Assembly: GCA_944322145.1 (NCBI GenBank)
Contig: CALUNW010000001.1
Coordinates: 248,001-312,000, forward strand
Reading direction: 5' to 3'
Length of the DNA: 64,000 bases
From: an uncultured Atopobiaceae bacterium
GTDB lineage: Bacteria; Actinomycetota; Coriobacteriia; Coriobacteriales; Atopobiaceae
Part shown: positions 1-64,000 of the stretch, in pieces
Position numbering within the stretch: the first letter of the stretch is position 1
Layout: every line of letters begins with the position of its first letter
Notes under the pieces: model-generated
Seen by the model: only the letters and a program-made list of their open reading frames with translations
Database searches by the model: none
Told to the model about the DNA's origin: nothing
Made by a program: the position numbers and the translations under genes

Positions 1-70
1 ATGTGTGCCCCCTCGGTCGCGGCGTGCCGCCCAGTCTAGCACGCGGCGCCGCGCGCCGGGCGTTGCCCCT

Positions 71-190
71 GGTGCCGGAATCCCGTCATCTGCGTGGGAA
101 GGTGCCTGATTGCCGAGAAATGCGCGCGTCTGGTACCAAATGAGCCGCATCTGCGTACGGGCGGCATGCAGACGGCGGAAATCCGGCACC
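71..190. repeat. Inverted/direct repeat cluster, family B (GGTGCC...ATGCGTG)
   Basis: Three direct copies of a degenerate ~26-bp unit beginning GGTGCC or GGTACC and ending near TGCGTG/TGCGCG (starts at 71, 101 and 132) are followed by one inverted copy ending at 190 with CCGGCACC. The same family recurs at 39023 and 50074, where it takes a tidier two-direct plus two-inverted form. It lies downstream of the MFS gene. Bases 1-70 and 191-213 show nothing else I recognise. Confidence 0.75.
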
Positions 191-213
191 GGCCCAGCGT
201 GCCGGGGCGCACC

Positions 214-1413
214 TCACGCGCGCCCTGCGCGCTCGAGCAGCCCGCCCAGTCGGCACGTGCAGTAGAGCGCCCCCGCTCCGGCGACGACGGCTCCCGCCGT
301 CCCCACCACAGCGATGCCGGGACCGTCGCAGATGACACCGCCCAGGATTGAGCCCGTGCCGATGCCCACGTTGAAGAGCCCGGAGAAGATGGACATGGCG
401 ACGGCGGAGGCGTCCTGCGAGGTCACGCGGATGATCTCCGCCTGCGCGGCAACGTTGAAGGCGGTGGCGCAGGTACCCCATATGGCGCAGGTCACGAAGG
501 GACCCGGCGCAAGGCGCGCGGTCGTCTCCAGCAGGAGCAGTGCCGCGACGATGCCGACCGTCGTCGCGCAGAGGAAGACGCGCCGATGGGCGTCGAACAG
601 CCGCGCGAAGAGCCAGCTTCCCACCAGGCCCGCCACGCCAAAGACCGTGAGCGCGGCGGTGATGAGCCCGTCAGGAAGGGAGGCGACCTGCTGGAAGAAG
701 GGCTCGATGTAGCTGTAGCCGACGTAGTAGCCGGTGGCAAAGAGCAGGCTCGTGAGGTAGAGGCCCACCAGCGGGCGGTTGCGCCCCAGCTCGGGCAGGC
801 GTGCCAGCGTGAAGGGCTCGCCGGGGGAGAGGCGCGGGAAGAAGGCGAGAAGTGCGACGAGCGCCGCTGCCGCGAACGCCGCCATGCAGACAAACGTCAT
901 GCGCCAGCCGAGCGCGAGCCCGAGGGCGCGCCCGAGCGGCATGCCGAAGATCATGGCGACCGAGGTGCCCGTCACGATCGTGGACATGGCCACGGAGGCA
1001 TGCTCCGGCGCGACGACGCGCACGGCGAACGGGGTCGCCACGGACCAGAACACGGCGTGAGACGCCGCCACCATCAGCCGCGCCGCAACGAGCAGCTCGA
1101 ACGAGGGAGCCACGGCTGATCCGACCTGCCCTGCGCAGAAGAGGGAGAGAACCGTGACGATGAGTCTTTTCGGCGGCATTCTGCTCGCCGCGAGCATGAG
1201 GGGGAGCGAGAGCAGCGCCACCGCCCACGCGTAGACGGAGATCATCGTGCCGGCGCCGGACTCGCTGAGCCCAAAGGCGCCGGCGATGTCCGTGAGCAGG
1301 CCGATCGGCACGAATTCCGACGTGTTCAGGAGAAACGCTGAGAGCGTGAGCGCCAGGAGCGGCAGGAGCTCGCGCATGGTCATGTGGCTGGTCTGGGGAG
1401 AGGGGGAATTCAC
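214..1413 (-). CDS. MFS efflux transporter, SotB/YdeA-like
   Basis: Predicted 399-residue, 12-helix major facilitator. The N-terminal segment (LLNTSEFVPIGLLTDIA) and its even spread of hydrophobic helices resemble the drug/sugar:proton antiporters of the SotB/YdeA type, which export small molecules across the inner membrane. I chose the GTG at 1413 because AAAGGA sits 6 bases upstream; the frame stays open to 1617, but that extension is Arg/Pro-rich and has no ribosome site. A TATAGT -10 candidate lies at 1447-1452 on the same strand. The gene stands alone, with a repeat cluster downstream. Substrate cannot be read from sequence. Confidence 0.85.
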   Translation of the reverse strand: MNSPSPQTSHMTMRELLPLLALTLSAFLLNTSEFVPIGLLTDIAGAFGLSESGAGTMISVYAWAVALLSLPLMLAASRMPPKRLIVTVLSLFCAGQVGSAVAPSFELLVAARLMVAASHAVFWSVATPFAVRVVAPEHASVAMSTIVTGTSVAMIFGMPLGRALGLALGWRMTFVCMAAFAAAALVALLAFFPRLSPGEPFTLARLPELGRNRPLVGLYLTSLLFATGYYVGYSYIEPFFQQVASLPDGLITAALTVFGVAGLVGSWLFARLFDAHRRVFLCATTVGIVAALLLLETTARLAPGPFVTCAIWGTCATAFNVAAQAEIIRVTSQDASAVAMSIFSGLFNVGIGTGSILGGVICDGPGIAVVGTAGAVVAGAGALYCTCRLGGLLERAGRA

Positions 1414-1617
1414 GGCGCGTCCTTTCGGCTGGGTGTGGCGGCGCAGACTATAGCGCGACAACGCCCCAGGCGGAAAGGAACATTGCGGCATAAGACATGA
1501 CAATGTGCGCGCTTTCTCGTGATGTGACCGACGCCCTCGAGGTTCTTCTCGGCAGTAGCGCGGGTAGACGAGCTGGCGGGAATTGCGCGCACCGCGGGGG
1601 AGCGCGCATGACGTCAC

Positions 1618-1653
1618 AAGAAAACGCCCGCCCCCGGGCGGGGACGGGCGTCG
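1618..1653 (-). terminator. Rho-independent terminator of the 1675-2106 gene
   Basis: A GC-rich hairpin (CGCCCGCCCC paired with GGGGACGGGCG) is followed on the minus strand by GTTTTCTTG. It begins about 20 bases after the stop codon of the small membrane protein. Confidence 0.75.
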
Positions 1654-1674
1654 AGGCGCTTCTCTGGTCGGCGC

Positions 1675-2106
1675 CTAGCGCTCGGCCTGCTCCTTGATCT
1701 TGCCGGCGAGCACGAAGCACGCGATGGCGAAGACGAGCGAGACCACGTACAGGATGGTGTCGGTGCTAACGCCGTCGAGGGCAACTCCGAGCAGCATGCC
1801 GACCAGGGCGAGGATGACCGCGACGAGGCTCAGGACGCGGAACGGGCCGATCTTGCGCGGAGTGTTGGCGCCGCGGATGCCCATGCCGGCGTAGATGAGG
1901 TAGAAGACGCCGGACACGATGCCCCAGATGCCGAAGATGATCGACCACGCCTGAAGGTTGAAGTCGATGCCGCCGACCGCCACCGTGTCGGCGGGGTCGA
2001 GCAGGGCCATCCCGGCGAACATGATGCCGCCGAAGATGAGAAACGCGATGGCGTCGAGGATGTACAGGAAGCAGATGATTTTAAGGAGCTTGCGCTCTTT
2101 TGACAT
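1675..2106 (-). CDS. Small four-helix membrane protein, function unknown
   Basis: 143 residues with four hydrophobic segments (about 8-32, 49-73, 88-108 and 116-136), a basic N-terminus and a charged C-terminal tail ending KIKEQAER. No catalytic motif is visible. GGAGG lies 4 bases before the ATG, so the start is secure. The gene is divergent from ddl, sharing a ~100-bp promoter region; TATAGT at 2138-2143 is a possible -10. It has its own terminator, so it is a single-gene unit. I do not recognise the family and give no function. Confidence 0.7.
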   Translation of the reverse strand: MSKERKLLKIICFLYILDAIAFLIFGGIMFAGMALLDPADTVAVGGIDFNLQAWSIIFGIWGIVSGVFYLIYAGMGIRGANTPRKIGPFRVLSLVAVILALVGMLLGVALDGVSTDTILYVVSLVFAIACFVLAGKIKEQAER

Positions 2107-2169
2107 GGTTCCTCCTTATGAAGACATGGGCCTATCAACTATACCGCGCATCGGCGCCCGTGCCGTCCC

Positions 2170-2175
2170 TATAAT
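2170..2175 (+). promoter_or_regulatory. -10 element of the ddl promoter
   Basis: A perfect TATAAT stands 34 bases before the ddl start codon. The -35 region at the expected distance is weak. Basis: sequence match only. Confidence 0.5.
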
Positions 2176-2208
2176 GGGGCGCACGTCTTTTTCTGAAGAG
2201 AGGCTTAC

Positions 2209-3255
2209 ATGACCAGGGTTGCACTCATCTTCGGTGGCATCTCCACCGAGCACGACATCTCGTGCAAGTCTGCGGACAACGTCATCGCAGCACTTGACGG
2301 TCGCTTCGACCTCGTTCTGATTGGCATCACGCGCGAGGGGCGGTGGCTGCGCTACGCCGGTGACCCCGCGGAGGTGACCGGCTCATGGGAGGCGCATGAC
2401 TGCACGCCCGTCTACCTGGTGCCGGGCGAGGGTCTCTACGAGATCGGCGCCGACGGCGCGGAGCTTCCACTTTCCGTTGACGTTGCGCTGCCGGTGCTGC
2501 ACGGGCAGGGCGGCGAGGACGGCACGGTCCAGGGCGCGCTCGAGGTCGCGGGCGTGCCGTATGTGGGCTGCGGCGTCATGGCGAGCGCCGTCTGCATGGA
2601 CAAGGACGCGTCGCACCGCCTGGCCGCTTCCGCCGGCGTGCGCTCCCCGCGCTGCGAGGTGCTGTGGCGCGGCTGCTCCGACGAGGCGCGCGCCGCGGCC
2701 GTCACGGCCTGCGGGGGCTTCCCCGTCTTCGTGAAGCCCGCGCGCGGCGGCTCCTCGATCGGCGTCTCCCGCGCGGCGGACGAGGCCGCCTACGTCGAGG
2801 CCATCGACGCCGCCTTTGCCCTTGACGAGAAGGTGGCGGTGGAGGAGGCCATCACCGGAGTCGAGGTCGGCTGCGCCATCGTGGGCGACGCCGTGCGCGG
2901 CACCTGGATGGGCGAGCCGGACGAGATCGTGGTCTCGGGCGACGGCTTCTTCCGCATCCACCTCGAGAAGGACCCCGGCGCCAACACCGAGCTGCGCTGC
3001 CCGGCCCAGCTTCCTGCCGACGTCATGGATCGCGTGCGCGCCGCCGGAACCGCTGTCTACGAGGCCCTCGGCTGCGAGGGCCTGGCGCGCGTGGACCTCT
3101 TCGTCACGCCCGAGGGGGAGGTCGTCTTCAACGAGGTCAACTCGATGCCCGGCCTCACGTACTACTCTCGCTTCCCGCAGATGATGCGCGTCGCCGGCCA
3201 CGAGCTCGGCGACGTGCTCGCGGGCCGGATTCGCGACCGTCTGGCGCACCGCTAG
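2209..3255 (+). CDS. ddl: D-alanine--D-alanine/D-lactate-type ligase of the Van subfamily
   Basis: ATP-grasp ligase of 348 residues that joins D-Ala to a second D-residue for peptidoglycan precursors in the cytoplasm. Visible: FGGxSTEHDIS at 8-18, LHGQGGEDG at 97-105, FVKPARGGSS at 174-183, LARVDLF at 292-298 and FNEVNSMPG at 307-315. The omega-loop region reads GFFRIHLEKDPG (246-257), not the Tyr-containing loop of housekeeping Ddl. It matches the FRIHQE stretch of VanA, whose His244 aligns with His251 here and is known to favour D-lactate. No vanH or vanX homologue is nearby, so this may simply be the organism's normal ligase. AGAGAGG lies 5 bases before the ATG. nagZ follows after 24 bases, probably in one transcript. 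Confidence 0.85.
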   Translation: MTRVALIFGGISTEHDISCKSADNVIAALDGRFDLVLIGITREGRWLRYAGDPAEVTGSWEAHDCTPVYLVPGEGLYEIGADGAELPLSVDVALPVLHGQGGEDGTVQGALEVAGVPYVGCGVMASAVCMDKDASHRLAASAGVRSPRCEVLWRGCSDEARAAAVTACGGFPVFVKPARGGSSIGVSRAADEAAYVEAIDAAFALDEKVAVEEAITGVEVGCAIVGDAVRGTWMGEPDEIVVSGDGFFRIHLEKDPGANTELRCPAQLPADVMDRVRAAGTAVYEALGCEGLARVDLFVTPEGEVVFNEVNSMPGLTYYSRFPQMMRVAGHELGDVLAGRIRDRLAHR

Positions 3256-3279
3256 CGCGCCCCCGAGAAAGGACTTCAC

Positions 3280-4527
3280 ATGACGAGAAGAGCGATGATG
3301 AACCGCCGCCAGGCGGTCGCCGCCGCGGGCGCCTGCCTGGGGCTCGCCCTGGGCGCCTGCACTAACGAGGGCGCGGAGACCGACGTGCCGGCCGTCGAGG
3401 AGACCCCCGAGGTCGACGACGTGGTCGAGGAGACGCCGGAGGCAGACCCCGAGCCCGAGCCTGAGCCCGACCCCGAGCCCGCGTCCGAGGTCGACCGGAT
3501 CATCTCCGGCATGACGCTCGAGCAGAAGGTGGCCCAGCTCTTCGTGGTGCGCCCGGAGGCGGTTACGGGCGTGAGCGTCCAGACGGCGGCCGGCGAGGCC
3601 ACCCGCCAGGCGCTCCAGGCCATGCCGGTCGGCGGCATCTGCTACTTTGCCGCCAACCTCGTCGACACCGACCAGACGCGTCAGATGCTCTCCAACACCG
3701 CGCGCTACTCCGAGGAGATTACGGGCCTGCCCATGTTCCTGTGCGTGGACGAGGAGGGCGGCACGGTGTCGCGCGTGGGCGGCAACCCCGGCTTTGGCGT
3801 GGACAACGTCGGCAACATGTGCGACGTGGGTGCCACCGGCGACACCGACTATGCCCGCCAGGTTGCCAAGCACATCAGCACCTATCTCACCTACCTCGGC
3901 TTCAACGTGGACTTTGCGCCCGACGCCGACATCGCCAACAACCCCAACGGCACGATGGGCCTGCGCTCGTTCGGCTCGACCGCCGACGTCGTGGCTCCGA
4001 TGGTCGCGGCCCAGGTGGAGGGCTTTGCCGAGGGAGGCGTGCTCTGCTCGGCAAAGCACTTCCCGGGCATCGGCGGCGCGGTGGGTGACTCTCACGACGG
4101 GCGCATCTACTCCGAAAAGACCCTCGACCAGATTCGCGCCGAGGAGCTTCGCCCCTTCCAGGCGGCCATCGAGGCCGACGTGCCGTTCATCATGGTGGGC
4201 CACCTCTCGATGCCCACGATCACCGGCGACAACGACCCCGCGACGCTCTCCAGCGAGATCGTGACCGACCTTCTGCGCAATGAGCTCGGCTACCAGGGCA
4301 TCATCATCACCGACTCCATGGCCATGGGAGCCGCGACCGACTCGCTGACCGTCGACCGCCTCGGCGTCGAGCCGCTCAAGGCCGGTGTCGACATGGTGCT
4401 CATGCCTGAGGACCTGCAGGCCGCGTATCAGGGCGTCCTCGACGCCGTCGCGTCAGGCGAACTCACCGAGGAGCGCATCGACGAGTCCCTGCGCCGCGTC
4501 ATCCAGACCAAGCTCGACCGCCTGTAG
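3280..4527 (+). CDS. nagZ: Glycoside hydrolase family 3 lipoprotein, NagZ-like beta-N-acetylhexosaminidase
   Basis: 415 residues. The N-terminus has a twin-Arg stretch (NRRQAVA) and a lipobox LALGAC with Cys27, so export as a surface lipoprotein, possibly by Tat, is likely. Residues ~36-72 are an acidic Pro/Glu linker. The GH3 TIM barrel follows: CVDEEGG, KHFPGIGG, GDSHDG (carrying the general acid/base His of NagZ enzymes) and ITDSMAMGA with the nucleophile Asp. NagZ removes N-acetylglucosamine from muropeptides; an exported form would act on wall fragments outside the membrane. It lies directly downstream of ddl, fitting a cell-wall unit. AAAGGA precedes the ATG. Confidence 0.85.
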   Translation: MTRRAMMNRRQAVAAAGACLGLALGACTNEGAETDVPAVEETPEVDDVVEETPEADPEPEPEPDPEPASEVDRIISGMTLEQKVAQLFVVRPEAVTGVSVQTAAGEATRQALQAMPVGGICYFAANLVDTDQTRQMLSNTARYSEEITGLPMFLCVDEEGGTVSRVGGNPGFGVDNVGNMCDVGATGDTDYARQVAKHISTYLTYLGFNVDFAPDADIANNPNGTMGLRSFGSTADVVAPMVAAQVEGFAEGGVLCSAKHFPGIGGAVGDSHDGRIYSEKTLDQIRAEELRPFQAAIEADVPFIMVGHLSMPTITGDNDPATLSSEIVTDLLRNELGYQGIIITDSMAMGAATDSLTVDRLGVEPLKAGVDMVLMPEDLQAAYQGVLDAVASGELTEERIDESLRRVIQTKLDRL

Positions 4528-4537
4528 CTTTGGCAAG

Positions 4538-4590
4538 GGCGGATCGGCGCGGGCCGGGCTTTCGGCTCCGCGCCGATTCCGCCTTCCTCA
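4538..4590 (+). terminator. Terminator after nagZ
   Basis: Hairpin with arms 4538-4552 and 4568-4583 (GGCGGATCGGCGCGG against CCGCGCCGATTCCGCC), followed by TTCCTC. It starts 11 bases after the nagZ stop. Confidence 0.65.
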
Positions 4591-4592
4591 TC

Positions 4593-4665
4593 AAAGTACA
4601 GAAGTACGTGACTTCGATTGGCTTTCCCCAGTTGGGCGCTAACGAAGTCGCGTACTTCTGTATTT
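4593..4665. repeat. Long inverted repeat, family H (AAGTACAGAAGTAC)
   Basis: Arms of about 23 bases, 4593-4616 and 4643-4665 (ACAGAAGTACGTGACTTCG against CGAAGTCGCGTACTTCTGT), enclose a 26-base centre. It lies between two convergent genes, immediately after the nagZ terminator. The only copy seen in this window. Confidence 0.75.
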
Positions 4666-4743
4666 AAATTCAGAAAGGGGCAAGAAGCGCGTTTATCACG
4701 AAGAGGGACGGGCGAATCGGCACAACCCGACGCGCGACGCGAG

Positions 4744-6654
<1,911 letters not shown>

Positions 6655-6680
6655 AACAACTCCTCTGCCAATTGGGTGCT

Positions 6681-6745
6681 AATTGGGGACAGTCCCCAAA
6701 TCACATAAAACTTTTCTGCAATTTGGGGACTGTCCCCAAATTGCA
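6681..6745. repeat. Paired palindromes, family D (GGGGACAGTCCCC core)
   Basis: Two palindromes sit in the 94-base gap between the HMA and P-ATPase genes: 6681-6701, and a perfect 14-bp-arm palindrome at 6717-6745 (TGCAATTTGGGGAC and its complement around one T). Related copies lie at 16773-16849 and 33940-33970. Confidence 0.85.
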
Positions 6746-6748
6746 GGA

Positions 6749-6967
6749 TTAGCGGACGATCTCGCAGTCGGGCTCGATCTTGGCGGTGAGGGCGACGACG
6801 CGGCCGAGCACCTCGTCAAAGCGCTCGTCGGCGGCAGAGAGCGTGAGCTTCTGGGTCATGAAGTTCACCGAGACCGCGTCGACACCGTCGAGCTTGGCGA
6901 GCTCGTCCTGAAGCTTGCGCGCGCAGTTGGCGCAGTCGATCTCATCGAGCTTGAATGACTTACGCAT
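6749..6967 (-). CDS. Stand-alone HMA heavy-metal-binding domain protein
   Basis: 72 residues with the ferredoxin-like HMA fold pattern (beta-alpha-beta-beta-alpha-beta). The metal loop is DCANCARKL, a CxxC motif at the usual place near the end of strand 1, preceded by acidic residues (DEIDCANC) as in Zn/Cd-type domains rather than the MxCxxC of copper chaperones. It likely hands metal to, or senses metal for, the ATPase encoded next. GGAGG lies 5 bases before the ATG, and the gene follows the regulator stop within 9 bases. Confidence 0.85.
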   Translation of the reverse strand: MRKSFKLDEIDCANCARKLQDELAKLDGVDAVSVNFMTQKLTLSAADERFDEVLGRVVALTAKIEPDCEIVR

Positions 6968-6975
6968 GGCTCCTC

Positions 6976-7299
6976 CTATTCGCAGATGTGGGACATGCCC
7001 TGGTTGAGCATCGTGTAGACGTGGTCGTCCGCGAGCGAGTAGACGACGTTGCGGCCGTCGCGCTGGAACTTCACCAGGCGCGCCTGCTTGAGCGTGCGCA
7101 GCTGGTGGCTGACGGCGCTTTGAGTCGACCCGGTCTGCTCCGCGATGTCTGCGACGCAGAGCTCGCGGCCCATGAGAGCAAAGAGTATCTTGATGCGGGT
7201 GGTGTCGCTGAAGACCTTGAACAGGTCGGCGAGGTCGTAGAGCAGCTCCTCGTCCGGCATCTCGTCTGGCGTCTCACCCACGGTGAGCTTCTCGGCCAT
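6976..7299 (-). CDS. ArsR/SmtB-family metal-responsive repressor (CzrA-like alpha5 site)
   Basis: 107-residue winged-helix repressor controlling the metal-efflux operon. The recognition helix region reads STQSAVSHQLRTLKQA. The C-terminal helix has D-x-H-x10-H-x2-E (DDHVYTMLNQGMSHICE), which lines up with the CzrA alpha5 Zn site D-x-H-x10-H-x2-H, the last His being Glu here. The ELCVAD helix has only one of the two CadC Cys residues, so a Zn/Co-type alpha5 sensor is more likely than a Cd/Pb alpha3 sensor. Start chosen at 7299 because AAGGAG lies just upstream; an ATG-like start at 7329 lacks one and would overlap the operator. Confidence 0.9.
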   Translation of the reverse strand: MAEKLTVGETPDEMPDEELLYDLADLFKVFSDTTRIKILFALMGRELCVADIAEQTGSTQSAVSHQLRTLKQARLVKFQRDGRNVVYSLADDHVYTMLNQGMSHICE

Positions 7300-7317
7300 G
7301 AGTCTCCTTCCGTATGA

Positions 7318-7339
7318 ACATCTGAGCATGCGCTCATGT
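7318..7339. promoter_or_regulatory. Second ArsR-type operator
   Basis: Imperfect inverted repeat ACATCTGAGCATGCGCTCATGT between the promoter and the regulator start codon. It resembles the main operator at 7358-7377, so the repressor may bind both. Confidence 0.6.
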
Positions 7340-7354
7340 ATTAGCTTGAGACTG

Positions 7355-7382
7355 ATTATATGAGCATATGTTCATATGTCAA
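7355..7382 (-). promoter_or_regulatory. Metal-operon promoter with ArsR operator in the spacer
   Basis: On the minus strand TTGACA (7377-7382) and TATAAT (7355-7360) are both perfect and 16 bases apart. The spacer and -10 carry ATATGAACATATGCTCATAT (7358-7377), an ArsR/SmtB-type 12-2-12 operator. A bound repressor would block RNA polymerase directly; metal would release it. Few sites in the window are as easy to read. Confidence 0.85.
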
Positions 7383-7400
7383 GGAAGATTAGGAGAGCGT

Positions 7401-7627
7401 GCAAAATCGGTCTCCAGGCCATAGTTCTTAGGGCTTGAATGCAAAATCGCCCTTCAGTCCATAGAGAAAGCGCTCAATCGCGAATGTCGTGACGGAGTGA
7501 ATAAACTCAAGGATAGCCAAATTATGCCAATGTCGAGATAACTCAGACGATGTCCCTTAATCCCTATGGACTGAAGAGGGATTTTGCATTCGCGGGTGGA
7601 GAAGTATGGACTGAAGGTCGATTTTGC
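7401..7627. repeat. Four-copy inverted cassette, family C (TATGGACTGAAG...GATTTTGC)
   Basis: Two copies in one orientation (7401-7424 and 7441-7464), a 99-base spacer, then two copies in the other orientation (7564-7587 and 7605-7627). The unit is ~24 bp with conserved ends TATGGACTGAAG and GATTTTGC. The spacer is clearly poorer in GC than the genes. The second member is at 24355-24580 with a 98-base spacer of unrelated sequence. Confidence 0.85.
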
Positions 7628-7649
7628 GTCGCTCGCGCTAAAACCAGGC

Positions 7650-8228
7650 CTACGCGAACTCGATCTCACCGGTCGCGGCGTCCATCGACTTCACCACGGC
7701 GAGGGACTCGACCTGGTAGCCGCGGGCACGCAGCTCGGCGCCGCCGGGCTGGAAGCCCTTCTCGACGGCGATGCCAATGCCCTCGACGATGACGCCCGCT
7801 TCGTTGCAAATCTCGAGCAGGCCGCTCATCGCGCAGCCCATGGCCATGAAGTCATCGATGACGAGAACATGCTCGCCGGGGGAGAGGAAGCGCCTCGCGA
7901 CGATGACCTGGTACTCACGTCCCTTGGTGTAGCTCCGCACGTTGGTGCGGTACTGGTCGCCGTCCAGGTTCTTGGACTCGGTCTTGCGCGCAAAGACCAC
8001 GGGCACGCCGCCGAAGTGGGTTGCCGCCACGCAGGCGATGCCGATGCCAGAGGCCTCGATTGTGAGAATCTTGTCGATGCGCTTTCCCGCGAACAGGCGC
8101 GCCCACTCGGCGCCCATGTGGTCGTAGAGGGCCACGTCGCACTGATGGTTGAGGAAGTTGTCGACCTTGAGGACGTTACCCTCTCGAACGATTCCGTCCT
8201 TGCGGATGCGGTCCTCGAGCTCCTTCAT
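7650..8228 (-). CDS. xpt: Xanthine phosphoribosyltransferase
   Basis: 192 residues; converts xanthine plus PRPP to XMP in purine salvage. The family opening ([24 protein letters not shown]) is present, as are the IEASGIGIA loop and the PRPP-binding motif [13 protein letters not shown] near residue 125. Length is normal for Xpt. The 107 bases upstream contain no recognisable purine riboswitch, although xpt often carries one in Bacillota; a CATAAT -10 candidate is near 8267. Single-gene unit, followed by family C repeat. Confidence 0.93.
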
Positions 8229-8335
8229 CGTGCGTGCCCCTCTCGCGTCGCGGTTTTGGCTTCACCCATTATGCACGCTCGACGCGCATTCTGCCCGGCT
8301 CGCCTGAAGATTGCCCGCAGGGCGAGGGGGAGCGG

Positions 8336-9307
8336 CTAGCGCGACTTGCGACCGAAGAACGGCAGACGGGGCAGCCGGCCGCGGAACGGGCTCACGAAGT
8401 CCTCCTCGCCGATCTGCTCCGCCTCTTCGACCTCGGGCGGAACGGTCTGGACGACGCCGTTGGGGACGTCCGCGACGGGCATGTCGGTGATGTCGGGCAC
8501 GACGGTGGCGACGGGCCGCTCCTCGCCGGCCTCGCGCGCGGCGCCCTCCGCCTTCTCGCGGTAGCGCACCATCATGTCGCGCTGGATCTCGACGACGCTC
8601 GGCGGCGCCCAGATGAGCGCGTTGGCCCCGGCGGCGATGGTCGCCGCGGCGCTCGCGTCGTCGCGCCCGCCGCTCGCGATGATCGGCAGCGAGGGGAAGG
8701 CGGTGCGCAGCTCGCGGATGACGTCGGCGGTCGCGCGCCCCGCCGCCACGTTGACGATCCGCGCCCCGGCCTGGACCTTCTCGGCCGCCTCGTTGTCAAA
8801 GCGTGTGATCGTGGCGACGACGGGGATGTCGACCGTGGAGACGACCTGAGCCACGGTCTCGGGCGTTGCGGGCGAGTTGAGCACGACGCCCGCCGCGCCC
8901 TGCATCTCCGAGACGGCGGCGAGCTCGGCGGCGCGCCGGCCCGTGGTGGTGCCGCCGCCCACGCCCACGAACAGCGGCGCCTCGGCCACCGTGAGCAGCG
9001 CCTGCGTGATGGCGGGCTGCGCGGTGAAGGGGTAGACGGCAAAGATGGCGTCGGCGTTGGAGTTGCGGATCGCGGCGACGTCGGTCGAGTAGAGCAGCGT
9101 GCGGATGCGCCGGCCGAACAGCGTGAAGCCGGTGCACTCCTCGTAGTTGTCGGGCACGCGCAGCGGCGTCTTGCGCAGGCGCCCCTCGATGGGCGTCGGG
9201 CCGTCGGCGGCGGGCACGAGGTCGTGCGCGGCGTGCCCCGCCTCGAAGATGCCGGAGACGATGCTCTGCCCGGAGGCCTGGTTCTTCTCGACGTTCGTGT
9301 TGCTCAT
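8336..9307 (-). CDS. TIM-barrel protein of unknown function
   Basis: 323 residues. The middle (~70-250) alternates strands and helices with barrel-type phosphate loops, for example FVGVGGGTTTGRRAAE and IIASGGRDDASAA, and an IVNVAAG stretch, reminiscent of phosphate-binding TIM barrels. No catalytic set that I can name is evident. The last ~60 residues are a low-complexity Pro/Glu/Val linker ending in a basic patch (FRGRLPRLPFFGRKSR). Start at 9307 is preceded by GGGAGG; an upstream in-frame start at 9340 has no such site. It follows the aldo/keto reductase on the same strand after a ~100-base gap. Confidence 0.7.
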   Translation of the reverse strand: MSNTNVEKNQASGQSIVSGIFEAGHAAHDLVPAADGPTPIEGRLRKTPLRVPDNYEECTGFTLFGRRIRTLLYSTDVAAIRNSNADAIFAVYPFTAQPAITQALLTVAEAPLFVGVGGGTTTGRRAAELAAVSEMQGAAGVVLNSPATPETVAQVVSTVDIPVVATITRFDNEAAEKVQAGARIVNVAAGRATADVIRELRTAFPSLPIIASGGRDDASAAATIAAGANALIWAPPSVVEIQRDMMVRYREKAEGAAREAGEERPVATVVPDITDMPVADVPNGVVQTVPPEVEEAEQIGEEDFVSPFRGRLPRLPFFGRKSR

Positions 9308-9410
9308 GGGGCCTCCCGGGTCTCGCTGAACTTCAGACACTTTTTTGTTCCCCGCAGGGGCCCCGCCTATTCACGGGCGAGAAGAACATGACAACCTCGT
9401 CACGCGCCCC

Positions 9411-10565
9411 TTACTTATCCTCGGTCTCGAACTCCGCCGCGACCTCGCGCAGCAGCTCGCGGATCGGCAGGTGCTGCGGGCAGGCGCGCTCGCACGCCCC
9501 GCAGCCGATGCACTCCGACGCCAGCCCGTGCCCGTGCCCGGTGTGGACGGCCTTGTAGTAGAAGCCGGCGGAGTCCTCGCCGTAGGCGCGCTTGGCGTTG
9601 AGGCAGGAGAAGACGTCGGGGATGTTGATCTTCTTGGGGCAGCCGTCCACGCAGTAGCGGCAGGCGGTGCACTCGATCGCGTTCTGCCCGCGCAGGATCT
9701 GCGTGACGCGCGCCACGGCCTCGCGCTCGGCGTCCGAGAGCGGTACGAGCGGCGAGAAGGTCGACACGTTCTCGGCGATCATCTCGGGCGTGCCCATGCC
9801 GGAGAGCACCATCTCTACGCCCGGCAGCCCGGCGGCGAAGCGCAGCGCGTAGCTCGCCGGGGAGCCGTCGCCGACGGCGGCGAGGGCCTCGCGCGCCTCC
9901 TCGGGCAGGTTGACCAGGCGCCCGCCCTTGACAGGCTCCATCACGATGACGGGCTTGCCGTGGGCGGCGGCGACCTCGCAGCACTCGCGGCTCTGGATGA
10001 CGCCGTTCTCCCAGTCGAGATAGTTGACCTGCAGCTGGACGAACTCAACGTCGGGATGGTCGGTCAGGATGCGGTCGAGGAAGGCCGCGTTGCTGTGGAA
10101 CGAGAAGCCCACGTGGCGGACCAGCCCGGCGTCGCGCGCGGCGAAGGCCTCCTCGTAGGCGTGCTCGCGCTGGTACTTCTCGTAGTTGCCCATGCCCTGG
10201 GAGTGCATGAGATAGAAGTCGAAGTAGTCCACGCCACAGGCGCGCAGCTGGTCCTCGATCAGCGGGCGGATGTCCTCGCGGCGCTCGAAGCCGTTGGGGG
10301 AGAGCTTGTCCGCGAGCAGGAACTCGGAGCGGTCGTGGCGGGAGGTGAGGGCGGCGGCGAGCGCGGGCTCCGATCCGCCGGAGTGGTAGGGCCGCGCGGT
10401 GTCGAAGTAGTTGAGGCCGCCGTCGAGGAAGGCGTCGACCATCTGCGAGAACGTGGCGATATCGACGCTGCCGTCCTCGAGCTTGGGCAGGCGCATGCAG
10501 CCAAAGCCGAGCTTGCCGCGGGCGTCCTCGAAGGGCGCGACGTGCGTGGTCGTGGTGGTGCTCAT
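9411..10565 (-). CDS. Aldo/keto reductase with C-terminal 2x[4Fe-4S] ferredoxin domain
   Basis: 384 residues. The first ~280 form an aldo/keto reductase barrel (GFGCMRLP, YFDTARPYHSG with the Asp-Tyr pair, HVGFSFHS). The C-terminus has two ferredoxin clusters: CTACRYCVDGCP and CIGCGACERACP, with further Cys between. This fused architecture is common in strict anaerobes and is thought to use ferredoxin-type electrons for carbonyl reduction; the substrate is unknown. It overlaps no neighbour and probably has its own promoter. Confidence 0.9.
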   Translation of the reverse strand: MSTTTTTHVAPFEDARGKLGFGCMRLPKLEDGSVDIATFSQMVDAFLDGGLNYFDTARPYHSGGSEPALAAALTSRHDRSEFLLADKLSPNGFERREDIRPLIEDQLRACGVDYFDFYLMHSQGMGNYEKYQREHAYEEAFAARDAGLVRHVGFSFHSNAAFLDRILTDHPDVEFVQLQVNYLDWENGVIQSRECCEVAAAHGKPVIVMEPVKGGRLVNLPEEAREALAAVGDGSPASYALRFAAGLPGVEMVLSGMGTPEMIAENVSTFSPLVPLSDAEREAVARVTQILRGQNAIECTACRYCVDGCPKKINIPDVFSCLNAKRAYGEDSAGFYYKAVHTGHGHGLASECIGCGACERACPQHLPIRELLREVAAEFETEDK

Positions 10566-10636
10566 GGGGTCCCCTCTCCCTCGTGTGCTCTGGGGGACAT
10601 TCTACGCCGTCGCGCGTCCCGCGGGTTGGCACGCCC

Positions 10637-11662
10637 TCAGTACAGCCCGAGGATCGACTCGAGGGTCTCGTCGAGGTCGTCCTCGTCGACGGCCCACGCC
10701 CCGTCGACGCGCTCCAGCAGGAAGGTGTACGTGTACGTCTCCGGCTCGGCGGGGCTCGCGAGGGCCTGCTCGGCCGCGGCGGCAATGTGCTCGCGCTGCG
10801 CCTCGTTGGGCATCCTTGTATCCCGGCCCCAGAGGTCGTTGTCGAGCAGGTACTCGCCGAAGGCGTCGTTGAGCGTCCAGAAGAGCTCGTTGGCGCTGCG
10901 GGCGGTCACCTCCGCATACGCCGACGCGGTGCCGTCGTCGAAGGCGTAGGCGTAGCTCGCCTCGGCGCTGAGGCCCTCGAGGACGTGCGTGGCGAGCCCA
11001 TCCGCGTCAAGGCCAAGCTCCGCGGCGGTGTAGCCCTCGATGGTGAGCATCTTCTCGTCGAGGTAGGCGGCCACGCGGTCGTGGAGCTCCCCGGAGGCGG
11101 GGTCGGCGAGCAGCTCGGCAAGGCGCGCCTCGAGCGTCGCCACGGCGGACTCGTCGTCGGCGTCCTGCTCGGGGACGTAGTCGTCCCCGTCGTCGCTGTC
11201 ATCCTCGAAGAATATGACGCCCAGGTCCTCCATCGCGCTGCCGATGCCGTCCGCGGCGCTGCCAACAAGCCCGATGGCGCAGCTCACAAGCGACGAGCCA
11301 AAGCTGAGGAGAAGGACGATAAGAACGATGACGCGCGTCACGACCCTACGGTCGCGCGTCGTTCGCTCCTGCACCTCGCCGGAGGGCGCGGGGGAGCGCC
11401 GAGCCCGCGTCCTTCTCGGCCTGCGCGGCTCGTCGATCGACGGCGCGTCGTAGTCGTGTCCGCGCGTGTTGGGCGCCCGGTAGTCGTCCTCGGGCTTATG
11501 GGGCGTGCCGCCGGGCTCGCCGTGAGCGGCGTACTCGACCTGGCCCTCGGGCTCGTCTGCCCCTGCCAGCGCGTCGGGCTCGCCGCCCGGCAGCTCGGGC
11601 TCGCCGGCGTTGAAGGGGTCGACCTGGGACCCCTCGGTGCGCGAGAAGCGGAACGCGGCCAC
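10637..11662 (-). CDS. Membrane-anchored protein with long cytoplasmic linker, function unknown
   Basis: 341 residues from the GTG at 11662, chosen for GGAGGGG 6 bases upstream. Residues ~1-100 are hydrophilic and low in complexity (Pro/Glu/Asp, many Arg), followed by one strong membrane helix (VVTRVIVLIVLLLSFGSSLV). A short acidic tether (DDSDDGDDYVPEQDADD) leads to a ~190-residue outer domain rich in acidic and helical segments. This resembles the DUF-type lipoprotein-like domains common in Coriobacteriia surface proteins, but I cannot name the family. Divergent from the SPFH gene. Confidence 0.65.
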   Translation of the reverse strand: MAAFRFSRTEGSQVDPFNAGEPELPGGEPDALAGADEPEGQVEYAAHGEPGGTPHKPEDDYRAPNTRGHDYDAPSIDEPRRPRRTRARRSPAPSGEVQERTTRDRRVVTRVIVLIVLLLSFGSSLVSCAIGLVGSAADGIGSAMEDLGVIFFEDDSDDGDDYVPEQDADDESAVATLEARLAELLADPASGELHDRVAAYLDEKMLTIEGYTAAELGLDADGLATHVLEGLSAEASYAYAFDDGTASAYAEVTARSANELFWTLNDAFGEYLLDNDLWGRDTRMPNEAQREHIAAAAEQALASPAEPETYTYTFLLERVDGAWAVDEDDLDETLESILGLY

Positions 11663-11763
11663 GTCTGCCCCCTCCGTACGGCGAAAATGTTGCACCCAGT
11701 ATATTGAAAGCGACCTTGGTTGGGTATGCTGTGAGGACCTAACGGGCGTCCTAGGGAGTGCCA

Positions 11764-12735
11764 ATGGAGCTACTCGGTCTGGTTCTTATCGTCCTCGTGG
11801 TGTTTCTCATCGTCGGCCTGGTGACCGGCAACCTGTTCTACGTGGTCAAGCAGCAGCACGCCGTAATCATCGAGCGCCTGGGCAAGTTCCACAAGATCGT
11901 GGGCGCGGGCTTCCACGTGAAGATCCCGTTCGTGGACCGCAAGGCGGCCACCGTCAGCCTGCGCACGATGAAGAACGGCTTCAACATCGACGTCAAGACC
12001 GAGGACAACGTCACCATCGGGCTTGAGATCTCGGCCCAGTACCACGTGAGCTACGAGCGCGGCGAGCGCCCGCAGGACTCCGGCGTCTACAAGAGCTACT
12101 ACATGCTCCAGCAGCCCGTGGCGCAGATGCGCGACTTCATCACCGACGCCCTGCGCTCCTCGATCCCGGTGTACACGCTCGACGAGGTCTTCGCCAAGAA
12201 GGACGACATCGCCAAGGACGTCAACGCCACCGTGTCCGAGCAGATGGCGGCCTACGGCTTTACGCTCGTCTCGACGCTCATCACCAAGATCGCGCTGCCG
12301 GCCGAGGTCGAGGACTCGATGAACCAGATCAACGCGGCCCAGCGCACCAAGGCCGCCGCGCAGGATCTCGCCGAGGCCGACCGCATCCGTCGCGTGACCG
12401 AGGCCGTCGCCGAGGCCGAGGCCATGGAGAAGGCCGGCGAGGGCATCGCCAACCAGCGCAAGGCCATCGCCGCCGGCATCAAGGAGTCGCTCGAGACCAT
12501 CCAGGAGACTGGCGTGGGAAACGACGAGGCCAACCAGCTCTTCATGTTCACGCAGTGGACCGAGATGATGGCGGAGTTCGCCAAGACCGGCAAGAGCTCG
12601 ACGGTGGTGCTGCCGAGCGACTTCACGCAGACCGCGAGCATGTTCGAGCAGATGATCGCGGCCGGCTCGGCGGGGGAGGGCGCCAAGGTGCCGCCCGCGC
12701 CCGGCGCCGGGACGGGTGCCGACGCAAAGAGATAG
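11764..12735 (+). CDS. SPFH-domain (stomatin/prohibitin/HflK-C-like) membrane protein
   Basis: 323 residues. One N-terminal membrane helix (LLGLVLIVLVVFLIVGLVTG) is followed directly by the SPFH/band-7 domain (QHAVIIERLGKFHKIVGAGFH, then VKIPFVDRK). A long Ala/Glu-rich coiled coil follows (~190-250), with a Pro-rich tail. Such proteins form large rings that organise membrane microdomains or restrain proteases. Start at the ATG 11764, with GGGAG 5 bases upstream; an in-frame GTG at 11758 overlaps that site. No NfeD-type partner gene is adjacent. Confidence 0.9.
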   Translation: MELLGLVLIVLVVFLIVGLVTGNLFYVVKQQHAVIIERLGKFHKIVGAGFHVKIPFVDRKAATVSLRTMKNGFNIDVKTEDNVTIGLEISAQYHVSYERGERPQDSGVYKSYYMLQQPVAQMRDFITDALRSSIPVYTLDEVFAKKDDIAKDVNATVSEQMAAYGFTLVSTLITKIALPAEVEDSMNQINAAQRTKAAAQDLAEADRIRRVTEAVAEAEAMEKAGEGIANQRKAIAAGIKESLETIQETGVGNDEANQLFMFTQWTEMMAEFAKTGKSSTVVLPSDFTQTASMFEQMIAAGSAGEGAKVPPAPGAGTGADAKR

Positions 12736-12789
12736 GCGCCGGGCGGCAGAGGTTTCGGGCGGGTTCCGGATGCTTTCTCATCGAGAGGC

Positions 12790-12949
12790 GACCGGAGCCC
12801 GCCCGTTATTTTCGGCAGATGATTGCGGGCTGGCTGCGGTCACTTTGGACTGAAAAAACGACCGGAGCCGGCCCGTTATCCCAAACCTTCGAAAACGGGC
12901 TGGCTGCGGTCACTTTGGGATGGTGAAAACGTCCGCAGCCGGCCCGCTC
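12790..12949. repeat. Tandem hairpin array, family G
   Basis: Two full hairpins (12790-12841 and 12860-12911) have left arms like GACCGGAGCCGGCCCGTTAT and right arms like CGGGCTGGCTGCGGTC. A third left arm (12931-12949) ends at the stop codon of the HAD gene. The array fills the gap between the convergent SPFH and HAD genes, so it may also act as a terminator. Confidence 0.8.
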
Positions 12950-13615
12950 TTATCGGCCCAGGATCGCGGCGGGCAGCTCGCGCAGGCTTCCGAGCACGCC
13001 GGCGCAGCGATCCACGAGCTCGGGCGTGGGCGTTGCCCACTCGGGCACCAGGTAGGTGGCCATCCCCGCCGCGCAGGCGGCGAGCGCCCCGTTGACGGAG
13101 TCCTCGACGGCGGCGCAGGTCACGGGGTCGAGGCCCAGGCGGCGCGCCGCCTCGAGGTAGATGTCCGGCGCCGGCTTGGCGTGCTCGATCTGGTCGCCGA
13201 AGGTCATGGACGAGAAGAGCGGTGCCATGTCAAAGCGCTCCATGAGGGGCAGCGCGTGCTCGCGGATCGTCGAGGTGGCCAGCGCCACGGTGACGCCGGC
13301 GTCGACGAGCGAGCGCAGCGCCTCGAGTGCGCCCTCGCAGGGCTCCAGGCTCTGCTCGCGAATCTCGAAGAAGAGCTCGACCTGGTGCGCGAAGAGGCGG
13401 TCGGTGAGCGCGGGGTCGCCGAGGTGCTCGTTCATGATCGCGCGGGCGTCGGGCAGGCTGCACCCCACGTACGCGTTCCAGATGCGGTCGGGCACGTCGA
13501 GCCCGAGGTCGGCTGCGGCGCGGCGCCACGCAGTCTGGCTCACGCGCTCGGTGTCGACGAGCGTGCCGTCCATGTCGAAGATCACTGCCTGGGGGAGAGC
13601 GTGCGGTTCGGTCAT
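12950..13615 (-). CDS. HAD-superfamily phosphatase / beta-phosphoglucomutase-like
   Basis: 221 residues. HAD motifs: FDMDGTLVDT (~13-22), ATST (motif II), K in HAKPAPDIY (motif III) and AAVEDSVNGALAA (motif IV). The helical cap between motifs I and II is of the beta-phosphoglucomutase type. These enzymes remove or shift phosphate on small sugars; the substrate is not predictable. Stands alone; the family G repeat lies directly at its 3' end and family F at 13682, ahead of its start. Confidence 0.85.
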   Translation of the reverse strand: MTEPHALPQAVIFDMDGTLVDTERVSQTAWRRAAADLGLDVPDRIWNAYVGCSLPDARAIMNEHLGDPALTDRLFAHQVELFFEIREQSLEPCEGALEALRSLVDAGVTVALATSTIREHALPLMERFDMAPLFSSMTFGDQIEHAKPAPDIYLEAARRLGLDPVTCAAVEDSVNGALAACAAGMATYLVPEWATPTPELVDRCAGVLGSLRELPAAILGR

Positions 13616-13681
13616 GCGAGGTCCTTCTCGGTCGTCGGGGGTACCAAGGCGGCATTGTATCCGGCCTGCGGGCCGCCGCTC

Positions 13682-13753
13682 GCCGAGTAAGAGTTAATTA
13701 CCAAATCCCGACGAAATTCGGGGCCCTTTTGGCAAATTTCTCTTACTCGACGA
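13682..13753. repeat. Nested palindrome, family F (GCCGAGTAAGAG)
   Basis: Outer arms GCCGAGTAAGAG and CTCTTACTCGAC enclose weaker inner pairing (CCAAAT/TTTGGC and CCCGA/TCGGGG). It lies between the HAD gene promoter region and the end of the permease gene. A better-preserved copy is at 63575-63648. Confidence 0.8.
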
Positions 13754-13790
13754 GTGCTCAGTTGGCGAGAAGGACGCTCCGCCGCGCCCG

Positions 13791-16700
13791 CTACAGCGCC
13801 TCGGCGCGCAGGGCCTCCACGAGGTTGAGTGCGTGCGTCTTGCGCAGCGCGTAGACGACGCTCGCGGCGAGCACGGCCACCACCACGGCAAACGCGAGCG
13901 CGAGATGCCCCCAGGGCACCGCGAGCGCAAGCCCGCTCACCGAGAGCGACATCGCGCGCCAGAGCACGAGCTCCACCACAAGCGCGAGCACCGTTCCCAG
14001 CACGAGCCCGCGCAGCGCGTAGTCGGCGCACTCCGCGAGGATCATGCGCCGGAACGCCCGCTCGCCCATGCCGGCGGAGCGCAGCGCGGCGAACTCGCGC
14101 GTTCTCAGCATCATTCCCGAGGCGATGGTGTTGAAGACGTTGGCCACGGCGATCAGCGCGAGGATCGCGGCAAAGCAGACGAGAAAGACCTGGACGGTGA
14201 AGGACATGGCGCGGGCGTCGCGCTGCTGGGCGAGGAGGTTGGTGGTGCCGAGGCTCTCGACGCCGGGCGCGTCCGCGGCGTCGTCCATCTGGCGCAGGAC
14301 CTCGGCGTCATCGGCGCCGTCCGCGAGGCGCACGTGGTAGTAGGCCCACGGCGTGCGCGAGCCGTCGAGAAGGGCCTCGAGCGCGCCGGCGGACTCGCGC
14401 ACCGCGCGCGCCGGCATGACGAGGGCGGGACAGTCGCCCTTGAGCTGCGCCGCGCTCACGGATGAGTGCTCGCCGAGGTCGTCGGGCGAGACGGCCGTGA
14501 CGGGCACGGTCGCGGCGACGTGCGTCGCCTCATCCACCGGCACCTTGACCTGCCGGGAGGCGTCCTCGGCGTCCGTGGGCACGTAGTAGGCGGCCGGCTC
14601 GCCGTCGCCCCACGCGATGAGGGGGTCGCCGTAGCCCTCGCGCGCGTCCAGCGCCAGGAGCTCGACGGTGCCGCTCGTCCCTGCGCCCAGGAGCTCGCGC
14701 TCGCCGTAGCGGACGCCGTCGCTCGCGTTCACGGTGCTCGCGAGCAGGGCGGAGAGGCGCGCCGGGTCGGCGTTATCGGCGGGGACGACGCCGGCGTCGG
14801 CGAGCGCGTGCCAGCTGGCGTCGTCCACGAGGTAGACGCTCGCGGAGGCGGTGCCGTCCTCGGAGACGTTGACGCCGCCACTCGACCCTGGCACGACGCC
14901 CCCGGGCAGGGCGGGGACGAGCTCCTCGGAGAGACGTGCCGTGGCGGCGGCCTGGACCACGTATGCCGCGGCGGAGACGCCGTCGATCGAGGCGATGCGC
15001 CCGAGCGTGCCGTCCGAGGCGTCGAGGACCGCCGAGCGCGCGTCCTTCTCGCCCTCCGCGACCGTGGAGCTGTCATCGGCGGTGTAGAGCTCGAGGTCGT
15101 AGGAAAAGGCGCCCCCGCCGTAGGCCACGCCCACCGCGCCGGAGAGCATGTCGTTCACCACGCCCGCGGTCACGAGCAGCGTCACGGAGACCGCGAGGGA
15201 GAGCACCGCCACGCGCGCCTTGCCCGCCGAGACCGCGAGCGTGCGGCGGGCGAGAAACGCCGGCATGCCGCCGAGGCGCGCCGCGAGCCCGCGCGGCCGT
15301 CGGCGGTCGGCGGAGAGATCGTCCAGAGGGCTGCGTCGACGCCGGAAGACGCGGCGCAGGCGGCGGCTCGGGCGGACGTCGGCGGCGGATCGGATGGCGT
15401 CCACGGCCGAGACGCGGCCCGCGCGCACGGCGGGGACCATCGCGCTCACCAGCAGCGCGAGCACGGCGAGAAGGACAGTGAGCCCCACGCACCACGGTCG
15501 CACGGAGAGCGTCACCTCGGAGGCGGTGCCGACCATGCGCGCCCAGCCCGTGCCGGTGACGGCGAAGGCGACGGCCGCTCCCGCGAGACCGAGCGCCATG
15601 CCCAGCGGGATGCCGACCGCCCCCAGGACCGCCGCCTCCACGAGCACGGTGTGCCTGAGCTGGCGCCGCGACGCGCCGAGCGACGAGAGCAGGCCGAACT
15701 GCCGCGTGCGCTCGGAGACCGAGATGGTGAAGGCGTTGGTGATCAGGCTCACCGCGGCCGCCACCACGACGGCGGCGAGCGTGGCCGCGAACATGCCCAG
15801 CGTGTCGAAGATGAGGCGGTCCGGGGTGAGGCCCTCGTAGGTCATCAGGCCCACGTTGAGCGCGGCCCCGCCGCCCGGGCGCAGCTCCTGGACGAGCTCC
15901 GTGAGCTCCTCGTAGCTTGCGCAGGAGGTCGAGAAGTACGCGGTCTCGCGGGGCATGGCCGCGCCTCCGGCGGCGTCCGCGCTCACGTAGGCGGTGTAGC
16001 CCGGGGTCTCCCAGTCGGGGTCGACGAAGCCGACCACGGTGTAGGTCTGCGGCGCCGAGACGCCCTCGAGCGTCTCGGCGATCGGGCCCTGCTCGACGTT
16101 GGGCATGCCGTACGGGTCGGTGCCCACGATGACGCTCTGGTACATGACGCCGCTCTCGGCGCCGACCTCCTGGGACGTCCCGTCCTCGTAGTGGGCGACG
16201 CGCCGGCCGAGCGAGAGCGTGACCTCGGAGCCCACGGCGAGCGGGCCCTCTGCGGTCACCCCCGCGTCGACGCCGGGCAGCTCGGAGGCCCCGGGCGCGA
16301 GCTCGGCGCCGCGCAGGTTGGAGGTGAGCACGACCTCGCCGTCCCTCTCGGGCAGGCGGCCGGATTCGAGAGTGGGGCTCGGGATCACCTCGTAGGCGAG
16401 GTCGCCTCGGGAGCGTGCGGTGCCGTCCTGCTCCTGCGGCAGCGTCAGCACTGAGAGGTAGGTGCCGCAGTGCTCGGCGTCATCTGCCGAGAAGGGCGCG
16501 GCACCGAGGTCTCGCCGGATGGCGAGGCGGTCGAGCCGCGCGCCCGCGAACTCGCGCAGGCGCGCCAGCTCGGCGTCGTCGGTCTCTCGAAGCTCCACCT
16601 GCCAGACGCCGCCCGTCTCGCGGCTCTGGTTGGCGAGCCCCTCCTGCAGGCTCGTGACGCTGGCGAGCACGGCCATGAGCAGCCCCGTGGCCAGCGCGAT

Positions 16701-16868
16701 GCCCACCACGGTGACGGCGGTGCGCACGCGGTTTGCCGCCAGCGACCGCAGCGTGTACCTCACGAACACCGAGTGATTCAATTGGGGACAGACCCCTTTT
16801 GAATCATTGGGACGATGATTCAAAAGGGGTCTGTCCCCAATTGAATCACGCAGGTGCTTGGCGGCCAT
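13791..16868 (-). CDS. Large FtsX/MacB-type ABC transporter permease
   Basis: About 1025 residues. Two FtsX-type membrane modules are visible: one helix at the N-terminus, a ~300-residue outer domain, three helices around the segment with LLSSLGASRRQLRHTVLVEA, another helix and outer domain, and a final module with ALRSAGMGERAFRRMILAE. Such permeases pair with an ATPase to act on envelope peptides or lipids rather than as classical importers. I start at ATG 16868 (GAGGG ~10 bases upstream, 3 bases after the ATPase stop). Codons 8-33 are then made of the family D palindrome; a start after the palindrome would lack a ribosome site. Operon with the ATPase; two-component genes upstream. Confidence 0.85.
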   Translation of the reverse strand: MAAKHLRDSIGDRPLLNHRPNDSKGVCPQLNHSVFVRYTLRSLAANRVRTAVTVVGIALATGLLMAVLASVTSLQEGLANQSRETGGVWQVELRETDDAELARLREFAGARLDRLAIRRDLGAAPFSADDAEHCGTYLSVLTLPQEQDGTARSRGDLAYEVIPSPTLESGRLPERDGEVVLTSNLRGAELAPGASELPGVDAGVTAEGPLAVGSEVTLSLGRRVAHYEDGTSQEVGAESGVMYQSVIVGTDPYGMPNVEQGPIAETLEGVSAPQTYTVVGFVDPDWETPGYTAYVSADAAGGAAMPRETAYFSTSCASYEELTELVQELRPGGGAALNVGLMTYEGLTPDRLIFDTLGMFAATLAAVVVAAAVSLITNAFTISVSERTRQFGLLSSLGASRRQLRHTVLVEAAVLGAVGIPLGMALGLAGAAVAFAVTGTGWARMVGTASEVTLSVRPWCVGLTVLLAVLALLVSAMVPAVRAGRVSAVDAIRSAADVRPSRRLRRVFRRRRSPLDDLSADRRRPRGLAARLGGMPAFLARRTLAVSAGKARVAVLSLAVSVTLLVTAGVVNDMLSGAVGVAYGGGAFSYDLELYTADDSSTVAEGEKDARSAVLDASDGTLGRIASIDGVSAAAYVVQAAATARLSEELVPALPGGVVPGSSGGVNVSEDGTASASVYLVDDASWHALADAGVVPADNADPARLSALLASTVNASDGVRYGERELLGAGTSGTVELLALDAREGYGDPLIAWGDGEPAAYYVPTDAEDASRQVKVPVDEATHVAATVPVTAVSPDDLGEHSSVSAAQLKGDCPALVMPARAVRESAGALEALLDGSRTPWAYYHVRLADGADDAEVLRQMDDAADAPGVESLGTTNLLAQQRDARAMSFTVQVFLVCFAAILALIAVANVFNTIASGMMLRTREFAALRSAGMGERAFRRMILAECADYALRGLVLGTVLALVVELVLWRAMSLSVSGLALAVPWGHLALAFAVVVAVLAASVVYALRKTHALNLVEALRAEAL
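16773..16849. repeat. Perfect 35-bp inverted repeat, family D, inside the permease 5' coding end
   Basis: Arms 16773-16807 and 16815-16849 are exact complements with a 7-base loop. Each arm holds GGGGACAGACCCC flanked by AATTG/TTTTGAATC. Read on the minus strand it is free of stop codons in the permease frame and would encode ~25 residues that look unlike the rest of the protein. The 31-bp copy in rsmB at 33940 is the same family. Confidence 0.9.
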
Positions 16869-16870
16869 GG

Positions 16871-17551
<681 letters not shown>

Positions 17552-17663
17552 GCTGCCTCCTCGTCCTTGTCTCAATTCTATGATGGGGGAGGACGACTGC
17601 GCAGCCGTGACGCGCGCGTGACTGATTCGTCACGCTGGACGCGTCGCCGCCGCGAGTCAAGCC

Positions 17664-17807
17664 GTGAGGGTATGTACAGTGGGCCCTGAGGGTATGTACG
17701 CCCAGCCATCGAGTGCGGGCAGAAAACCTGCAGGTCAGAGCTCTGCCGAGAAGAACGCGCCGCTGGAGCGGTGTACATACCCTCAAGAGGTGGTGTACAT
17801 ACCCTAT
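17664..17807. repeat. Four-copy inverted cassette, family A (GAGGGTATGTAC)
   Basis: Two direct copies of TGAGGGTATGTAC (17664-17677 and 17687-17699), a 73-base spacer, then two inverted copies GTACATACCCT (17773-17785 and 17795-17807). The spacer carries one GAGAAGAAC 9-mer. It fills most of the 301-base gap between the ATPase and histidine-kinase genes. The second member is at 42523-42665. Confidence 0.85.
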
Positions 17808-17852
17808 CGAGCCTGGGCCGGCGCCCGGAGCCGGGCGTCCCCGGGGCCCGTC

Positions 17853-18902
17853 CTACACCACGGCCTTGAAGAACACGATGTCGAAGCGCGCGCCGCCGCC
17901 CGTGGCGTTGCCCGCGCTGATGGAGCCGCCCTGCGCCGTTACGAGACTGCGAGCGAGCGCAAGCCCGATGCCCACGCCCGCGGGGTCGACCTCGGAGCCC
18001 GCGCCCGCGGCCCGCGCGTCCTTCTCGCCCCCGCGATAGAAGCGCTCGAAGACGTGCGGCAGGTCCTCCGCGGCGATGCCAGGACCGGTGTCCTCCACAC
18101 AGAGGCGAAACGCGAGCGCGTCCTCCGCGCAGCTCACGCGCACCTCGCCGCCTGCCGGCGTGTGCTCGAGGCAGTTCTTGAGCACGTTCTCCAGCGCCTC
18201 CGCCGTCCAGGAGAGGTCGCCCTCGAAGCCCGCGCCCGGCGATGCGTCAACAATCAGGCGCACGTCGGCGAGGTCGAAGGCCACGGCCAACGGCTCGGCC
18301 GCCCGCGCCACGAGCTGGGAGCCGTCCACGCGCGCCCGCGCGAAGCTCACCACGCCCGCGTCGATGCGCGCGAGCTTGAGCAGGGAGGAGACGAGCCACT
18401 CCACGCGGTCCTCGAGGCGCTCCATCGTGCGCAGCCGTTCGACCTGCTCCACGTGTGCGCCGTTGGCCACGAGCTCGCGCCGTGCGAGCGACGTCATGAG
18501 GGCAAGCGAGGTCAGCGGGGTCTTGAGCTGGTGCGATATGTCGGCCAACGCGTCGGCGAGGGCGTTTCTCTCGTGCGCGAGGTCCTCGTTGGCAAGTGCC
18601 AGCCGGTTGCACATCTTATCGAGCTCGGAGGCCAGGATCGCGAGCTCGCCCTCGCGCATGCGCTCGAAGCTCACGTCGCGCACGCCGTGCAGGATGTCGT
18701 CAAGCTGGGCGGCCATGCGCGCGAGGGACCGGTAGCGCGCCCGCGTGGCCGTGAGCCACACCAGGAGCAGGACAGCGGCCGTGCTCGCGACGCACGCTGC
18801 GGCGCCGGGCCCCGCGAGCCTCCACGCGCAGAGCGCGCCCGCCGTGCCCACGACAGCGGATGCGGCGACCGTCCGCCTGACCTCCTGGTTGCGCAAGAGC
18901 AC
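17853..18902 (-). CDS. Sensor histidine kinase
   Basis: 349 residues. Two membrane helices near the N-terminus (about 12-30 and 34-51) are separated by only a few residues, so there is no real outer sensor domain. The phosphorylation box is DISHQLKTPL with His124; the N box is NCLEHTP, and the G boxes are DTGPGIAAEDLPHVFERFYRG and GVGIGLALARSL. Intramembrane-sensing kinases with this layout typically take their signal from an ABC transporter, and one lies just downstream. GTG start at 18902 with AGGGGG upstream; the response regulator ends 9 bases before. Confidence 0.9.
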   Translation of the reverse strand: MLLRNQEVRRTVAASAVVGTAGALCAWRLAGPGAAACVASTAAVLLLVWLTATRARYRSLARMAAQLDDILHGVRDVSFERMREGELAILASELDKMCNRLALANEDLAHERNALADALADISHQLKTPLTSLALMTSLARRELVANGAHVEQVERLRTMERLEDRVEWLVSSLLKLARIDAGVVSFARARVDGSQLVARAAEPLAVAFDLADVRLIVDASPGAGFEGDLSWTAEALENVLKNCLEHTPAGGEVRVSCAEDALAFRLCVEDTGPGIAAEDLPHVFERFYRGGEKDARAAGAGSEVDPAGVGIGLALARSLVTAQGGSISAGNATGGGARFDIVFFKAVV

Positions 18903-18911
18903 GGTTGCCCC

Positions 18912-19604
18912 CTAGCCCTCGTCGCCCGCACGGTAGCCCAGGCCGCGCACCGTGACGATGAGCGACGGCTCCGCGGGGTCGTCCTCGAGCTTGTCGCGCA
19001 GGCGCTTGATGTAGACCGAGAGCGTGTTCTCCTCCACGTAAGCGCCCGCGTCGTCCCAGAGAGCCTCGCGCATCATGTCGCGCGTGACCAGCTTGCCCGC
19101 GTTCTTGGCAAACAGGAGCAGCAGGCGGTACTCCAGCGCGGAGAGCACGACCTCGCGTCCATCCTTCTCCACGTGCGCGCGGTCCGGATCGATGGTCACG
19201 CGGCCCAGCCGCAGGACGGATCTCTCGGGGCGCGCACGGCGGATGGCCGCCTGGATGCGCGCCACGAGCTCGCGCGGGCGGAAGGGCTTGGCCACGTAGT
19301 CGTCGGCGCCCATCGAGAGGCCGGTCACGGTGTTGAGCTCGTCGTCGGCGGCGGTGAGGAAGATCACAGGGACGTCCGGCGTGGCGGACTTGATGGCGTT
19401 GCACACGGCGAAGCCGTTGCCCTGCGCGAGCGTCAGGTCCACGAGCGCGAGCGCGTAGTCGGCGCGCGGGCGACGCGCCAGCTCGACCGCCCCTGCCTGG
19501 GTGGGGGAGGAGTCCACGACAAAGCCCTCGTTTGCCAGGAGCTCGGAGAGCCCCTCCACGATCAGCGGGTCGTCCTCGGCGAGCAGTATCCGGAGCTGGT
19601 TCAT
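18912..19604 (-). CDS. OmpR-family response regulator
   Basis: 230 residues. The receiver domain has the acidic pocket EDD (10-12), phosphoacceptor Asp56, Thr84 and Lys106. The C-terminal winged helix ends IVTVRGLGYRAG. First gene of the two-component pair with the kinase at 17853-18902, and probably the controller of the ABC genes at 13791-17551. The family I hairpin array lies upstream of it. Confidence 0.92.
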   Translation of the reverse strand: MNQLRILLAEDDPLIVEGLSELLANEGFVVDSSPTQAGAVELARRPRADYALALVDLTLAQGNGFAVCNAIKSATPDVPVIFLTAADDELNTVTGLSMGADDYVAKPFRPRELVARIQAAIRRARPERSVLRLGRVTIDPDRAHVEKDGREVVLSALEYRLLLLFAKNAGKLVTRDMMREALWDDAGAYVEENTLSVYIKRLRDKLEDDPAEPSLIVTVRGLGYRAGDEG

Positions 19605-19756
19605 GAGCCCTCCCTTCGTCGTGACTCGAGTATACGGGCGGCGTGGGGCGAGAAGGACCGCGCCGCCGTGACGCTTTCGTCACCTTGCGGGCGTGGCGGG
19701 CGGCGCCGGGGGGTTGTCGGGTTGCTCGATCCGGCCTCCCGGCGCGCGGCGGGGTG

Positions 19757-19972
19757 GCGTGCGATGGGGCGGCGTGCGATAGGAGGCGTATCGCACGCGG
19801 GGGTCGCCCGGCGCGTGCGATAGGCCGCCCATCGCACGCGGGGGTCGCCTGGCGCACGCGATAGGCCGCCCATCGCACGCATACGCTCCCCGGGACGCAC
19901 GGCTGCGCGCGAAACGCCGCCCGTCGCACGCAGGCCCTCCCCGCCGCGTGCGAAACGCCGCCCATCGCACGC
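19757..19972. repeat. Tandem hairpin array, family I (GCGTGCGAT...ATCGCACGC), five copies
   Basis: Five hairpins of ~27 bases (near 19772-19798, 19811-19839, 19851-19880, 19905-19931 and 19946-19972) have arms like GCGTGCGAT and ATCGCACGC, with the middle GGCCGCCC mostly conserved. A partial copy precedes them at ~19757. The repeat period is ~40 bases. The 538-base gap between the response regulator and cstA holds this array and the cstA leader; I see no gene in it. Confidence 0.85.
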
Positions 19973-20142
19973 AGCGAGAACGCCGTGCTCGCCCAGAGCA
20001 CCCCGCCGTCCTTCTCGCCCGCCGTCCCGCACCATTCGATGAACGGTATGTTTCTCGCCGGTTAGCGGTGCGCAACTATGACGGAATCGTGAAGCTTAAA
20101 GGCGCACCATGGGGTGCGCTCCAACGATCAAAGGGAGGAAAC

Positions 20143-21951
20143 ATGAACGGAATCGTCATCGTGCTCGTTGCGGCCGTGGTGCTGGTCGCCGGGTACCTGC
20201 TCTACGGCCGCTGGCTCGCGCGCACGTGGGGCATCGACGGGCGGGCCCTCACGCCCGCCCGTCGCATGGAGGACGGCAATAACTTCTCTCCCGCCTCGTG
20301 CTTCACCGCCTTCTCGCACCAGTTCAGCTCCATCTGCGGCGCCGGCCCCGTCACGGGCACCATCGCCGCGATGATGTTCGGCTGGCTGCCGGTCCTGCTG
20401 TGGGTCCTCGTGGGCGGCATCTTCTTCGGCGCCGTGCACGACTTCGGCGCCCTCTACGCGAGCATGAGGAACAACGGCAAGTCGCTCGCCCAGCTCATCG
20501 AGAAGTACATCGGCCACACCGGCCGCAGGCTCTTCCTGATCTTCAGCTGGCTCTTCACGATCATCGTGATCGCGGCGTTCGTGGACATGGTCGCCGGCAC
20601 CTTCCGCGCCACCTTCGACGCCGCGGGCGCCGTCGACGCCACCGCCTCCTACGCGGGCGGCGCCGCCGGCACGATCTCGATCCTGTTCACCTTCGTGGCC
20701 ATCGCCTTCGGCTGGGCGAGCCGGCGCTTCGGGCTCAAGGGCCTGCCGCAGCTGGCCCTGGCGGTGGTGCTCTTCGTCGCCATGTTCGCCGTGGGCATGC
20801 AGCTGCCCCTCTACCTCGACAAGAACGGCTGGTTCGCGGTCATCGTGGTGTACCTGCTGTTCGCCGCCGCCATGCCCATCCAGACGCTCAAGCAGCCTCG
20901 CGACTACCTCACCTCGATCATGATGCTCATCATGATCGCCTGCGCGGTTATCGGCATCTTCGTGCTCGGCGCGAGCGGCCAGGCCACCATGACTGCCCCG
21001 ATGGTGGCGGACATCTCGGCGCTCGCGGACAACGGCTCCTACCTCTTCCCGCTGCTGTTCGTCTCCGTCGCGTGCGGCGCCCTCTCCGGCTTCCACAGCC
21101 TGGTCTCCACCAACACCTCGTCCAAGCAGATCAGAAGCGAGAAGGACGCGCTGCCCGTGGGCTACGGCGCGATGGTGCTGGAGTCGTTCGTGGGCGTGCT
21201 CGCCATCGTGGTCGCCGCCATCATGTACTCGCAGATCAACAGCACGGGCGCTGCCGGGGCCGTCCAGGGCACGCCGTTCCAGATCTTCTCTCAGGGCGTC
21301 GCGCGCGGCATGACGGCCTTCGGCGTGCCCGCCACGCTGGCGACCGTGTTCATGACCATGTGCGTCTCCGCGCTCGCCCTCACCTCCGTCGACGCCGTGG
21401 CGCGCATCGGCCGCCTCTCGTTCCAGGAGTTCTTCGCCAAGAGCAACGACGCGGCCGAGGAGGCCGGCGCAGGCGCGACGGGCGCCGGGAGGTTTTTCGC
21501 CAACACCTGGGTCGCCACGGTCCTCACCCTGGCGCTCGGTCTCGCGCTCGCCTTCGGCGGCTACAACAACATCTGGCCGCTGTTCGGCGCCTCCAACCAG
21601 CTGCTCGGCGGCATGACCATGATCATGCTTGCGGTCTTCTGCAAGTGCACCGGCCGCAAGGGATGGATGCTCTACGTGCCCGTGGCGTTTTTGCTCGTGA
21701 GCACCTTCACCTCGCTCGTCCAGAGCATCATCGGCTGCGCGAGCGCCCTGGCGACGAGCGGCGCGGCCGTGATTGCCACCTCGGGACTGCAGCTGGTCTT
21801 TGCGATCCTTCTCGTGGTGCTCGGGCTTATCGTGGCGTACAACTGCCTGCGGGAGCTCTTCGGCAAGGACGCCGGGTCCCTGCCCGACGAGGAGCCCGAG
21901 TGGAGCGAGCTCGGCCGCAGGAACTGCGGCGGAGAGGCCGCCGAGAAGTAA
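20143..21951 (+). CDS. cstA: CstA-family carbon-starvation transporter
   Basis: 602 residues, almost wholly hydrophobic, with about 14-16 helices. Family hallmarks: GRWLARTWGID near the start, the conserved NNFSPASCFTAFSHQFSSICGAGPV stretch (residues ~46-70) and a STNTSSKQI segment. CstA proteins import peptides or pyruvate under carbon limitation. Start fixed by AAGGGAGG 4 bases upstream of ATG 20143; open frame further upstream runs through the repeat array and is not coding. Single gene, convergent with trpB2. Confidence 0.92.
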   Translation: MNGIVIVLVAAVVLVAGYLLYGRWLARTWGIDGRALTPARRMEDGNNFSPASCFTAFSHQFSSICGAGPVTGTIAAMMFGWLPVLLWVLVGGIFFGAVHDFGALYASMRNNGKSLAQLIEKYIGHTGRRLFLIFSWLFTIIVIAAFVDMVAGTFRATFDAAGAVDATASYAGGAAGTISILFTFVAIAFGWASRRFGLKGLPQLALAVVLFVAMFAVGMQLPLYLDKNGWFAVIVVYLLFAAAMPIQTLKQPRDYLTSIMMLIMIACAVIGIFVLGASGQATMTAPMVADISALADNGSYLFPLLFVSVACGALSGFHSLVSTNTSSKQIRSEKDALPVGYGAMVLESFVGVLAIVVAAIMYSQINSTGAAGAVQGTPFQIFSQGVARGMTAFGVPATLATVFMTMCVSALALTSVDAVARIGRLSFQEFFAKSNDAAEEAGAGATGAGRFFANTWVATVLTLALGLALAFGGYNNIWPLFGASNQLLGGMTMIMLAVFCKCTGRKGWMLYVPVAFLLVSTFTSLVQSIIGCASALATSGAAVIATSGLQLVFAILLVVLGLIVAYNCLRELFGKDAGSLPDEEPEWSELGRRNCGGEAAEK

Positions 21952-21971
21952 GGCAGCGTGCAAGAGCGTGC

Positions 21972-22010
21972 AAAAGTGCCCGGCCCCGGCCTCGTCGGCC
22001 AGGGCCGGGC
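21972..22010 (-). terminator. Terminator of trpB2 (shared with cstA)
   Basis: A strong hairpin GCCCGGCCCCGGCC/GGCCAGGGCCGGGC between convergent genes. On the minus strand it is followed by ACTTTTGC, so it best serves trpB2. Confidence 0.75.
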
Positions 22011-22016
22011 GCGCTC

Positions 22017-23402
22017 CTACTGCACCCCGGGGACGCTCGGAATCGTGGCGAAGCCGGCCTCGAGCTCGGCGTCCGTGGGGACGTGGTCCTCCAGCTCGCC
22101 GCGGTTGAACCTGTCGTAGGCGACCATGTCGAAGTAGCCGGTGCCCGTGAGGCCAAAGAGGATGGTCTTGGCCTCGCCGGTCTCGCGGCACTGCTCGGCC
22201 TCGCGCATGGCCACGAGGATGGCATGGGCGCTTTCGGGTGCCGGCAGGATGGTCTCGAGCTTGGCGAACTTCTCGCCCGCCTCGAAGACCTCGGTCTGGC
22301 GCACGGCCACGGCCTCGAGGTAACCGTCGTGCCTGAGCTTTGAGACGATGGGGCTCATGCCGTGGTAGCGCAGCCCGCCCGCGTGGTCGGGGCTGGGGAT
22401 GAAGCCGTTGCCGAGCGTGTACATCTTGCAGAGCGGGCAGGTCTGGCCCGTGTCCGCGAAGTCGTAGGCGTAGCGGCCGCGCGTGAGCGAGGGGCAGCTC
22501 GCAGGTTCCACGGCGATGAAGCGGGTGTCCGGTTTCTCTCCACGCAGCTTGTCGCGCATGAAGGGGGCGATGAGGCCGCCGAGGTTGGAGCCGCCGCCCG
22601 CGCAGCCGATCACGATGTCCGGGTACTCGCCCAGCTCCCGCATTGCCTCGTAGCTCTCCAGGCCTATCACGCTCTGATGCAGCACCACCTGGTTGAGGAC
22701 GCTGCCCAACTGGTACCTGCCGCGATTCTCGGGCACGTGGAGGGCGCGCTCGACGGCCTCGGAGATGGCGGTGCCGAGCGAGCCGGTGGAGTCGGGGTGC
22801 GCGGCGAGGATGCGCCGGCCGGCCTCGGTCGCCTCGCTGGGGGAGGGCGTCACCGTGGCGCCGAAGGTCTCCATGATGTTGCGGCGGAAGAGCTTCTGCT
22901 CGTAGGAGCACTTGACCATGAAGACGTCGAGGTCAAGGCCGTAGTGCGCTGCTGCCTCGGCAAGGGCGGTGCCCCATTGCCCCGCGCCCGTCTCGGTGGT
23001 GATGGTGGTGAGGCCCTGCGCGGCGGCGTAGTAGGCCTGCGCGAGCGCGGAGTTGAGCTTGTGGGAGCCGCTCGTGTTGTTGCCCTCGAACTTGTAGTAG
23101 ATGTGCGCGGGCGTGTCGAGAGCGCGCTCGAGGTTGTACGCGCGGCACAGCGGGCTCGGGCGGTAGACCTCGTACATCTCGCGCACCGGCTCGGGAATCT
23201 CAACGTAGGCGGTGTCGTCGTCGAGCTCCTGGTCTATAAGCGCGTCGGCAAAGACGGGCTCGAGGTCTTCGTGCGTGGCCACGGCGCCGTTGGGCAGCCG
23301 CATGGGTTCGGGCTTCTCGGGCATGTCGGCGCGCAGGTTGTACCAGGCGGTCGGAATCTGCTGCTCGCTGAGGTAGGTGCGGTAGGGGGTGGTGCCGGTC
23401 AT
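22017..23402 (-). CDS. trpB2: Tryptophan synthase beta chain, TrpB2 type
   Basis: 461 residues, longer than TrpB1 (~400) and typical of TrpB2. Makes tryptophan from indole and L-serine with PLP. Visible: the N-terminal extension with RPSPLCRAYNLERAL, the PLP-Lys loop NNTSGSHKLNSALA, ETGAGQWGTALA, and the phosphate-binding CAGGGSNLGG. TrpB2 is not tied to TrpA; no trpA or other trp gene lies nearby, so it may salvage free indole. Expression is very likely set by tryptophan through the leader peptide and attenuator immediately upstream. Confidence 0.93.
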   Translation of the reverse strand: MTGTTPYRTYLSEQQIPTAWYNLRADMPEKPEPMRLPNGAVATHEDLEPVFADALIDQELDDDTAYVEIPEPVREMYEVYRPSPLCRAYNLERALDTPAHIYYKFEGNNTSGSHKLNSALAQAYYAAAQGLTTITTETGAGQWGTALAEAAAHYGLDLDVFMVKCSYEQKLFRRNIMETFGATVTPSPSEATEAGRRILAAHPDSTGSLGTAISEAVERALHVPENRGRYQLGSVLNQVVLHQSVIGLESYEAMRELGEYPDIVIGCAGGGSNLGGLIAPFMRDKLRGEKPDTRFIAVEPASCPSLTRGRYAYDFADTGQTCPLCKMYTLGNGFIPSPDHAGGLRYHGMSPIVSKLRHDGYLEAVAVRQTEVFEAGEKFAKLETILPAPESAHAILVAMREAEQCRETGEAKTILFGLTGTGYFDMVAYDRFNRGELEDHVPTDAELEAGFATIPSVPGVQ

Positions 23403-23435
23403 GACGCGCTCCTTTCGCAGTCGTTTCTTCGCACA

Positions 23436-23471
23436 TAAAAAGGGCCCCCGGAACTGAGTCCGAGGGCCCTT
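23436..23471 (-). terminator. trp attenuator hairpin upstream of trpB2
   Basis: On the minus strand the arms AAGGGCCC and GGGCCCTT, with a T run after the second, form an intrinsic terminator that ends ~34 bases before the trpB2 ATG. It lies 22 bases after the leader-peptide stop. The segment CGAGGCC just upstream (near 23486) can pair with the GGCCCTCG of the first arm, giving a plausible antiterminator. Confidence 0.85.
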
Positions 23472-23492
23472 ATGTATGCGCGAGTGGCCTCG

Positions 23493-23588
23493 TCAGTCCG
23501 AGAGTGGGGTTGTCCTTGTCCACCACCACGCGCCAGCGCCGGCAACGGCCGGGGCGCTGGAGAGAGCGATGTGAGCGAGGCGTGTCAT
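23493..23588 (-). CDS. trpL: trp leader peptide with three tandem Trp codons
   Basis: 31 residues, MTRLAHIALSS...GAGAWWWTRTTPLSD. Three consecutive TGG codons lie at 23520-23528. AAAGG stands 9 bases before the ATG at 23588; an in-frame ATG at 23597 is too close to it. Ribosome stalling at WWW when charged tRNA-Trp is scarce would favour the antiterminator and open trpB2; with plenty of tryptophan the hairpin at 23436-23471 stops transcription. Similar WWW leaders are known from trp genes of Streptomyces and Corynebacterium. Here the target is a lone trpB2. Confidence 0.85.
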   Translation of the reverse strand: MTRLAHIALSSAPAVAGAGAWWWTRTTPLSD

Positions 23589-23622
23589 GGACCCCATCCT
23601 TTCGGTGACGGTTGAGGGCAGC

Positions 23623-24282
23623 TTACCCAGACATTGTTTCGTCGGTGCTAACGGTTGGTGACGAATCGGCGGCAGCAAGCTTCTTGGGGTCTTGCCGCAG
23701 GAGGGCGCGGGCAGCCGACTCTTCGGGGAACGCGTGGGCAAGAAGCTCATGGAACCGTGAGTCGTGGCTCGGCTCCAGCAGGTGGCAGAGCTCGTGCGCC
23801 ACCACGTAGTCGAGGCAGACGGGCGGGTAGGCGGCAAGTCGCGCGTTCACGCGTATGCGCCCGGTGCGCGGCGTGCACGACCCCCAGCGCGTACTCATGA
23901 CGCGCAGCTGCCAGCCGGCTGCCCGCACGCCGAGCGCGGCCTCCATGCGCGCCGCGACCTCGGGCAGGCGAGCGGCCAATTCGATGCGCCAGAGCTCTTC
24001 GGGGGCGGTGCCGGCGGACAGCGGCACGAGCCGTCCCCAGAGCGGGACCAGCCCGTCGTCCGGCTCCGCCACGCGCTCCGTGCGACGCGCCACGTGCGCA
24101 TGCAGCCATGTCGTATGTTCGTCGAGGAAGCCCTGCGCCTCTGCGAGCGAGCAGTGCCAGGGCACGCTCAGGTGCGCCGAGCCGTCCGCGCGCACCCGAA
24201 GATTGAGCCGTCGCACGCGCTTGCGCTCCACCTCTACGGCGATGTCGTCCGCGTGCAGCGTGTATGTCCCATTCGAAGCCAT
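23623..24282 (-). CDS. YgjP-type metal-dependent hydrolase (M48-like)
   Basis: 219 residues. The zinc signature VAHELCHLLEPSHDSRFHELL (about residues 164-184) supplies the HExxH pair and downstream His, typical of YgjP/DUF45 proteins. The region before it (RWGSCTPRTGRIRVNARL) is the other family hallmark. These proteins are often partners of restriction or stress genes, but none is adjacent. Its stop lies ~35 bases ahead of the trp leader, so the trpL promoter must overlap its 3' end or trpL is co-transcribed. Confidence 0.88.
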   Translation of the reverse strand: MASNGTYTLHADDIAVEVERKRVRRLNLRVRADGSAHLSVPWHCSLAEAQGFLDEHTTWLHAHVARRTERVAEPDDGLVPLWGRLVPLSAGTAPEELWRIELAARLPEVAARMEAALGVRAAGWQLRVMSTRWGSCTPRTGRIRVNARLAAYPPVCLDYVVAHELCHLLEPSHDSRFHELLAHAFPEESAARALLRQDPKKLAAADSSPTVSTDETMSG

Positions 24283-24354
24283 GTGGGCATTGTAGCGTCC
24301 CGCCGGGAGGCTGCCGTCGCCAAGCCTGCTTAACTCCGCCGCGGGGAACGAGAT

Positions 24355-24580
24355 GCAATTTTGATCTTCAGTCCATATTTCCGCCCGCGCGCCTGCATAA
24401 CCGCGCTTCAGTCCATGGAATTCTGGGCCGCCCTCAGGTTGAGAACTGTGGAACTATATGGAGATGAATTCCTACGTAATGTCAACGGTACGTGCCTGGC
24501 TGAGGGGGCTTTATTCTTATGGACTGAAGCGCGATTTTGCAGACGCGCTGCCGGAAATATGGACTGAAGACGAATTATGC
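24355..24580. repeat. Four-copy inverted cassette, family C
   Basis: Copies at 24355-24378 and 24395-24418, a 98-base GC-poor spacer, then inverted copies at 24517-24540 and 24557-24580. Ends TATGGACTGAAG and GATTTTGC match the member at 7401-7627. It occupies most of the 410-base gap between divergent genes; the rest (24581-24692) is the leader of the ABC gene. Confidence 0.85.
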
Positions 24581-24692
24581 ATGTTCCGGGCATGTCGTCC
24601 TGCGTCCGCGGCGACGCAGTTCGAGACGGGCGCGACTACCTCGGGACTTGTTTGGGTACCATGTGAGGGTTTATTGCCATCTGGAGGAACCC

Positions 24693-27600
24693 ATGCTCGA
24701 GCTCAAGGACATCTGCAAGCGCTACGTGACCGACTCGTTCACGCAGGTGGCGCTCGACCACGTATCCGTCGCCTTTCGCGACAACGAGTTCGTCGCCGTG
24801 CTCGGGCCCTCGGGCTCCGGCAAGACCACGATGCTCAACATCGTGGGCGGCCTCGACCACTTCGACGACGGCGACCTCGTCATCGACGGCATCTCCACCC
24901 GCGAGTACCGGGACCGCGACTGGGACACCTACCGCAACAACCGCATCGGCTTCGTGTTCCAGAGCTACAACCTCATCCCGCACCAGACGATTCTCGCCAA
25001 CGTGGAGCTTGCTCTCACGCTCTCGGGCGTGGGCCGTGCCGAACGTCGCCGGCGAGCCCTCGACGCCCTCGCGCGCGTCGGCCTGGCCGACCACGTGAAC
25101 AAGCGCCCGAGCCAGCTCTCCGGCGGCCAGATGCAGCGCGTCGCCATCGCCCGCGCCCTCATCAACGACCCGGAGATCCTGCTTGCCGACGAGCCCACGG
25201 GCGCCCTCGACTCCGCGACCTCCGTGCAGGTCATGGACTTGCTCAAGGAGGTCGCCCAGGACCGCCTCGTCGTCATGGTCACGCACAACCCCGAGCTCGC
25301 GCGCCAGTACGCCACGCGCATCGTGGAGCTGCGCGACGGGCGCATCACCGCGGACTCCGACCCGCTCGACCCCGACTCCGTCCCCCGGCGCGCGGCCAAG
25401 CGGGCGCGCCGCACCTCGATGAGCTTCCTCACGGCGCTGGGCCTCTCGTTCAACAACCTGATGACCAAGAAGGGCCGCACCATCATGACGGCCTTTGCCG
25501 GCTCGATCGGCATCATCGGCATCGCCGCCATCCTGGCGCTGGCCAACGGCGTGAACGACTACATCGCGCGGGTCGAGGAGGACACCCTCTCCAGCTACCC
25601 GCTCTCCATCACCAAGCAGAGCATGGACATCTCCGGGATGCTCTCGGAGGACGGGGGCTCCGGCACGGCGGGCGAGGACGACGATGACGCCGATCAGATC
25701 CCAGAGTTCATGATGCTCACGGACATGTTCGCCTCCGTGGGCTCCAACGACCTCTCCGGGCTCAAGTCCTACCTCGAGACCAACCCGGATGACCTCGACG
25801 AGTACGTCAACGCGGTCCAGTACGACTACGGCCTCACGCCCCTCGTCTTCAAAGCGGACACCTCGGAGGGAGCGGTCCAGCTCAACCCCAACGCGCTCGG
25901 CACCGCCATGACCGGAGGCGCCTCCGGCACGGCGACGGCGGGCATGTCGACCGGCGGGATGTCGGTCTTCAACGAGATGATCGACGACCAGGAGCTGCTC
26001 GAGTCCCAGTATGACGTCGTGGACGGGCGCTGGGCGACCGAGGCCGACGAGTGCGTGCTCGTCCTCACGCAGAGCGGCCGCATCTCCGACTACACGCTCT
26101 ACGGCATCGGCGTGCTCGACCCCGCCGAGCTCACCCAGATGGTGACGACGGCCATGAGCGGCACGGCGGGGGAGACCGACATCGAGCACGAGGACGTGGA
26201 CTTCACCTACGACGACGCGCTCGCGCTCTCCTTCAGGGTGATCGGCCCCGCCGACGAGTATCGCGCCAACGCCGAGACCGGCGGCTGGACCGACATGAGC
26301 TCGGACGCTGAGTTCATGGCCGCGGCGGTGGAGGGCGGCCTGGACCTGCGCGTCGTGGGCGTCGTGCGCCCCAACGAGAGCACCGACGCCAAGGCGCTCT
26401 CCGCCGGCATCGCCTACACCCACGGCCTCACCGAGGCCCTCATGGAGCGAGCCGCGAGCTCGCAGATCGTCCAGCAGCAGCTCGCGAACCCCGAGACCGA
26501 CGTCTTCACCGGGAAGAGCTTCGCCACGCTCCAGGAGGAGGCGCGCAAGGGCGTGGACCTCGAGAGCCTCTTCTCGGTTGACGAGGCGCGGCTGCGCTCG
26601 GCCTTCTCCTTCGACACGAGCGCGCTCTCCGGCGCCTTCGACCCCTCCGGCATCGACCTCTCGGGCGTCTCGGTGGACCTCTCCGGCGTGGCCAGCTCGA
26701 TAGACGTGGACTCCCTCGTTGCGGGCGCGCCCTCGCCGGACTTCTCGTCGATCCTCGAGGAGGCCGTGACCGACCCGCCGCTCACCCTCGAGCAGCTCGA
26801 GGAGGCGGCGCGCCTGGGCGGCGAGCTCACGAGCGGCTTCGTCCGCTGGTGGGGCGAGAACGCCGGCCCGCTCGACTCGGACGACCCGTCCTTCGTCCAG
26901 AGCGTCGTCGACCTCCTGGGCCAGTACCTGGAGACCGAGGAGGCGCAGGCGCTTCTTGCCCAGATCGACGCCGTGGCGGGCGAGCCCGTGCGCGAGCGGG
27001 TCGACCAGGCCGTGCGCGACTATGTTTCCGGAGAGCTCGCGCCGTACCTGCAGTCGTTTATGCAGGGCATGTCCGCGCAGATCGGCTCGGCGATCTCTGC
27101 CCAGCTCCAGTCCGCCGTCTCCCAGGTCCTGAGCAGCTACGCGAGCCAGGTGGCCGGCGGCCTCTCGAGCCTCCAGAGCGCCTTCTCGGTGAACGTCGAC
27201 GCGCTCGCGGGTGCGATCAGCTTCAACATGGACGCCGAGGACCTCACCTCCCTCATGGAGAGCTACGCCAACGCGAGCCAGCTCACCTACGACAACAACC
27301 TCCAGACGCTCGGCTACGCGACGCCCGACGACCCCGCCGCGATCCAGTTTTACCCCAAGGACTTCGAGGCCAAGGAGCGCGTACTGGACGTCATCGAGAA
27401 GTACAACGACGGGCAGCGCGCCGCGGGCAACGACGACGCGGTGATCACCTACACCGACTACATGGGCGTGATCATGGGCAGCGTGACCGACATCGTGAAC
27501 ATGATCTCCATCGTGCTCATCGCCTTCGTGAGCATCTCTCTCGTGGTGAGCTCGATCATGATCGGCATCATCACCTACATCAGCGTGCTCGAGCGCAAGA

Positions 27601-27905
27601 AGGAGATCGGCATCCTGCGCGCAATCGGCGCGTCCAAGGGCAACGTGGCCAACGTCTTCAACGCCGAGACCTTCATCGAGGGCCTCATCTCGGGCGTCTT
27701 CGCCATCGCCGTGGTCGTGGCGGTGTCGGTGCCCGTGAACGCATGGGTGCTCGGCGACTTTGGGGTCGAGAACATCATGAGCCTGCCGTGGACCTCGGCC
27801 GCGGTGCTCGTGTGCATCTCGGTCGCGCTGACGCTCGTCGCCGGCCTCATCCCGTCGAGCGCGGCCAGTCGCCGCGACCCGGTGGAGGCGCTCCGCAGCG
27901 AGTAA
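24693..27905 (+). CDS. Fused ABC ATPase-FtsX permease
   Basis: 1070 residues. ATPase first (~1-230): Walker [10 protein letters not shown], signature [11 protein letters not shown], Walker [13 protein letters not shown] and H-loop VTHNPE. Then a MacB-like membrane part: one helix (~265-285), a ~680-residue outer region and three C-terminal helices, with [19 protein letters not shown] in the FtsX position. The outer region has a low-complexity stretch of repeated DLSGV-like units (around codons 650-690) and a helical section. Such fused exporters act on envelope substrates. GGAGG lies 4 bases before the ATG at 24693. Ends at a strong terminator hairpin. Confidence 0.9.
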
Positions 27906-27906
27906 C

Positions 27907-27961
27907 GCGCGGCAGGGGCGTGACAATTCAACCTGTCCTAATTGTCACGCCCCTGCCGCGC
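27907..27961. repeat. Palindrome, family E, doubling as terminator
   Basis: A 55-base hairpin directly after the ABC gene stop: arms GCGCGGCAGGGGCGTGACAA and its complement. The central 29 bases (27920-27948) are identical to 60443-60471 between phoP and phoR. It has no T run, so terminator use is inferred from its position. Confidence 0.85.
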
Positions 27962-27997
27962 TATCCTAGAACGAGTGAGCACACGAGAGGGGCGGGC

Positions 27998-28390
27998 ATG
28001 CTGCAGCGAGACTACATCCTGGAGATCGTCGGTCAGTTCGTCGAGGGGGTGTCCGACTCCCTGCGGCGCGCCGTCTCGGGAGACGTCTCTGGCGCCGGGG
28101 ACGTCGAGCGCCAGATCGGGGAGCTCCTCGACCTCGACGCGGGGACGGCGTTTGCCCTCTCGCCCGACTCGCTTGTGACGATGATGCTGCTCTCGGGCAT
28201 GGGGGACTCCGTCGCGAGCTACGTCTGCTACGCGCTCGAGCGGCTCTCGCGGGTCTATGAGCGCGCCGGGGAGGAGGACCTCGCCGGCCTGCGCGCCCTC
28301 CAGGCGCGCGCCGTCGCCGAGTCGTTCAGCTGCGACCCCGCCGACGTCCCCGCCGAGCTCGCGGAGCTCGACGCCAAGCTCTTCTCCTAG
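27998..28390 (+). CDS. Small alpha-helical protein, DUF6483-like
   Basis: 130 residues, acidic and helical, opening MLQRDYILEIVGQFVEGVSDS. This looks like uncharacterised helical proteins grouped as DUF6483, but that is from memory of the pattern only. No membrane helix or catalytic motif. GAGAGG lies 8 bases before the ATG. The PP2C-like gene follows after 188 bases on the same strand; that gap holds no recognisable RNA gene. Confidence 0.6.
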   Translation: MLQRDYILEIVGQFVEGVSDSLRRAVSGDVSGAGDVERQIGELLDLDAGTAFALSPDSLVTMMLLSGMGDSVASYVCYALERLSRVYERAGEEDLAGLRALQARAVAESFSCDPADVPAELAELDAKLFS

Positions 28391-28578
28391 GCGGCCCCCG
28401 CCCCGCGGACCGGGCGTTGGTGTACCATGGTTTTCCCTGCGGGCGCGACGTCGCCCCATCCAGTCACCGCCTGCGGGGATCGCGGATTGGTCGTTGACTC
28501 CTACCGCCTGACGGTTCTTGAAAGGCTCCGACCGCGGTCCCCCGCAGTCGTCGCGCAACCTCGTCGCCGGAGGGTCAC

Positions 28579-29427
28579 ATGAGGGGGTACTTCTCGCTTT
28601 CCGAGCGCGGCAACGCCGTCAACGAGGACTTCGCGCACGCCGCCGAGCGCTACGGCATCGTCATAGACGGAGCGTCGGGGCTCGCCGGCGCGCCCCTCTT
28701 TCCCGACCGCTTCCCCACGAATGCCCAGTGGCTCTCCCATGCCGTGGGCGAGCGCGCGTGCGTCGCCCTCGACGCCGGCGCCGCCGCGCGCGAGGCGCTC
28801 GAGGAGGCCGTCGCCGCCGCGCGCTCCGAGCTCGAGGCCGCGGCGGGCCGCCCCGTCGACGACATGGACCCGCTCGCCGTCCCCTCCGCGACGCTCGCCC
28901 TGGCCGTGGCGGCTGAGGACGACGTCGAGCTGCTGGGCCTCGGCGACTCGCCCCTTCTTGCCCTCATGCGCGACGGCAGCCTGCTCGTCTCGACCGACGA
29001 GGTGCTCGAGTCCCTGGACGGGCGCGCCGTGGCGCTCATGGCCGAGCGCGACGCGGGCCGCGGCCTCTCGGGCACGGAGCGACGCCGCCTCGTCGACGAC
29101 GTCATCTGCGCCAACAGGCTGCTGCGCAACGCCCCGGGCGGCTACTGGTGCCTCGACCCGACGGGCGAGGGCCTCTCCCACCTGCGCCGCGTCACCCTGC
29201 CGCGCGAGGAGGTCGTGGCGGTGGCGGGTATGTCGGACGGCATGTGGCGCGCGTTCGACCTCTTCCGCGTCGCGGACCCCGCGGCCGAGCTCGCGTCCCT
29301 GACGCCGGCGCGGGCCCGCACCATCCTGGGGCGCCTGCGCGCGCTCGAGGACGACGACCCCGACTACCTCCGCTTCCCCCGTCTCAAGCGCTCCGACGAC
29401 GCGAGCCTGTTCTGGCTCGGGCTCTGA
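28579..29427 (+). CDS. PP2C-like serine/threonine phosphatase domain protein
   Basis: 282 residues. Motifs in PP2C order: GNAVNEDF (1), VIDGASGL (2, metal Asp), GLGDSPLL (6), GMSDGMWR (8, metal Asp) and DDASLFWL (11). All key acidic residues are present, so activity is plausible, although the domain is diverged and shortened. It probably dephosphorylates a cytoplasmic protein or small molecule. GGAGGG precedes the ATG. Ends ~108 bases before priA. Confidence 0.75.
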   Translation: MRGYFSLSERGNAVNEDFAHAAERYGIVIDGASGLAGAPLFPDRFPTNAQWLSHAVGERACVALDAGAAAREALEEAVAAARSELEAAAGRPVDDMDPLAVPSATLALAVAAEDDVELLGLGDSPLLALMRDGSLLVSTDEVLESLDGRAVALMAERDAGRGLSGTERRRLVDDVICANRLLRNAPGGYWCLDPTGEGLSHLRRVTLPREEVVAVAGMSDGMWRAFDLFRVADPAAELASLTPARARTILGRLRALEDDDPDYLRFPRLKRSDDASLFWLGL

Positions 29428-29459
29428 GCCTCGCGTCGGTTGTTGTCCGGGGGGTCCGC

Positions 29460-29522
29460 TACAATCGTCTGACCAAGGGCAACTGCCGAGAAGGACCGGC
29501 GAGAAGAACCGGCGAGAAGAAC
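29460..29522 (+). promoter_or_regulatory. priA promoter region with tandem GAGAAGRAC triplet
   Basis: A TACAAT -10 candidate (29460-29465) is followed by three copies of GAGAAGRAC at 29488, 29501 and 29514, exactly 13 bases apart and each followed by CGG. If the -10 is right the triplet lies in the priA 5' leader. The motif is the one found ~34 times across the window. Function unknown. Confidence 0.6.
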
Positions 29523-29535
29523 GGGGGGGACAGCC

Positions 29536-31839
29536 ATGCGCTACGCAAGCGTCGCGCTCGACATACCGTCGCGCTCCCTGTCCGGGACCTTCACCTACGC
29601 GGTGCCGACCGAGCTCGCCGCCGAGGCGGCCGTCGGCGCCACGGTGCTCGTCACGTTCTCGCGTCGCGCCGCCGTGGGGTATGTCCTCGCCGTCTCCGAC
29701 ACGCCCCCGGACGGCGTCGACGCGTCCCGCGTGCGCGCCGTGGAGCAGGTGCTCGCCCCGCCCGCCTTCGACGAGGCGGCGGCGCGCGTCGCAACCTGGA
29801 TGGCGCGCGAGTACGTCTGCCCGCTCAGCGAGGCGGTCCGCCTCTTCCTCGCGCCCGGCCAGAAGGTGCGCGTCACGCGCGCCGACGAGAGCGCCCCGTG
29901 GGAGCTCGTCTGCGAGCGCGCGGGCGCCGTCGACGTGCGGTGGACCGCCCTGACGCCCGCCGCCAACGACTACGCGCCGCCACGCACGGCCTCGCGCCAG
30001 CGCGCGGTGATCGAGGCCCTTCGGCAGGGCCCGCAGCGCGTCTCGGAGCTCTCGGCGACCATCCCGGGCGCCGCGAGCGCCGTCACGGCCCTCGAGCGCC
30101 GCGGCGTCGTGGCGGTTGAGTCTCGGCGCTTCCTGCGGGGAGGCGAGGGCACGACGCTCTCGTCCGCGGCGGCGCCGCGCCCGGAGCGCCTCACGTCGGG
30201 CCAGGCCGCGGCCCTCGCCGCCATCGACGAGGCCCGCACGGCCGGCCGTGGTGACGTCGTGCTCGTGGACGGCGTGACGGGCTCGGGAAAGACGGAGGTC
30301 TACCTCGCCGCCATCGAGCGCTCCCTCGCCGAGGGCCGAGGCGCCCTCGTCCTCGTCCCCGAGATCTCGCTCACGGCCCAGACCGTGGGGCGCTTTCGCA
30401 GCCGCTTCGGCGACGACGTCGCGGTGCTCCACTCGCGCCTCTCCGCCGGCGAGCGCTTCGACCAGTGGGACCTCGTTCGCGCCGGCCGCGCGCGCGTCGT
30501 CGTGGGCGCCCGCTCCGCCCTGTTCGCCCCGCTCCCGGACCCCGGCCTCATCATCATCGACGAGGAGCACGAGGGGTCCTACAAGCAGGACAAGTCCCCG
30601 CGCTACCACGCCCGCGACGTGGCGGCGCGCATGGCGGCCGAGCGCGGCTGCGCGCTGGTGCTCGGCTCGGCGACGCCCTCGCTCGAGAGCCTCGAGCGCT
30701 GCCGCTCGGGCTCCTGGCGCGGGGCGCGCTGGACGCGCGTAGAGATGCCCGAGCGCCCCGCCGGCGCGGCCCTCCCGCGGGTGACGGTCGTCGACATGGC
30801 AGAGCAGTTCCGCGGGGGAGGTCGCTCGATCTTCTCGGCCCCCCTCGCCGAGGCGCTGCGCGGCGTCGTCGAGCGGCGCGAGAAGGCCGTGCTCATGCTC
30901 AACCGCCGCGGGTTCGCGAACTTCCTCATGTGCCGCGAGTGCGGCTGCGTCCCCGAGTGCCCGCACTGCTCGACGGCGCTCACCTACCACGAGCGCACGC
31001 ACGCGCTCGCCTGCCACACCTGTGGTCGCACGTGGCCGGTGCGCGCCTTCCCGGACCCCTCGACGCGCTGCCCCAACTGCGGGAGCCGCTACCTCGCCGC
31101 CTTCGGCGTGGGCACGCAGCGCGTGGAGGACGAGCTCGCGATGCTGCTTCCCGAGGGCGTCGAGATCATCCGCATGGACGCGGACACCACGCGCGCCAAG
31201 GGCGCCCACCAGCGCCTGCTCGAGCGCTTCGACGCCGCGGAGTGCGCCGTTCTCGTGGGCACGCAGATGATCGCCAAGGGGCTCGACTTCCCCGAGGTCA
31301 CGCTCGTGGGCGTGGTCAACGCGGACACCATGCTCAAGCTCCCCGACTTTCGCGCCGCCGAGCGCACCTACGACCTGCTCGAGCAGGTGGCGGGTCGCGC
31401 GGGGCGCGGGGGGCGCCCCGGCGAGGTCATCGTGCAGACCTACTGGGCCACGCACCCTGCCATGCGCGCCGTCTCCTCCCACGACCGGGCGATCTTCCTC
31501 GACGCCGAGCGCGCCGAGCGCGCGGAGGCGCTCTACCCGCCCTTCTCGAGACTTGCCAACGTCGTCGTGTGGGGGCGCGACGCCCGCTCGGTGCGTGCCG
31601 CGTGCGACGAGCTGGCGTCGACCGTGCGCGCGGCCGCGGGCGTGGCGCCCGGATGGGAGGTGCTCGGGCCCGCCGACTGCGTCAAGGCGCGGGTGAAGGA
31701 CCAGACGCGCCGCCATCTCATGGTGAAGGCGCCCGTCGACGCGGACCTCGGCGCGCTTCTCGGCTCGTGCGTGGGCTCGCTCGGGCGGCGTCCGGGTATT
31801 AACATTGCAGTGGACATCGACGCCTACGACCTCATGTAG
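29536..31839 (+). CDS. priA: Primosomal replication-restart helicase PriA
   Basis: 767 residues. Loads the replisome on stalled forks. Seen: N-terminal DNA-binding region, Walker A DGVTGSGKTEV, DEEH box (DEEHEGSYKQ), the zinc-binding stretch with CRECGC, CPHC, CHTCG and CPNCG (about residues 468-520), and helicase motifs V-VI (GTQMIAKGLDFP, QVAGRAGR). Normal length. It heads the row priA-def-fmt-rsmB, conserved in many bacteria. Confidence 0.95.
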   Translation: MRYASVALDIPSRSLSGTFTYAVPTELAAEAAVGATVLVTFSRRAAVGYVLAVSDTPPDGVDASRVRAVEQVLAPPAFDEAAARVATWMAREYVCPLSEAVRLFLAPGQKVRVTRADESAPWELVCERAGAVDVRWTALTPAANDYAPPRTASRQRAVIEALRQGPQRVSELSATIPGAASAVTALERRGVVAVESRRFLRGGEGTTLSSAAAPRPERLTSGQAAALAAIDEARTAGRGDVVLVDGVTGSGKTEVYLAAIERSLAEGRGALVLVPEISLTAQTVGRFRSRFGDDVAVLHSRLSAGERFDQWDLVRAGRARVVVGARSALFAPLPDPGLIIIDEEHEGSYKQDKSPRYHARDVAARMAAERGCALVLGSATPSLESLERCRSGSWRGARWTRVEMPERPAGAALPRVTVVDMAEQFRGGGRSIFSAPLAEALRGVVERREKAVLMLNRRGFANFLMCRECGCVPECPHCSTALTYHERTHALACHTCGRTWPVRAFPDPSTRCPNCGSRYLAAFGVGTQRVEDELAMLLPEGVEIIRMDADTTRAKGAHQRLLERFDAAECAVLVGTQMIAKGLDFPEVTLVGVVNADTMLKLPDFRAAERTYDLLEQVAGRAGRGGRPGEVIVQTYWATHPAMRAVSSHDRAIFLDAERAERAEALYPPFSRLANVVVWGRDARSVRAACDELASTVRAAAGVAPGWEVLGPADCVKARVKDQTRRHLMVKAPVDADLGALLGSCVGSLGRRPGINIAVDIDAYDLM

Positions 31840-31884
31840 GCATGGCGCGCGGCCGGCAGGGGCCCGCCGCGCAGAAGGAGGACC

Positions 31885-32436
31885 ATGAACGAGCTCAAGC
31901 AGATCGTGCTCTCGCCCGACCCGCGCCTCTCCGAGGAGTGCGCCCCCGTCGAGAGGATCGACGACGAGGTGCGCGCCCTCGCCAAGCGCATGCTCAAGAT
32001 CATGTACGCCGCGGACGGCTGCGGTCTCGCCGGGCCGCAGATCGGCGAGATGCGCCAGATCGTGGTCATAGACGTCGACTACGCGGGCCGCGGCAGCAAG
32101 AAGAACCCCTACGTGCTCATCAACCCGCGCGTCATCGCGGCGGACGGCCCCGAGAAGGAGGGGTCCGAGGGGTGCCTGTCGTTCCCGGGCGTGAGCGTCA
32201 AGGTGAGCCGCCCGAGCCACGTCGTGGTCCAGGCGCTCAACCTCGACGGGGACCTCATGCAGTACGAGGCCGACGGGGACCTCATGGCCGTGTGCCTCCA
32301 GCACGAGATCGACCACGTCCACGGCGTGACGATGTTCGATCACCTGTCGCCGATGCGCCGCGCGGAGGCCGAGCGCGCCTACGAGGACGCGCTGGCCGCC
32401 GGGGCGCTCCCCGGCGAGACCGAGGTGGCGGAGTAG
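31885..32436 (+). CDS. def: Peptide deformylase
   Basis: 183 residues. Removes the formyl group from new proteins; Fe/Zn hydrolase. Motifs GCGLAGPQIG (46-55), EGCLSFPG with Cys97, and QHEIDH with His140, Glu141 and His144. The commoner form of motif I is GxGLAAxQIG; Gly for Ala at the fifth position is a mild variant. Followed at 10 bases by fmt, which adds the formyl group to initiator tRNA. Confidence 0.96.
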   Translation: MNELKQIVLSPDPRLSEECAPVERIDDEVRALAKRMLKIMYAADGCGLAGPQIGEMRQIVVIDVDYAGRGSKKNPYVLINPRVIAADGPEKEGSEGCLSFPGVSVKVSRPSHVVVQALNLDGDLMQYEADGDLMAVCLQHEIDHVHGVTMFDHLSPMRRAEAERAYEDALAAGALPGETEVAE

Positions 32437-32445
32437 GAGGCGAGC

Positions 32446-33372
32446 ATGGGGTCCAAGACGAGGGTCGTCTTCATGGGGACGCCGGACTTCGCGGTGCCCT
32501 CCCTCGAGGCTCTGGCGCGCGCGTGCGAGGTGACGCTCGTCCTCACGCGCCCCGACGCCGTGCGCGGACGGGGGCGCGCGCTCGTGCCCTCCCCGGTGAA
32601 GGCCCGCGCGCTCGAGCTGGGACTGCCCGTGCGCGAGGCCGCGCGCGTGACGCCGGAGGTCATGGATGAGCTGCGCTCCGCCGCGCCCGAGGTGATCTGC
32701 GTCGCGGCCTACGGCTGCATCCTGCCCGACGAGGTGCTCGCGCTCGCTCCCGGCGGCTGCGTGAACGTCCACGCGTCGCTGCTTCCGCGCTGGCGCGGGG
32801 CTGCCCCGATCCAGCGCTCCATCCTGGCGGGCGATGCCGAGACCGGCGTCTCGATCATGCGGATCGGCCACGGCGTTGACACCGGCGCCTACTGCGCTCA
32901 GGCGTCGACCCCTATAGGCGAGAAGGACGCGGGGGCCCTCACGGCCGAGCTCGCCCGCATGGGCGCCGAGCTGCTCGTTGAGACGCTGCCGTCCGTCCTG
33001 GACGGGACGGCGGCGTGGGTCGAGCAGGACGAGGCGCTCGTGACGCACGCCGCCAAGATCGACAAGGCCGAGCTGCTGCTCGACCCGGCCGACGGGGCGC
33101 GGGTCAACGCCCTGCGCGTCCAGGCGTCGGGCGACACGGCGCCCGCGCGCTGCGTCGTCGCGGGCCGAGGCGCGCGCGTGTGCGCGGCGCGCACAGGCGA
33201 GCGCGACGTCGCCCCCGGCTCCGTGGCCGTGGAGCGCGGCAGGGTCTGGCTGGGCTGCGCCGACGGCGCGCTCGAGGTCCTGCGCGTGAAGCCCGAGGGC
33301 AAGCGCGAGATGGAGGCTGCGGCGTGGGCGTCAGGCCTGCGCGGGGACGGCCTCGCCTGGGAGCGCGCGTAG
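32446..33372 (+). CDS. fmt: Methionyl-tRNA formyltransferase
   Basis: 308 residues. Formylates Met-tRNA-fMet using 10-formyl-THF. N-terminal FMGTPDFAVPS, then HASLLPRWRGAAPIQRSIL (the folate-site signature) and GVDTGAYCAQ. C-terminal OB-type tRNA domain from ~205. The TAG stop overlaps the GTG start of rsmB by one base (TAGTG), so the two are translationally coupled. Confidence 0.96.
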   Translation: MGSKTRVVFMGTPDFAVPSLEALARACEVTLVLTRPDAVRGRGRALVPSPVKARALELGLPVREAARVTPEVMDELRSAAPEVICVAAYGCILPDEVLALAPGGCVNVHASLLPRWRGAAPIQRSILAGDAETGVSIMRIGHGVDTGAYCAQASTPIGEKDAGALTAELARMGAELLVETLPSVLDGTAAWVEQDEALVTHAAKIDKAELLLDPADGARVNALRVQASGDTAPARCVVAGRGARVCAARTGERDVAPGSVAVERGRVWLGCADGALEVLRVKPEGKREMEAAAWASGLRGDGLAWERA

Positions 33373-34685
33373 TGGCGCGCGCCACGGACGCGCGCCGCCT
33401 GGCGCTCGCCCTTCTCGGCGAGCGCCGCCGCCGGGACGCCCGCGCCCGCGACCTGCTGCGTGCCTCGTCGGAACTCGATGCGCTGACGGAGCGCGACCGC
33501 GCCTTCGCTACGCGCCTCGTGCTCGGGGTCACCGCGGCGGAGGGCGCGCTCGACCATTTCCTCGACGGCCACCTGCGGCGCGGCGCTCGCCTTGAGCCCC
33601 GCGTGCGCGACGCCCTGCGCCTCTCCTCCTTCGAGTTGCTGTACCTCGACGGGCGCGCGGACGTCTGCGTGAGCCAGGGCGTCGAGCTCGTGCGCGGCGT
33701 CGCGCCGCGCGCGGCCGGGCTCGCAAACGCCGTGCTGAGGCGGGTGGCCGAGAGTGACGTCCCCATGCTCGAGGCGGCTCGCGAGCGTCTCGCCGAGGGC
33801 TCGTTTGGTGCTTCCGAACTGGCGCTCGTCGGCGCGCTTCCCACATGGCTCTGCGAGCGCGCCCTCGCCTCGCTCGGAGCGGCGGACGCCGCCGCCTGGG
33901 CCCGCGGGGCGCTGGAGCCCGCGGGCGCCTGGGTCGCCGGATTCAAAAGGGGACAGACCCCTTTTGAATCATTGCTGCGCGATGCGGGCTGCGCGCCCGA
34001 GGAGGGACCGCTGCCGGGGTCGTATCTTCTCGGGGCCCCGGCGTGCCTCGCCCCCTCCGGCCTCGTCGAGCGCGTCAACGTCATCCCGTGCGACCTCGCC
34101 GCTCAGGAGGTCGCGCGTGCCGCGGCGCCCGCTCCCGGCGAGCGGGTGCTCGAGGTCGGGCAGGGCCGCGGCACCAAGACCCTGCTGCTCGAGGGGGCCG
34201 CCTGCGCGGAGGGCGGCCCGTGCGAGATCGTCGCCGTCGAGGTCAGCCCGCGCAAGTCCGAGCTGGCCGCGCGGCGCATGGAGGCGGCGGGCATCTCCGG
34301 CCACGTGCGGTGCGTCTGCGCGGACGGTCGCCGCCTGGGCGACGATCTCGGCCTCTTCGACCTCGTGTTTCTCGACGCGCCCTGCACCGGCACCGGCACG
34401 CTCGCCCGCCATCCCGAGATCGCGTGGTCGCTTGCGCCGGATGCCGCGCGCGAGCTCGCCACCCTTCAGCGCGAGCTTCTCGGGTCCGCCGCGTCACGCG
34501 TGGCGCCGGGCGGGCGTCTCGTTTATGCCACCTGCTCGATCCTTGCGGAGGAGGACGAGCGCGTGGTCGAGTCTCTTCTCGCCAGCCCCCTGGGAGCCGC
34601 CTTCGAGCTCGTGAGCTCGGGTCGCACGGTCGTGCGCCCCGGCGTCGACACCCACTTCCACGCCGAGCTCCGTCGACGCGCCTAA
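33372..34685 (+). CDS. rsmB: 16S rRNA m5C967 methyltransferase RsmB
   Basis: 437 residues from the GTG that overlaps the fmt stop. N-terminal NusB-like RNA domain (~1-140) and C-terminal AdoMet methyltransferase: EVGQGRGTKTLLL, DLVFLDAPCTGTGTLARHPE and VYATCSILAEED, both catalytic Cys present. Between the domains, residues ~190-200 (GFKRGQTPFES) are entirely encoded by a perfect family D palindrome at 33940-33970. This lies in the linker, so the enzyme is probably still active. The stop overlaps the convergent HAD gene by two bases. Confidence 0.94.
   Translation: MARATDARRLALALLGERRRRDARARDLLRASSELDALTERDRAFATRLVLGVTAAEGALDHFLDGHLRRGARLEPRVRDALRLSSFELLYLDGRADVCVSQGVELVRGVAPRAAGLANAVLRRVAESDVPMLEAARERLAEGSFGASELALVGALPTWLCERALASLGAADAAAWARGALEPAGAWVAGFKRGQTPFESLLRDAGCAPEEGPLPGSYLLGAPACLAPSGLVERVNVIPCDLAAQEVARAAAPAPGERVLEVGQGRGTKTLLLEGAACAEGGPCEIVAVEVSPRKSELAARRMEAAGISGHVRCVCADGRRLGDDLGLFDLVFLDAPCTGTGTLARHPEIAWSLAPDAARELATLQRELLGSAASRVAPGGRLVYATCSILAEEDERVVESLLASPLGAAFELVSSGRTVVRPGVDTHFHAELRRRA
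33940..33970. repeat. 31-bp perfect palindrome, family D, in frame inside rsmB
   Basis: GATTCAAAAGGGG, loop ACAGA, CCCCTTTTGAATC. The same words make up the arms at 16773-16849. It is AT-rich at its ends, unlike the surrounding gene, and keeps the rsmB frame open. Confidence 0.92.
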
Positions 34686-35374
34686 GCGCCCTCGGGGCGC
34701 CTATCGTCCACGAGCCCCTCCCAGCCCTCGATGCACGCGTCTGCCTCGCGTCTGAGCGAGTCCCAGGGCTGGCGCGGGTCGTCGCAGCTCACGGCCACCG
34801 TCGCCATCCCGGCGCGCCGCGCGGAAAGCACGCCGGGGAGGATGTCCTCGAAGACGGCGCAGCCCTGCGGGGCGACCCCGAGCCTGCGCGCCGCCTCGAG
34901 GTAGATGTCGGGGTGGTCCTTGCCCCGCGCGACCTCGCGCCCGCAGACGACCTCGTCGAAGAGTCCGTAGACGTCCACGTGCCGCATGGCCCCGAGGACG
35001 TGCGGGTCGTTCGTCGTCGCGAGCGCCAGCGGCACGCCGGAACGGCGCAGGCGGCGCAGGTAGGCCTCGGCGCCCGAGCGCAGGGTCACCTCCGTCTCGT
35101 AGAGCGCCGCCCCCAGGCGGTTCCACTCGTCCACGATGTCGGCCACCTCGTCGTGCAGCCGATATCGCTCGATGCACCACTGCGCGCCGGCGGCAAAGCC
35201 GAGCGTCGCGAGCATGGCCGAGGCGTCCTCGTCAAAGGGGAGCCCCCTCGTGGCGAAGAAGATCTCGTCCACCCGCCGCCACAGATGCCAGGTGTGCGCG
35301 AGGGTGCCGTCAAAGTCGAAGATCGCGGCCGAGAAGGACGGCGGCCAGAGCCGCAGGCGCTCCGTGGTCCCCAT
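34682..35374 (-). CDS. HAD-superfamily hydrolase
   Basis: 230 residues. HAD motifs: FDFDGTLAHT (19-28), ATTNDP (motif II), Lys in GKDHPDIY (motif III) and AVFEDILPG (motif IV). The helical cap suggests a phosphatase of the phosphoglycolate/beta-PGM class. Its ATG overlaps the stop of the TPR gene by one base (TGATG), so it is translated with it. Confidence 0.88.
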   Translation of the reverse strand: MGTTERLRLWPPSFSAAIFDFDGTLAHTWHLWRRVDEIFFATRGLPFDEDASAMLATLGFAAGAQWCIERYRLHDEVADIVDEWNRLGAALYETEVTLRSGAEAYLRRLRRSGVPLALATTNDPHVLGAMRHVDVYGLFDEVVCGREVARGKDHPDIYLEAARRLGVAPQGCAVFEDILPGVLSARRAGMATVAVSCDDPRQPWDSLRREADACIEGWEGLVDDRRPEGA

Positions 35375-37581
35375 CAGCGGTCGGGCTCGTCCTCGAGCGA
35401 GCGGAGCACGCCGTAGGTGACGTCGTCGCGCGAGAGGGTGCACAGCGACCGCGTGAGGTCCCGCGCCACGCCGAAGAGCTCGGCGTTGGTCGCGGCGCGC
35501 GCCCCCTCGAGCAGCGCAGCGGCGACGGCCTCGGTCGGGGCGAGCGGTATGCCGGCAGCGAGCAGCACGGAGTCCGCCTGCTCTGCCGTGAGCTCTCCGC
35601 CCGCCGAGGCGCCGACGTGACCGATGAGCGCGACGACCGCGAGCCCGGCCACGAGCGCCGGGGCGCCGAGATGGCGAGTTGCGCGCTGGTAGCAGGCCTG
35701 GGCGGCAAGGACGCGACCGCGCTGCCACTGGAGCTGGGCCATCTGCAGGTAGCCGACGCCCACGGACTCCGCGTCGTGTGCGAGCGCGAGCATATGCGCA
35801 AGCTCCTGCTCGGCACCGTCGACGTCGCCGGCGGCCTCGAGGCACTGCGCGAGGTTGAGGGTTGCCTGCGGGGAGAGCGGAGCGACCTCGCTCGCGCGTC
35901 GGGCGTGCCCAAGCGCGTCGTCGACGCGCCCCCGTGCGAGGTCGCAGACGGCGGCGATCGTGTGCGCCTCGGGATAGGCCGCCGGGACGAGGGCGGGCGT
36001 CTCGCCGGGGGACGCCACGAGGCGGTTGTACAGGACGCGCTCGGTGGGGGAGGCGAAGGAGAGCCAGCGGGTGCCGTCGAGGCCGTCGTAGGTGCCGAGC
36101 CCGTCCACGGGCAGCAGCGCCCCCTCCGCGATGCGCGCCGCCACGTCGATGTCGCGCGCCCCGAGGCGCTCGCGGGCGCGGCCGCATGCGACGGTGAGGT
36201 CGTCGCCGACGACGAGCGCCTCCTCGATGGCGACGGGGTCGTCCGGGAGGGTCCCCTCGATCAGGCCCGTGACGCAGCGCGTCGCCGCCTCGAGGACGTC
36301 TTGTCTCCCGCTCCTGCGCGCGGCCGCGAGGATGGCGCGCACGTTCTCCTCGGTAGAGTCGGAGAGCTCGCGCGTGAGCTCCCGGGCCACGGAGCGCCGG
36401 GCCGCCGTCTCGTCGGTTGCCAGACCGTCCGCGCGCCGGCAGCCAAGCGCCGTCGCCTCCTCGTCGCGCAGCTCGCGATCCGAGAGCTCGACGGGATCGT
36501 GGCGGCGCGCGGGGCAGAGGCGCTCGTCGTCGAGCGAGAAGCCCTGCGTCACGGGGGAGAGCGTCCGGTCCCGCTCGTCGAGGGCAGCTCCGGCGGCGCG
36601 CAGCACGGCCAGGGGGTCGCGCACGTCATCGAGGTCGAGGCCCTCTATGAGGTCGCGCGTCAGGCGCGCGGAGTAGTAGCAGGCGTGTCCGTCCGCGCCG
36701 TCGACGACGCCTGCGACCCAGACCTCGCGCAGCTGCGGGCAGGCCGTAAGGGCGTAGCCCGAGAGGAGGACGGCGAGGCGAGCGTTGTAGTCCGTGGCGG
36801 CGCGCCGGCGCATCTCCCTCGTGGCGGGGACGACTCCCAGGCCGTCGACGTAGGCGCTCTGGGACCAGACGCTCGGCTGGACGAGGTCGACCTCGAAGGC
36901 CGCGAGCCCGAGCGTCACGTTGACGCGGAAGCGCGCCGTCAGGCGGTGGGGGAGCCTCATCGACTCGATGCCAAACGAGAGTGCGCGGCGGACGTCCCAC
37001 TCCCCGCGCGCGGGCGTTCCGGCGCGTGCGGCGACCTCGGCTGCCTGGGACGTTATCGAGCGTGCGACGCGCTGCTCGACGCGCACGAGCTCCTCGACCG
37101 TGGCGTCGTTGACGTCCTCGATCACGTGGCTGGCGAGAAGGACGTCGTTGAGCGCGGACTCGATGCGCAGGACGCGCAGGCGCGCGAGCTGCGTGGTCTG
37201 GGCGTCGTCGATGCGCAGGTAGAAGAGGCCGGAGGTACGGGGTCTCACCACGTGGGCCGCGGGGAGCTCGACGTCGGTCTCGAGCAGGCCCGCCTCGACG
37301 AGGCGCGAGGCGAGATGGGCCTCGACCGCGCTCGGCGCCAGCGCGCCCCCCGGGAGCGCCGCGGCCTCGATGCGGGCCCGGACGTCGACCACGAAGCTCG
37401 CGAGCACCGCCATCGGGTCGGGAGAGGACACGAGGGAGTCGGAGAGCGCCTCGATGTCGAGGACGGAGGTGTTGCCGTCGTCGGCCTCGACGTTGCCGGC
37501 GTCGACATCGTCATCCGTGCTCACGAGGGCCGCGAAGAGCCTGCCGAGCCTTCCGCGCCCCTCCTCGGGAACTTCTGCCAT
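35374..37581 (-). CDS. Large TPR-containing protein, function unknown
   Basis: 735 residues from the ATG at 37581 (GGAGGGAGG upstream). The N-terminal ~110 residues are acidic and poorly ordered; the middle is a mixed alpha/beta region with many Asp/Arg. A tetratricopeptide block is visible near 560-650 (HARRASEVAPLSPQATLNLA, then CLEAAGDVDGAEQELAHML, then QRGRVLAAQACYQRA). No signal peptide or membrane helix, so probably a cytoplasmic scaffold. Coupled to the HAD gene downstream. Confidence 0.65.
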   Translation of the reverse strand: MAEVPEEGRGRLGRLFAALVSTDDDVDAGNVEADDGNTSVLDIEALSDSLVSSPDPMAVLASFVVDVRARIEAAALPGGALAPSAVEAHLASRLVEAGLLETDVELPAAHVVRPRTSGLFYLRIDDAQTTQLARLRVLRIESALNDVLLASHVIEDVNDATVEELVRVEQRVARSITSQAAEVAARAGTPARGEWDVRRALSFGIESMRLPHRLTARFRVNVTLGLAAFEVDLVQPSVWSQSAYVDGLGVVPATREMRRRAATDYNARLAVLLSGYALTACPQLREVWVAGVVDGADGHACYYSARLTRDLIEGLDLDDVRDPLAVLRAAGAALDERDRTLSPVTQGFSLDDERLCPARRHDPVELSDRELRDEEATALGCRRADGLATDETAARRSVARELTRELSDSTEENVRAILAAARRSGRQDVLEAATRCVTGLIEGTLPDDPVAIEEALVVGDDLTVACGRARERLGARDIDVAARIAEGALLPVDGLGTYDGLDGTRWLSFASPTERVLYNRLVASPGETPALVPAAYPEAHTIAAVCDLARGRVDDALGHARRASEVAPLSPQATLNLAQCLEAAGDVDGAEQELAHMLALAHDAESVGVGYLQMAQLQWQRGRVLAAQACYQRATRHLGAPALVAGLAVVALIGHVGASAGGELTAEQADSVLLAAGIPLAPTEAVAAALLEGARAATNAELFGVARDLTRSLCTLSRDDVTYGVLRSLEDEPDR

Positions 37582-37619
37582 GGTCGCCTCCCTCCTGCGT
37601 CTCAACTTCGTCCCGCGTC

Positions 37620-38909
37620 CTACTGGTCCTTCTCGCCCGCCCTCCTGCGGCAGCCGTCGAGCAGGCTGTGCCTGTGGCTGACGCGACGGATGAAGAGGCC
37701 GCTTCTGAGCTTGGGCTCAAGCCACGTCGACTTGGGGGGCATGAGCAGGCCCGCGTCCGAGACCGCCATGAGCTCGGCCATGGAGGTGGGGTGGAGCGAG
37801 AACGCCACGCCCTTATCGCCCGCTCGCCTGACGAGCTCCTCCGGCCCCTCGACGCCGCCCACGAAGCTCACGCGCGGGTCCTCGCGCGGGTCGGCGACCT
37901 TGAGGACGGGCCCGAGGACGCGCTCCTGCAGGATCGACACGTCGAGCGCCCCCGCGGGGTCGTCGGGGCGCGGGCCCACGTAGGAGAGCTCGCGCCAGGC
38001 GCCGAACGCGTACATGCCGAAGCGACCGCGCTCGCTCGGCAGCACGGGCTCGGGGCGACGCGCGCTGACGAGCATCCCGCAGGCCTCGAGCGACGCGACG
38101 AGTCCCTCCTCGTCGAGGCCGGCGCAGTCAGCGACGACGCGGTCATACGGCTCGACGGTGAGCTGCCCGGCGGGGAAGAGGGCGCAGAGCAGGTAGTTGT
38201 AGGCCTCATCGCCCGTATGGCCGTCTCCGCCCTCGGTGCGCATGCGCCGGCAGACCCGCGCCGCGGCCGCCGCGCGATGGTGGCCGTCCACGATGTAGGC
38301 GCACGGGACGTAGGCGAACATCGCGCGGAAGCTCTCGACCGCCGCCGGGCGGGCGACGCGCCAGATCGTGTGGCGCACGCCCTGCTCGTCGGTGAAGTCG
38401 TAGAGCGGGTCGGAGAGCTTGGCGGCCTCGACGAGCGCCTCCATGACGGGGTTGTCGCGATAGGCGAGGTAGATCGGCCCGGTCTGGCAGCCGGTGGCCT
38501 CGATGTGGCGCACGCGGTCGTCCTCCTTGACGGGGCGGGTCAGCTCGTGGCGCCGGACGATCCCGTTTGCGTAGTCGTCGATGGCGCACGCGGCGACAAT
38601 GCCGGTCTGCTCGCGTCCCTCCTTCACGAGGCGGTAGAGGTAGTAGCAGGGCGTGCCGTCGCGCAGGAGCGTCCCGTCGGAGACGCGCTCTGCGAGAAGG
38701 TCGTGGGCCCGCTGGTAGACGTCGTCGGCATAGGGGTCGTGATCGGGCGGGAAGGAGGCCTCCGGCCGGTCGATCGCGAGAAACGACCTCGGGTGCGCTG
38801 CGACGAACGCCGCGGCAGAGGCCCGGTCATAGACGTCATAGGGAAGCGACGCAAGCTCCGCGGCAGCCTCCGGCCGCGGGCGATAGCAGGTTATGGGCTC
38901 GGCGTGCAT
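37620..38909 (-). CDS. DUF1015 family protein
   Basis: 429 residues opening with the DUF1015 pattern: YRPRPEAAAELASLPYDVYDR, a FLAIDRPE segment, and the highly conserved IVDGHHRAAAAARVCRR (about residues 218-234). The family is widespread, often near serine biosynthesis genes, and its biochemical activity is not settled to my knowledge. GAGGAGG precedes the ATG. Upstream of the TPR/HAD pair after a 38-base gap; possibly one operon. Confidence 0.85.
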   Translation of the reverse strand: MHAEPITCYRPRPEAAAELASLPYDVYDRASAAAFVAAHPRSFLAIDRPEASFPPDHDPYADDVYQRAHDLLAERVSDGTLLRDGTPCYYLYRLVKEGREQTGIVAACAIDDYANGIVRRHELTRPVKEDDRVRHIEATGCQTGPIYLAYRDNPVMEALVEAAKLSDPLYDFTDEQGVRHTIWRVARPAAVESFRAMFAYVPCAYIVDGHHRAAAAARVCRRMRTEGGDGHTGDEAYNYLLCALFPAGQLTVEPYDRVVADCAGLDEEGLVASLEACGMLVSARRPEPVLPSERGRFGMYAFGAWRELSYVGPRPDDPAGALDVSILQERVLGPVLKVADPREDPRVSFVGGVEGPEELVRRAGDKGVAFSLHPTSMAELMAVSDAGLLMPPKSTWLEPKLRSGLFIRRVSHRHSLLDGCRRRAGEKDQ

Positions 38910-39022
38910 GGCTCCTCCTCGCATCTCCGCGCACGTTGCGATGGAGCCATGATACCCCGAGCGCATGTCGGGGGTGTGTCGCGCCCGCCGGGGCGCAGCG
39001 TGCGCGCACCGCGCAGCGGCCC

Positions 39023-39199
39023 GGTGCCGGAAAACCGTCATATGCGCATTTCGGTGCCAAAATCCGGGCATGTGCGTACTTCTCGTACGCACTTAACGGA
39101 AATCCAGCACCAAAACACGCATTTCTCGGAAAACTGGCACGCCTGGGTCCTGGAGGCAAGGACGTTGCGTCGGTGCCGGAAAACCGACATCTGCGTACG
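39023..39199. repeat. Four-copy inverted cassette, family B, plus a solo copy
   Basis: Direct copies begin at 39023 and 39053 (GGTGCC...), and inverted copies end at 39111 and 39140. The centre GTACTTCTCGTAC joins the inner pair. A single extra copy lies at 39172-39199. It fills the middle of the 395-base gap between divergent genes. Confidence 0.85.
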
Positions 39200-39304
39200 G
39201 CCGGCCCTCCGCTGCGGACGGGGCTGGCCTGCGACAGGGCGCCGAGACACGAGAGGGCCGCGCGTGCTACGCTGGGAGCCCACACGATCCGGAGGGAGGC
39301 GCCC

Positions 39305-39976
39305 ATGGCGCTCACAGGCGAGGACGTCACGGGCCGTGCGCTCGTGCTCTTTGACTTCGACGGCACGCTCGCGGACACGATCGCGGGCATCTGCTCGACG
39401 GCGCGCACGGTCCTGCGCGCCCACGGCATCCCCGAGGAGGAGCTCGTCCGCGTGCCCCAGATCATCGGCCCGCCCTTCCCGCAGGCGTTCTCGCTCGTCT
39501 TCGGCCTCTCGGAGGGGGAGGCGGCGCAGGTGACGGCCGAGTACCGTGCCATCTACCAGGACCTCGGCATCCGGGGCTGGCCGCTCTACCCCGGCATGCG
39601 GGAGCTGCTCGCGGACCTTCGCGCGGAGGGCCGCCGCCTCGCGGTGGCGTCATCCAAGCGCGAGGCGCTCGTCATCAAGGCCGTCTCCGACAACGGCGTG
39701 TCCGACCTCTTCGACGTCGTGCTCGGCAAGAAGAGCGACGACCAGGTCAGCAAGACGGAGACCATCGCGCGCGTGATCGACGAGCTGGGCCTTTCCGCCT
39801 CAGACGCCGTCATGGTCGGCGACCGCCACCACGACGTCGACGCGGCTGCCGCCTGCGGGGTCCCCTGCGTGGGCGTCACCTACGGCGGCACGGCCGCCCC
39901 CGGCGAGCTCGAGGAGGCCGGGGCCTGCTCCGTCGCGTCGAGCGTCGACGAGCTGCGCCGCGTTCTTCTCGGCTGA
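39305..39976 (+). CDS. HAD hydrolase, phosphoglycolate phosphatase-like
   Basis: 223 residues. FDFDGTLADT (16-25), ASSKREA (motif II), KSDDQVSKTETI with the motif III Lys, and MVGDRHHDVDAAAACG (motif IV). The motif IV form GDRxHDxxAA is typical of the Gph/PpaX group, which hydrolyse 2-phosphoglycolate or pyrophosphate. GGAGGGAGG lies upstream. Single gene. Confidence 0.88.
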   Translation: MALTGEDVTGRALVLFDFDGTLADTIAGICSTARTVLRAHGIPEEELVRVPQIIGPPFPQAFSLVFGLSEGEAAQVTAEYRAIYQDLGIRGWPLYPGMRELLADLRAEGRRLAVASSKREALVIKAVSDNGVSDLFDVVLGKKSDDQVSKTETIARVIDELGLSASDAVMVGDRHHDVDAAAACGVPCVGVTYGGTAAPGELEEAGACSVASSVDELRRVLLG

Positions 39977-40107
39977 CGGGACCGCCCGCCGACGCCAGCG
40001 TCGGGGCGCGCGCCTGTCGCCGAATTCACGCCCCGGCTTATGGGTAGAAGGTTGAGCATAGGGGTTGACGCGCCGAGCGTCTCCAATCGAGAGATAAGGA
40101 GCACACC

Positions 40108-40458
40108 ATGTCTGAGTTCGATGTGACCGAGGGCCTGAAGAAGCTCTTCCTCGCCAGCGTTGGGGCCGTCGCCATGGGTGCCGAGAAGTCCCAGGAGGTG
40201 GTCGACGAGCTCGTCAAGAAGGGCGAGCTGACCGTCGACCAGGGAAGGACGCTCAACCAGGAGCTCACCCGCAAGGCGCGCGAGGTCATCGACGGCACCG
40301 CCGACAAGGCCCTGCGCTCCCGCCTCGAGGCCATGACGCCCGAGGAGCGCGCCGCCTACGCCGCCAAGGTCGCCGAGATGGCGGCCGACATCGACGCACA
40401 GGCCGTGACGGTCGAGGTGGAGGCCGACGAGGACGAGGCAGAGGACGAGGCCGAGTAA
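40108..40458 (+). CDS. Phasin-like small helical protein
   Basis: 116 residues, helical, with a DxTEGLKKLFLASVGAVAMGAEKSQEVVDEL opening typical of phasin/PHA-granule-type proteins found beside UbiB genes, and a very acidic C-terminal tail. No PHA synthase is in the window, so granule binding is unlikely to be its role. It sits 8 bases before the UbiB-family gene, which fits that recurring pair. Confidence 0.8.
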   Translation: MSEFDVTEGLKKLFLASVGAVAMGAEKSQEVVDELVKKGELTVDQGRTLNQELTRKAREVIDGTADKALRSRLEAMTPEERAAYAAKVAEMAADIDAQAVTVEVEADEDEAEDEAE

Positions 40459-40466
40459 GGAGTCGC

Positions 40467-42425
<1,959 letters not shown>

Positions 42426-42436
42426 GGCGCGCTAGG

Positions 42437-42520
42437 CGGCATCTGCCGAGAGATGCCGCGCACTTCTCGCCCGCTCGCAGAAGTGCGGCCCTCCGCGCAC
42501 TCGATGCGCGCACTTCTCGC
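42437..42520. repeat. Hairpins after the UbiB gene, GCGCACTTCTCGC copies
   Basis: CGGCATCT/AGATGCCG (42437-42460) forms a short hairpin just after the stop. It is followed by a hairpin CGCACTTCTCGC/GCAGAAGTGCG (42457-42488) and a third copy of GCGCACTTCTCGC at 42506-42520. The first may terminate the UbiB transcript. Confidence 0.6.
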
Positions 42521-42522
42521 CA

Positions 42523-42665
42523 GGAGGGTATGTACACCGCGCCCTCAGGGTATGTACACCACTCCGAAGCGCTCGTTCTTCTCGATAGGGCCTCTACCAG
42601 CGCGTACGTGAGATGTCCGAATCCGGATGGTGTACATAGCCTAAAGGCGCGGTGTACATACCCTA
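42523..42665. repeat. Four-copy inverted cassette, family A
   Basis: Direct copies of AGGGTATGTACACC at 42523-42538 and 42545-42560, a ~67-base spacer, then inverted copies GGTGTACATA-C/G-CCTA at 42628-42642 and 42650-42664. The spacer holds one GTTCTTCTC (42575), just as the other member at 17664 holds GAGAAGAAC. Confidence 0.85.
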
Positions 42666-42749
42666 AATAATCCGCACCTCGTGCAAGGATGGTGCGCTCC
42701 GAATCGTGTCTATGGCAAAGGGATGTCCCCGAGACGTGTGAGGGAGCTG

Positions 42750-43061
42750 ATGAGCATGCAGAGAAGGACGAAGATCGCGCTGGCCCTGACAGGCGGGCTC
42801 GCCCTGGCGGGGATCGCGGCACAGCCCGCGCTCGCCCAGGCATCCGGGTCCGTATGGGGGAGCAGCGGGGTCTGCGCGGCGCGCTGCCAGGACCCGGCAG
42901 ACTGCGCCACGGCCTGCGGCGGGGACGGCTACGTCGACGAAAACGGCGACGGCGTCTGCGACAATCGGGGGACGGGCACGCGCCCGGCGCGCCCCTGCGA
43001 CAGCACGTGCGTCGGCGTATGTAACGGCGCCGCGCGGTCGCGCGGGCGCGGCGGGCGCTAG
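42750..43061 (+). CDS. Secreted Cys-rich small protein with DxNxDG calcium-type loop
   Basis: 103 residues from ATG 42750 (GAGGGAG upstream). Signal peptide about 1-32 (RRTKIALALTGGLALAGIAA, cleavage near PALA-QA). The mature part has 8 Cys in paired spacing (CAARCQDPADCATACG, then CDNRG, then CDSTCVGVC) and one YVDENGDGVCDN loop, a dockerin/EF-hand-like calcium site. C-terminus basic. It begins a cluster with the sigma and RsgI-like genes, 15 bases before the sigma gene. The role is unknown; an envelope ligand or marker for the sigma pair is a guess. Confidence 0.75.
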   Translation: MSMQRRTKIALALTGGLALAGIAAQPALAQASGSVWGSSGVCAARCQDPADCATACGGDGYVDENGDGVCDNRGTGTRPARPCDSTCVGVCNGAARSRGRGGR

Positions 43062-43076
43062 CGGACGGGAGGCGAG

Positions 43077-43562
43077 GTGCGCGACTCCGCGGACATGGAG
43101 CGAGCGATGGGCGAGCACGCTGACGCCGTGTGGCGCGCGTGCATGCTCTACCTGCCTCCCTGTGACGCAGAGGACGTCTTCCAGGAGACGTTCATCAAGC
43201 TCGCGCGGCACACGGAGGCCTTCGCGGACGCCGCCCACGAGCGGGCGTGGCTGCTGCGCGTGGCCATGAACGCGTGCAAGGACGTCCTCAGGTCGGCCCG
43301 GCGGCGCGACGTCTCGCTCGACGAGCGGCTCGAGCGCGTGGGCGACGAGGGGCTGGGGGCGCAGGCGCCCTGCGAGACGGGCCTTCGCGAGGTGCTCGAC
43401 GCCCTCGATGCGCTCGGTGACCCGCCCAAGACCCAGCTCTACCTCTCGCTCGTCGAGGGCTACGGGGCACGGGAGATATCAAAGATGTGTGACATGCCCG
43501 TCGGGACCGTCTACTCGTGGATCTCGCGCGGCAAGCGGAGGCTCAGGGAGGTGCTATCATGA
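43077..43562 (+). CDS. ECF-type sigma factor
   Basis: 161 residues. Region 2 (AEDVFQETFIKLAR) and region 4 (GAREISKMCDMPVGTVYSWISRGKRRLREVL) fit ECF sigma factors; no region 3. GTG start with GGGAGG 4 bases before. It overlaps the anti-sigma gene (ATGA). Three Cys lie in the N-terminal half, unusual but not diagnostic. Confidence 0.88.
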   Translation: MRDSADMERAMGEHADAVWRACMLYLPPCDAEDVFQETFIKLARHTEAFADAAHERAWLLRVAMNACKDVLRSARRRDVSLDERLERVGDEGLGAQAPCETGLREVLDALDALGDPPKTQLYLSLVEGYGAREISKMCDMPVGTVYSWISRGKRRLREVLS

Positions 43563-44335
43563 CCGACGCCGAGATGCGGGTCCGCGACGCCTTCGCGCGG
43601 GTTCGCGCCCCCGAGGGGCTCAAGAAGCGCACGATCGCAGCCGTCGAGGCTGCGCGCGCTGGCGAGAAGGACGCCCTCTCCCTTGTCCGGGCGGCGCCGG
43701 CGCATCCCGCACGCCTGGCCCCGCGACGCCTGGCGCTGCGCCTCGCGGCCGCGGCCTGCCTGGCGCTCGCCCTTCTCGGCGGGGCCTACGTGGCGCTGAC
43801 CCCCACGGCATACGTGGGCATCGACGTCAACCCCTCGATCGAGCTCTCGGTCAACCGCTTCGACCGCGTGGTGGGCGCGCGGGGCGTGAACGACGACGGC
43901 GCAGGCGTGCTTCAGGGGGCTGACGTTATGTGGGCGCGGTGCGCCGACGCCCTCGGCATCATCGGCGAGCGGCTCGAGCAGGAAGGCTATCTCGACGGGG
44001 ACGCCGAGCTCGAGGTGACCGTGACGTGTGGCGACAACGGGCAGTACGATGCCATCGAGGCTGCGTGCCATGACCGTCTCGGCGACGCGTCGGACGACGT
44101 GAGCTGCTCGCGCGCGACCGAGGAGGAGCGTCACGCCGCGCACGAGTGCGGGATGGGCGTCGGGAAGTGGCGCGCGCGGCAGGATGCCGCGGAGGCGGGA
44201 GAGGGCGTGAGCGCCGAGGACGCGGCGGACATGTCCATGCGCGAGCTGCGCGACCTCTCCCCGGACAGCACCGTCTCGGGCCATCGCCACGGTGGGCGCG
44301 GGCACGAGCAGCGCGGAGGCCCATCGCGTCGCTAG
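43559..44335 (+). CDS. RsgI-like membrane anti-sigma factor
   Basis: 258 residues. A short cytoplasmic N-terminal region, one membrane helix (LRLAAAACLALALLGGAYVAL, ~62-82), then the RsgI hallmark VGIDVNPSIELSVNRFDRVV (~87-106). The NPS site in RsgI proteins is known to self-cleave between Asn and Pro. The outer domain (~110-240) ends with a His/Gly/Arg-rich tail and contains Cys. It should hold the sigma factor encoded just upstream until a signal outside releases it. The stop overlaps the convergent zincin gene. Confidence 0.85.
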   Translation: MTDAEMRVRDAFARVRAPEGLKKRTIAAVEAARAGEKDALSLVRAAPAHPARLAPRRLALRLAAAACLALALLGGAYVALTPTAYVGIDVNPSIELSVNRFDRVVGARGVNDDGAGVLQGADVMWARCADALGIIGERLEQEGYLDGDAELEVTVTCGDNGQYDAIEAACHDRLGDASDDVSCSRATEEERHAAHECGMGVGKWRARQDAAEAGEGVSAEDAADMSMRELRDLSPDSTVSGHRHGGRGHEQRGGPSRR

Positions 44336-44718
44336 TAGCCCATCGCGGCGAGGGTCTCGTCGTCGTTGCCGAAGTAGTGCCCGACCTCGTGTATCACGGT
44401 GCGCCTGATCTCGTCGAGAAGGACGTCCTGCCCGTCCTCAGCAAAGCAGCGCTCGTGCGGCCCCTTGAAGATGGTGATGACGTCGGGGAGCTCGCCGGTG
44501 CCGTAGCAGCTGTCGCGCTCCGTCATAGGGGAGCCGTCGTAGAGCCCCAGCAGCTCGTCCTCCGAGAAGGAGGCGTTGTCGTTGCCCGCGCCGGCCCGCT
44601 GCTCGGCGCTCGGCTCGTCCTCGACGACAAAGACGACGTTGTCGAGCTCGTCGAAGAGCTCGTCGGGAATGGAGTCGATCGCGGCCTCCACGGCAGCCTC
44701 GAACTGCTCCTGCGTCAT
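44332..44718 (-). CDS. Zincin-like metallopeptidase (PF06262/DUF1025 type)
   Basis: 128 residues from ATG 44718 (GAGAGGGG upstream). TVIHEVGHYFGNDDETL carries HExxH and the downstream Asp ligand of these minimal zincins. No signal peptide, so it works in the cytoplasm on an unknown substrate. Convergent with the anti-sigma gene, sharing 4 bases. Confidence 0.88.
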   Translation of the reverse strand: MTQEQFEAAVEAAIDSIPDELFDELDNVVFVVEDEPSAEQRAGAGNDNASFSEDELLGLYDGSPMTERDSCYGTGELPDVITIFKGPHERCFAEDGQDVLLDEIRRTVIHEVGHYFGNDDETLAAMGY

Positions 44719-44903
44719 GCGTCCCCCTCTCCGTGACGGTCTCCCCACTGTACCGCGAGCTTCAGGCGCGGTCGAGCCATGTGTTCAAACGGTGCTCTTC
44801 TCTCCGCTTTCAGAATTGTGAGTTAGAAAGTAGCAATTAGGGCACAAGAGGACTATACCGCCCGGCACCGTGGCCGGGCGACGTCAAGGAGAGGAAACTC
44901 CAC

Positions 44904-45494
44904 ATGCAACAGTACGAATACGGCTACGACCGCGCCGGCGACCTCGTCGAGAACTGGAACGAGGTAGTGCGTCGGACGCGCGGCCTCACCATAGCGCTCG
45001 GAGCGCTCCTGCTGCTTGCGGGCGTCGCGAGCGCCCTGTCTCCGCTCGGCCTCTATGCCCTCATCCAGGCTGCGGTTGCCGCGGCGCTCATCGTGGGAGG
45101 AATCGCGGGCGTGGCCTCCTGGGCGGGGACCCCGCGCCCCCTGCGCAGTCCGGTGACGGTCGTCATGGGCGTCCTCAACGCGCTTCTCGGCATCATGCTG
45201 CTTGCGCTGCCCACCTATCTCACGGCCGAGACGCTGGCGCTGCTGCTGGCCGCCCTGTTCCTGGCCGCGGGCGCCGAGCGCGTCGCGATCGCCCGGCGCA
45301 TGAGGGCCGCGGGCATCGAGGGAGCCGGCGTCTCCCTGGCCACGGGCATCGTCAACATCGTGGCGGGCGCGGCCTTCCTGGTACTTCCGTTCCTCTCGAG
45401 CCTGATGCTCGTCTATCTCATGGCGGGCTACCTCGTCGTGGGCGGCGCGAGCCTGCTGGTCGAGGGCATCGCGATGCACAAGGTCGAGCGCTAG
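44904..45494 (+). CDS. HdeD/DUF308-family six-helix membrane protein
   Basis: 196 residues; after ~25 polar residues come three pairs of helices with the DUF308 repeat pattern (helix, short turn with Pro, helix). HdeD-like proteins are linked to acid stress in enterics, but the role here is unknown. AAGGAGAGG precedes the ATG. The ~160 bases upstream are AT-richer and hold TATACC-type -10 candidates. Ends at a strong terminator. Confidence 0.85.
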   Translation: MQQYEYGYDRAGDLVENWNEVVRRTRGLTIALGALLLLAGVASALSPLGLYALIQAAVAAALIVGGIAGVASWAGTPRPLRSPVTVVMGVLNALLGIMLLALPTYLTAETLALLLAALFLAAGAERVAIARRMRAAGIEGAGVSLATGIVNIVAGAAFLVLPFLSSLMLVYLMAGYLVVGGASLLVEGIAMHKVER

Positions 45495-45570
45495 GGACCA
45501 TGTCGGCGAGGCGCGCTTCCCAAGCGGCGCGGCAGCCGAGAAGAACCTGCGGCCCGATCGGGCGCACAAA

Positions 45571-45607
45571 GAGGCGGCCGGGCGCCCACTGAGCGCCCGG
45601 CCGCCTC
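45571..45607. terminator. Bidirectional terminator
   Basis: Perfect 15-bp arms GAGGCGGCCGGGCGC (45571-45585 and complement 45593-45607) with a 7-base loop between convergent genes. TTTG follows on the minus strand, serving the exporter operon. Confidence 0.85.
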
Positions 45608-45624
45608 TGTCGATGCCCTTCTCG

Positions 45625-47553
45625 CTACTCGAGCTCGAAGGCCCCGGTGTAGAGCTGGTAGTACGTGCCCTTCTTGGCGATCAGCTCGTCATGCGTGCCG
45701 CGCTCGATGATGCGGCCGTGGTCGAGCACGATGATCACGTCCGAGTTGCGGACCGTGCTCAGGCGGTGCGCGATGACGAAGGTGGTGCGGCCGGTCATGA
45801 GCGCGTCCATGCCGCGCTGGACGATCGCCTCCGTGCGCGTGTCGATTGAGGACGTGGCCTCGTCGAGCACCATGACCGGCGGGTCGGCCACCGCCGCGCG
45901 CGCGATGGAGAGCAGCTGGCGCTGGCCCTGCGAGAGGTTGGTGCCGTTGTCCGTGAGCATGGTGTCGTAGCCGTCGGGCAGGCGGCAGATGAAGTCGTCC
46001 GCGCCCGCCAGGCGCGCCGCGGCCCGGCACTCGTCGTCGGTGGCGTCGAGCCTGCCGTAGCGGATGTTGTCCATGACGGTGCCCGTGAACAGGTTCACGT
46101 CCTGCAGGACCATGCCGAGCGAGTGGCGCAGGTGCGGCTTCTTGATCTTGTTGATGTTGATCCCGTCGTAGCGGATCTTGCCGTCCTCGATGTCGTAGAA
46201 GCGGTTCAGCAGGTTGGTGATCGTGGTCTTGCCCGCGCCGGTGGCGCCGACGAAGGCCACCTTCTGGCCCGGCTTGGCGTAGAGCGAGACGTCGTGGAGC
46301 ACCGTGTGGCCGGGCTCGTAGGCAAAGTCGACGTCGAAGAGGCGCACGTCGCCCGCGAGCGGGGTGTAGGTGACGGTCCCGTCCGCCTGGTGCGGGTGGC
46401 GCCACGCCCACTGACCGGCCCAGTGCTCGTCGCGTCGCTTGCACTCGTGCACGGTGCCGTCGCGGTCGATCGTGCAGGCGACGAGCTCGACGTAGCCCTC
46501 GTCCTGCTCGGCCGGCTCGTCGAGCAGCTCGAAGATGCGCTCGGCGCCGGCGAGGCCCATGACGACGGAGTTCACCTGGTTGGAGATCTGGCCGATCTGG
46601 TTGGCGAACTGCTTGGTCATGTTGAGGAAGGGCACGCCCACGGCGATGGTGAGCGCCATGCCCGAGACCGACGGGTTGGGGATGCCGACGACCAGGAACA
46701 CGCCGATGGCGACGGCCACGATGACGTAGAGAAGGTTGCCGGAGTTCATGAGGATCGGCATGAGCGTGTTGGCGTAGGAGTTGGCGGTGCACGCCGCGTC
46801 CTGGTACTCGTCGTTGAGCTCGTCGAAGGCGCGCTCTATCTGGCGCTCGTGCGAGAAGACCTTGACGACCTTCTCGCCGTTCATGACCTCCTCGACGAGG
46901 CCCTCGACTGCCGCGACCGCGCGCTGCGTGCGCAGGAAGTTCTTGGCGGAGCGGCCGGCAAGCGTCTTGGCGAGAAGTGCCATGACAGCGGCGCCCGCCA
47001 CCACGACGAGCGTCAGCGGCAGGCTGTACCACACCATGATGCAGCTCACGGAGACGAGCATGAGCATCGTGAGGAACAGGTGCGGCAGCGACTGGGAGAC
47101 CATCTGGCGCATGGCGTCGATGTCGTTGGTGTAGTAGCTCATGATGTCGCCGTGCTGGTGCGTGTCGAAGTACTTGACCGGCAGGTCCTGCATGTGGTCG
47201 AACATGAGGCAGCGGAACTTCTTGAGCGAGCCCTGCGTGATGATGGCCATGAGCTGCTGCCACACGGCGTTGCACAGAAGGCTCCCGAAGTAGAGCGCGG
47301 CGAGGATGGCGGCGTTGGTGAAGACCTGGGGCTGCGCCGTCGCCCAGTCGCCCGACTCCCAGGTCTGGCCCACGACGGTGAGCGCGCGCTCCATGAAGAC
47401 GTTGGGAAGCGCCTGGACGATGCACTGCACCAGGATGCAGACGGCGACCGTCGGCAGCATCACCGGGTAGAAGGAGAGCAGCATCTTGAGGACGCGAAGG
47501 GTCGTCCTGCCCATGGACTTGGGCGCCCGCCCGCGGTGCATGTTCCTACTCAT
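45625..47553 (-). CDS. Heterodimeric ABC exporter, canonical subunit (pair 1)
   Basis: 642 residues, six helices then an ATPase. Walker A GATGAGKTT, signature LSQGQRQLLSIAR, Walker B VMVLDEATSSID with catalytic Glu, H-loop VIAHRLST. A ~60-residue insert with WAGQWAWRHPH joins the membrane and ATPase halves. It pairs with the subunit encoded upstream, whose own site is degenerate; together they form a BmrCD/LmrCD-type multidrug or peptide exporter. The two genes overlap by 8 bases. Nearly a duplicate of 50315-52342, especially in the ATPase part. Confidence 0.93.
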   Translation of the reverse strand: MSRNMHRGRAPKSMGRTTLRVLKMLLSFYPVMLPTVAVCILVQCIVQALPNVFMERALTVVGQTWESGDWATAQPQVFTNAAILAALYFGSLLCNAVWQQLMAIITQGSLKKFRCLMFDHMQDLPVKYFDTHQHGDIMSYYTNDIDAMRQMVSQSLPHLFLTMLMLVSVSCIMVWYSLPLTLVVVAGAAVMALLAKTLAGRSAKNFLRTQRAVAAVEGLVEEVMNGEKVVKVFSHERQIERAFDELNDEYQDAACTANSYANTLMPILMNSGNLLYVIVAVAIGVFLVVGIPNPSVSGMALTIAVGVPFLNMTKQFANQIGQISNQVNSVVMGLAGAERIFELLDEPAEQDEGYVELVACTIDRDGTVHECKRRDEHWAGQWAWRHPHQADGTVTYTPLAGDVRLFDVDFAYEPGHTVLHDVSLYAKPGQKVAFVGATGAGKTTITNLLNRFYDIEDGKIRYDGININKIKKPHLRHSLGMVLQDVNLFTGTVMDNIRYGRLDATDDECRAAARLAGADDFICRLPDGYDTMLTDNGTNLSQGQRQLLSIARAAVADPPVMVLDEATSSIDTRTEAIVQRGMDALMTGRTTFVIAHRLSTVRNSDVIIVLDHGRIIERGTHDELIAKKGTYYQLYTGAFELE

Positions 47554-49396
47554 CGGCGCTCACCTCCAGCTCGCCGAGCTCGCGCTCGTCGTGGCTCTGC
47601 TTGTTCTGCGAGAGGTAGACCTCGCGATAGATGGCGTTCCTGCGCAGCAGCTCCTCGTGCGTGCCGATGTCGTTGATGCGTCCGGAGTCCATGACCACGA
47701 TGCGGTCGGCGTCCTCCACGCTCGAGGTGCGCTGGGCGATGATGATCTTGGTGGTCTCGGGAAGGTAGTTTCGGAAGCCCTCGCGGATGAGCCGGTCGGT
47801 CTTGGTGTCCACGGCGCTCGTCGAGTCGTCGAGGATGAGGATCTTCGGCTTCTTGAGCAGGGCGCGCGCGATGCACAGGCGCTGCTTCTGGCCGCCGGAG
47901 ACGTTGGTGCCGCCCTGCTCGATGTAGGTGTCGTACTTGTCGGGGAAGGTCTGGACGAACTCGTCCGCCTGGGCCAGGCGCGCCGCCTCGAGGACCTCCT
48001 CGTCCGTGGCGTGCTCGTTGCCCCAGCGCAGGTTCTCCGCGATGGTTCCCGAGAAGAGCACGTTCTTCTGGAGCACCATGGCCACCGCGTCGCGCAGGGT
48101 CTCGAGGTCGTACTCCCGCACGTCGCGGCCGCCCACGCGGACGCTGCCCTCCGTGACGTCATAGAGGCGCGGGATGAGCTGGACGAGCGTGGTCTTGGCC
48201 GAGCCGGTGGAGCCGATGACGCCGATGACCTCGCCGCTTCTGATGTGCAGGTCGACGTCTCGCAGGGCCTCGCGGCTCTTGTCGCCGCTGTAGGAGAAGC
48301 CCACGGCGTCAAAGTCGATGGAGCCGTCGGCGACCTCGGTCACGGGACGCTCGGGCTGGTCGATGGTGGTCTTGGCGTCGAGGACCTCGTAGATGCGTCG
48401 CGCGTTCTCCTCGCTCATGACCACCTGGGCGAAGATCATCGAGAGCATCATGAGCTGCATGAGCATCATGAAGCCGTAGGTGATCAGCGACGAGAACTGG
48501 CCCACGTCGAGCAGCTCGCCGCGAGAGGAGACGATCGCGTAGGAGCCGGCGTAGATGACGAAGACCATGACGGTGTAGACGCAGAAGTTCATGATCGGCG
48601 CGTTGAGGGCGAGGATGCGCTCGGCGTAGGTGAAGTCGTTCTGGACCTCGGTCGCGGCGCGCTCGTACTTCTGCTTCTCGTAGTCCTCGCGGACGTAGGA
48701 CTTGACCACGCGGATGCCGGCGAGGTTCTCCTCGGCGCGCTCGTTCAGGGCGTCGTACTTGCGGAAGATGCGCCGGAAGACCGGGACGACCTTGCGGATC
48801 ACGCCGAAGAGCGCGAGCGCCAGCACCGGGATGATGATCACGAAGATCAGCGCGAGCCACCCCGCCATGGAGTAGGCGGCGATGAAGGCGAGCACGAGCA
48901 TGAACGGGGAGCGGACGGCCGTGCGGATGAGCATCATGTAGGCCATCTGGACGTTCATGACGTCGGTGGTGATGCGCGTCACGAGCGAGGAGCTCGAGAA
49001 GCGGTCGATGACGGCGAACGAGAAGGTCTGGATGTTGTAGAACATGTCCTTGCGGAGGTTCTTGGCAAAGCCGGTGGACGCCTTGGCGCACGTGAGGCCT
49101 GCGGCCGCGCCGAAGGCGAGCGAGATGAGGGCCATGATCGCGAGGACGGCGCCCGTCGAGACGATCTCGTTCAGGTCGGCGCCGGCCTTGATGGCGTCGA
49201 TGAGGTCTGCCGTGAACAGCGGGATCATGACCTCGAAGACGACCTCGCCGAGGACGAGCAGGGGAGTGAGGACGGCCGCGCGCTTGTACTCGCGCACGCT
49301 TCCCATGAGCCGGCGGCCAACCGTGCCGTAGCCCACGTGCGACGCCGTCTTCACGAACTCCTCGTCCATGACGGGCTTCTGAGGAAGGATGCTCAT
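47546..49396 (-). CDS. Heterodimeric ABC exporter, degenerate-site subunit (pair 1)
   Basis: 616 residues. ATPase differences from canonical: Walker A GSTGSAKTT (Ala for Gly), Walker B ILILDDSTSAVD (Asp for the catalytic Glu) and IIAQRTSSV (Gln for the H-loop His), while the signature VSGGQKQRLCIAR is intact. This is the usual one-dead-site design of heterodimeric exporters. ATG 49396 overlaps the MarR stop (ATGA). Confidence 0.93.
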   Translation of the reverse strand: MSILPQKPVMDEEFVKTASHVGYGTVGRRLMGSVREYKRAAVLTPLLVLGEVVFEVMIPLFTADLIDAIKAGADLNEIVSTGAVLAIMALISLAFGAAAGLTCAKASTGFAKNLRKDMFYNIQTFSFAVIDRFSSSSLVTRITTDVMNVQMAYMMLIRTAVRSPFMLVLAFIAAYSMAGWLALIFVIIIPVLALALFGVIRKVVPVFRRIFRKYDALNERAEENLAGIRVVKSYVREDYEKQKYERAATEVQNDFTYAERILALNAPIMNFCVYTVMVFVIYAGSYAIVSSRGELLDVGQFSSLITYGFMMLMQLMMLSMIFAQVVMSEENARRIYEVLDAKTTIDQPERPVTEVADGSIDFDAVGFSYSGDKSREALRDVDLHIRSGEVIGVIGSTGSAKTTLVQLIPRLYDVTEGSVRVGGRDVREYDLETLRDAVAMVLQKNVLFSGTIAENLRWGNEHATDEEVLEAARLAQADEFVQTFPDKYDTYIEQGGTNVSGGQKQRLCIARALLKKPKILILDDSTSAVDTKTDRLIREGFRNYLPETTKIIIAQRTSSVEDADRIVVMDSGRINDIGTHEELLRRNAIYREVYLSQNKQSHDERELGELEVSADE

Positions 49397-49884
49397 CTCC
49401 CATCTCCCTTCTCGGTCTTTTCGGTCTTCTCGCCCTTCTCGGCGGACTCGAGCTCGGCCCAGCGGGCGGCGACGCGGTCGAGCGTCTCGACGAGCCGGTC
49501 CCGCTCCTCCGCGTCGAGGCAGTCGAAGGCGCGGGACTCGAACTCGGCCCTCGTGCGGATGACCTCGCGGGCGCGCGCCTCGCCCTCGGGCGTGAGGGTG
49601 ACCGTGAGCTGGCGGCGGTCCGTCGCGGACCGCTCTCGCGTGACGAGCCCCTCTGCCTCGAGCTTGGCGATGACCTCGGAGAGCGACGCGGAGGTGATGC
49701 ACGAGGCCTCCTGCAAATCGCGTTGCGTCATCTCGGAGCCGTTGGAGAGAAGCTCGACGAGTATGTGCTGCTTGCCGTTTCGACCGCCCCAGTGGACGTG
49801 GAGGTAGTAGCCGAAGTACCCGAAGTTGCGCATGATGCGCGTCTCGGTACTCGGGCTGGAGCTCTTTTCCTCCGTATCACACAC
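49393..49884 (-). CDS. MarR-family regulator of the exporter
   Basis: 163 residues from the GTG at 49884, chosen for AAGGAGG 5 bases before it; the frame could extend to 49923, but that extension covers the palindrome below. The winged helix is seen at SEMTQRDLQEASCITSASLSEVIAKLEAEGLVTRE, with wing RSATDRRQLTVTLT. C-terminal tail is Lys/Glu repeats. First gene of the operon with exporter pair 1, and likely an autoregulator that senses an exported compound. Confidence 0.9.
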   Translation of the reverse strand: MCDTEEKSSSPSTETRIMRNFGYFGYYLHVHWGGRNGKQHILVELLSNGSEMTQRDLQEASCITSASLSEVIAKLEAEGLVTRERSATDRRQLTVTLTPEGEARAREVIRTRAEFESRAFDCLDAEERDRLVETLDRVAARWAELESAEKGEKTEKTEKGDGR

Positions 49885-49906
49885 GGCAGCCTCCTTCCCC
49901 TTAGAT

Positions 49907-49968
49907 AACTGCAGTTCACACACAACTTTGGGGCCTTAGGGAGATGATGTCAAGGTACCATGCGATAT
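49907..49968 (-). promoter_or_regulatory. MarR/exporter promoter region with a motif shared with exporter pair 2
   Basis: Contains a small palindrome AACTGCAGTT (49907-49916) and, at 49947-49968, ATGTCAAGGTACCATGCGAT. The latter nearly matches 54253-54272 ahead of exporter pair 2 (two mismatches in 20). On the minus strand it includes TTGACA. Candidate operator or promoter for both exporters. Confidence 0.6.
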
Positions 49969-50073
49969 CCTCAAGCCGTCGGGGATGAAGGCGCTTAGCA
50001 GGCCCCGGACGCCCCGGTTTTCCTCATGCGACGCGGGCGCACCGCCCGAATTCGGACGGCATACGTTATCGCA

Positions 50074-50208
50074 GGTGCCGGTTTCCGCAGGTGCCGGAAT
50101 CCGGCCGAATGCGTGTTTAGGTGCCAAAATCCGGGCGAATGCGTGTCCGTCGCACGCATATGACGGGATTTTGGCACCGATTCACGCATTTCGCGGAAAT
50201 CAGGCACC
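50074..50208. repeat. Four-copy inverted cassette, family B (best-preserved member)
   Basis: Direct copies at 50090-50115 and 50120-50145 (GGTGCC-n-AATCCGG-n-ATGCGTG), inverted copies at 50151-50178 and 50183-50208, plus a half copy at 50074. The inner and outer pairs can form one long hairpin. It lies in the 430-base gap between MarR and exporter pair 2, where no gene is seen. Confidence 0.88.
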
Positions 50209-50223
50209 AGGGCCGGGCACAAA

Positions 50224-50296
50224 AGGCCCCGCCCCGCTCTGAGGAGAAGGCTCGCAAGGCGCACTTCTCGCAGGAGCGGGGCGGGGCGGGGCGGAC
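50224..50296 (-). terminator. Hairpin terminator of exporter pair 2
   Basis: Long GC arms GCCCCGCCCCGCTC and GAGCGGGGCGGGGC, with the loop containing another CTTCTCGC. It follows the stop of 50315-52342 on the minus strand. Confidence 0.65.
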
Positions 50297-50314
50297 GAAA
50301 CGCGTGGTCAGGGC

Positions 50315-52342
50315 TTACTCGAGCTCGAAGGCCCCGGTGTAGAGCTGGTAGTACGTGCCCCTCTTGGCGATCAGCTCGTCGTGGCTGCCGCGCTCGATGA
50401 TGCGGCCGTGGTCCAGGACGATGATCGCGTCGGAGTTGCGCACGGTGGAGAGGCGGTGCGCGATGACGAAGGTGGTGCGCCCGGTCATGAGCGCGTCCAT
50501 GCCGCGCTGGACGATCTCCTCGGTGTGGGTGTCGATCGAGGACGTGGCCTCGTCGAGGATCATCACGGGCGGGTCGGCCACGGCGCAGCGGGCGATGGAG
50601 AGCAGCTGGCGCTGGCCCTGCGAGAGGTTGGAGCCGTTGTCGGAGAGCATGGTCTGGTAGCCCTCGGGCAGGCGCTTGATGAATCCGTCGGCGCCCACGA
50701 GGCGCGCCGCGGCCATGCACTCCTCGTCGGTGGCGTCGAGCCGTCCGAAGCGGATGTTGTCCATGACGGTGCCCGTGAACAGGTTCACGTCCTGAAGCAC
50801 CACGCCCAGCGAGCGGCGCAGGTCGCTCTTCTTGATCTTGTTGATGTTGATGCCGTCGTAGCGGATCTTGCCGTCCTCGATGTCGTAGAAGCGGTTGATG
50901 AGGTTGGTGATCGTGGTCTTGCCCGCGCCGGTGGCGCCGACGAAGGCGATCTTCTCGCCCGGCTTGGCCCAGACGCTCACGTCGTGCAGGACGGTGTGGC
51001 CCTTGCGGTAGGCAAAGTCGACGTCGAAGAGGCGCACGTCGCCGGCGAGCGGGGTGTAGGTGAGCGAGCCGTCGCCGTGCGGGTGGCGCCATGCCCACTG
51101 GCCTGCCCAGTTCTCGGCGCGGCGGTCGCACTCGCGCACGGCACCGTCGCGGTCGATCGTGCAGGCCACGAGCTCGACGTAGCCCTCGTCCTGCTCGACC
51201 GGCTCGTCCATGAGCTCGAAGAGGCGCTCGGCGCCGGCGAGGCCCATGACGACGGAGTTGATCTGCTGGGAGATCTGGCCGATCTGGCCGGCGAACTGCT
51301 TGGTCATATTGAGGAACGGCACCGTGACGGCGATGGAGAAGGGCAGGCCCGAGATGGAGAGGTTGGGCATGCCGGTCTCGATGAACACGCCGCCCGCGAG
51401 GGCCACGATGACGTAGATCAGGTTGCCGAGGTTCATGAGGATGGGGCCGAGCGTGTTGGTGTACATGTTCGCGGCGCGGCTCGCCTCGTAGAGGCGGCGG
51501 TTGCGCACGTCGAAGTCCTCCTGCGCGGCGTCCTCGTGGCAGAAGACCTTGACGACGCGCTGGCCGTTCATGACCTCCTCGATGTGGCCCTCGACGATGC
51601 CGATCTCACGCTGCTGCGCCACGAAGTTGCGGGCGGAGCGCGAGCCGAGTACCTTGGTCATGTAGCCCATGAACAGCACGCCGGCCACGATGACGACGGC
51701 CATCCAGACGCTGTAGTAGATCATGACCGAGAAGACCGAGACGAGCGTGACCGCGGTCAGGGTGATGTTGGGCAGCGACTGGCCGATCATCTGGCGCAGC
51801 GCGTCGATGTCGTTGGTGTAGTGGCTCATGATGTCGCCGCGCTGGTGCTGGTCGAAGTAGCTGATCGGCAGGTCCTGCATGTGGCCGAAGAGGCGCTCGC
51901 GGAACTTCTCGAGCGAGCCCTGCGTGATGACGGCCATGGCGCGCGTCCAGGTGAAGTTGAGGACGAGCGAGACCACGTAGATGCCCACGAGCGTGAGCAC
52001 GAGCGAGGTGATGCTGCCGGCCACGGCCTCCCAGTCGCCGTCCTGCCAGGTGGCGGTCACGATCTCGAGCGTGCGCTGCATGAACGTGGCGGGCAGCGCC
52101 GAGAGGATCGCGGAGACGATGATGCAGACGATCACGAGCGGCAGCATCTTGGGATAGAACGAGAAGAGCATCTTGATGAGGCGGCCGAGGGTCTTGCCGC
52201 GTCCGCCGCGGCGGCGGGGCTGGTCGGGGACCTGGCGGCCGGCGACGTTCTGGCGCTCGGGCTCGCGCTCGGCCTCGGTGGGCTGGTTGGAGCCCGTCAC
52301 GTTCTTGAGGACGTTCTCGGCGGAGTTGCTGTTGGACGCCAT
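50315..52342 (-). CDS. Heterodimeric ABC exporter, canonical subunit (pair 2)
   Basis: 675 residues. Same design as 45625-47553: Walker B VMILDEATSSID, signature LSQGQRQLLSIAR, VIAHRLST and the WAWRHPH insert. The N-terminus has ~50 extra polar residues. The last ~300 residues differ little from pair 1. Its ATG overlaps the partner stop by one base (TAATG). Confidence 0.93.
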   Translation of the reverse strand: MASNSNSAENVLKNVTGSNQPTEAEREPERQNVAGRQVPDQPRRRGGRGKTLGRLIKMLFSFYPKMLPLVIVCIIVSAILSALPATFMQRTLEIVTATWQDGDWEAVAGSITSLVLTLVGIYVVSLVLNFTWTRAMAVITQGSLEKFRERLFGHMQDLPISYFDQHQRGDIMSHYTNDIDALRQMIGQSLPNITLTAVTLVSVFSVMIYYSVWMAVVIVAGVLFMGYMTKVLGSRSARNFVAQQREIGIVEGHIEEVMNGQRVVKVFCHEDAAQEDFDVRNRRLYEASRAANMYTNTLGPILMNLGNLIYVIVALAGGVFIETGMPNLSISGLPFSIAVTVPFLNMTKQFAGQIGQISQQINSVVMGLAGAERLFELMDEPVEQDEGYVELVACTIDRDGAVRECDRRAENWAGQWAWRHPHGDGSLTYTPLAGDVRLFDVDFAYRKGHTVLHDVSVWAKPGEKIAFVGATGAGKTTITNLINRFYDIEDGKIRYDGININKIKKSDLRRSLGVVLQDVNLFTGTVMDNIRFGRLDATDEECMAAARLVGADGFIKRLPEGYQTMLSDNGSNLSQGQRQLLSIARCAVADPPVMILDEATSSIDTHTEEIVQRGMDALMTGRTTFVIAHRLSTVRNSDAIIVLDHGRIIERGSHDELIAKRGTYYQLYTGAFELE

Positions 52343-54207
52343 TACGCCTCACCTCCCTTCGCGGCCTCGACGGGCGCGGCGGTCTTTGCGGCGGGCTCGT
52401 CGTCCTTATCGGCGCCAGACTCAGGCGCGGCCTCCTGGCTCGTGCGGTTCTGGGCGAGGTAGGTGTCGCGGTAGAACGGGCAGCTCTCCATGAGCTCGTC
52501 GTGGGTGCCCAGGCCAGCGATGTGGCCGTTGTCCAGCACCAGGATGCGGTCGGCGTCCTGCACCGAGCTCGTGCGCTGGGCGATGATGATCTTGGTGGCC
52601 TCGGGCAGGTAGGTCTTGAGGCCCTCGCGGATGAGCGCGTCGGTCTTGGTGTCGACGGCGCTCGTGGAGTCGTCGAGGATCAGCACCTTGGGGTGCTTGA
52701 GGAGGGCGCGCGCGATGCACAGGCGCTGCTTCTGGCCGCCGGAGACGTTGGTGCCGCCCTGCTCGATGTAGTAGTCGTACTTGTTGGGGAGGCCCTGGAT
52801 GAACTCGTCGGCCTGGGCGAGCTTGCAGACCTCAACGAGCTCGTCGTAGGTGGCGTCCGGGTTGCCCCAGCGCAGGTTCTCCTTGATGGAGCCCGAGAAG
52901 AGCACGTTCTTCTGGAGCACCACGGCCACGTTGTTGCGCAGGAACTCGAGGTCGTAGTCGCGCACGTCGACGCCGCCTACCTTGACCGAGCCCTCGGTCA
53001 CGTCGTAGAGGCGGCTGATGAGGTTCACGAGCGACGTCTTGGCCGATCCCGTTCCGCCCATGATGCCGATGGTCTCGCCGCTCTTGATGTGCAGGTCGAT
53101 CTCGGCCAGGGCGCGGTGCTCCGCCTTCTCGGAGTACTTGAACGTCACGTTGTCGAAGTCGATCGAGCCGTCGCGCATCTCGGTCTCGGGGTGAGCGGGG
53201 TTCTTGATCGTGGGCTCGGTCGTGAGGACCTCGCAGATGCGCTCGGCGCTCTCCTGCGCCATCGTGATCATGGCAAAGACCATCGAGACCATCATGAGCG
53301 CCATGAGGATCATGAAGCCGTAGGTGGTCAGCGCCGAGAGCTGGCCCACGTTGAGCAGCGCGCCCTGGCTGGAGATGATGAGGTAGCTGCCAAACTGAAG
53401 CGTCACGGCAAAGACGATGTACACGGCGAGGTTCATCATCGGCGTGTTGAGCGCGAGGATCTTCTCGGCGCGGGTGAAGTCGGCGCAGACGTCCTGCGCG
53501 GCGCGTCCGAACTTCTCCTTCTCAAAGTCCTGGCGCACGTAGCTCTTGACGTCGCGCATGCCGGTGACGTTCTCCTCGATGGACTCGTTGAGGGCGTCGT
53601 ACTTGTGGAAGACCGAGCGGAAGATCGGGTGCACGGTGCGCACGACCTTGTAGAGGCCAAAGCCCAGGATCGGAACGATGATCACGAAGACCAGGGCGAG
53701 CGGGCCGGCCATGATGAAGGCCATGACGATGCCCGCGAGCAGCAGGAAGGGGCAGCGGATGGCCGTGCGGATGACCATCATGTAGGCGAGCTGCACGTTG
53801 GTGATGTCGGTGGTGAGGCGCGTCACGAGCGAGCTCGACGAGAACTGGTCGATGTTGGCGAACGAGAAGCGCTGCACCGCCGCGAAGACGTCGTGGCGCA
53901 GGTTCATCGCGAAGCCGCACGACGCCTGGCTGCACGTGATGCCGGCGCCGATGCCAAAGGCGAGCGACGCGAGCGCCATGAGGACGAGCGCGCCCGCGTA
54001 GGGGAGCAGCTGGGGCAGGCCCGCACCGGCCTGGATCGAGTTGATGAGCTGAGCGGTCACGAACGGGATCGCGACCTCCATGACGACCTCGCCCGACACG
54101 ATGATCGGCGTGGCGATCGAGGGCGCCTTGAACTCGCGGAGGCTCTTTGTGAGCGTGCGGACGACGTCGCGCCCGCTGAGCCCGAGCCCCTTGTTCTTCT
54201 TGTGCAT
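52342..54207 (-). CDS. Heterodimeric ABC exporter, degenerate-site subunit (pair 2)
   Basis: 621 residues. GGTGSAKTS Walker A, ILDDSTSAVD Walker B (Asp for Glu) and IIAQRTSSV (Gln for His), the same degenerate set as 47546-49396. C-terminal ~30 residues are Ala/Glu/Asp-rich. AAAGGAG lies 4 bases before the ATG. Unlike pair 1 it has no regulator gene in front, only the shared motif at 54253. Confidence 0.93.
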   Translation of the reverse strand: MHKKNKGLGLSGRDVVRTLTKSLREFKAPSIATPIIVSGEVVMEVAIPFVTAQLINSIQAGAGLPQLLPYAGALVLMALASLAFGIGAGITCSQASCGFAMNLRHDVFAAVQRFSFANIDQFSSSSLVTRLTTDITNVQLAYMMVIRTAIRCPFLLLAGIVMAFIMAGPLALVFVIIVPILGFGLYKVVRTVHPIFRSVFHKYDALNESIEENVTGMRDVKSYVRQDFEKEKFGRAAQDVCADFTRAEKILALNTPMMNLAVYIVFAVTLQFGSYLIISSQGALLNVGQLSALTTYGFMILMALMMVSMVFAMITMAQESAERICEVLTTEPTIKNPAHPETEMRDGSIDFDNVTFKYSEKAEHRALAEIDLHIKSGETIGIMGGTGSAKTSLVNLISRLYDVTEGSVKVGGVDVRDYDLEFLRNNVAVVLQKNVLFSGSIKENLRWGNPDATYDELVEVCKLAQADEFIQGLPNKYDYYIEQGGTNVSGGQKQRLCIARALLKHPKVLILDDSTSAVDTKTDALIREGLKTYLPEATKIIIAQRTSSVQDADRILVLDNGHIAGLGTHDELMESCPFYRDTYLAQNRTSQEAAPESGADKDDEPAAKTAAPVEAAKGGEA

Positions 54208-54252
54208 ATGACTCCTTTCGACAACGGGTCATTTTGCGACGGCGCGCGGGAG

Positions 54253-54288
54253 ATTTCAAGGTACCGTGCGATTATTTGCGCGGTACCG
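54253..54288 (-). promoter_or_regulatory. Shared GGTACC motif and inverted repeat ahead of exporter pair 2
   Basis: ATTTCAAGGTACCGTGCGAT (54253-54272) nearly repeats 49947-49966. Here a second GGTACC follows, so GGTACCGTGCG and CGCGGTACC make an inverted repeat (54260-54288). Possible operator for the MarR protein encoded at 49393. Confidence 0.55.
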
Positions 54289-54398
54289 AACAAAATCATC
54301 ATCAAGGGTGGGCGGGACAGAAATGTAATGACCCGGCGAACGGTGGTTTCTGCAGCTCGGAGCATCCGGCGAACGGCAGCTTACAATCGGTCGCGCAA

Positions 54399-54428
54399 TT
54401 GTAAGGCGCTCTGTAAGCCAAATGTAAG
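54399..54428 (+). promoter_or_regulatory. Pho box of the pst operon
   Basis: Three direct TGTAAG repeats at 54400, 54412 and 54423 (spacing 12 and 11, one helical turn), the layout bound by PhoB/PhoP dimers. A TTACAAT in the other orientation is at 54381. A weak -10, TAATGG, is at 54446. The regulator phoP is the seventh gene of this operon, implying self-control. Confidence 0.8.
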
Positions 54429-54555
54429 CCACGGTCAGGCTCCCGTAATGGGTGGGCGACGAGGTCCCGGGGGCGGGCGAGAAGAACCTAGGATGCAAGC
54501 GAAACGGCACGGCCCCCGCGGGGGACGGGCCACATCCACGGGAAAGGATACCTTC

Positions 54556-55503
54556 ATGTCCAAGTTCGATCTCTCTCGTCGCCAGTTCGTCGCCGCCTTC
54601 GGCGCCACCGCCGCGCTCGCCGGCCTCGCCGCCTGCAACTCCTCCGAGCCCGCCGCCGAGGGCACCGAGGGCGAGGGCACCGACACCGCCGCGCTCGTCG
54701 GCTCCATCTCCTGCTCCGGCGCCACCTCCTTCCAGCCGCTCGTCGAGAAGGCCCGCGACGCCTTCCAGGACGCCAACCCCGACGTCTCCGTCGCCATCTC
54801 CGGCGGCGGCTCCGGCCAGGGTCTCTCCCAGGTCGCCGAGGGCTCCGTCCAGATCGGCCGCTCCGACGTCTTCGCCGAGGAGAAGCTCGAGGCCGACCAG
54901 CTCGAGGGCCTCGTCGACAACCAGGTCTGCATCGTGGGCATGGGCCCGATCGTGAACGCCGACGTCGACGTCACCGACATCACCACCGAGCAGCTCAAGG
55001 GCATCTTCCTGGGCGAGATCACCGACTGGGCCGACCTCGGCGGCACCGCCGGCACCATCCAGGTCATCCAGCGCGAGGCCGGCTCCGGCACCCGCGCCAC
55101 CTTCGAGGCCGCCGTCCTCGGCGGCGAGGTCGCCCCGGACAGCTTCCGCCCGGTCGCCGAGGTCGACTCCTCGGGCACCGTCGTCGAGCAGGTCGCCGCG
55201 ACCGCCGGCTCCATCTCCTACGTCGCCTTCAACTACATGGAGAACGACGGCATCAAGGCCCTCACCGTCGACGGCGTCGAGCCCACGCAGGAAAACGTCG
55301 AGTCCGGCGACTTCACCATCTGGGCGTACGAGCACATGTACACCCGCGAGGACGAGGACGAGTCCACCGCTGCCGTGACCAAGGCCTTCATCGAGTTCAT
55401 GCTCTCCGACGACTTCGCGGCCACGGTCGTGGAGGAGGGCTTCATCCCCATGGGCGACATGAAGGTCAAGAAGGACGCCGAGGGCAACGTCACCGCCGCC
55501 TAG
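54556..55503 (+). CDS. pstS: Phosphate ABC transporter substrate-binding lipoprotein
   Basis: 315 residues. Twin-Arg signal SRRQFVA (8-14) and lipobox AGLAAC, so a lipoprotein probably exported by Tat. The binding fold has GATSFQPL near the start, SGGGSGQGLSQV, and the phosphate-contacting REAGSGTRATFE. Binds phosphate at the cell surface for PstCAB. First gene after the Pho box. Confidence 0.95.
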   Translation: MSKFDLSRRQFVAAFGATAALAGLAACNSSEPAAEGTEGEGTDTAALVGSISCSGATSFQPLVEKARDAFQDANPDVSVAISGGGSGQGLSQVAEGSVQIGRSDVFAEEKLEADQLEGLVDNQVCIVGMGPIVNADVDVTDITTEQLKGIFLGEITDWADLGGTAGTIQVIQREAGSGTRATFEAAVLGGEVAPDSFRPVAEVDSSGTVVEQVAATAGSISYVAFNYMENDGIKALTVDGVEPTQENVESGDFTIWAYEHMYTREDEDESTAAVTKAFIEFMLSDDFAATVVEEGFIPMGDMKVKKDAEGNVTAA

Positions 55504-55521
55504 CACCTGTTTCCTCCCTGC

Positions 55522-55549
55522 GGCGGCGTCCCCTCCCGGGGGCGCCGCC
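55522..55549 (+). promoter_or_regulatory. pstS-pstC intercistronic hairpin
   Basis: GGCGGCG...CGCCGCC stem between pstS and pstC. It likely shields the pstS message and lets only part of transcription continue, matching the common excess of PstS over the membrane parts. Confidence 0.6.
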
Positions 55550-55577
55550 GTTCCCTTGACGAGAAAGGCTCCTCCAT

Positions 55578-56477
55578 ATGGCAAACCTCATGCCCAAGCG
55601 GAGGCTCGAGAACATCGGCCTGGGAATCACGGGCTTTTGCGTCGCGCTCGTCGCGCTCGTCGTCGTCACGCTCATCTTCATGGTGGCGCAGCAGGGCCTC
55701 ACCACGTTCTTCGTGGACGGCCTCAACCCGATCGACTTCTTCTTCGGCCAGAACTGGATTCCCGAGCAGGAGCGCTACGGCGCGCTGCCCATGATCGTGG
55801 GCTCCTTTGCCGTGACGCTGCTCTCGACCGCCTTCGCCCTCCCCGTCGCCATCGGATCGGCGATCTTCGTCGTCGAGGTCGCCCCGTCCTTCGGCCGCCG
55901 CATCTTCCAGCCGTTCATCGAGCTGCTCGTTGGCATCCCGTCGGTCGTCTACGGCGTCCTCGGCCTCTACGTGATCAACTCGCTCATCAAGGCGATCTTC
56001 GGCGACGCCGCGCCCACCGGCGCCGGCATCCTCTCCGGCTCGCTCGTGCTCGCCATCATGATCCTCCCCACGATCACCACGCTCTCCATGGACGCCCTGC
56101 GCGCCGTGCCCAACCAGTACCGCGAGGGCTCCTACGCCCTGGGCTGCACCCGCTGGCAGACCACCTGGCACGTCGTGCTCAAGAGCGCCCTTCCCTCGCT
56201 CATGACGGCAGTCATCCTGGGCATGACCCGCGCCTTCGGCGAGACGCTCGCCGTCCAGATGGTCATCGGCGGCGTCGAGCGCTCTATGCCCATGGGTCTT
56301 CTCGACCCCGCCTCCACGCTCACGGCGGCGCTCACGGCCGGCCTCTCCAACGCGGTCTCCGGCTCGGTCTACTACCACGCCCTGTGGTCGCTCGGCATGA
56401 TCCTGCTCGCGATGTCGCTCGTCTTCATCCTGATCATCCACCTCATCGGCAGGAAGGGGGCGAAGGCCAATGGCTAG
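55578..56477 (+). CDS. pstC: Phosphate ABC transporter permease PstC
   Basis: 299 residues, six helices. The ATPase-contact loop (EGSYALGCTRWQTTWHVVLKSALPSLMTAVILG) has the EAA-type pattern. Overlaps pstA by 8 bases. Confidence 0.95.
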   Translation: MANLMPKRRLENIGLGITGFCVALVALVVVTLIFMVAQQGLTTFFVDGLNPIDFFFGQNWIPEQERYGALPMIVGSFAVTLLSTAFALPVAIGSAIFVVEVAPSFGRRIFQPFIELLVGIPSVVYGVLGLYVINSLIKAIFGDAAPTGAGILSGSLVLAIMILPTITTLSMDALRAVPNQYREGSYALGCTRWQTTWHVVLKSALPSLMTAVILGMTRAFGETLAVQMVIGGVERSMPMGLLDPASTLTAALTAGLSNAVSGSVYYHALWSLGMILLAMSLVFILIIHLIGRKGAKANG

Positions 56478-57399
56478 CGAGAAGAACGGGCGCTCCGTCG
56501 CCCTCGACGCGCACGTGCGCCGCATCGACTCCCAGGACAAGGTAGCGACCGGCGTACTCACCGTCATCGTGGGCCTGGTCATGCTGCTCGTCGTGGCCAT
56601 CATCGCCTACATCCTCGTCCGCGGCGCGGGCCGCGCGCTCACGCCGGGGTTCCTCACCAACCCCTACAACGACGAGGCCGTCCCCGGCATCCTCTACCAG
56701 CTGTGGGACTCGTTCTACATGCTGCTCGTGACGCTTATCATCTCGGTGCCCATCTCGCTGGGCGCGGCGATCTTCCTCGTTGAGTACGCGCCCGACAACT
56801 GGGTCACCTCAGCGGCCAAGACGGCCATCGAGACGCTCTCCTCGCTTCCGTCGATCGTCGTGGGCATGTTCGGCTCGCTCTTCTTCGTGGTGACGCTCGG
56901 CTGGGGCATCTCGATTCTCGCCGGTGCGTGCGCGCTCACGATGTTCAACATCCCCATCCTGGTGCGCACCATCCAGCAGGCGCTCGAGGACGTTCCCCGC
57001 AGCCAGCGCGACGCCGCGCTCGCCATGGGCCTCACGCGCTGGGAGACCACGATCAACGTGCTGCTCCCGGCCGCCATGCCCGCCATCGTGACCGGCATCG
57101 TTCTCTCCGCCGGCCGCGTCTTCGGCGAGGCAGCCGCGCTCATCTTCACCGCCGGCTCCGCTCCCGCGCGCCTCAACTTCGCGTCGGTGAACTTCCTGAG
57201 CCCCACCAACCCCTTCAACATCTTCCGTCCGGCCTGCTCGCTCGCCGTCTACATCTGGCGACTCACCTCTGAGCCCACGGCCGGCTCCACGGAGATCGTC
57301 TGGGGCACGGCGACCGTCCTTCTCGCCTGCGTGCTCCTGTTCAACGTGCTTGCCCGCCTGCTCGGCAAGCTCCTCTCGAGGAGGCTGACCGCAGAATGA
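56470..57399 (+). CDS. pstA: Phosphate ABC transporter permease PstA
   Basis: 309 residues, six helices, EAA loop AALAMGLTRWETTINVLLPAAMPAIVTGI. The ATG follows the pstC region GRKGAKANG by overlap. It ends by overlapping pstB (ATGA). Confidence 0.95.
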   Translation: MASEKNGRSVALDAHVRRIDSQDKVATGVLTVIVGLVMLLVVAIIAYILVRGAGRALTPGFLTNPYNDEAVPGILYQLWDSFYMLLVTLIISVPISLGAAIFLVEYAPDNWVTSAAKTAIETLSSLPSIVVGMFGSLFFVVTLGWGISILAGACALTMFNIPILVRTIQQALEDVPRSQRDAALAMGLTRWETTINVLLPAAMPAIVTGIVLSAGRVFGEAAALIFTAGSAPARLNFASVNFLSPTNPFNIFRPACSLAVYIWRLTSEPTAGSTEIVWGTATVLLACVLLFNVLARLLGKLLSRRLTAE

Positions 57400-58196
57400 C
57401 AGACGCCACCACCCCGCAGGCGACGCCCGCAGAGGGCTCCCTGCTCACCACGCGCGACGTGACCGTCACCTACGACCTCACGCACGAGGCGCTGCACAAG
57501 ACCTCGCTCACCTTTGAGAAGGGCCAGGTCACCGCCCTCATCGGTCCGTCCGGCTGCGGCAAGTCCACGTTCCTGCGCTGCCTCAACCTCATGAACCGCG
57601 AGATTCCCCGGTGCTCGATCGGCGGCGAGATCTTCTATCACGGGCACGACATCAACACGCCCAAGGAGAACCTCTTCGAGCTGCGCAAGTCCATCGGCAT
57701 GGTCTTCCAGCAGCCCACGCCCTTCCGCAAGTCCATCCGCGAGAACATCCTGTTTGCCCCCAAGAAGCACGGGCGCGTGAAGTCGCGCGAGGAGGAGGAC
57801 GAGCTCGTGGAGACGTCGCTCAAGCAGGCGGCGCTCTGGGACGAGGTCAAGGACAAGCTCAAGCAGTCCGCGCACGCGCTCTCGGGCGGCCAGCAGCAGC
57901 GCCTGTGCATCGCGCGCACGCTTGCGATGAAGCCCGACGTGGTCCTTTTCGACGAGCCGTGCTCGGCGCTCGACCCCATCTCCACCTTTGCCATCGAGGA
58001 GACCATCCGCGACATCGCCTCGACGGGCATCTGCGAGATCATCGTCACGCACAACATGGAGCAGGCCACGCGCGTCTCCGACCGCACCGCGTTCTTCTAC
58101 GTGGGGGACATGGTTGAGACCGGCACCACGCAGCAGATTTTCCGCGATCCGCACGACCAGCGCCTGATCGACTACCTGACGGGCCGCTTCGGTTAA
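57396..58196 (+). CDS. pstB: Phosphate ABC transporter ATPase PstB (first copy)
   Basis: 266 residues. Walker [10 protein letters not shown], signature [13 protein letters not shown], Walker B VVLFDEPCSALD with Cys where the usual residue is Thr, and VTHNME. The PstB-typical QQPTPF follows the Q loop. A second PstB follows directly. Confidence 0.94.
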   Translation: MTDATTPQATPAEGSLLTTRDVTVTYDLTHEALHKTSLTFEKGQVTALIGPSGCGKSTFLRCLNLMNREIPRCSIGGEIFYHGHDINTPKENLFELRKSIGMVFQQPTPFRKSIRENILFAPKKHGRVKSREEEDELVETSLKQAALWDEVKDKLKQSAHALSGGQQQRLCIARTLAMKPDVVLFDEPCSALDPISTFAIEETIRDIASTGICEIIVTHNMEQATRVSDRTAFFYVGDMVETGTTQQIFRDPHDQRLIDYLTGRFG

Positions 58197-58208
58197 AGGG
58201 GAGGGACA

Positions 58209-59003
58209 TTGGACACTACGATCATCGACGACTCCCACCGCAGCATCGCCGGGGCCGAGACGGCCATCACCATCCGCGACTTCGACCTGTGGTACGGGGA
58301 CTTCCAGGCTCTCAAGAAGGTCAATCTTGAGATTCCGCGCAACCGCGCGACGGCCTTCATCGGCCCGTCGGGCTGCGGCAAGTCCACGCTGCTGCGCACG
58401 TTCAACCGCATGTGCGACTTCGTGGAGTCCGTGCGCACCGAGGGCACGATCGAGTTCGACGGCAAGGACATCTTCAAAATGGACGCCAACGCCCTGCGCG
58501 TGTACGTGGGCATGGTCTTCCAGCACCCCAACCCCTTCCCGATGAGCATCCGCGAGAACATCCTCTACGGACCCAAGCGCATGCGTCGCATCTCCAAGTC
58601 CGAGGGCGACGAGATCTGCGAGCGCTGCCTCACTCGCGCCGCGCTCTGGGACGAGGTCAAGGACGACCTCAACAAGAGCGGCCTGGGGCTCTCCGGCGGC
58701 CAGCAGCAGCGCCTCTGCATCGCGCGCGCCCTTGCAACCGACCCCGAGATCCTGCTCATGGACGAGCCCACCTCGGCCCTCGACCCCATCTCCACGAGCA
58801 TGGTCGAGCAGCTCATGTGCGAGCTCGCCGAGGACCACACCGTCGTCGTCGTGACCCACAACATGCAGCAGGCCACGCGCGTGGCCGACAAGACCGCCTT
58901 CTTCTACCTGGGCGAGCTCATCGAGGAGGGCCCCACGCGCGAGCTCTTCGGCAACCCCAGGCAGAAGCGCACGCAAGAGTACCTATCCGGGAGGTTCAGC
59001 TAA
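58209..59003 (+). CDS. pstB: Phosphate ABC transporter ATPase PstB (second copy)
   Basis: 264 residues from a TTG start with GGAGGG 4 bases before it. Walker [34 protein letters not shown] and VTHNMQ all intact. Clearly related to the first copy but not a recent duplicate. Overlaps phoU by one base (TAATG). Confidence 0.94.
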
Positions 59004-59698
59004 TGGTCATCAGCACCCGCACCAAGTTCACCGACCAGCTCAACGACGTCGAGGGCTACATCAGGCGCTTCGGCGAGAAGACCGTGTCCGACATCCGCGC
59101 TGCCGGCCTCGCCGCCCGTGGCGACAAGGGGGCGGCCGAGGGCGTCATGGACGGCCGCAAGGCGGAGGACCGCCTGCGCTCGGCCATCGAGAACACCTGC
59201 CTCGACATCATGCTGCTGCAGCAGCCGCTCATCGGAGTGGACCTGCGCTTCGTCTCGGGCTCCTTCCGCATGGTGAGCGACCTCTCCCACATCGACTCGA
59301 TGACGCGTGACGCGGTCTTTCTCACCGAGGAGATCCCCGAGAAGGCCTCGGCCAAGATCGAGGCCGAGATCGCGCGGATGAGCGAGGGCACCGCCGACAT
59401 GGTCCAAAGGGCCGTCGACGCCTTCTGCACCTCTGACGTCGAGGGCGCGCAGCAGGTCATGGAGGCCGACGCCGCCATCAACGCGCTGTACGTCGAGGTC
59501 GAGGAGAAGCTCGTCGCCCTCATCCGCGACGGCAAGTCCTCCGCGCAGTACCTGCCCGAGCTCCTCATGGTGGCCAAGTACTTCGAGCGCATCGGCGACC
59601 TCGCCAAGCGCATCTCCGCATGGGCGATCTTCCGCGTGACCGGCGAGCACACCATCGCCGAGAAGGAGAGCCAGCGACAGGCGCCTGCCGCCGAGTAG
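59003..59698 (+). CDS. phoU: PhoU phosphate-signalling protein
   Basis: 231 residues, two three-helix bundles with the paired metal-binding motifs (FVSGSFRMVSDLSHIDSMTRDAV and LLMVAKYFERIGDLAKRISAWAIF). Links PstB state to the PhoR kinase so that the regulon is off when phosphate is plentiful. Confidence 0.94.
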   Translation: MVISTRTKFTDQLNDVEGYIRRFGEKTVSDIRAAGLAARGDKGAAEGVMDGRKAEDRLRSAIENTCLDIMLLQQPLIGVDLRFVSGSFRMVSDLSHIDSMTRDAVFLTEEIPEKASAKIEAEIARMSEGTADMVQRAVDAFCTSDVEGAQQVMEADAAINALYVEVEEKLVALIRDGKSSAQYLPELLMVAKYFERIGDLAKRISAWAIFRVTGEHTIAEKESQRQAPAAE

Positions 59699-59737
59699 GG
59701 TAAAGTAGGGTAGTCGGAGCGTCGGGAAGGAACAGCG

Positions 59738-60418
59738 GTGGTCTACTACGTAGAGGACGACAAGAACATCCGGGAGCTCACGGTCTATGCGCTCGGACAG
59801 GGCGGCATCGAGGCGCGCGGCTGCGCCGACGACGCCGAGTTCCGTCGCGCCTGCGCGGAGCGGACGCCCGACGCCGTCCTTCTCGACATCATGCTGCCGG
59901 ACGCAGACGGGCTGGAGATCCTGGCCCGCCTGCGTCGCACCCCCGGGCTCTCCCACGTTCCCGTGATGATGCTCACCGCCAAGGACACAGAGCTCGACAC
60001 CGTCAAGGCGCTCGACTCCGGCGCCGACGACTACCTCTCCAAGCCCTTCGGCATGATGGAGATGGTGAGTCGCGTGCGCGCCCTCCTGCGTCGCTCCGGG
60101 CGCGAGGCGGCCGTCCAGGAGAAGCCTGCGGCCCTGACCTCCGGCGACGTGACCCTGTGGCCAGACCGGCGCGAGGTCGTCGCTGACGGCAAGGAGGTCC
60201 AGCTCACGATGCGCGAGTTCGACCTTCTCGAGTTCCTCATGCGCTCCCCGGGCGTGGTCTTCTCGCGCGAGGCGCTGCTTCAGCGCGTCTGGGGCTGGGA
60301 CTTCGACGGCGGCTCCCGCACCGTCGACGTCCACGTGCAGCAGATCCGCGCAAAGCTCGGGAACTCGTCCGACCTGATCGAGACGGTTCGCGGCGTCGGC
60401 TACCGCGTCCGCGACTAG
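59738..60418 (+). CDS. phoP: PhoB/PhoP-type response regulator
   Basis: 226 residues. Receiver with Asp50, Thr80 and Lys102; winged helix ending LIETVRGVGYRVRD. GTG start with AAGGA before it. Its predicted target is the Pho box at 54399. A family E palindrome separates it from phoR. Confidence 0.93.
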   Translation: MVYYVEDDKNIRELTVYALGQGGIEARGCADDAEFRRACAERTPDAVLLDIMLPDADGLEILARLRRTPGLSHVPVMMLTAKDTELDTVKALDSGADDYLSKPFGMMEMVSRVRALLRRSGREAAVQEKPAALTSGDVTLWPDRREVVADGKEVQLTMREFDLLEFLMRSPGVVFSREALLQRVWGWDFDGGSRTVDVHVQQIRAKLGNSSDLIETVRGVGYRVRD

Positions 60419-60425
60419 GCGTATC

Positions 60426-60471
60426 TGACAATTAGGACAGGTGTGACAATTCAACCTGTCCTAATTGTCAC
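60426..60471. repeat. Alternative-hairpin palindrome, family E, between phoP and phoR
   Basis: TGACAATTAGGACAGGT (60426-60442) is a perfect complement of 60454-60470. The loop repeats GTGACAATT, so the right arm can pair either with the first copy (17 bp) or with the second (10 bp). Bases 60443-60471 are identical to 27920-27948. Confidence 0.85.
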
Positions 60472-60483
60472 ACCGAGGGGGGG

Positions 60484-61881
60484 ATGTCCATGACCAGGCA
60501 GCCCGGGCGCAAGGGCTCGCTCTCGCACAGGATGTTCGTGGCGCTCGTCGTGGCGTGCGCCGGCGTGGCCGTCGTGGTTACCGCGGCGGCCTCACTGCTC
60601 TATCAGTCCGCCTTCCTCGCCGATGAGCACGAGCAGCTCGCCGCGGAGTGCCGGACCCTCGCGTCGCTGCTCGATCAGACCGACGACGACGCCGCCGTCC
60701 TCGCGAGGCTCGAGCTCGGCGACATCCGCGCGACGCTCATCGACCCCGACGGCTCGGTCACCTTTGACTCGCAGGCAGACGCCGGCACGCTGGAGAACCA
60801 CGGCGACCGCCCCGAGGTGGTCGCCGCCTTCGAGACGGGCTCCGGCGCCTCCGAGCGCGCGAGCGACACCGTTGGCTACACCAGCCTCTACGAGGCGGAG
60901 CGCCTTGAGTCGGGCCAGGTCATGCGCCTGTCCGTCGACCGCGCCGGCGTCCTGGCGTTCCTCTTTCAAGACCTCGTCCTTCTCGTCCTTCTTGCCGTGG
61001 CCCTGGTTGCCGCGAGCTGGGTGATCTCGCGCCGGCTCTCGCGGCGCTTCGTGCAGCCCATCCTTGAGATTGACCCGTCCTCCGGCGACGGGGTGGCGCC
61101 CTACGTGGAGCTCGACCCCCTCGTCACGCGCCTGAACGAGCAGCACGAGGAGCTCCTGCACCGCATGCGCGCGGTCCAGGACGCCGCCGACCTGCGCCGC
61201 GAGTTCACAGCAAACGTGACCCACGAGCTCAAGACGCCCATCGCCTCCATACAGGGCGCGGCCGAGCTCATACGCGACGGCATCGCCAAGAAGAAGGACG
61301 TCCCCGAGTTCGCCGGGCGCATCTACGATGACGCGCGGCGCCTCTCGGACCTGGTGAGCGACATCCTCACCCTCTCCAAGCTCGACGACTCCGAGCGCAA
61401 CGGGGACCAGGAGCTCTTCGAGCCCTCCGAGACCATCGACCTGCTCTCCGTGGCGCGCGACGTGACCGACCGCCTGGGGCCCAAGGCGCGCAAGGTCAGC
61501 GTCAGCGTGAGCGTGGGCGGCGTGTCGTGCCCCGTGCGCGGCAACGCGCGCCTGCTCGACGAGCTCGTGACCAACCTCTGCGACAACGCCATCCGCTACA
61601 ACCGCGTGGGCGGCAAGGTCTATGTCTGGGCGCTTCCCGTGGACGGCCGCCCGGCGCTGCGCGTGAGCGACACGGGCATCGGCATCCCCGCAGAGGCCCA
61701 GCCCAAGGTCTTCGAGCGCTTCTACCGCGTGGACAAGGGGCGAAGCCGCGACATGGGCGGGACGGGCCTGGGCCTTGCCATCGTCAAGCACGCGGCCGCC
61801 TATCACGACGCGGAGATCAAGCTCGAGAGCGAGGTCGGCAAGGGCACCACGATCACCGTGCTGTTCCCGCCGACGGCGTGA
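60484..61881 (+). CDS. phoR: PhoR-type sensor histidine kinase
   Basis: 465 residues. Two membrane helices (about 17-41 and 158-180) around a ~115-residue outer domain. DHp box NVTHELKTPIASIQG with His247, N box LVTNLCDNAIRYN, G boxes DTGIGIPAEAQ and GGTGLGLAIV. No clear PAS domain. Partner of phoP; works with PhoU and the Pst pump. Confidence 0.92.
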   Translation: MSMTRQPGRKGSLSHRMFVALVVACAGVAVVVTAAASLLYQSAFLADEHEQLAAECRTLASLLDQTDDDAAVLARLELGDIRATLIDPDGSVTFDSQADAGTLENHGDRPEVVAAFETGSGASERASDTVGYTSLYEAERLESGQVMRLSVDRAGVLAFLFQDLVLLVLLAVALVAASWVISRRLSRRFVQPILEIDPSSGDGVAPYVELDPLVTRLNEQHEELLHRMRAVQDAADLRREFTANVTHELKTPIASIQGAAELIRDGIAKKKDVPEFAGRIYDDARRLSDLVSDILTLSKLDDSERNGDQELFEPSETIDLLSVARDVTDRLGPKARKVSVSVSVGGVSCPVRGNARLLDELVTNLCDNAIRYNRVGGKVYVWALPVDGRPALRVSDTGIGIPAEAQPKVFERFYRVDKGRSRDMGGTGLGLAIVKHAAAYHDAEIKLESEVGKGTTITVLFPPTA

Positions 61882-61969
61882 GCGCCTGACGTCGCGCCCT
61901 TCTCGAGAAATCCTGTCAGGTCTTGCCCCCTCGTGCGTATCGTAGGTAGAGACGACGAGGGGAGGGGAC

Positions 61970-62476
61970 ATGCGCGCGAAGAAACAGGCGGTGCGGCTGG
62001 TCAACGACTACGCCGACCTCATCCTGCGCCTCTCCTACACCTATCTGGGGTCGACGGCCGACGCCGAGGACGTCTGCCAGGAGGTCCTCCTCAAGCTGCT
62101 GGGCCGCTCGGAGGGCTTCGAGGGCCCCGAGCATGAGCGCGCCTGGGTGGTGCGCGTGACCGCCAACCACTGCAAGGACCTGCTGCGCCGCCGCGCCGCG
62201 CGACCGACCGTCGCGCTCGACGAGGCGCCGGAGCTCGCCGCGCCCGAGGCCTGTGATGCCCGTGGGCGCGCCGAGCTCGTCCTGCGCGCCGTCATGCGCC
62301 TCCCGCTCGAGTACCGGGAGGCCATCTTCCTGCGCTACTACGAGAACTACTCCGTTCGTGACATCGCCCGGGCGTGCGGCTGCAGCGAGGACGCGGCCGC
62401 CGCGCGCCTGAGCCGCGGCCGCGCAAAGCTGAAGGTGCTGCTCAAGGAGGCTGGTTACGATGAAGAAGACCTTTGA
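61970..62476 (+). CDS. ECF-type sigma factor (second)
   Basis: 168 residues. Region 2 STADAEDVCQEVLLKLLGR and region 4 YSVRDIARACGCSEDAAAARLSRGRAKLK. It overlaps the following anti-sigma gene by 17 bases. The upstream TGTCAGG...CGTATCGTA (about 61915-61940) could be its own ECF-type promoter, weakly supported. Confidence 0.88.
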   Translation: MRAKKQAVRLVNDYADLILRLSYTYLGSTADAEDVCQEVLLKLLGRSEGFEGPEHERAWVVRVTANHCKDLLRRRAARPTVALDEAPELAAPEACDARGRAELVLRAVMRLPLEYREAIFLRYYENYSVRDIARACGCSEDAAAARLSRGRAKLKVLLKEAGYDEEDL

Positions 62477-63500
62477 CGCGTATCGGGAGGGCCTCGACGC
62501 CCTGTCCTTCTCGCCTGCCGAGAAGAGCGAGCTGGCAAAGGGGCTGGTTTCCGCGGCTTCGCCGCGCCGGCACCCATGGGCGGCGCGCGCCGCCGCGGCG
62601 GCCGGCATCGCGGTCGTGCTGGGCGCGGGCGCGGTCACCGCCTACGCCACGGGCGCGCTCGGGGCTGCGGCGGAGTTCCTTCAGGACGTCTTTGGGATGC
62701 GGGACGATCAGGTCGAGGACGTGTCGCACATGGCGGGCGTCGCCGGCTCGTCGGCAACCGACAGCGGGGTCACGGTCTCCGTCTCGGCCGTGATCGGAGA
62801 CGACACGTTCTACGCCGTCGTCTACACGCTCGAGCCGGAGGACCCCGCGCTCTTCGACGGCGTCGAGCGCTTCGAGGATGGGAAGGTCGGTCTGGCGCTG
62901 GGGCCCGAGGGGTCGTTCTTCCCGCTCGTCTCCGACAGCGATTCCGGCGGCGCGAGCGCCTACTTCTACGACGCCGACCCCGAGGACCCCGCCCTGCAGC
63001 TCGTGCAGCTGTGCTGGGCCCAGACGGAGGGAGGGCTCGCCGGCCAGACGGCCCACGTGACCCTGCACGACCTCTATGGGTGGGGCGACGAGGGACGTTC
63101 GGCGGAGCCGATTGCCGCGGGGACCTGGGAGCTCGACGTGCCCCTCGAGTACGAGGACACCTCCGTTGAGCTGGCGAGCGGGCTCGAGACGACCTTCAAC
63201 GGCTGCGACGTGACGATCGACCGGCTGACGCTCTCCGCGATCGGCGTCCACGTCGAGTACACGCTCTCGGGCGATCCTCTCGAGACCGGCCAGCAGGGCT
63301 GGGAGCTCAACATTCCGGTCGTGGTGACGCTCAAGGACGGCCCCTCCATCGACGCCACGTGGTCCGGCGGCTCTGGCGAGACGCTCGAGGCGGGCGGCAC
63401 GGCTCGGATGAGCAAGGGCATGGGCTTCGACCGCATCATCGACGTCGAGGACGTCGCGAGTGTGCGCGTGGGCGACCTCTGGATCGAGCCGAGCGCGTAG
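62460..63500 (+). CDS. Membrane anti-sigma factor, DUF4179-like
   Basis: 346 residues. Short cytoplasmic region, one helix (~45-66, AAAAAGIAVVLGAGAVTAYA), then an outer beta-rich domain typical of DUF4179 proteins paired with ECF sigma factors (VTVSVSAVIGDDTFYAVVYTLE). It should hold the upstream sigma factor. The ligand is unknown. Confidence 0.82.
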   Translation: MKKTFDAYREGLDALSFSPAEKSELAKGLVSAASPRRHPWAARAAAAAGIAVVLGAGAVTAYATGALGAAAEFLQDVFGMRDDQVEDVSHMAGVAGSSATDSGVTVSVSAVIGDDTFYAVVYTLEPEDPALFDGVERFEDGKVGLALGPEGSFFPLVSDSDSGGASAYFYDADPEDPALQLVQLCWAQTEGGLAGQTAHVTLHDLYGWGDEGRSAEPIAAGTWELDVPLEYEDTSVELASGLETTFNGCDVTIDRLTLSAIGVHVEYTLSGDPLETGQQGWELNIPVVVTLKDGPSIDATWSGGSGETLEAGGTARMSKGMGFDRIIDVEDVASVRVGDLWIEPSA

Positions 63501-63522
63501 GCGGCAGCGGAGCGCCCCTTCC

Positions 63523-63558
63523 GCGCGGCGGCCCCGGCGACTCGGGGCCGCCGCTTTG
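63523..63558 (+). terminator. Terminator after the DUF4179-like gene
   Basis: GCGGCGGCCCCGG and CCGGGGCCGCCGC-type arms around GCGACT, followed by TTTGCG. Confidence 0.75.
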
Positions 63559-63574
63559 CGTGGTGGACAGGGAA

Positions 63575-63648
63575 GCGCCGAGTAAGAGTTTCTTGCGAGA
63601 AACGGCCCGAAATGCGGGCACTTCTCGCAAATAACTCTTACTCGGCGC
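63575..63648. repeat. Nested palindrome, family F
   Basis: Perfect outer arms GCGCCGAGTAAGAGTT (63575-63590) and complement (63633-63648); inner arms TTGCGAGAA and TTCTCGCAA; centre GGCCCGAAATGCGGGC. Better preserved than the copy at 13682. Confidence 0.9.
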
Positions 63649-63683
63649 GATCGTGCGTGAACGCGGGAAGGACGCGCGGCGCG

Positions 63684-64000
63684 CTACAGCTCCAGCTCCC
63701 AGAGGTTGGACCAGCCGGGCGGCGGCAGCCCCGGGTAGGGGAGCCAGACCGGGCGGTGGCGCGTCAGGCCGCGGCTGGCGTAGAGCGCGTTGGCTGGCAC
63801 GTTGGCGACGTTCGTGTTGAGGCGGACGAACCTGGCGCCGAGCTCGCGCGCGGCGAGCGTGCCGGCGCAGATGAGCGCATCGGCGACGCGACGCCCGCGT
63901 GCGGCGGGGTCGACGGCCAGCAGGTGCCAGCAGGCCACGGCCTTCTTGGCGCGCCGCTTCCAGCCGGGGCCGCCGAGGCCGGAGCCGTGACCGGGCGCGC
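63684..64000 (-). CDS. GNAT-family N-acetyltransferase, 5' end outside the window
   Basis: About 105 codons of the C-terminal part. WHLLAVDPAARGRRVADALI carries the acetyl-CoA-binding RGxxVA-type loop of GNAT enzymes, and FVRLNTNVANVPANALYASRGL is the usual end helix-strand. The frame stays open past 64000, so the start is missing. Substrate unknown. Confidence 0.75.
   Translation of the reverse strand, partial: APGHGSGLGGPGWKRRAKKAVACWHLLAVDPAARGRRVADALICAGTLAARELGARFVRLNTNVANVPANALYASRGLTRHRPVWLPYPGLPPPGWSNLWELEL

Follow-up and report, generated by a model that had tools for sequence, protein, structure and literature searches.

Intergenic repeat families of an Atopobiaceae genome with paired arms around a central core

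The window analyzed here, a 64,000-bp stretch (C1:248001-312000) of genome G000, which comprises 2.40 Mb in 25 contigs, raises the question of why short repeats of dissimilar sequence should be laid out alike. An earlier note had proposed that three families, A, B and C, share a plan of two direct units, a spacer and two inverted units, and that one process, whether mobilization, a shared RNA fold or binding by related proteins, acts on several of these units. All four A and C elements of the window follow this plan, whereas family B, with its variable unit number, does not. The spacers measure 101 and 100 bp in C and 71 and 72 bp in A, where 99 and 98 bp, and 73 and ~67 bp, had been given. 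The A and C elements are as follows.

7400..7628, no strand assigned: family C element with direct units at 7400-7423 and 7440-7463, a spacer at 7464-7564 and inverted units at 7565-7588 and 7605-7628; orthologue in G018, at a matching locus
17667..17805, no strand assigned: family A element with direct units at 17667-17678 and 17689-17700, a spacer at 17701-17771 and inverted units at 17772-17783 and 17794-17805; orthologues in 3 other genomes
24354..24581, no strand assigned: family C element with direct units at 24354-24377 and 24394-24417, a spacer at 24418-24517 and inverted units at 24518-24541 and 24558-24581; orthologue present in G018
42525..42664, no strand assigned: family A element with direct units at 42525-42536 and 42547-42558, a spacer at 42559-42630 and inverted units at 42631-42642 (1 mismatch) and at 42653-42664; centre inverted in the G018 orthologue

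Layout of the repeat families

A search of G000 with a 12-mer of the C unit, allowing at most 1 mismatch, returned 64 matches, compared to 1 for a reversed-pattern control. Sixty-two of these matches fell into 17 loci, every one of which displayed the two-plus-two layout of two direct 24-bp units, a spacer and two inverted units, with a spacing of 40 / 102-114 / 40 bp. Specifically, the inner start-to-start distance was 102 bp at 2 loci, 112 bp at 4, 113 bp at 10 and 114 bp at 1. Units that the 12-mer missed were placed by spacing and then read; in a 24-mer search, 67 of the 68 units of the 17 loci lay within 5 mismatches, the exception being at L092. One more match sits in an 18th, diverged two-plus-two element, and the match at C5:184628 had no partner within the stretch examined. 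Thus, the genome-wide search bore out the layout for C, with single copies rare.

Family A follows the plan of C with a spacing of 22 / 82-85 / 22 bp. Its 12-mer matched G000 160 times, compared to 3 in the control, and at least 34 A centres are present in the G000 stretches that were read. Of the 97 centres measured in G000 and in related contigs, 95 have an inner distance of 82-85 bp and 2 one of 106 bp, and 79 distinct elements from several genomes displayed the full ++-- order with exact 22-bp spacing. Three G000 elements carry a third unit on one side. The units of both A and C are asymmetric and non-palindromic. Exact A direct pairs were found in 54 stretches, a count from which records of the genome itself were possibly left out. 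Every one of these stretches belongs to Olsenella sp. An285 or An293 or to one of three uncultured Atopobiaceae MAGs, which places G000 with the Olsenella type. A phage or plasmid origin was set aside, since exact direct pairs were absent from the viral contigs searched and the 42525 element had no match among the plasmids and phages searched.

Three B arrays are present in the window.

71..190, no strand assigned: loose family B array
39023..39189, no strand assigned: family B inverted array of 30-bp period, with units at 39023+, 39053+, 39094-, 39124- and 39172+
50090..50208, no strand assigned: family B array of two plus two units around a short centre

The B unit matched G000 126 times with at most 2 mismatches, compared to 5 matches in the control. 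In 20 clusters, the number of units varies, the period is 30 bp and the centre is short, and just 1 of these clusters was called exactly ++--; the B unit is partly palindromic, and both-strand matches inflate some of these layouts. B was therefore rejected as a third member of the A/C plan and is better described as a variable inverted array. A separate family, an GCGTGCGATAGGCCGCCCATCGCACGC-type repeat array, lies at 19768-19972 of the window.

Spacer cores and RNA folding

The A spacers harbor an asymmetric core in either orientation (45:50), which lies at an identical position in 89 of 95 spacers and one base off in 6. The view that the spacers are unrelated in sequence is thus overturned for A. 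For C it holds loosely: 30 of 43 spacers carry a weaker core related to that of A, the window loci L001 and L004 not being among them. The EM search used 60 restarts for the real run and 25 for the control, and the G009 locus L315, which yielded no spacer, was left out of it. When the full 35-column A matrix was applied to the C spacers, a small excess was obtained (-21.0 vs -24.2). Three core matches were located in the window.

1552..1586, + strand: weak A-type core match with no A arms, PSSM score 13.8
17722..17756, + strand: A-type core within the 17667 element, PSSM score 44.6, with a matrix built from A elements including this one
42575..42609, - strand, opposite to the 17667 core: A-type core within the 42525 element, PSSM score 35.6

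A search for paired arms of at least 12 bp flanking the match at 1552..1586 found none, and this match is possibly an element with other arms. The motif CGAGAAGAAC, which also forms the end of the A core, is enriched between genes, where 6 of its 7 window copies lie.

In both families, arm-type repeats flank the core at constrained distances, as an attP-like site requires. The core-to-arm distances in C mostly take two values on each side, about one helical turn apart.

A shared RNA fold would be expected to leave matching changes in the two arms of an element. In the 79 A elements, the similarity of the linkers was 0.591 between arms of the same element and 0.589 between elements, and the inner 12 bp gave 0.395 within and 0.434 between elements. 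The lack of linker covariation in A makes a shared RNA hairpin unlikely. The 17 C elements displayed a weak within-element excess, with values of 0.456 vs 0.398 for the inter-unit stretches (p 0.017), 0.882 vs 0.854 for the inner unit (p 0.022) and 0.828 vs 0.811 for the outer unit (p 0.074). A self-hairpin was sought in the C inter-unit stretches and none was found, and Rfam returned nothing at gathering scores on the window. A structured RNA, as offered by the earlier note, was set aside for A.

Placement, dispersal and dialects of the elements

The midpoints of all 51 distinct A and C elements, counted after removal of one duplicate, lie between genes predicted with a retrained gene model. 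The surrounding genes are co-directional in 28 cases, convergent in 11 and divergent in 12; a role as promoter sites was rejected, as there was no clear side preference. For many of the elements, a predicted stop codon precedes them by some 20-60 bp. The genes scanned beside the elements were varied and included two regulators (ArsR-type and HTH_3).

Comparison of 33 A copies in G000 revealed 20 pairs with similar spacers, and in these pairs the similarity stops outside the outer unit. Thus, A disperses as a discrete unit of ~140 bp bounded by inverted repeats, and mobilization, one of the processes first proposed, is supported for this family. Of five A loci tested in G018, 2 are empty, 2 filled and 1 ambiguous; in the gene region compared, G018 and G010 each exceed G006 by one A element. 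At G018 L180 663-1224, a hicB-like gene and a small neighbor, possibly hicA although it has no Pfam match, lie between two A elements, and this stretch is missing from G000. For 30 A elements, the longest string shared by the 25-bp flanks was 5.23, against a permuted mean of 4.73 and a maximum of 5.2 in 200 permutations. No repeat was found consistently at the borders of these elements, and no 5-bp duplication was seen.

Dispersal of A as a discrete mobile unit, together with the many elements just past stop codons, would also suit MITE relics of a lost transposon that are kept only as terminators or mRNA-stabilizing hairpins. Such an RNA role, however, needs local pairing rather than one unit everywhere or a fixed core spacing, and no consistent target-site duplication (TSD) accompanies the elements; we consider this origin rather improbable.

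For C, G018 has orthologous elements at 11 of the 17 loci. In nine G000/G018 pairs, the units are 96% identical, the 100-bp flanks 94% and the spacers 92%; in the pair L013/L143, G018 lacks the inner part. At the remaining six loci, G018 is without the element and the borders are ragged; G010 has an element at 5 of the 6. When five C elements present in G018 only were traced in G000 by their flanks, none revealed a clean empty site. Palindromes of the GAGCATGCCATATGGGACGGA type, a further repeat family, adjoin the C elements of L145 and L151 in G018 and have many partial matches in G000 and G018.

The centre of the element can also be inverted between genomes. This was observed in 3 of 18 A orthologue comparisons (13 loci), including the window element 42525, and in 1 of 10 C pairs, L019/L148. 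Such inversions, and the near-equal orientations of the A core, are what invertible regulatory switches would produce if an arm-bound site-specific invertase flipped the centre, a proposal that overlaps the explanation we prefer. Most orthologues are uninverted, however, the inverted stretch varies between cases, L019/L148 by eye resembles recombination with conversion, and no promoter-side preference was seen, so that we judge dedicated switches to be quite unlikely.

The arm units differ between species at corresponding loci. At five loci with C in G000, G010 has the same layout with inner units AACAAAA..CTTCGATCCATG, compared to TGCAAAA..CTTCAGTCCATR in G000. Indeed, CGATC is present in 21 of 24 inner units of 12 G010 elements and in 0 of 34 in G000. 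In G009, CTTCGGGTCAGTG-like units were seen by eye at 3 of 6 loci compared (L008, L015 and L092), and also elsewhere. For C, inner units resemble one another more closely inside one genome than across orthologous loci, even though the within-G000 value is lowered by the L092 right arm, which was cut out of register; the outer left units do so slightly and the outer right units do not. The G000/G010 spacer identities at the five loci are within the range of unrelated pairs, and the elements there may have been replaced. L015 and L016 have the highest spacer identities of the five and by eye a common core variant, which suggests that C units changed in place at these two loci. Elsewhere in the genus, orthologous gaps contain an A-like core flanked by different arms, as in G001 (matrix score 30.5) and, by eye, in G004 and G022. 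In G006, an GTTGTGTACAC-type arm with an A core was seen by eye where G000 has a C element.

High copy number (18 C elements, and 34 or more A centres in those parts of G000 that were read), a position between genes that shows no clear preference for gene orientation, fixed core-to-arm distances and unit dialects would all be consistent with chromosome-organizing sites. An abundant nucleoid protein would bind their arms and bridge the DNA locally without recombining it; occasional duplication would spread the copies, and selection would keep them. Discrete similar copies, presence or absence between close species and a two-way asymmetric core are nevertheless unexpected of purely structural sites. 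We therefore hold this account to be unlikely, though one to be taken seriously.

Candidate enzymes and known systems

RAYT transposases had been considered as possible mobilizers, and G000 encodes three Y1 genes. A survey of 24 stretches, in which two genes were covered twice, gave 22 distinct Y1 loci from G000 and its relatives, none of which contains an A, B or C unit or a G009/G006 variant unit in the 3.3-5.5 kb covered. Other palindromes adjoin all three G000 genes. RAYT mobilization of A and C was rejected on this evidence. At L209 2118-2240, ~240 bp past a Y1 gene of G008, a core-like match of low score (11.5) is accompanied by CAGTTTTTTGG / CCAAAAACTG arms; it is a lead, not a link. 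This match, the three Y1 genes and the high-copy, intergenic, inverted layout are what can be said for elements of the REP/REPIN type, which RAYT transposases would move in the form of single-stranded hairpins. Against this stand the lack of such units at the 22 Y1 loci, the other palindromes beside the G000 genes, the A linkers with no covariation and the non-palindromic units, and such an origin seems to us highly doubtful.

Other repeats do accompany Y1 genes. One Y1 gene is flanked on either side by a copy of an 84-nt repeat (L212 2074-2157 and 2981-3064); the copies are 96% identical, and the repeat by itself forms a hairpin. A perfect 35-nt inverted repeat with an GGGGACAGACCCC centre is present at 16773-16849 of the window; because like palindromes flank 2 of the 3 Y1 genes of G000, it is probably a true RAYT-linked REP.

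Five PF00589 matches were found in G000; none is tied to the elements, and no set of tyrosine recombinases or integrases matching the number of families is evident among them. No recombinase adjoined the elements among 10 genes of one A-rich region and 20 of the 32 listed C-neighbor genes. Likewise, no autonomous relative with the same ends was present among the 64 C matches or the first 100 of the 160 A matches in G000.

Tandem transposase sites are found at each end of Mu, Tn7 and Tn552, and Hin enhancer complexes have a central enhancer with a phase requirement. A and C differ from Mu, Tn7 and Tn552 in that no transposase gene was found with the elements and no 5-bp duplication was seen. 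A lambda-type attP spans ~240 bp, with a core between two sets of arm sites; a single protein that has two DNA-binding domains bridges arms and core, together with bending proteins (PMC4880445). A and C resemble it in the arm sites that flank the core on both sides, but are present in many copies per genome with no integrase or prophage attached, have a unit period of 22 or 40 bp and lack an integrase set matching the families. REPIN and REP-BIME sequences form short, intergenic, inverted and species-specific populations (PMC3116915), and A and C share these four properties; unlike REPINs, they have two direct non-palindromic units per arm, a long spacer with a core and no RAYT association among the 22 Y1 loci. 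Correia/NEMIS, ERIC and RUP MITEs are dispersed units of small size with inverted repeats at their borders, and some contain an internal site for a host factor (PMC2229807). A likewise is a small dispersed unit with inverted-repeat borders, but no consistent TSD was seen in the 30 A elements compared, and the arms vary from species to species around a conserved core. A literature search, with most subscription journals outside its scope, found no description of these elements.

Taken together, the data favor double-stranded binding sites at fixed distances around a core, carried on a small mobile unit. One process acting on several units finds support for A and C, which have the same plan, a partly shared core and exclusively intergenic placement, and not for B. 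Among the processes first proposed, protein binding fits best, given the lack of A linker covariation, the few fixed core-to-arm distances and the unit dialects. We put at even chances the explanation that A and C represent non-autonomous elements, mobile or serving recombination, of arm-core-arm build, the arms of which would be bound by a putative protein. Each element would consist of two tandem binding sites, a central core and two inverted binding sites. A sequence-specific protein would bind the arms on double-stranded DNA and bridge or loop them to a core-bound partner, much as in a lambda-type intasome or an enhancer-dependent transpososome, and copying and inversion would be products of recombination or transposition by that protein. 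The arm-binding domain would change quickly, with selection making its many sites follow. Where A and C recall attP-type or enhancer-type complexes, the likeness is one of functional analogy.

The same layout with species-differing tags points to a putative DNA-binding machine that would evolve with its sites. More tentatively, and as a possibility rather than an expectation, A and C may belong to a genus-wide site system outside the described mobile elements. It would combine one core-recognition activity with several fast-changing arm-recognition activities and have lineage-specific arm dialects at dozens of loci, where a recombinase not yet described would flip and copy the segment between the arms.

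For the genus, the findings mean that not all short intergenic repeats are RAYT-linked. The fixed core-to-arm distances would make the architecture of the putative protein-DNA complex predictable from sequence. If the arms are read by a protein, the dialects would be a natural record of joint change in a DNA-binding specificity and the many sites it recognizes, and one that sits in genomes with comparable orthologous loci.
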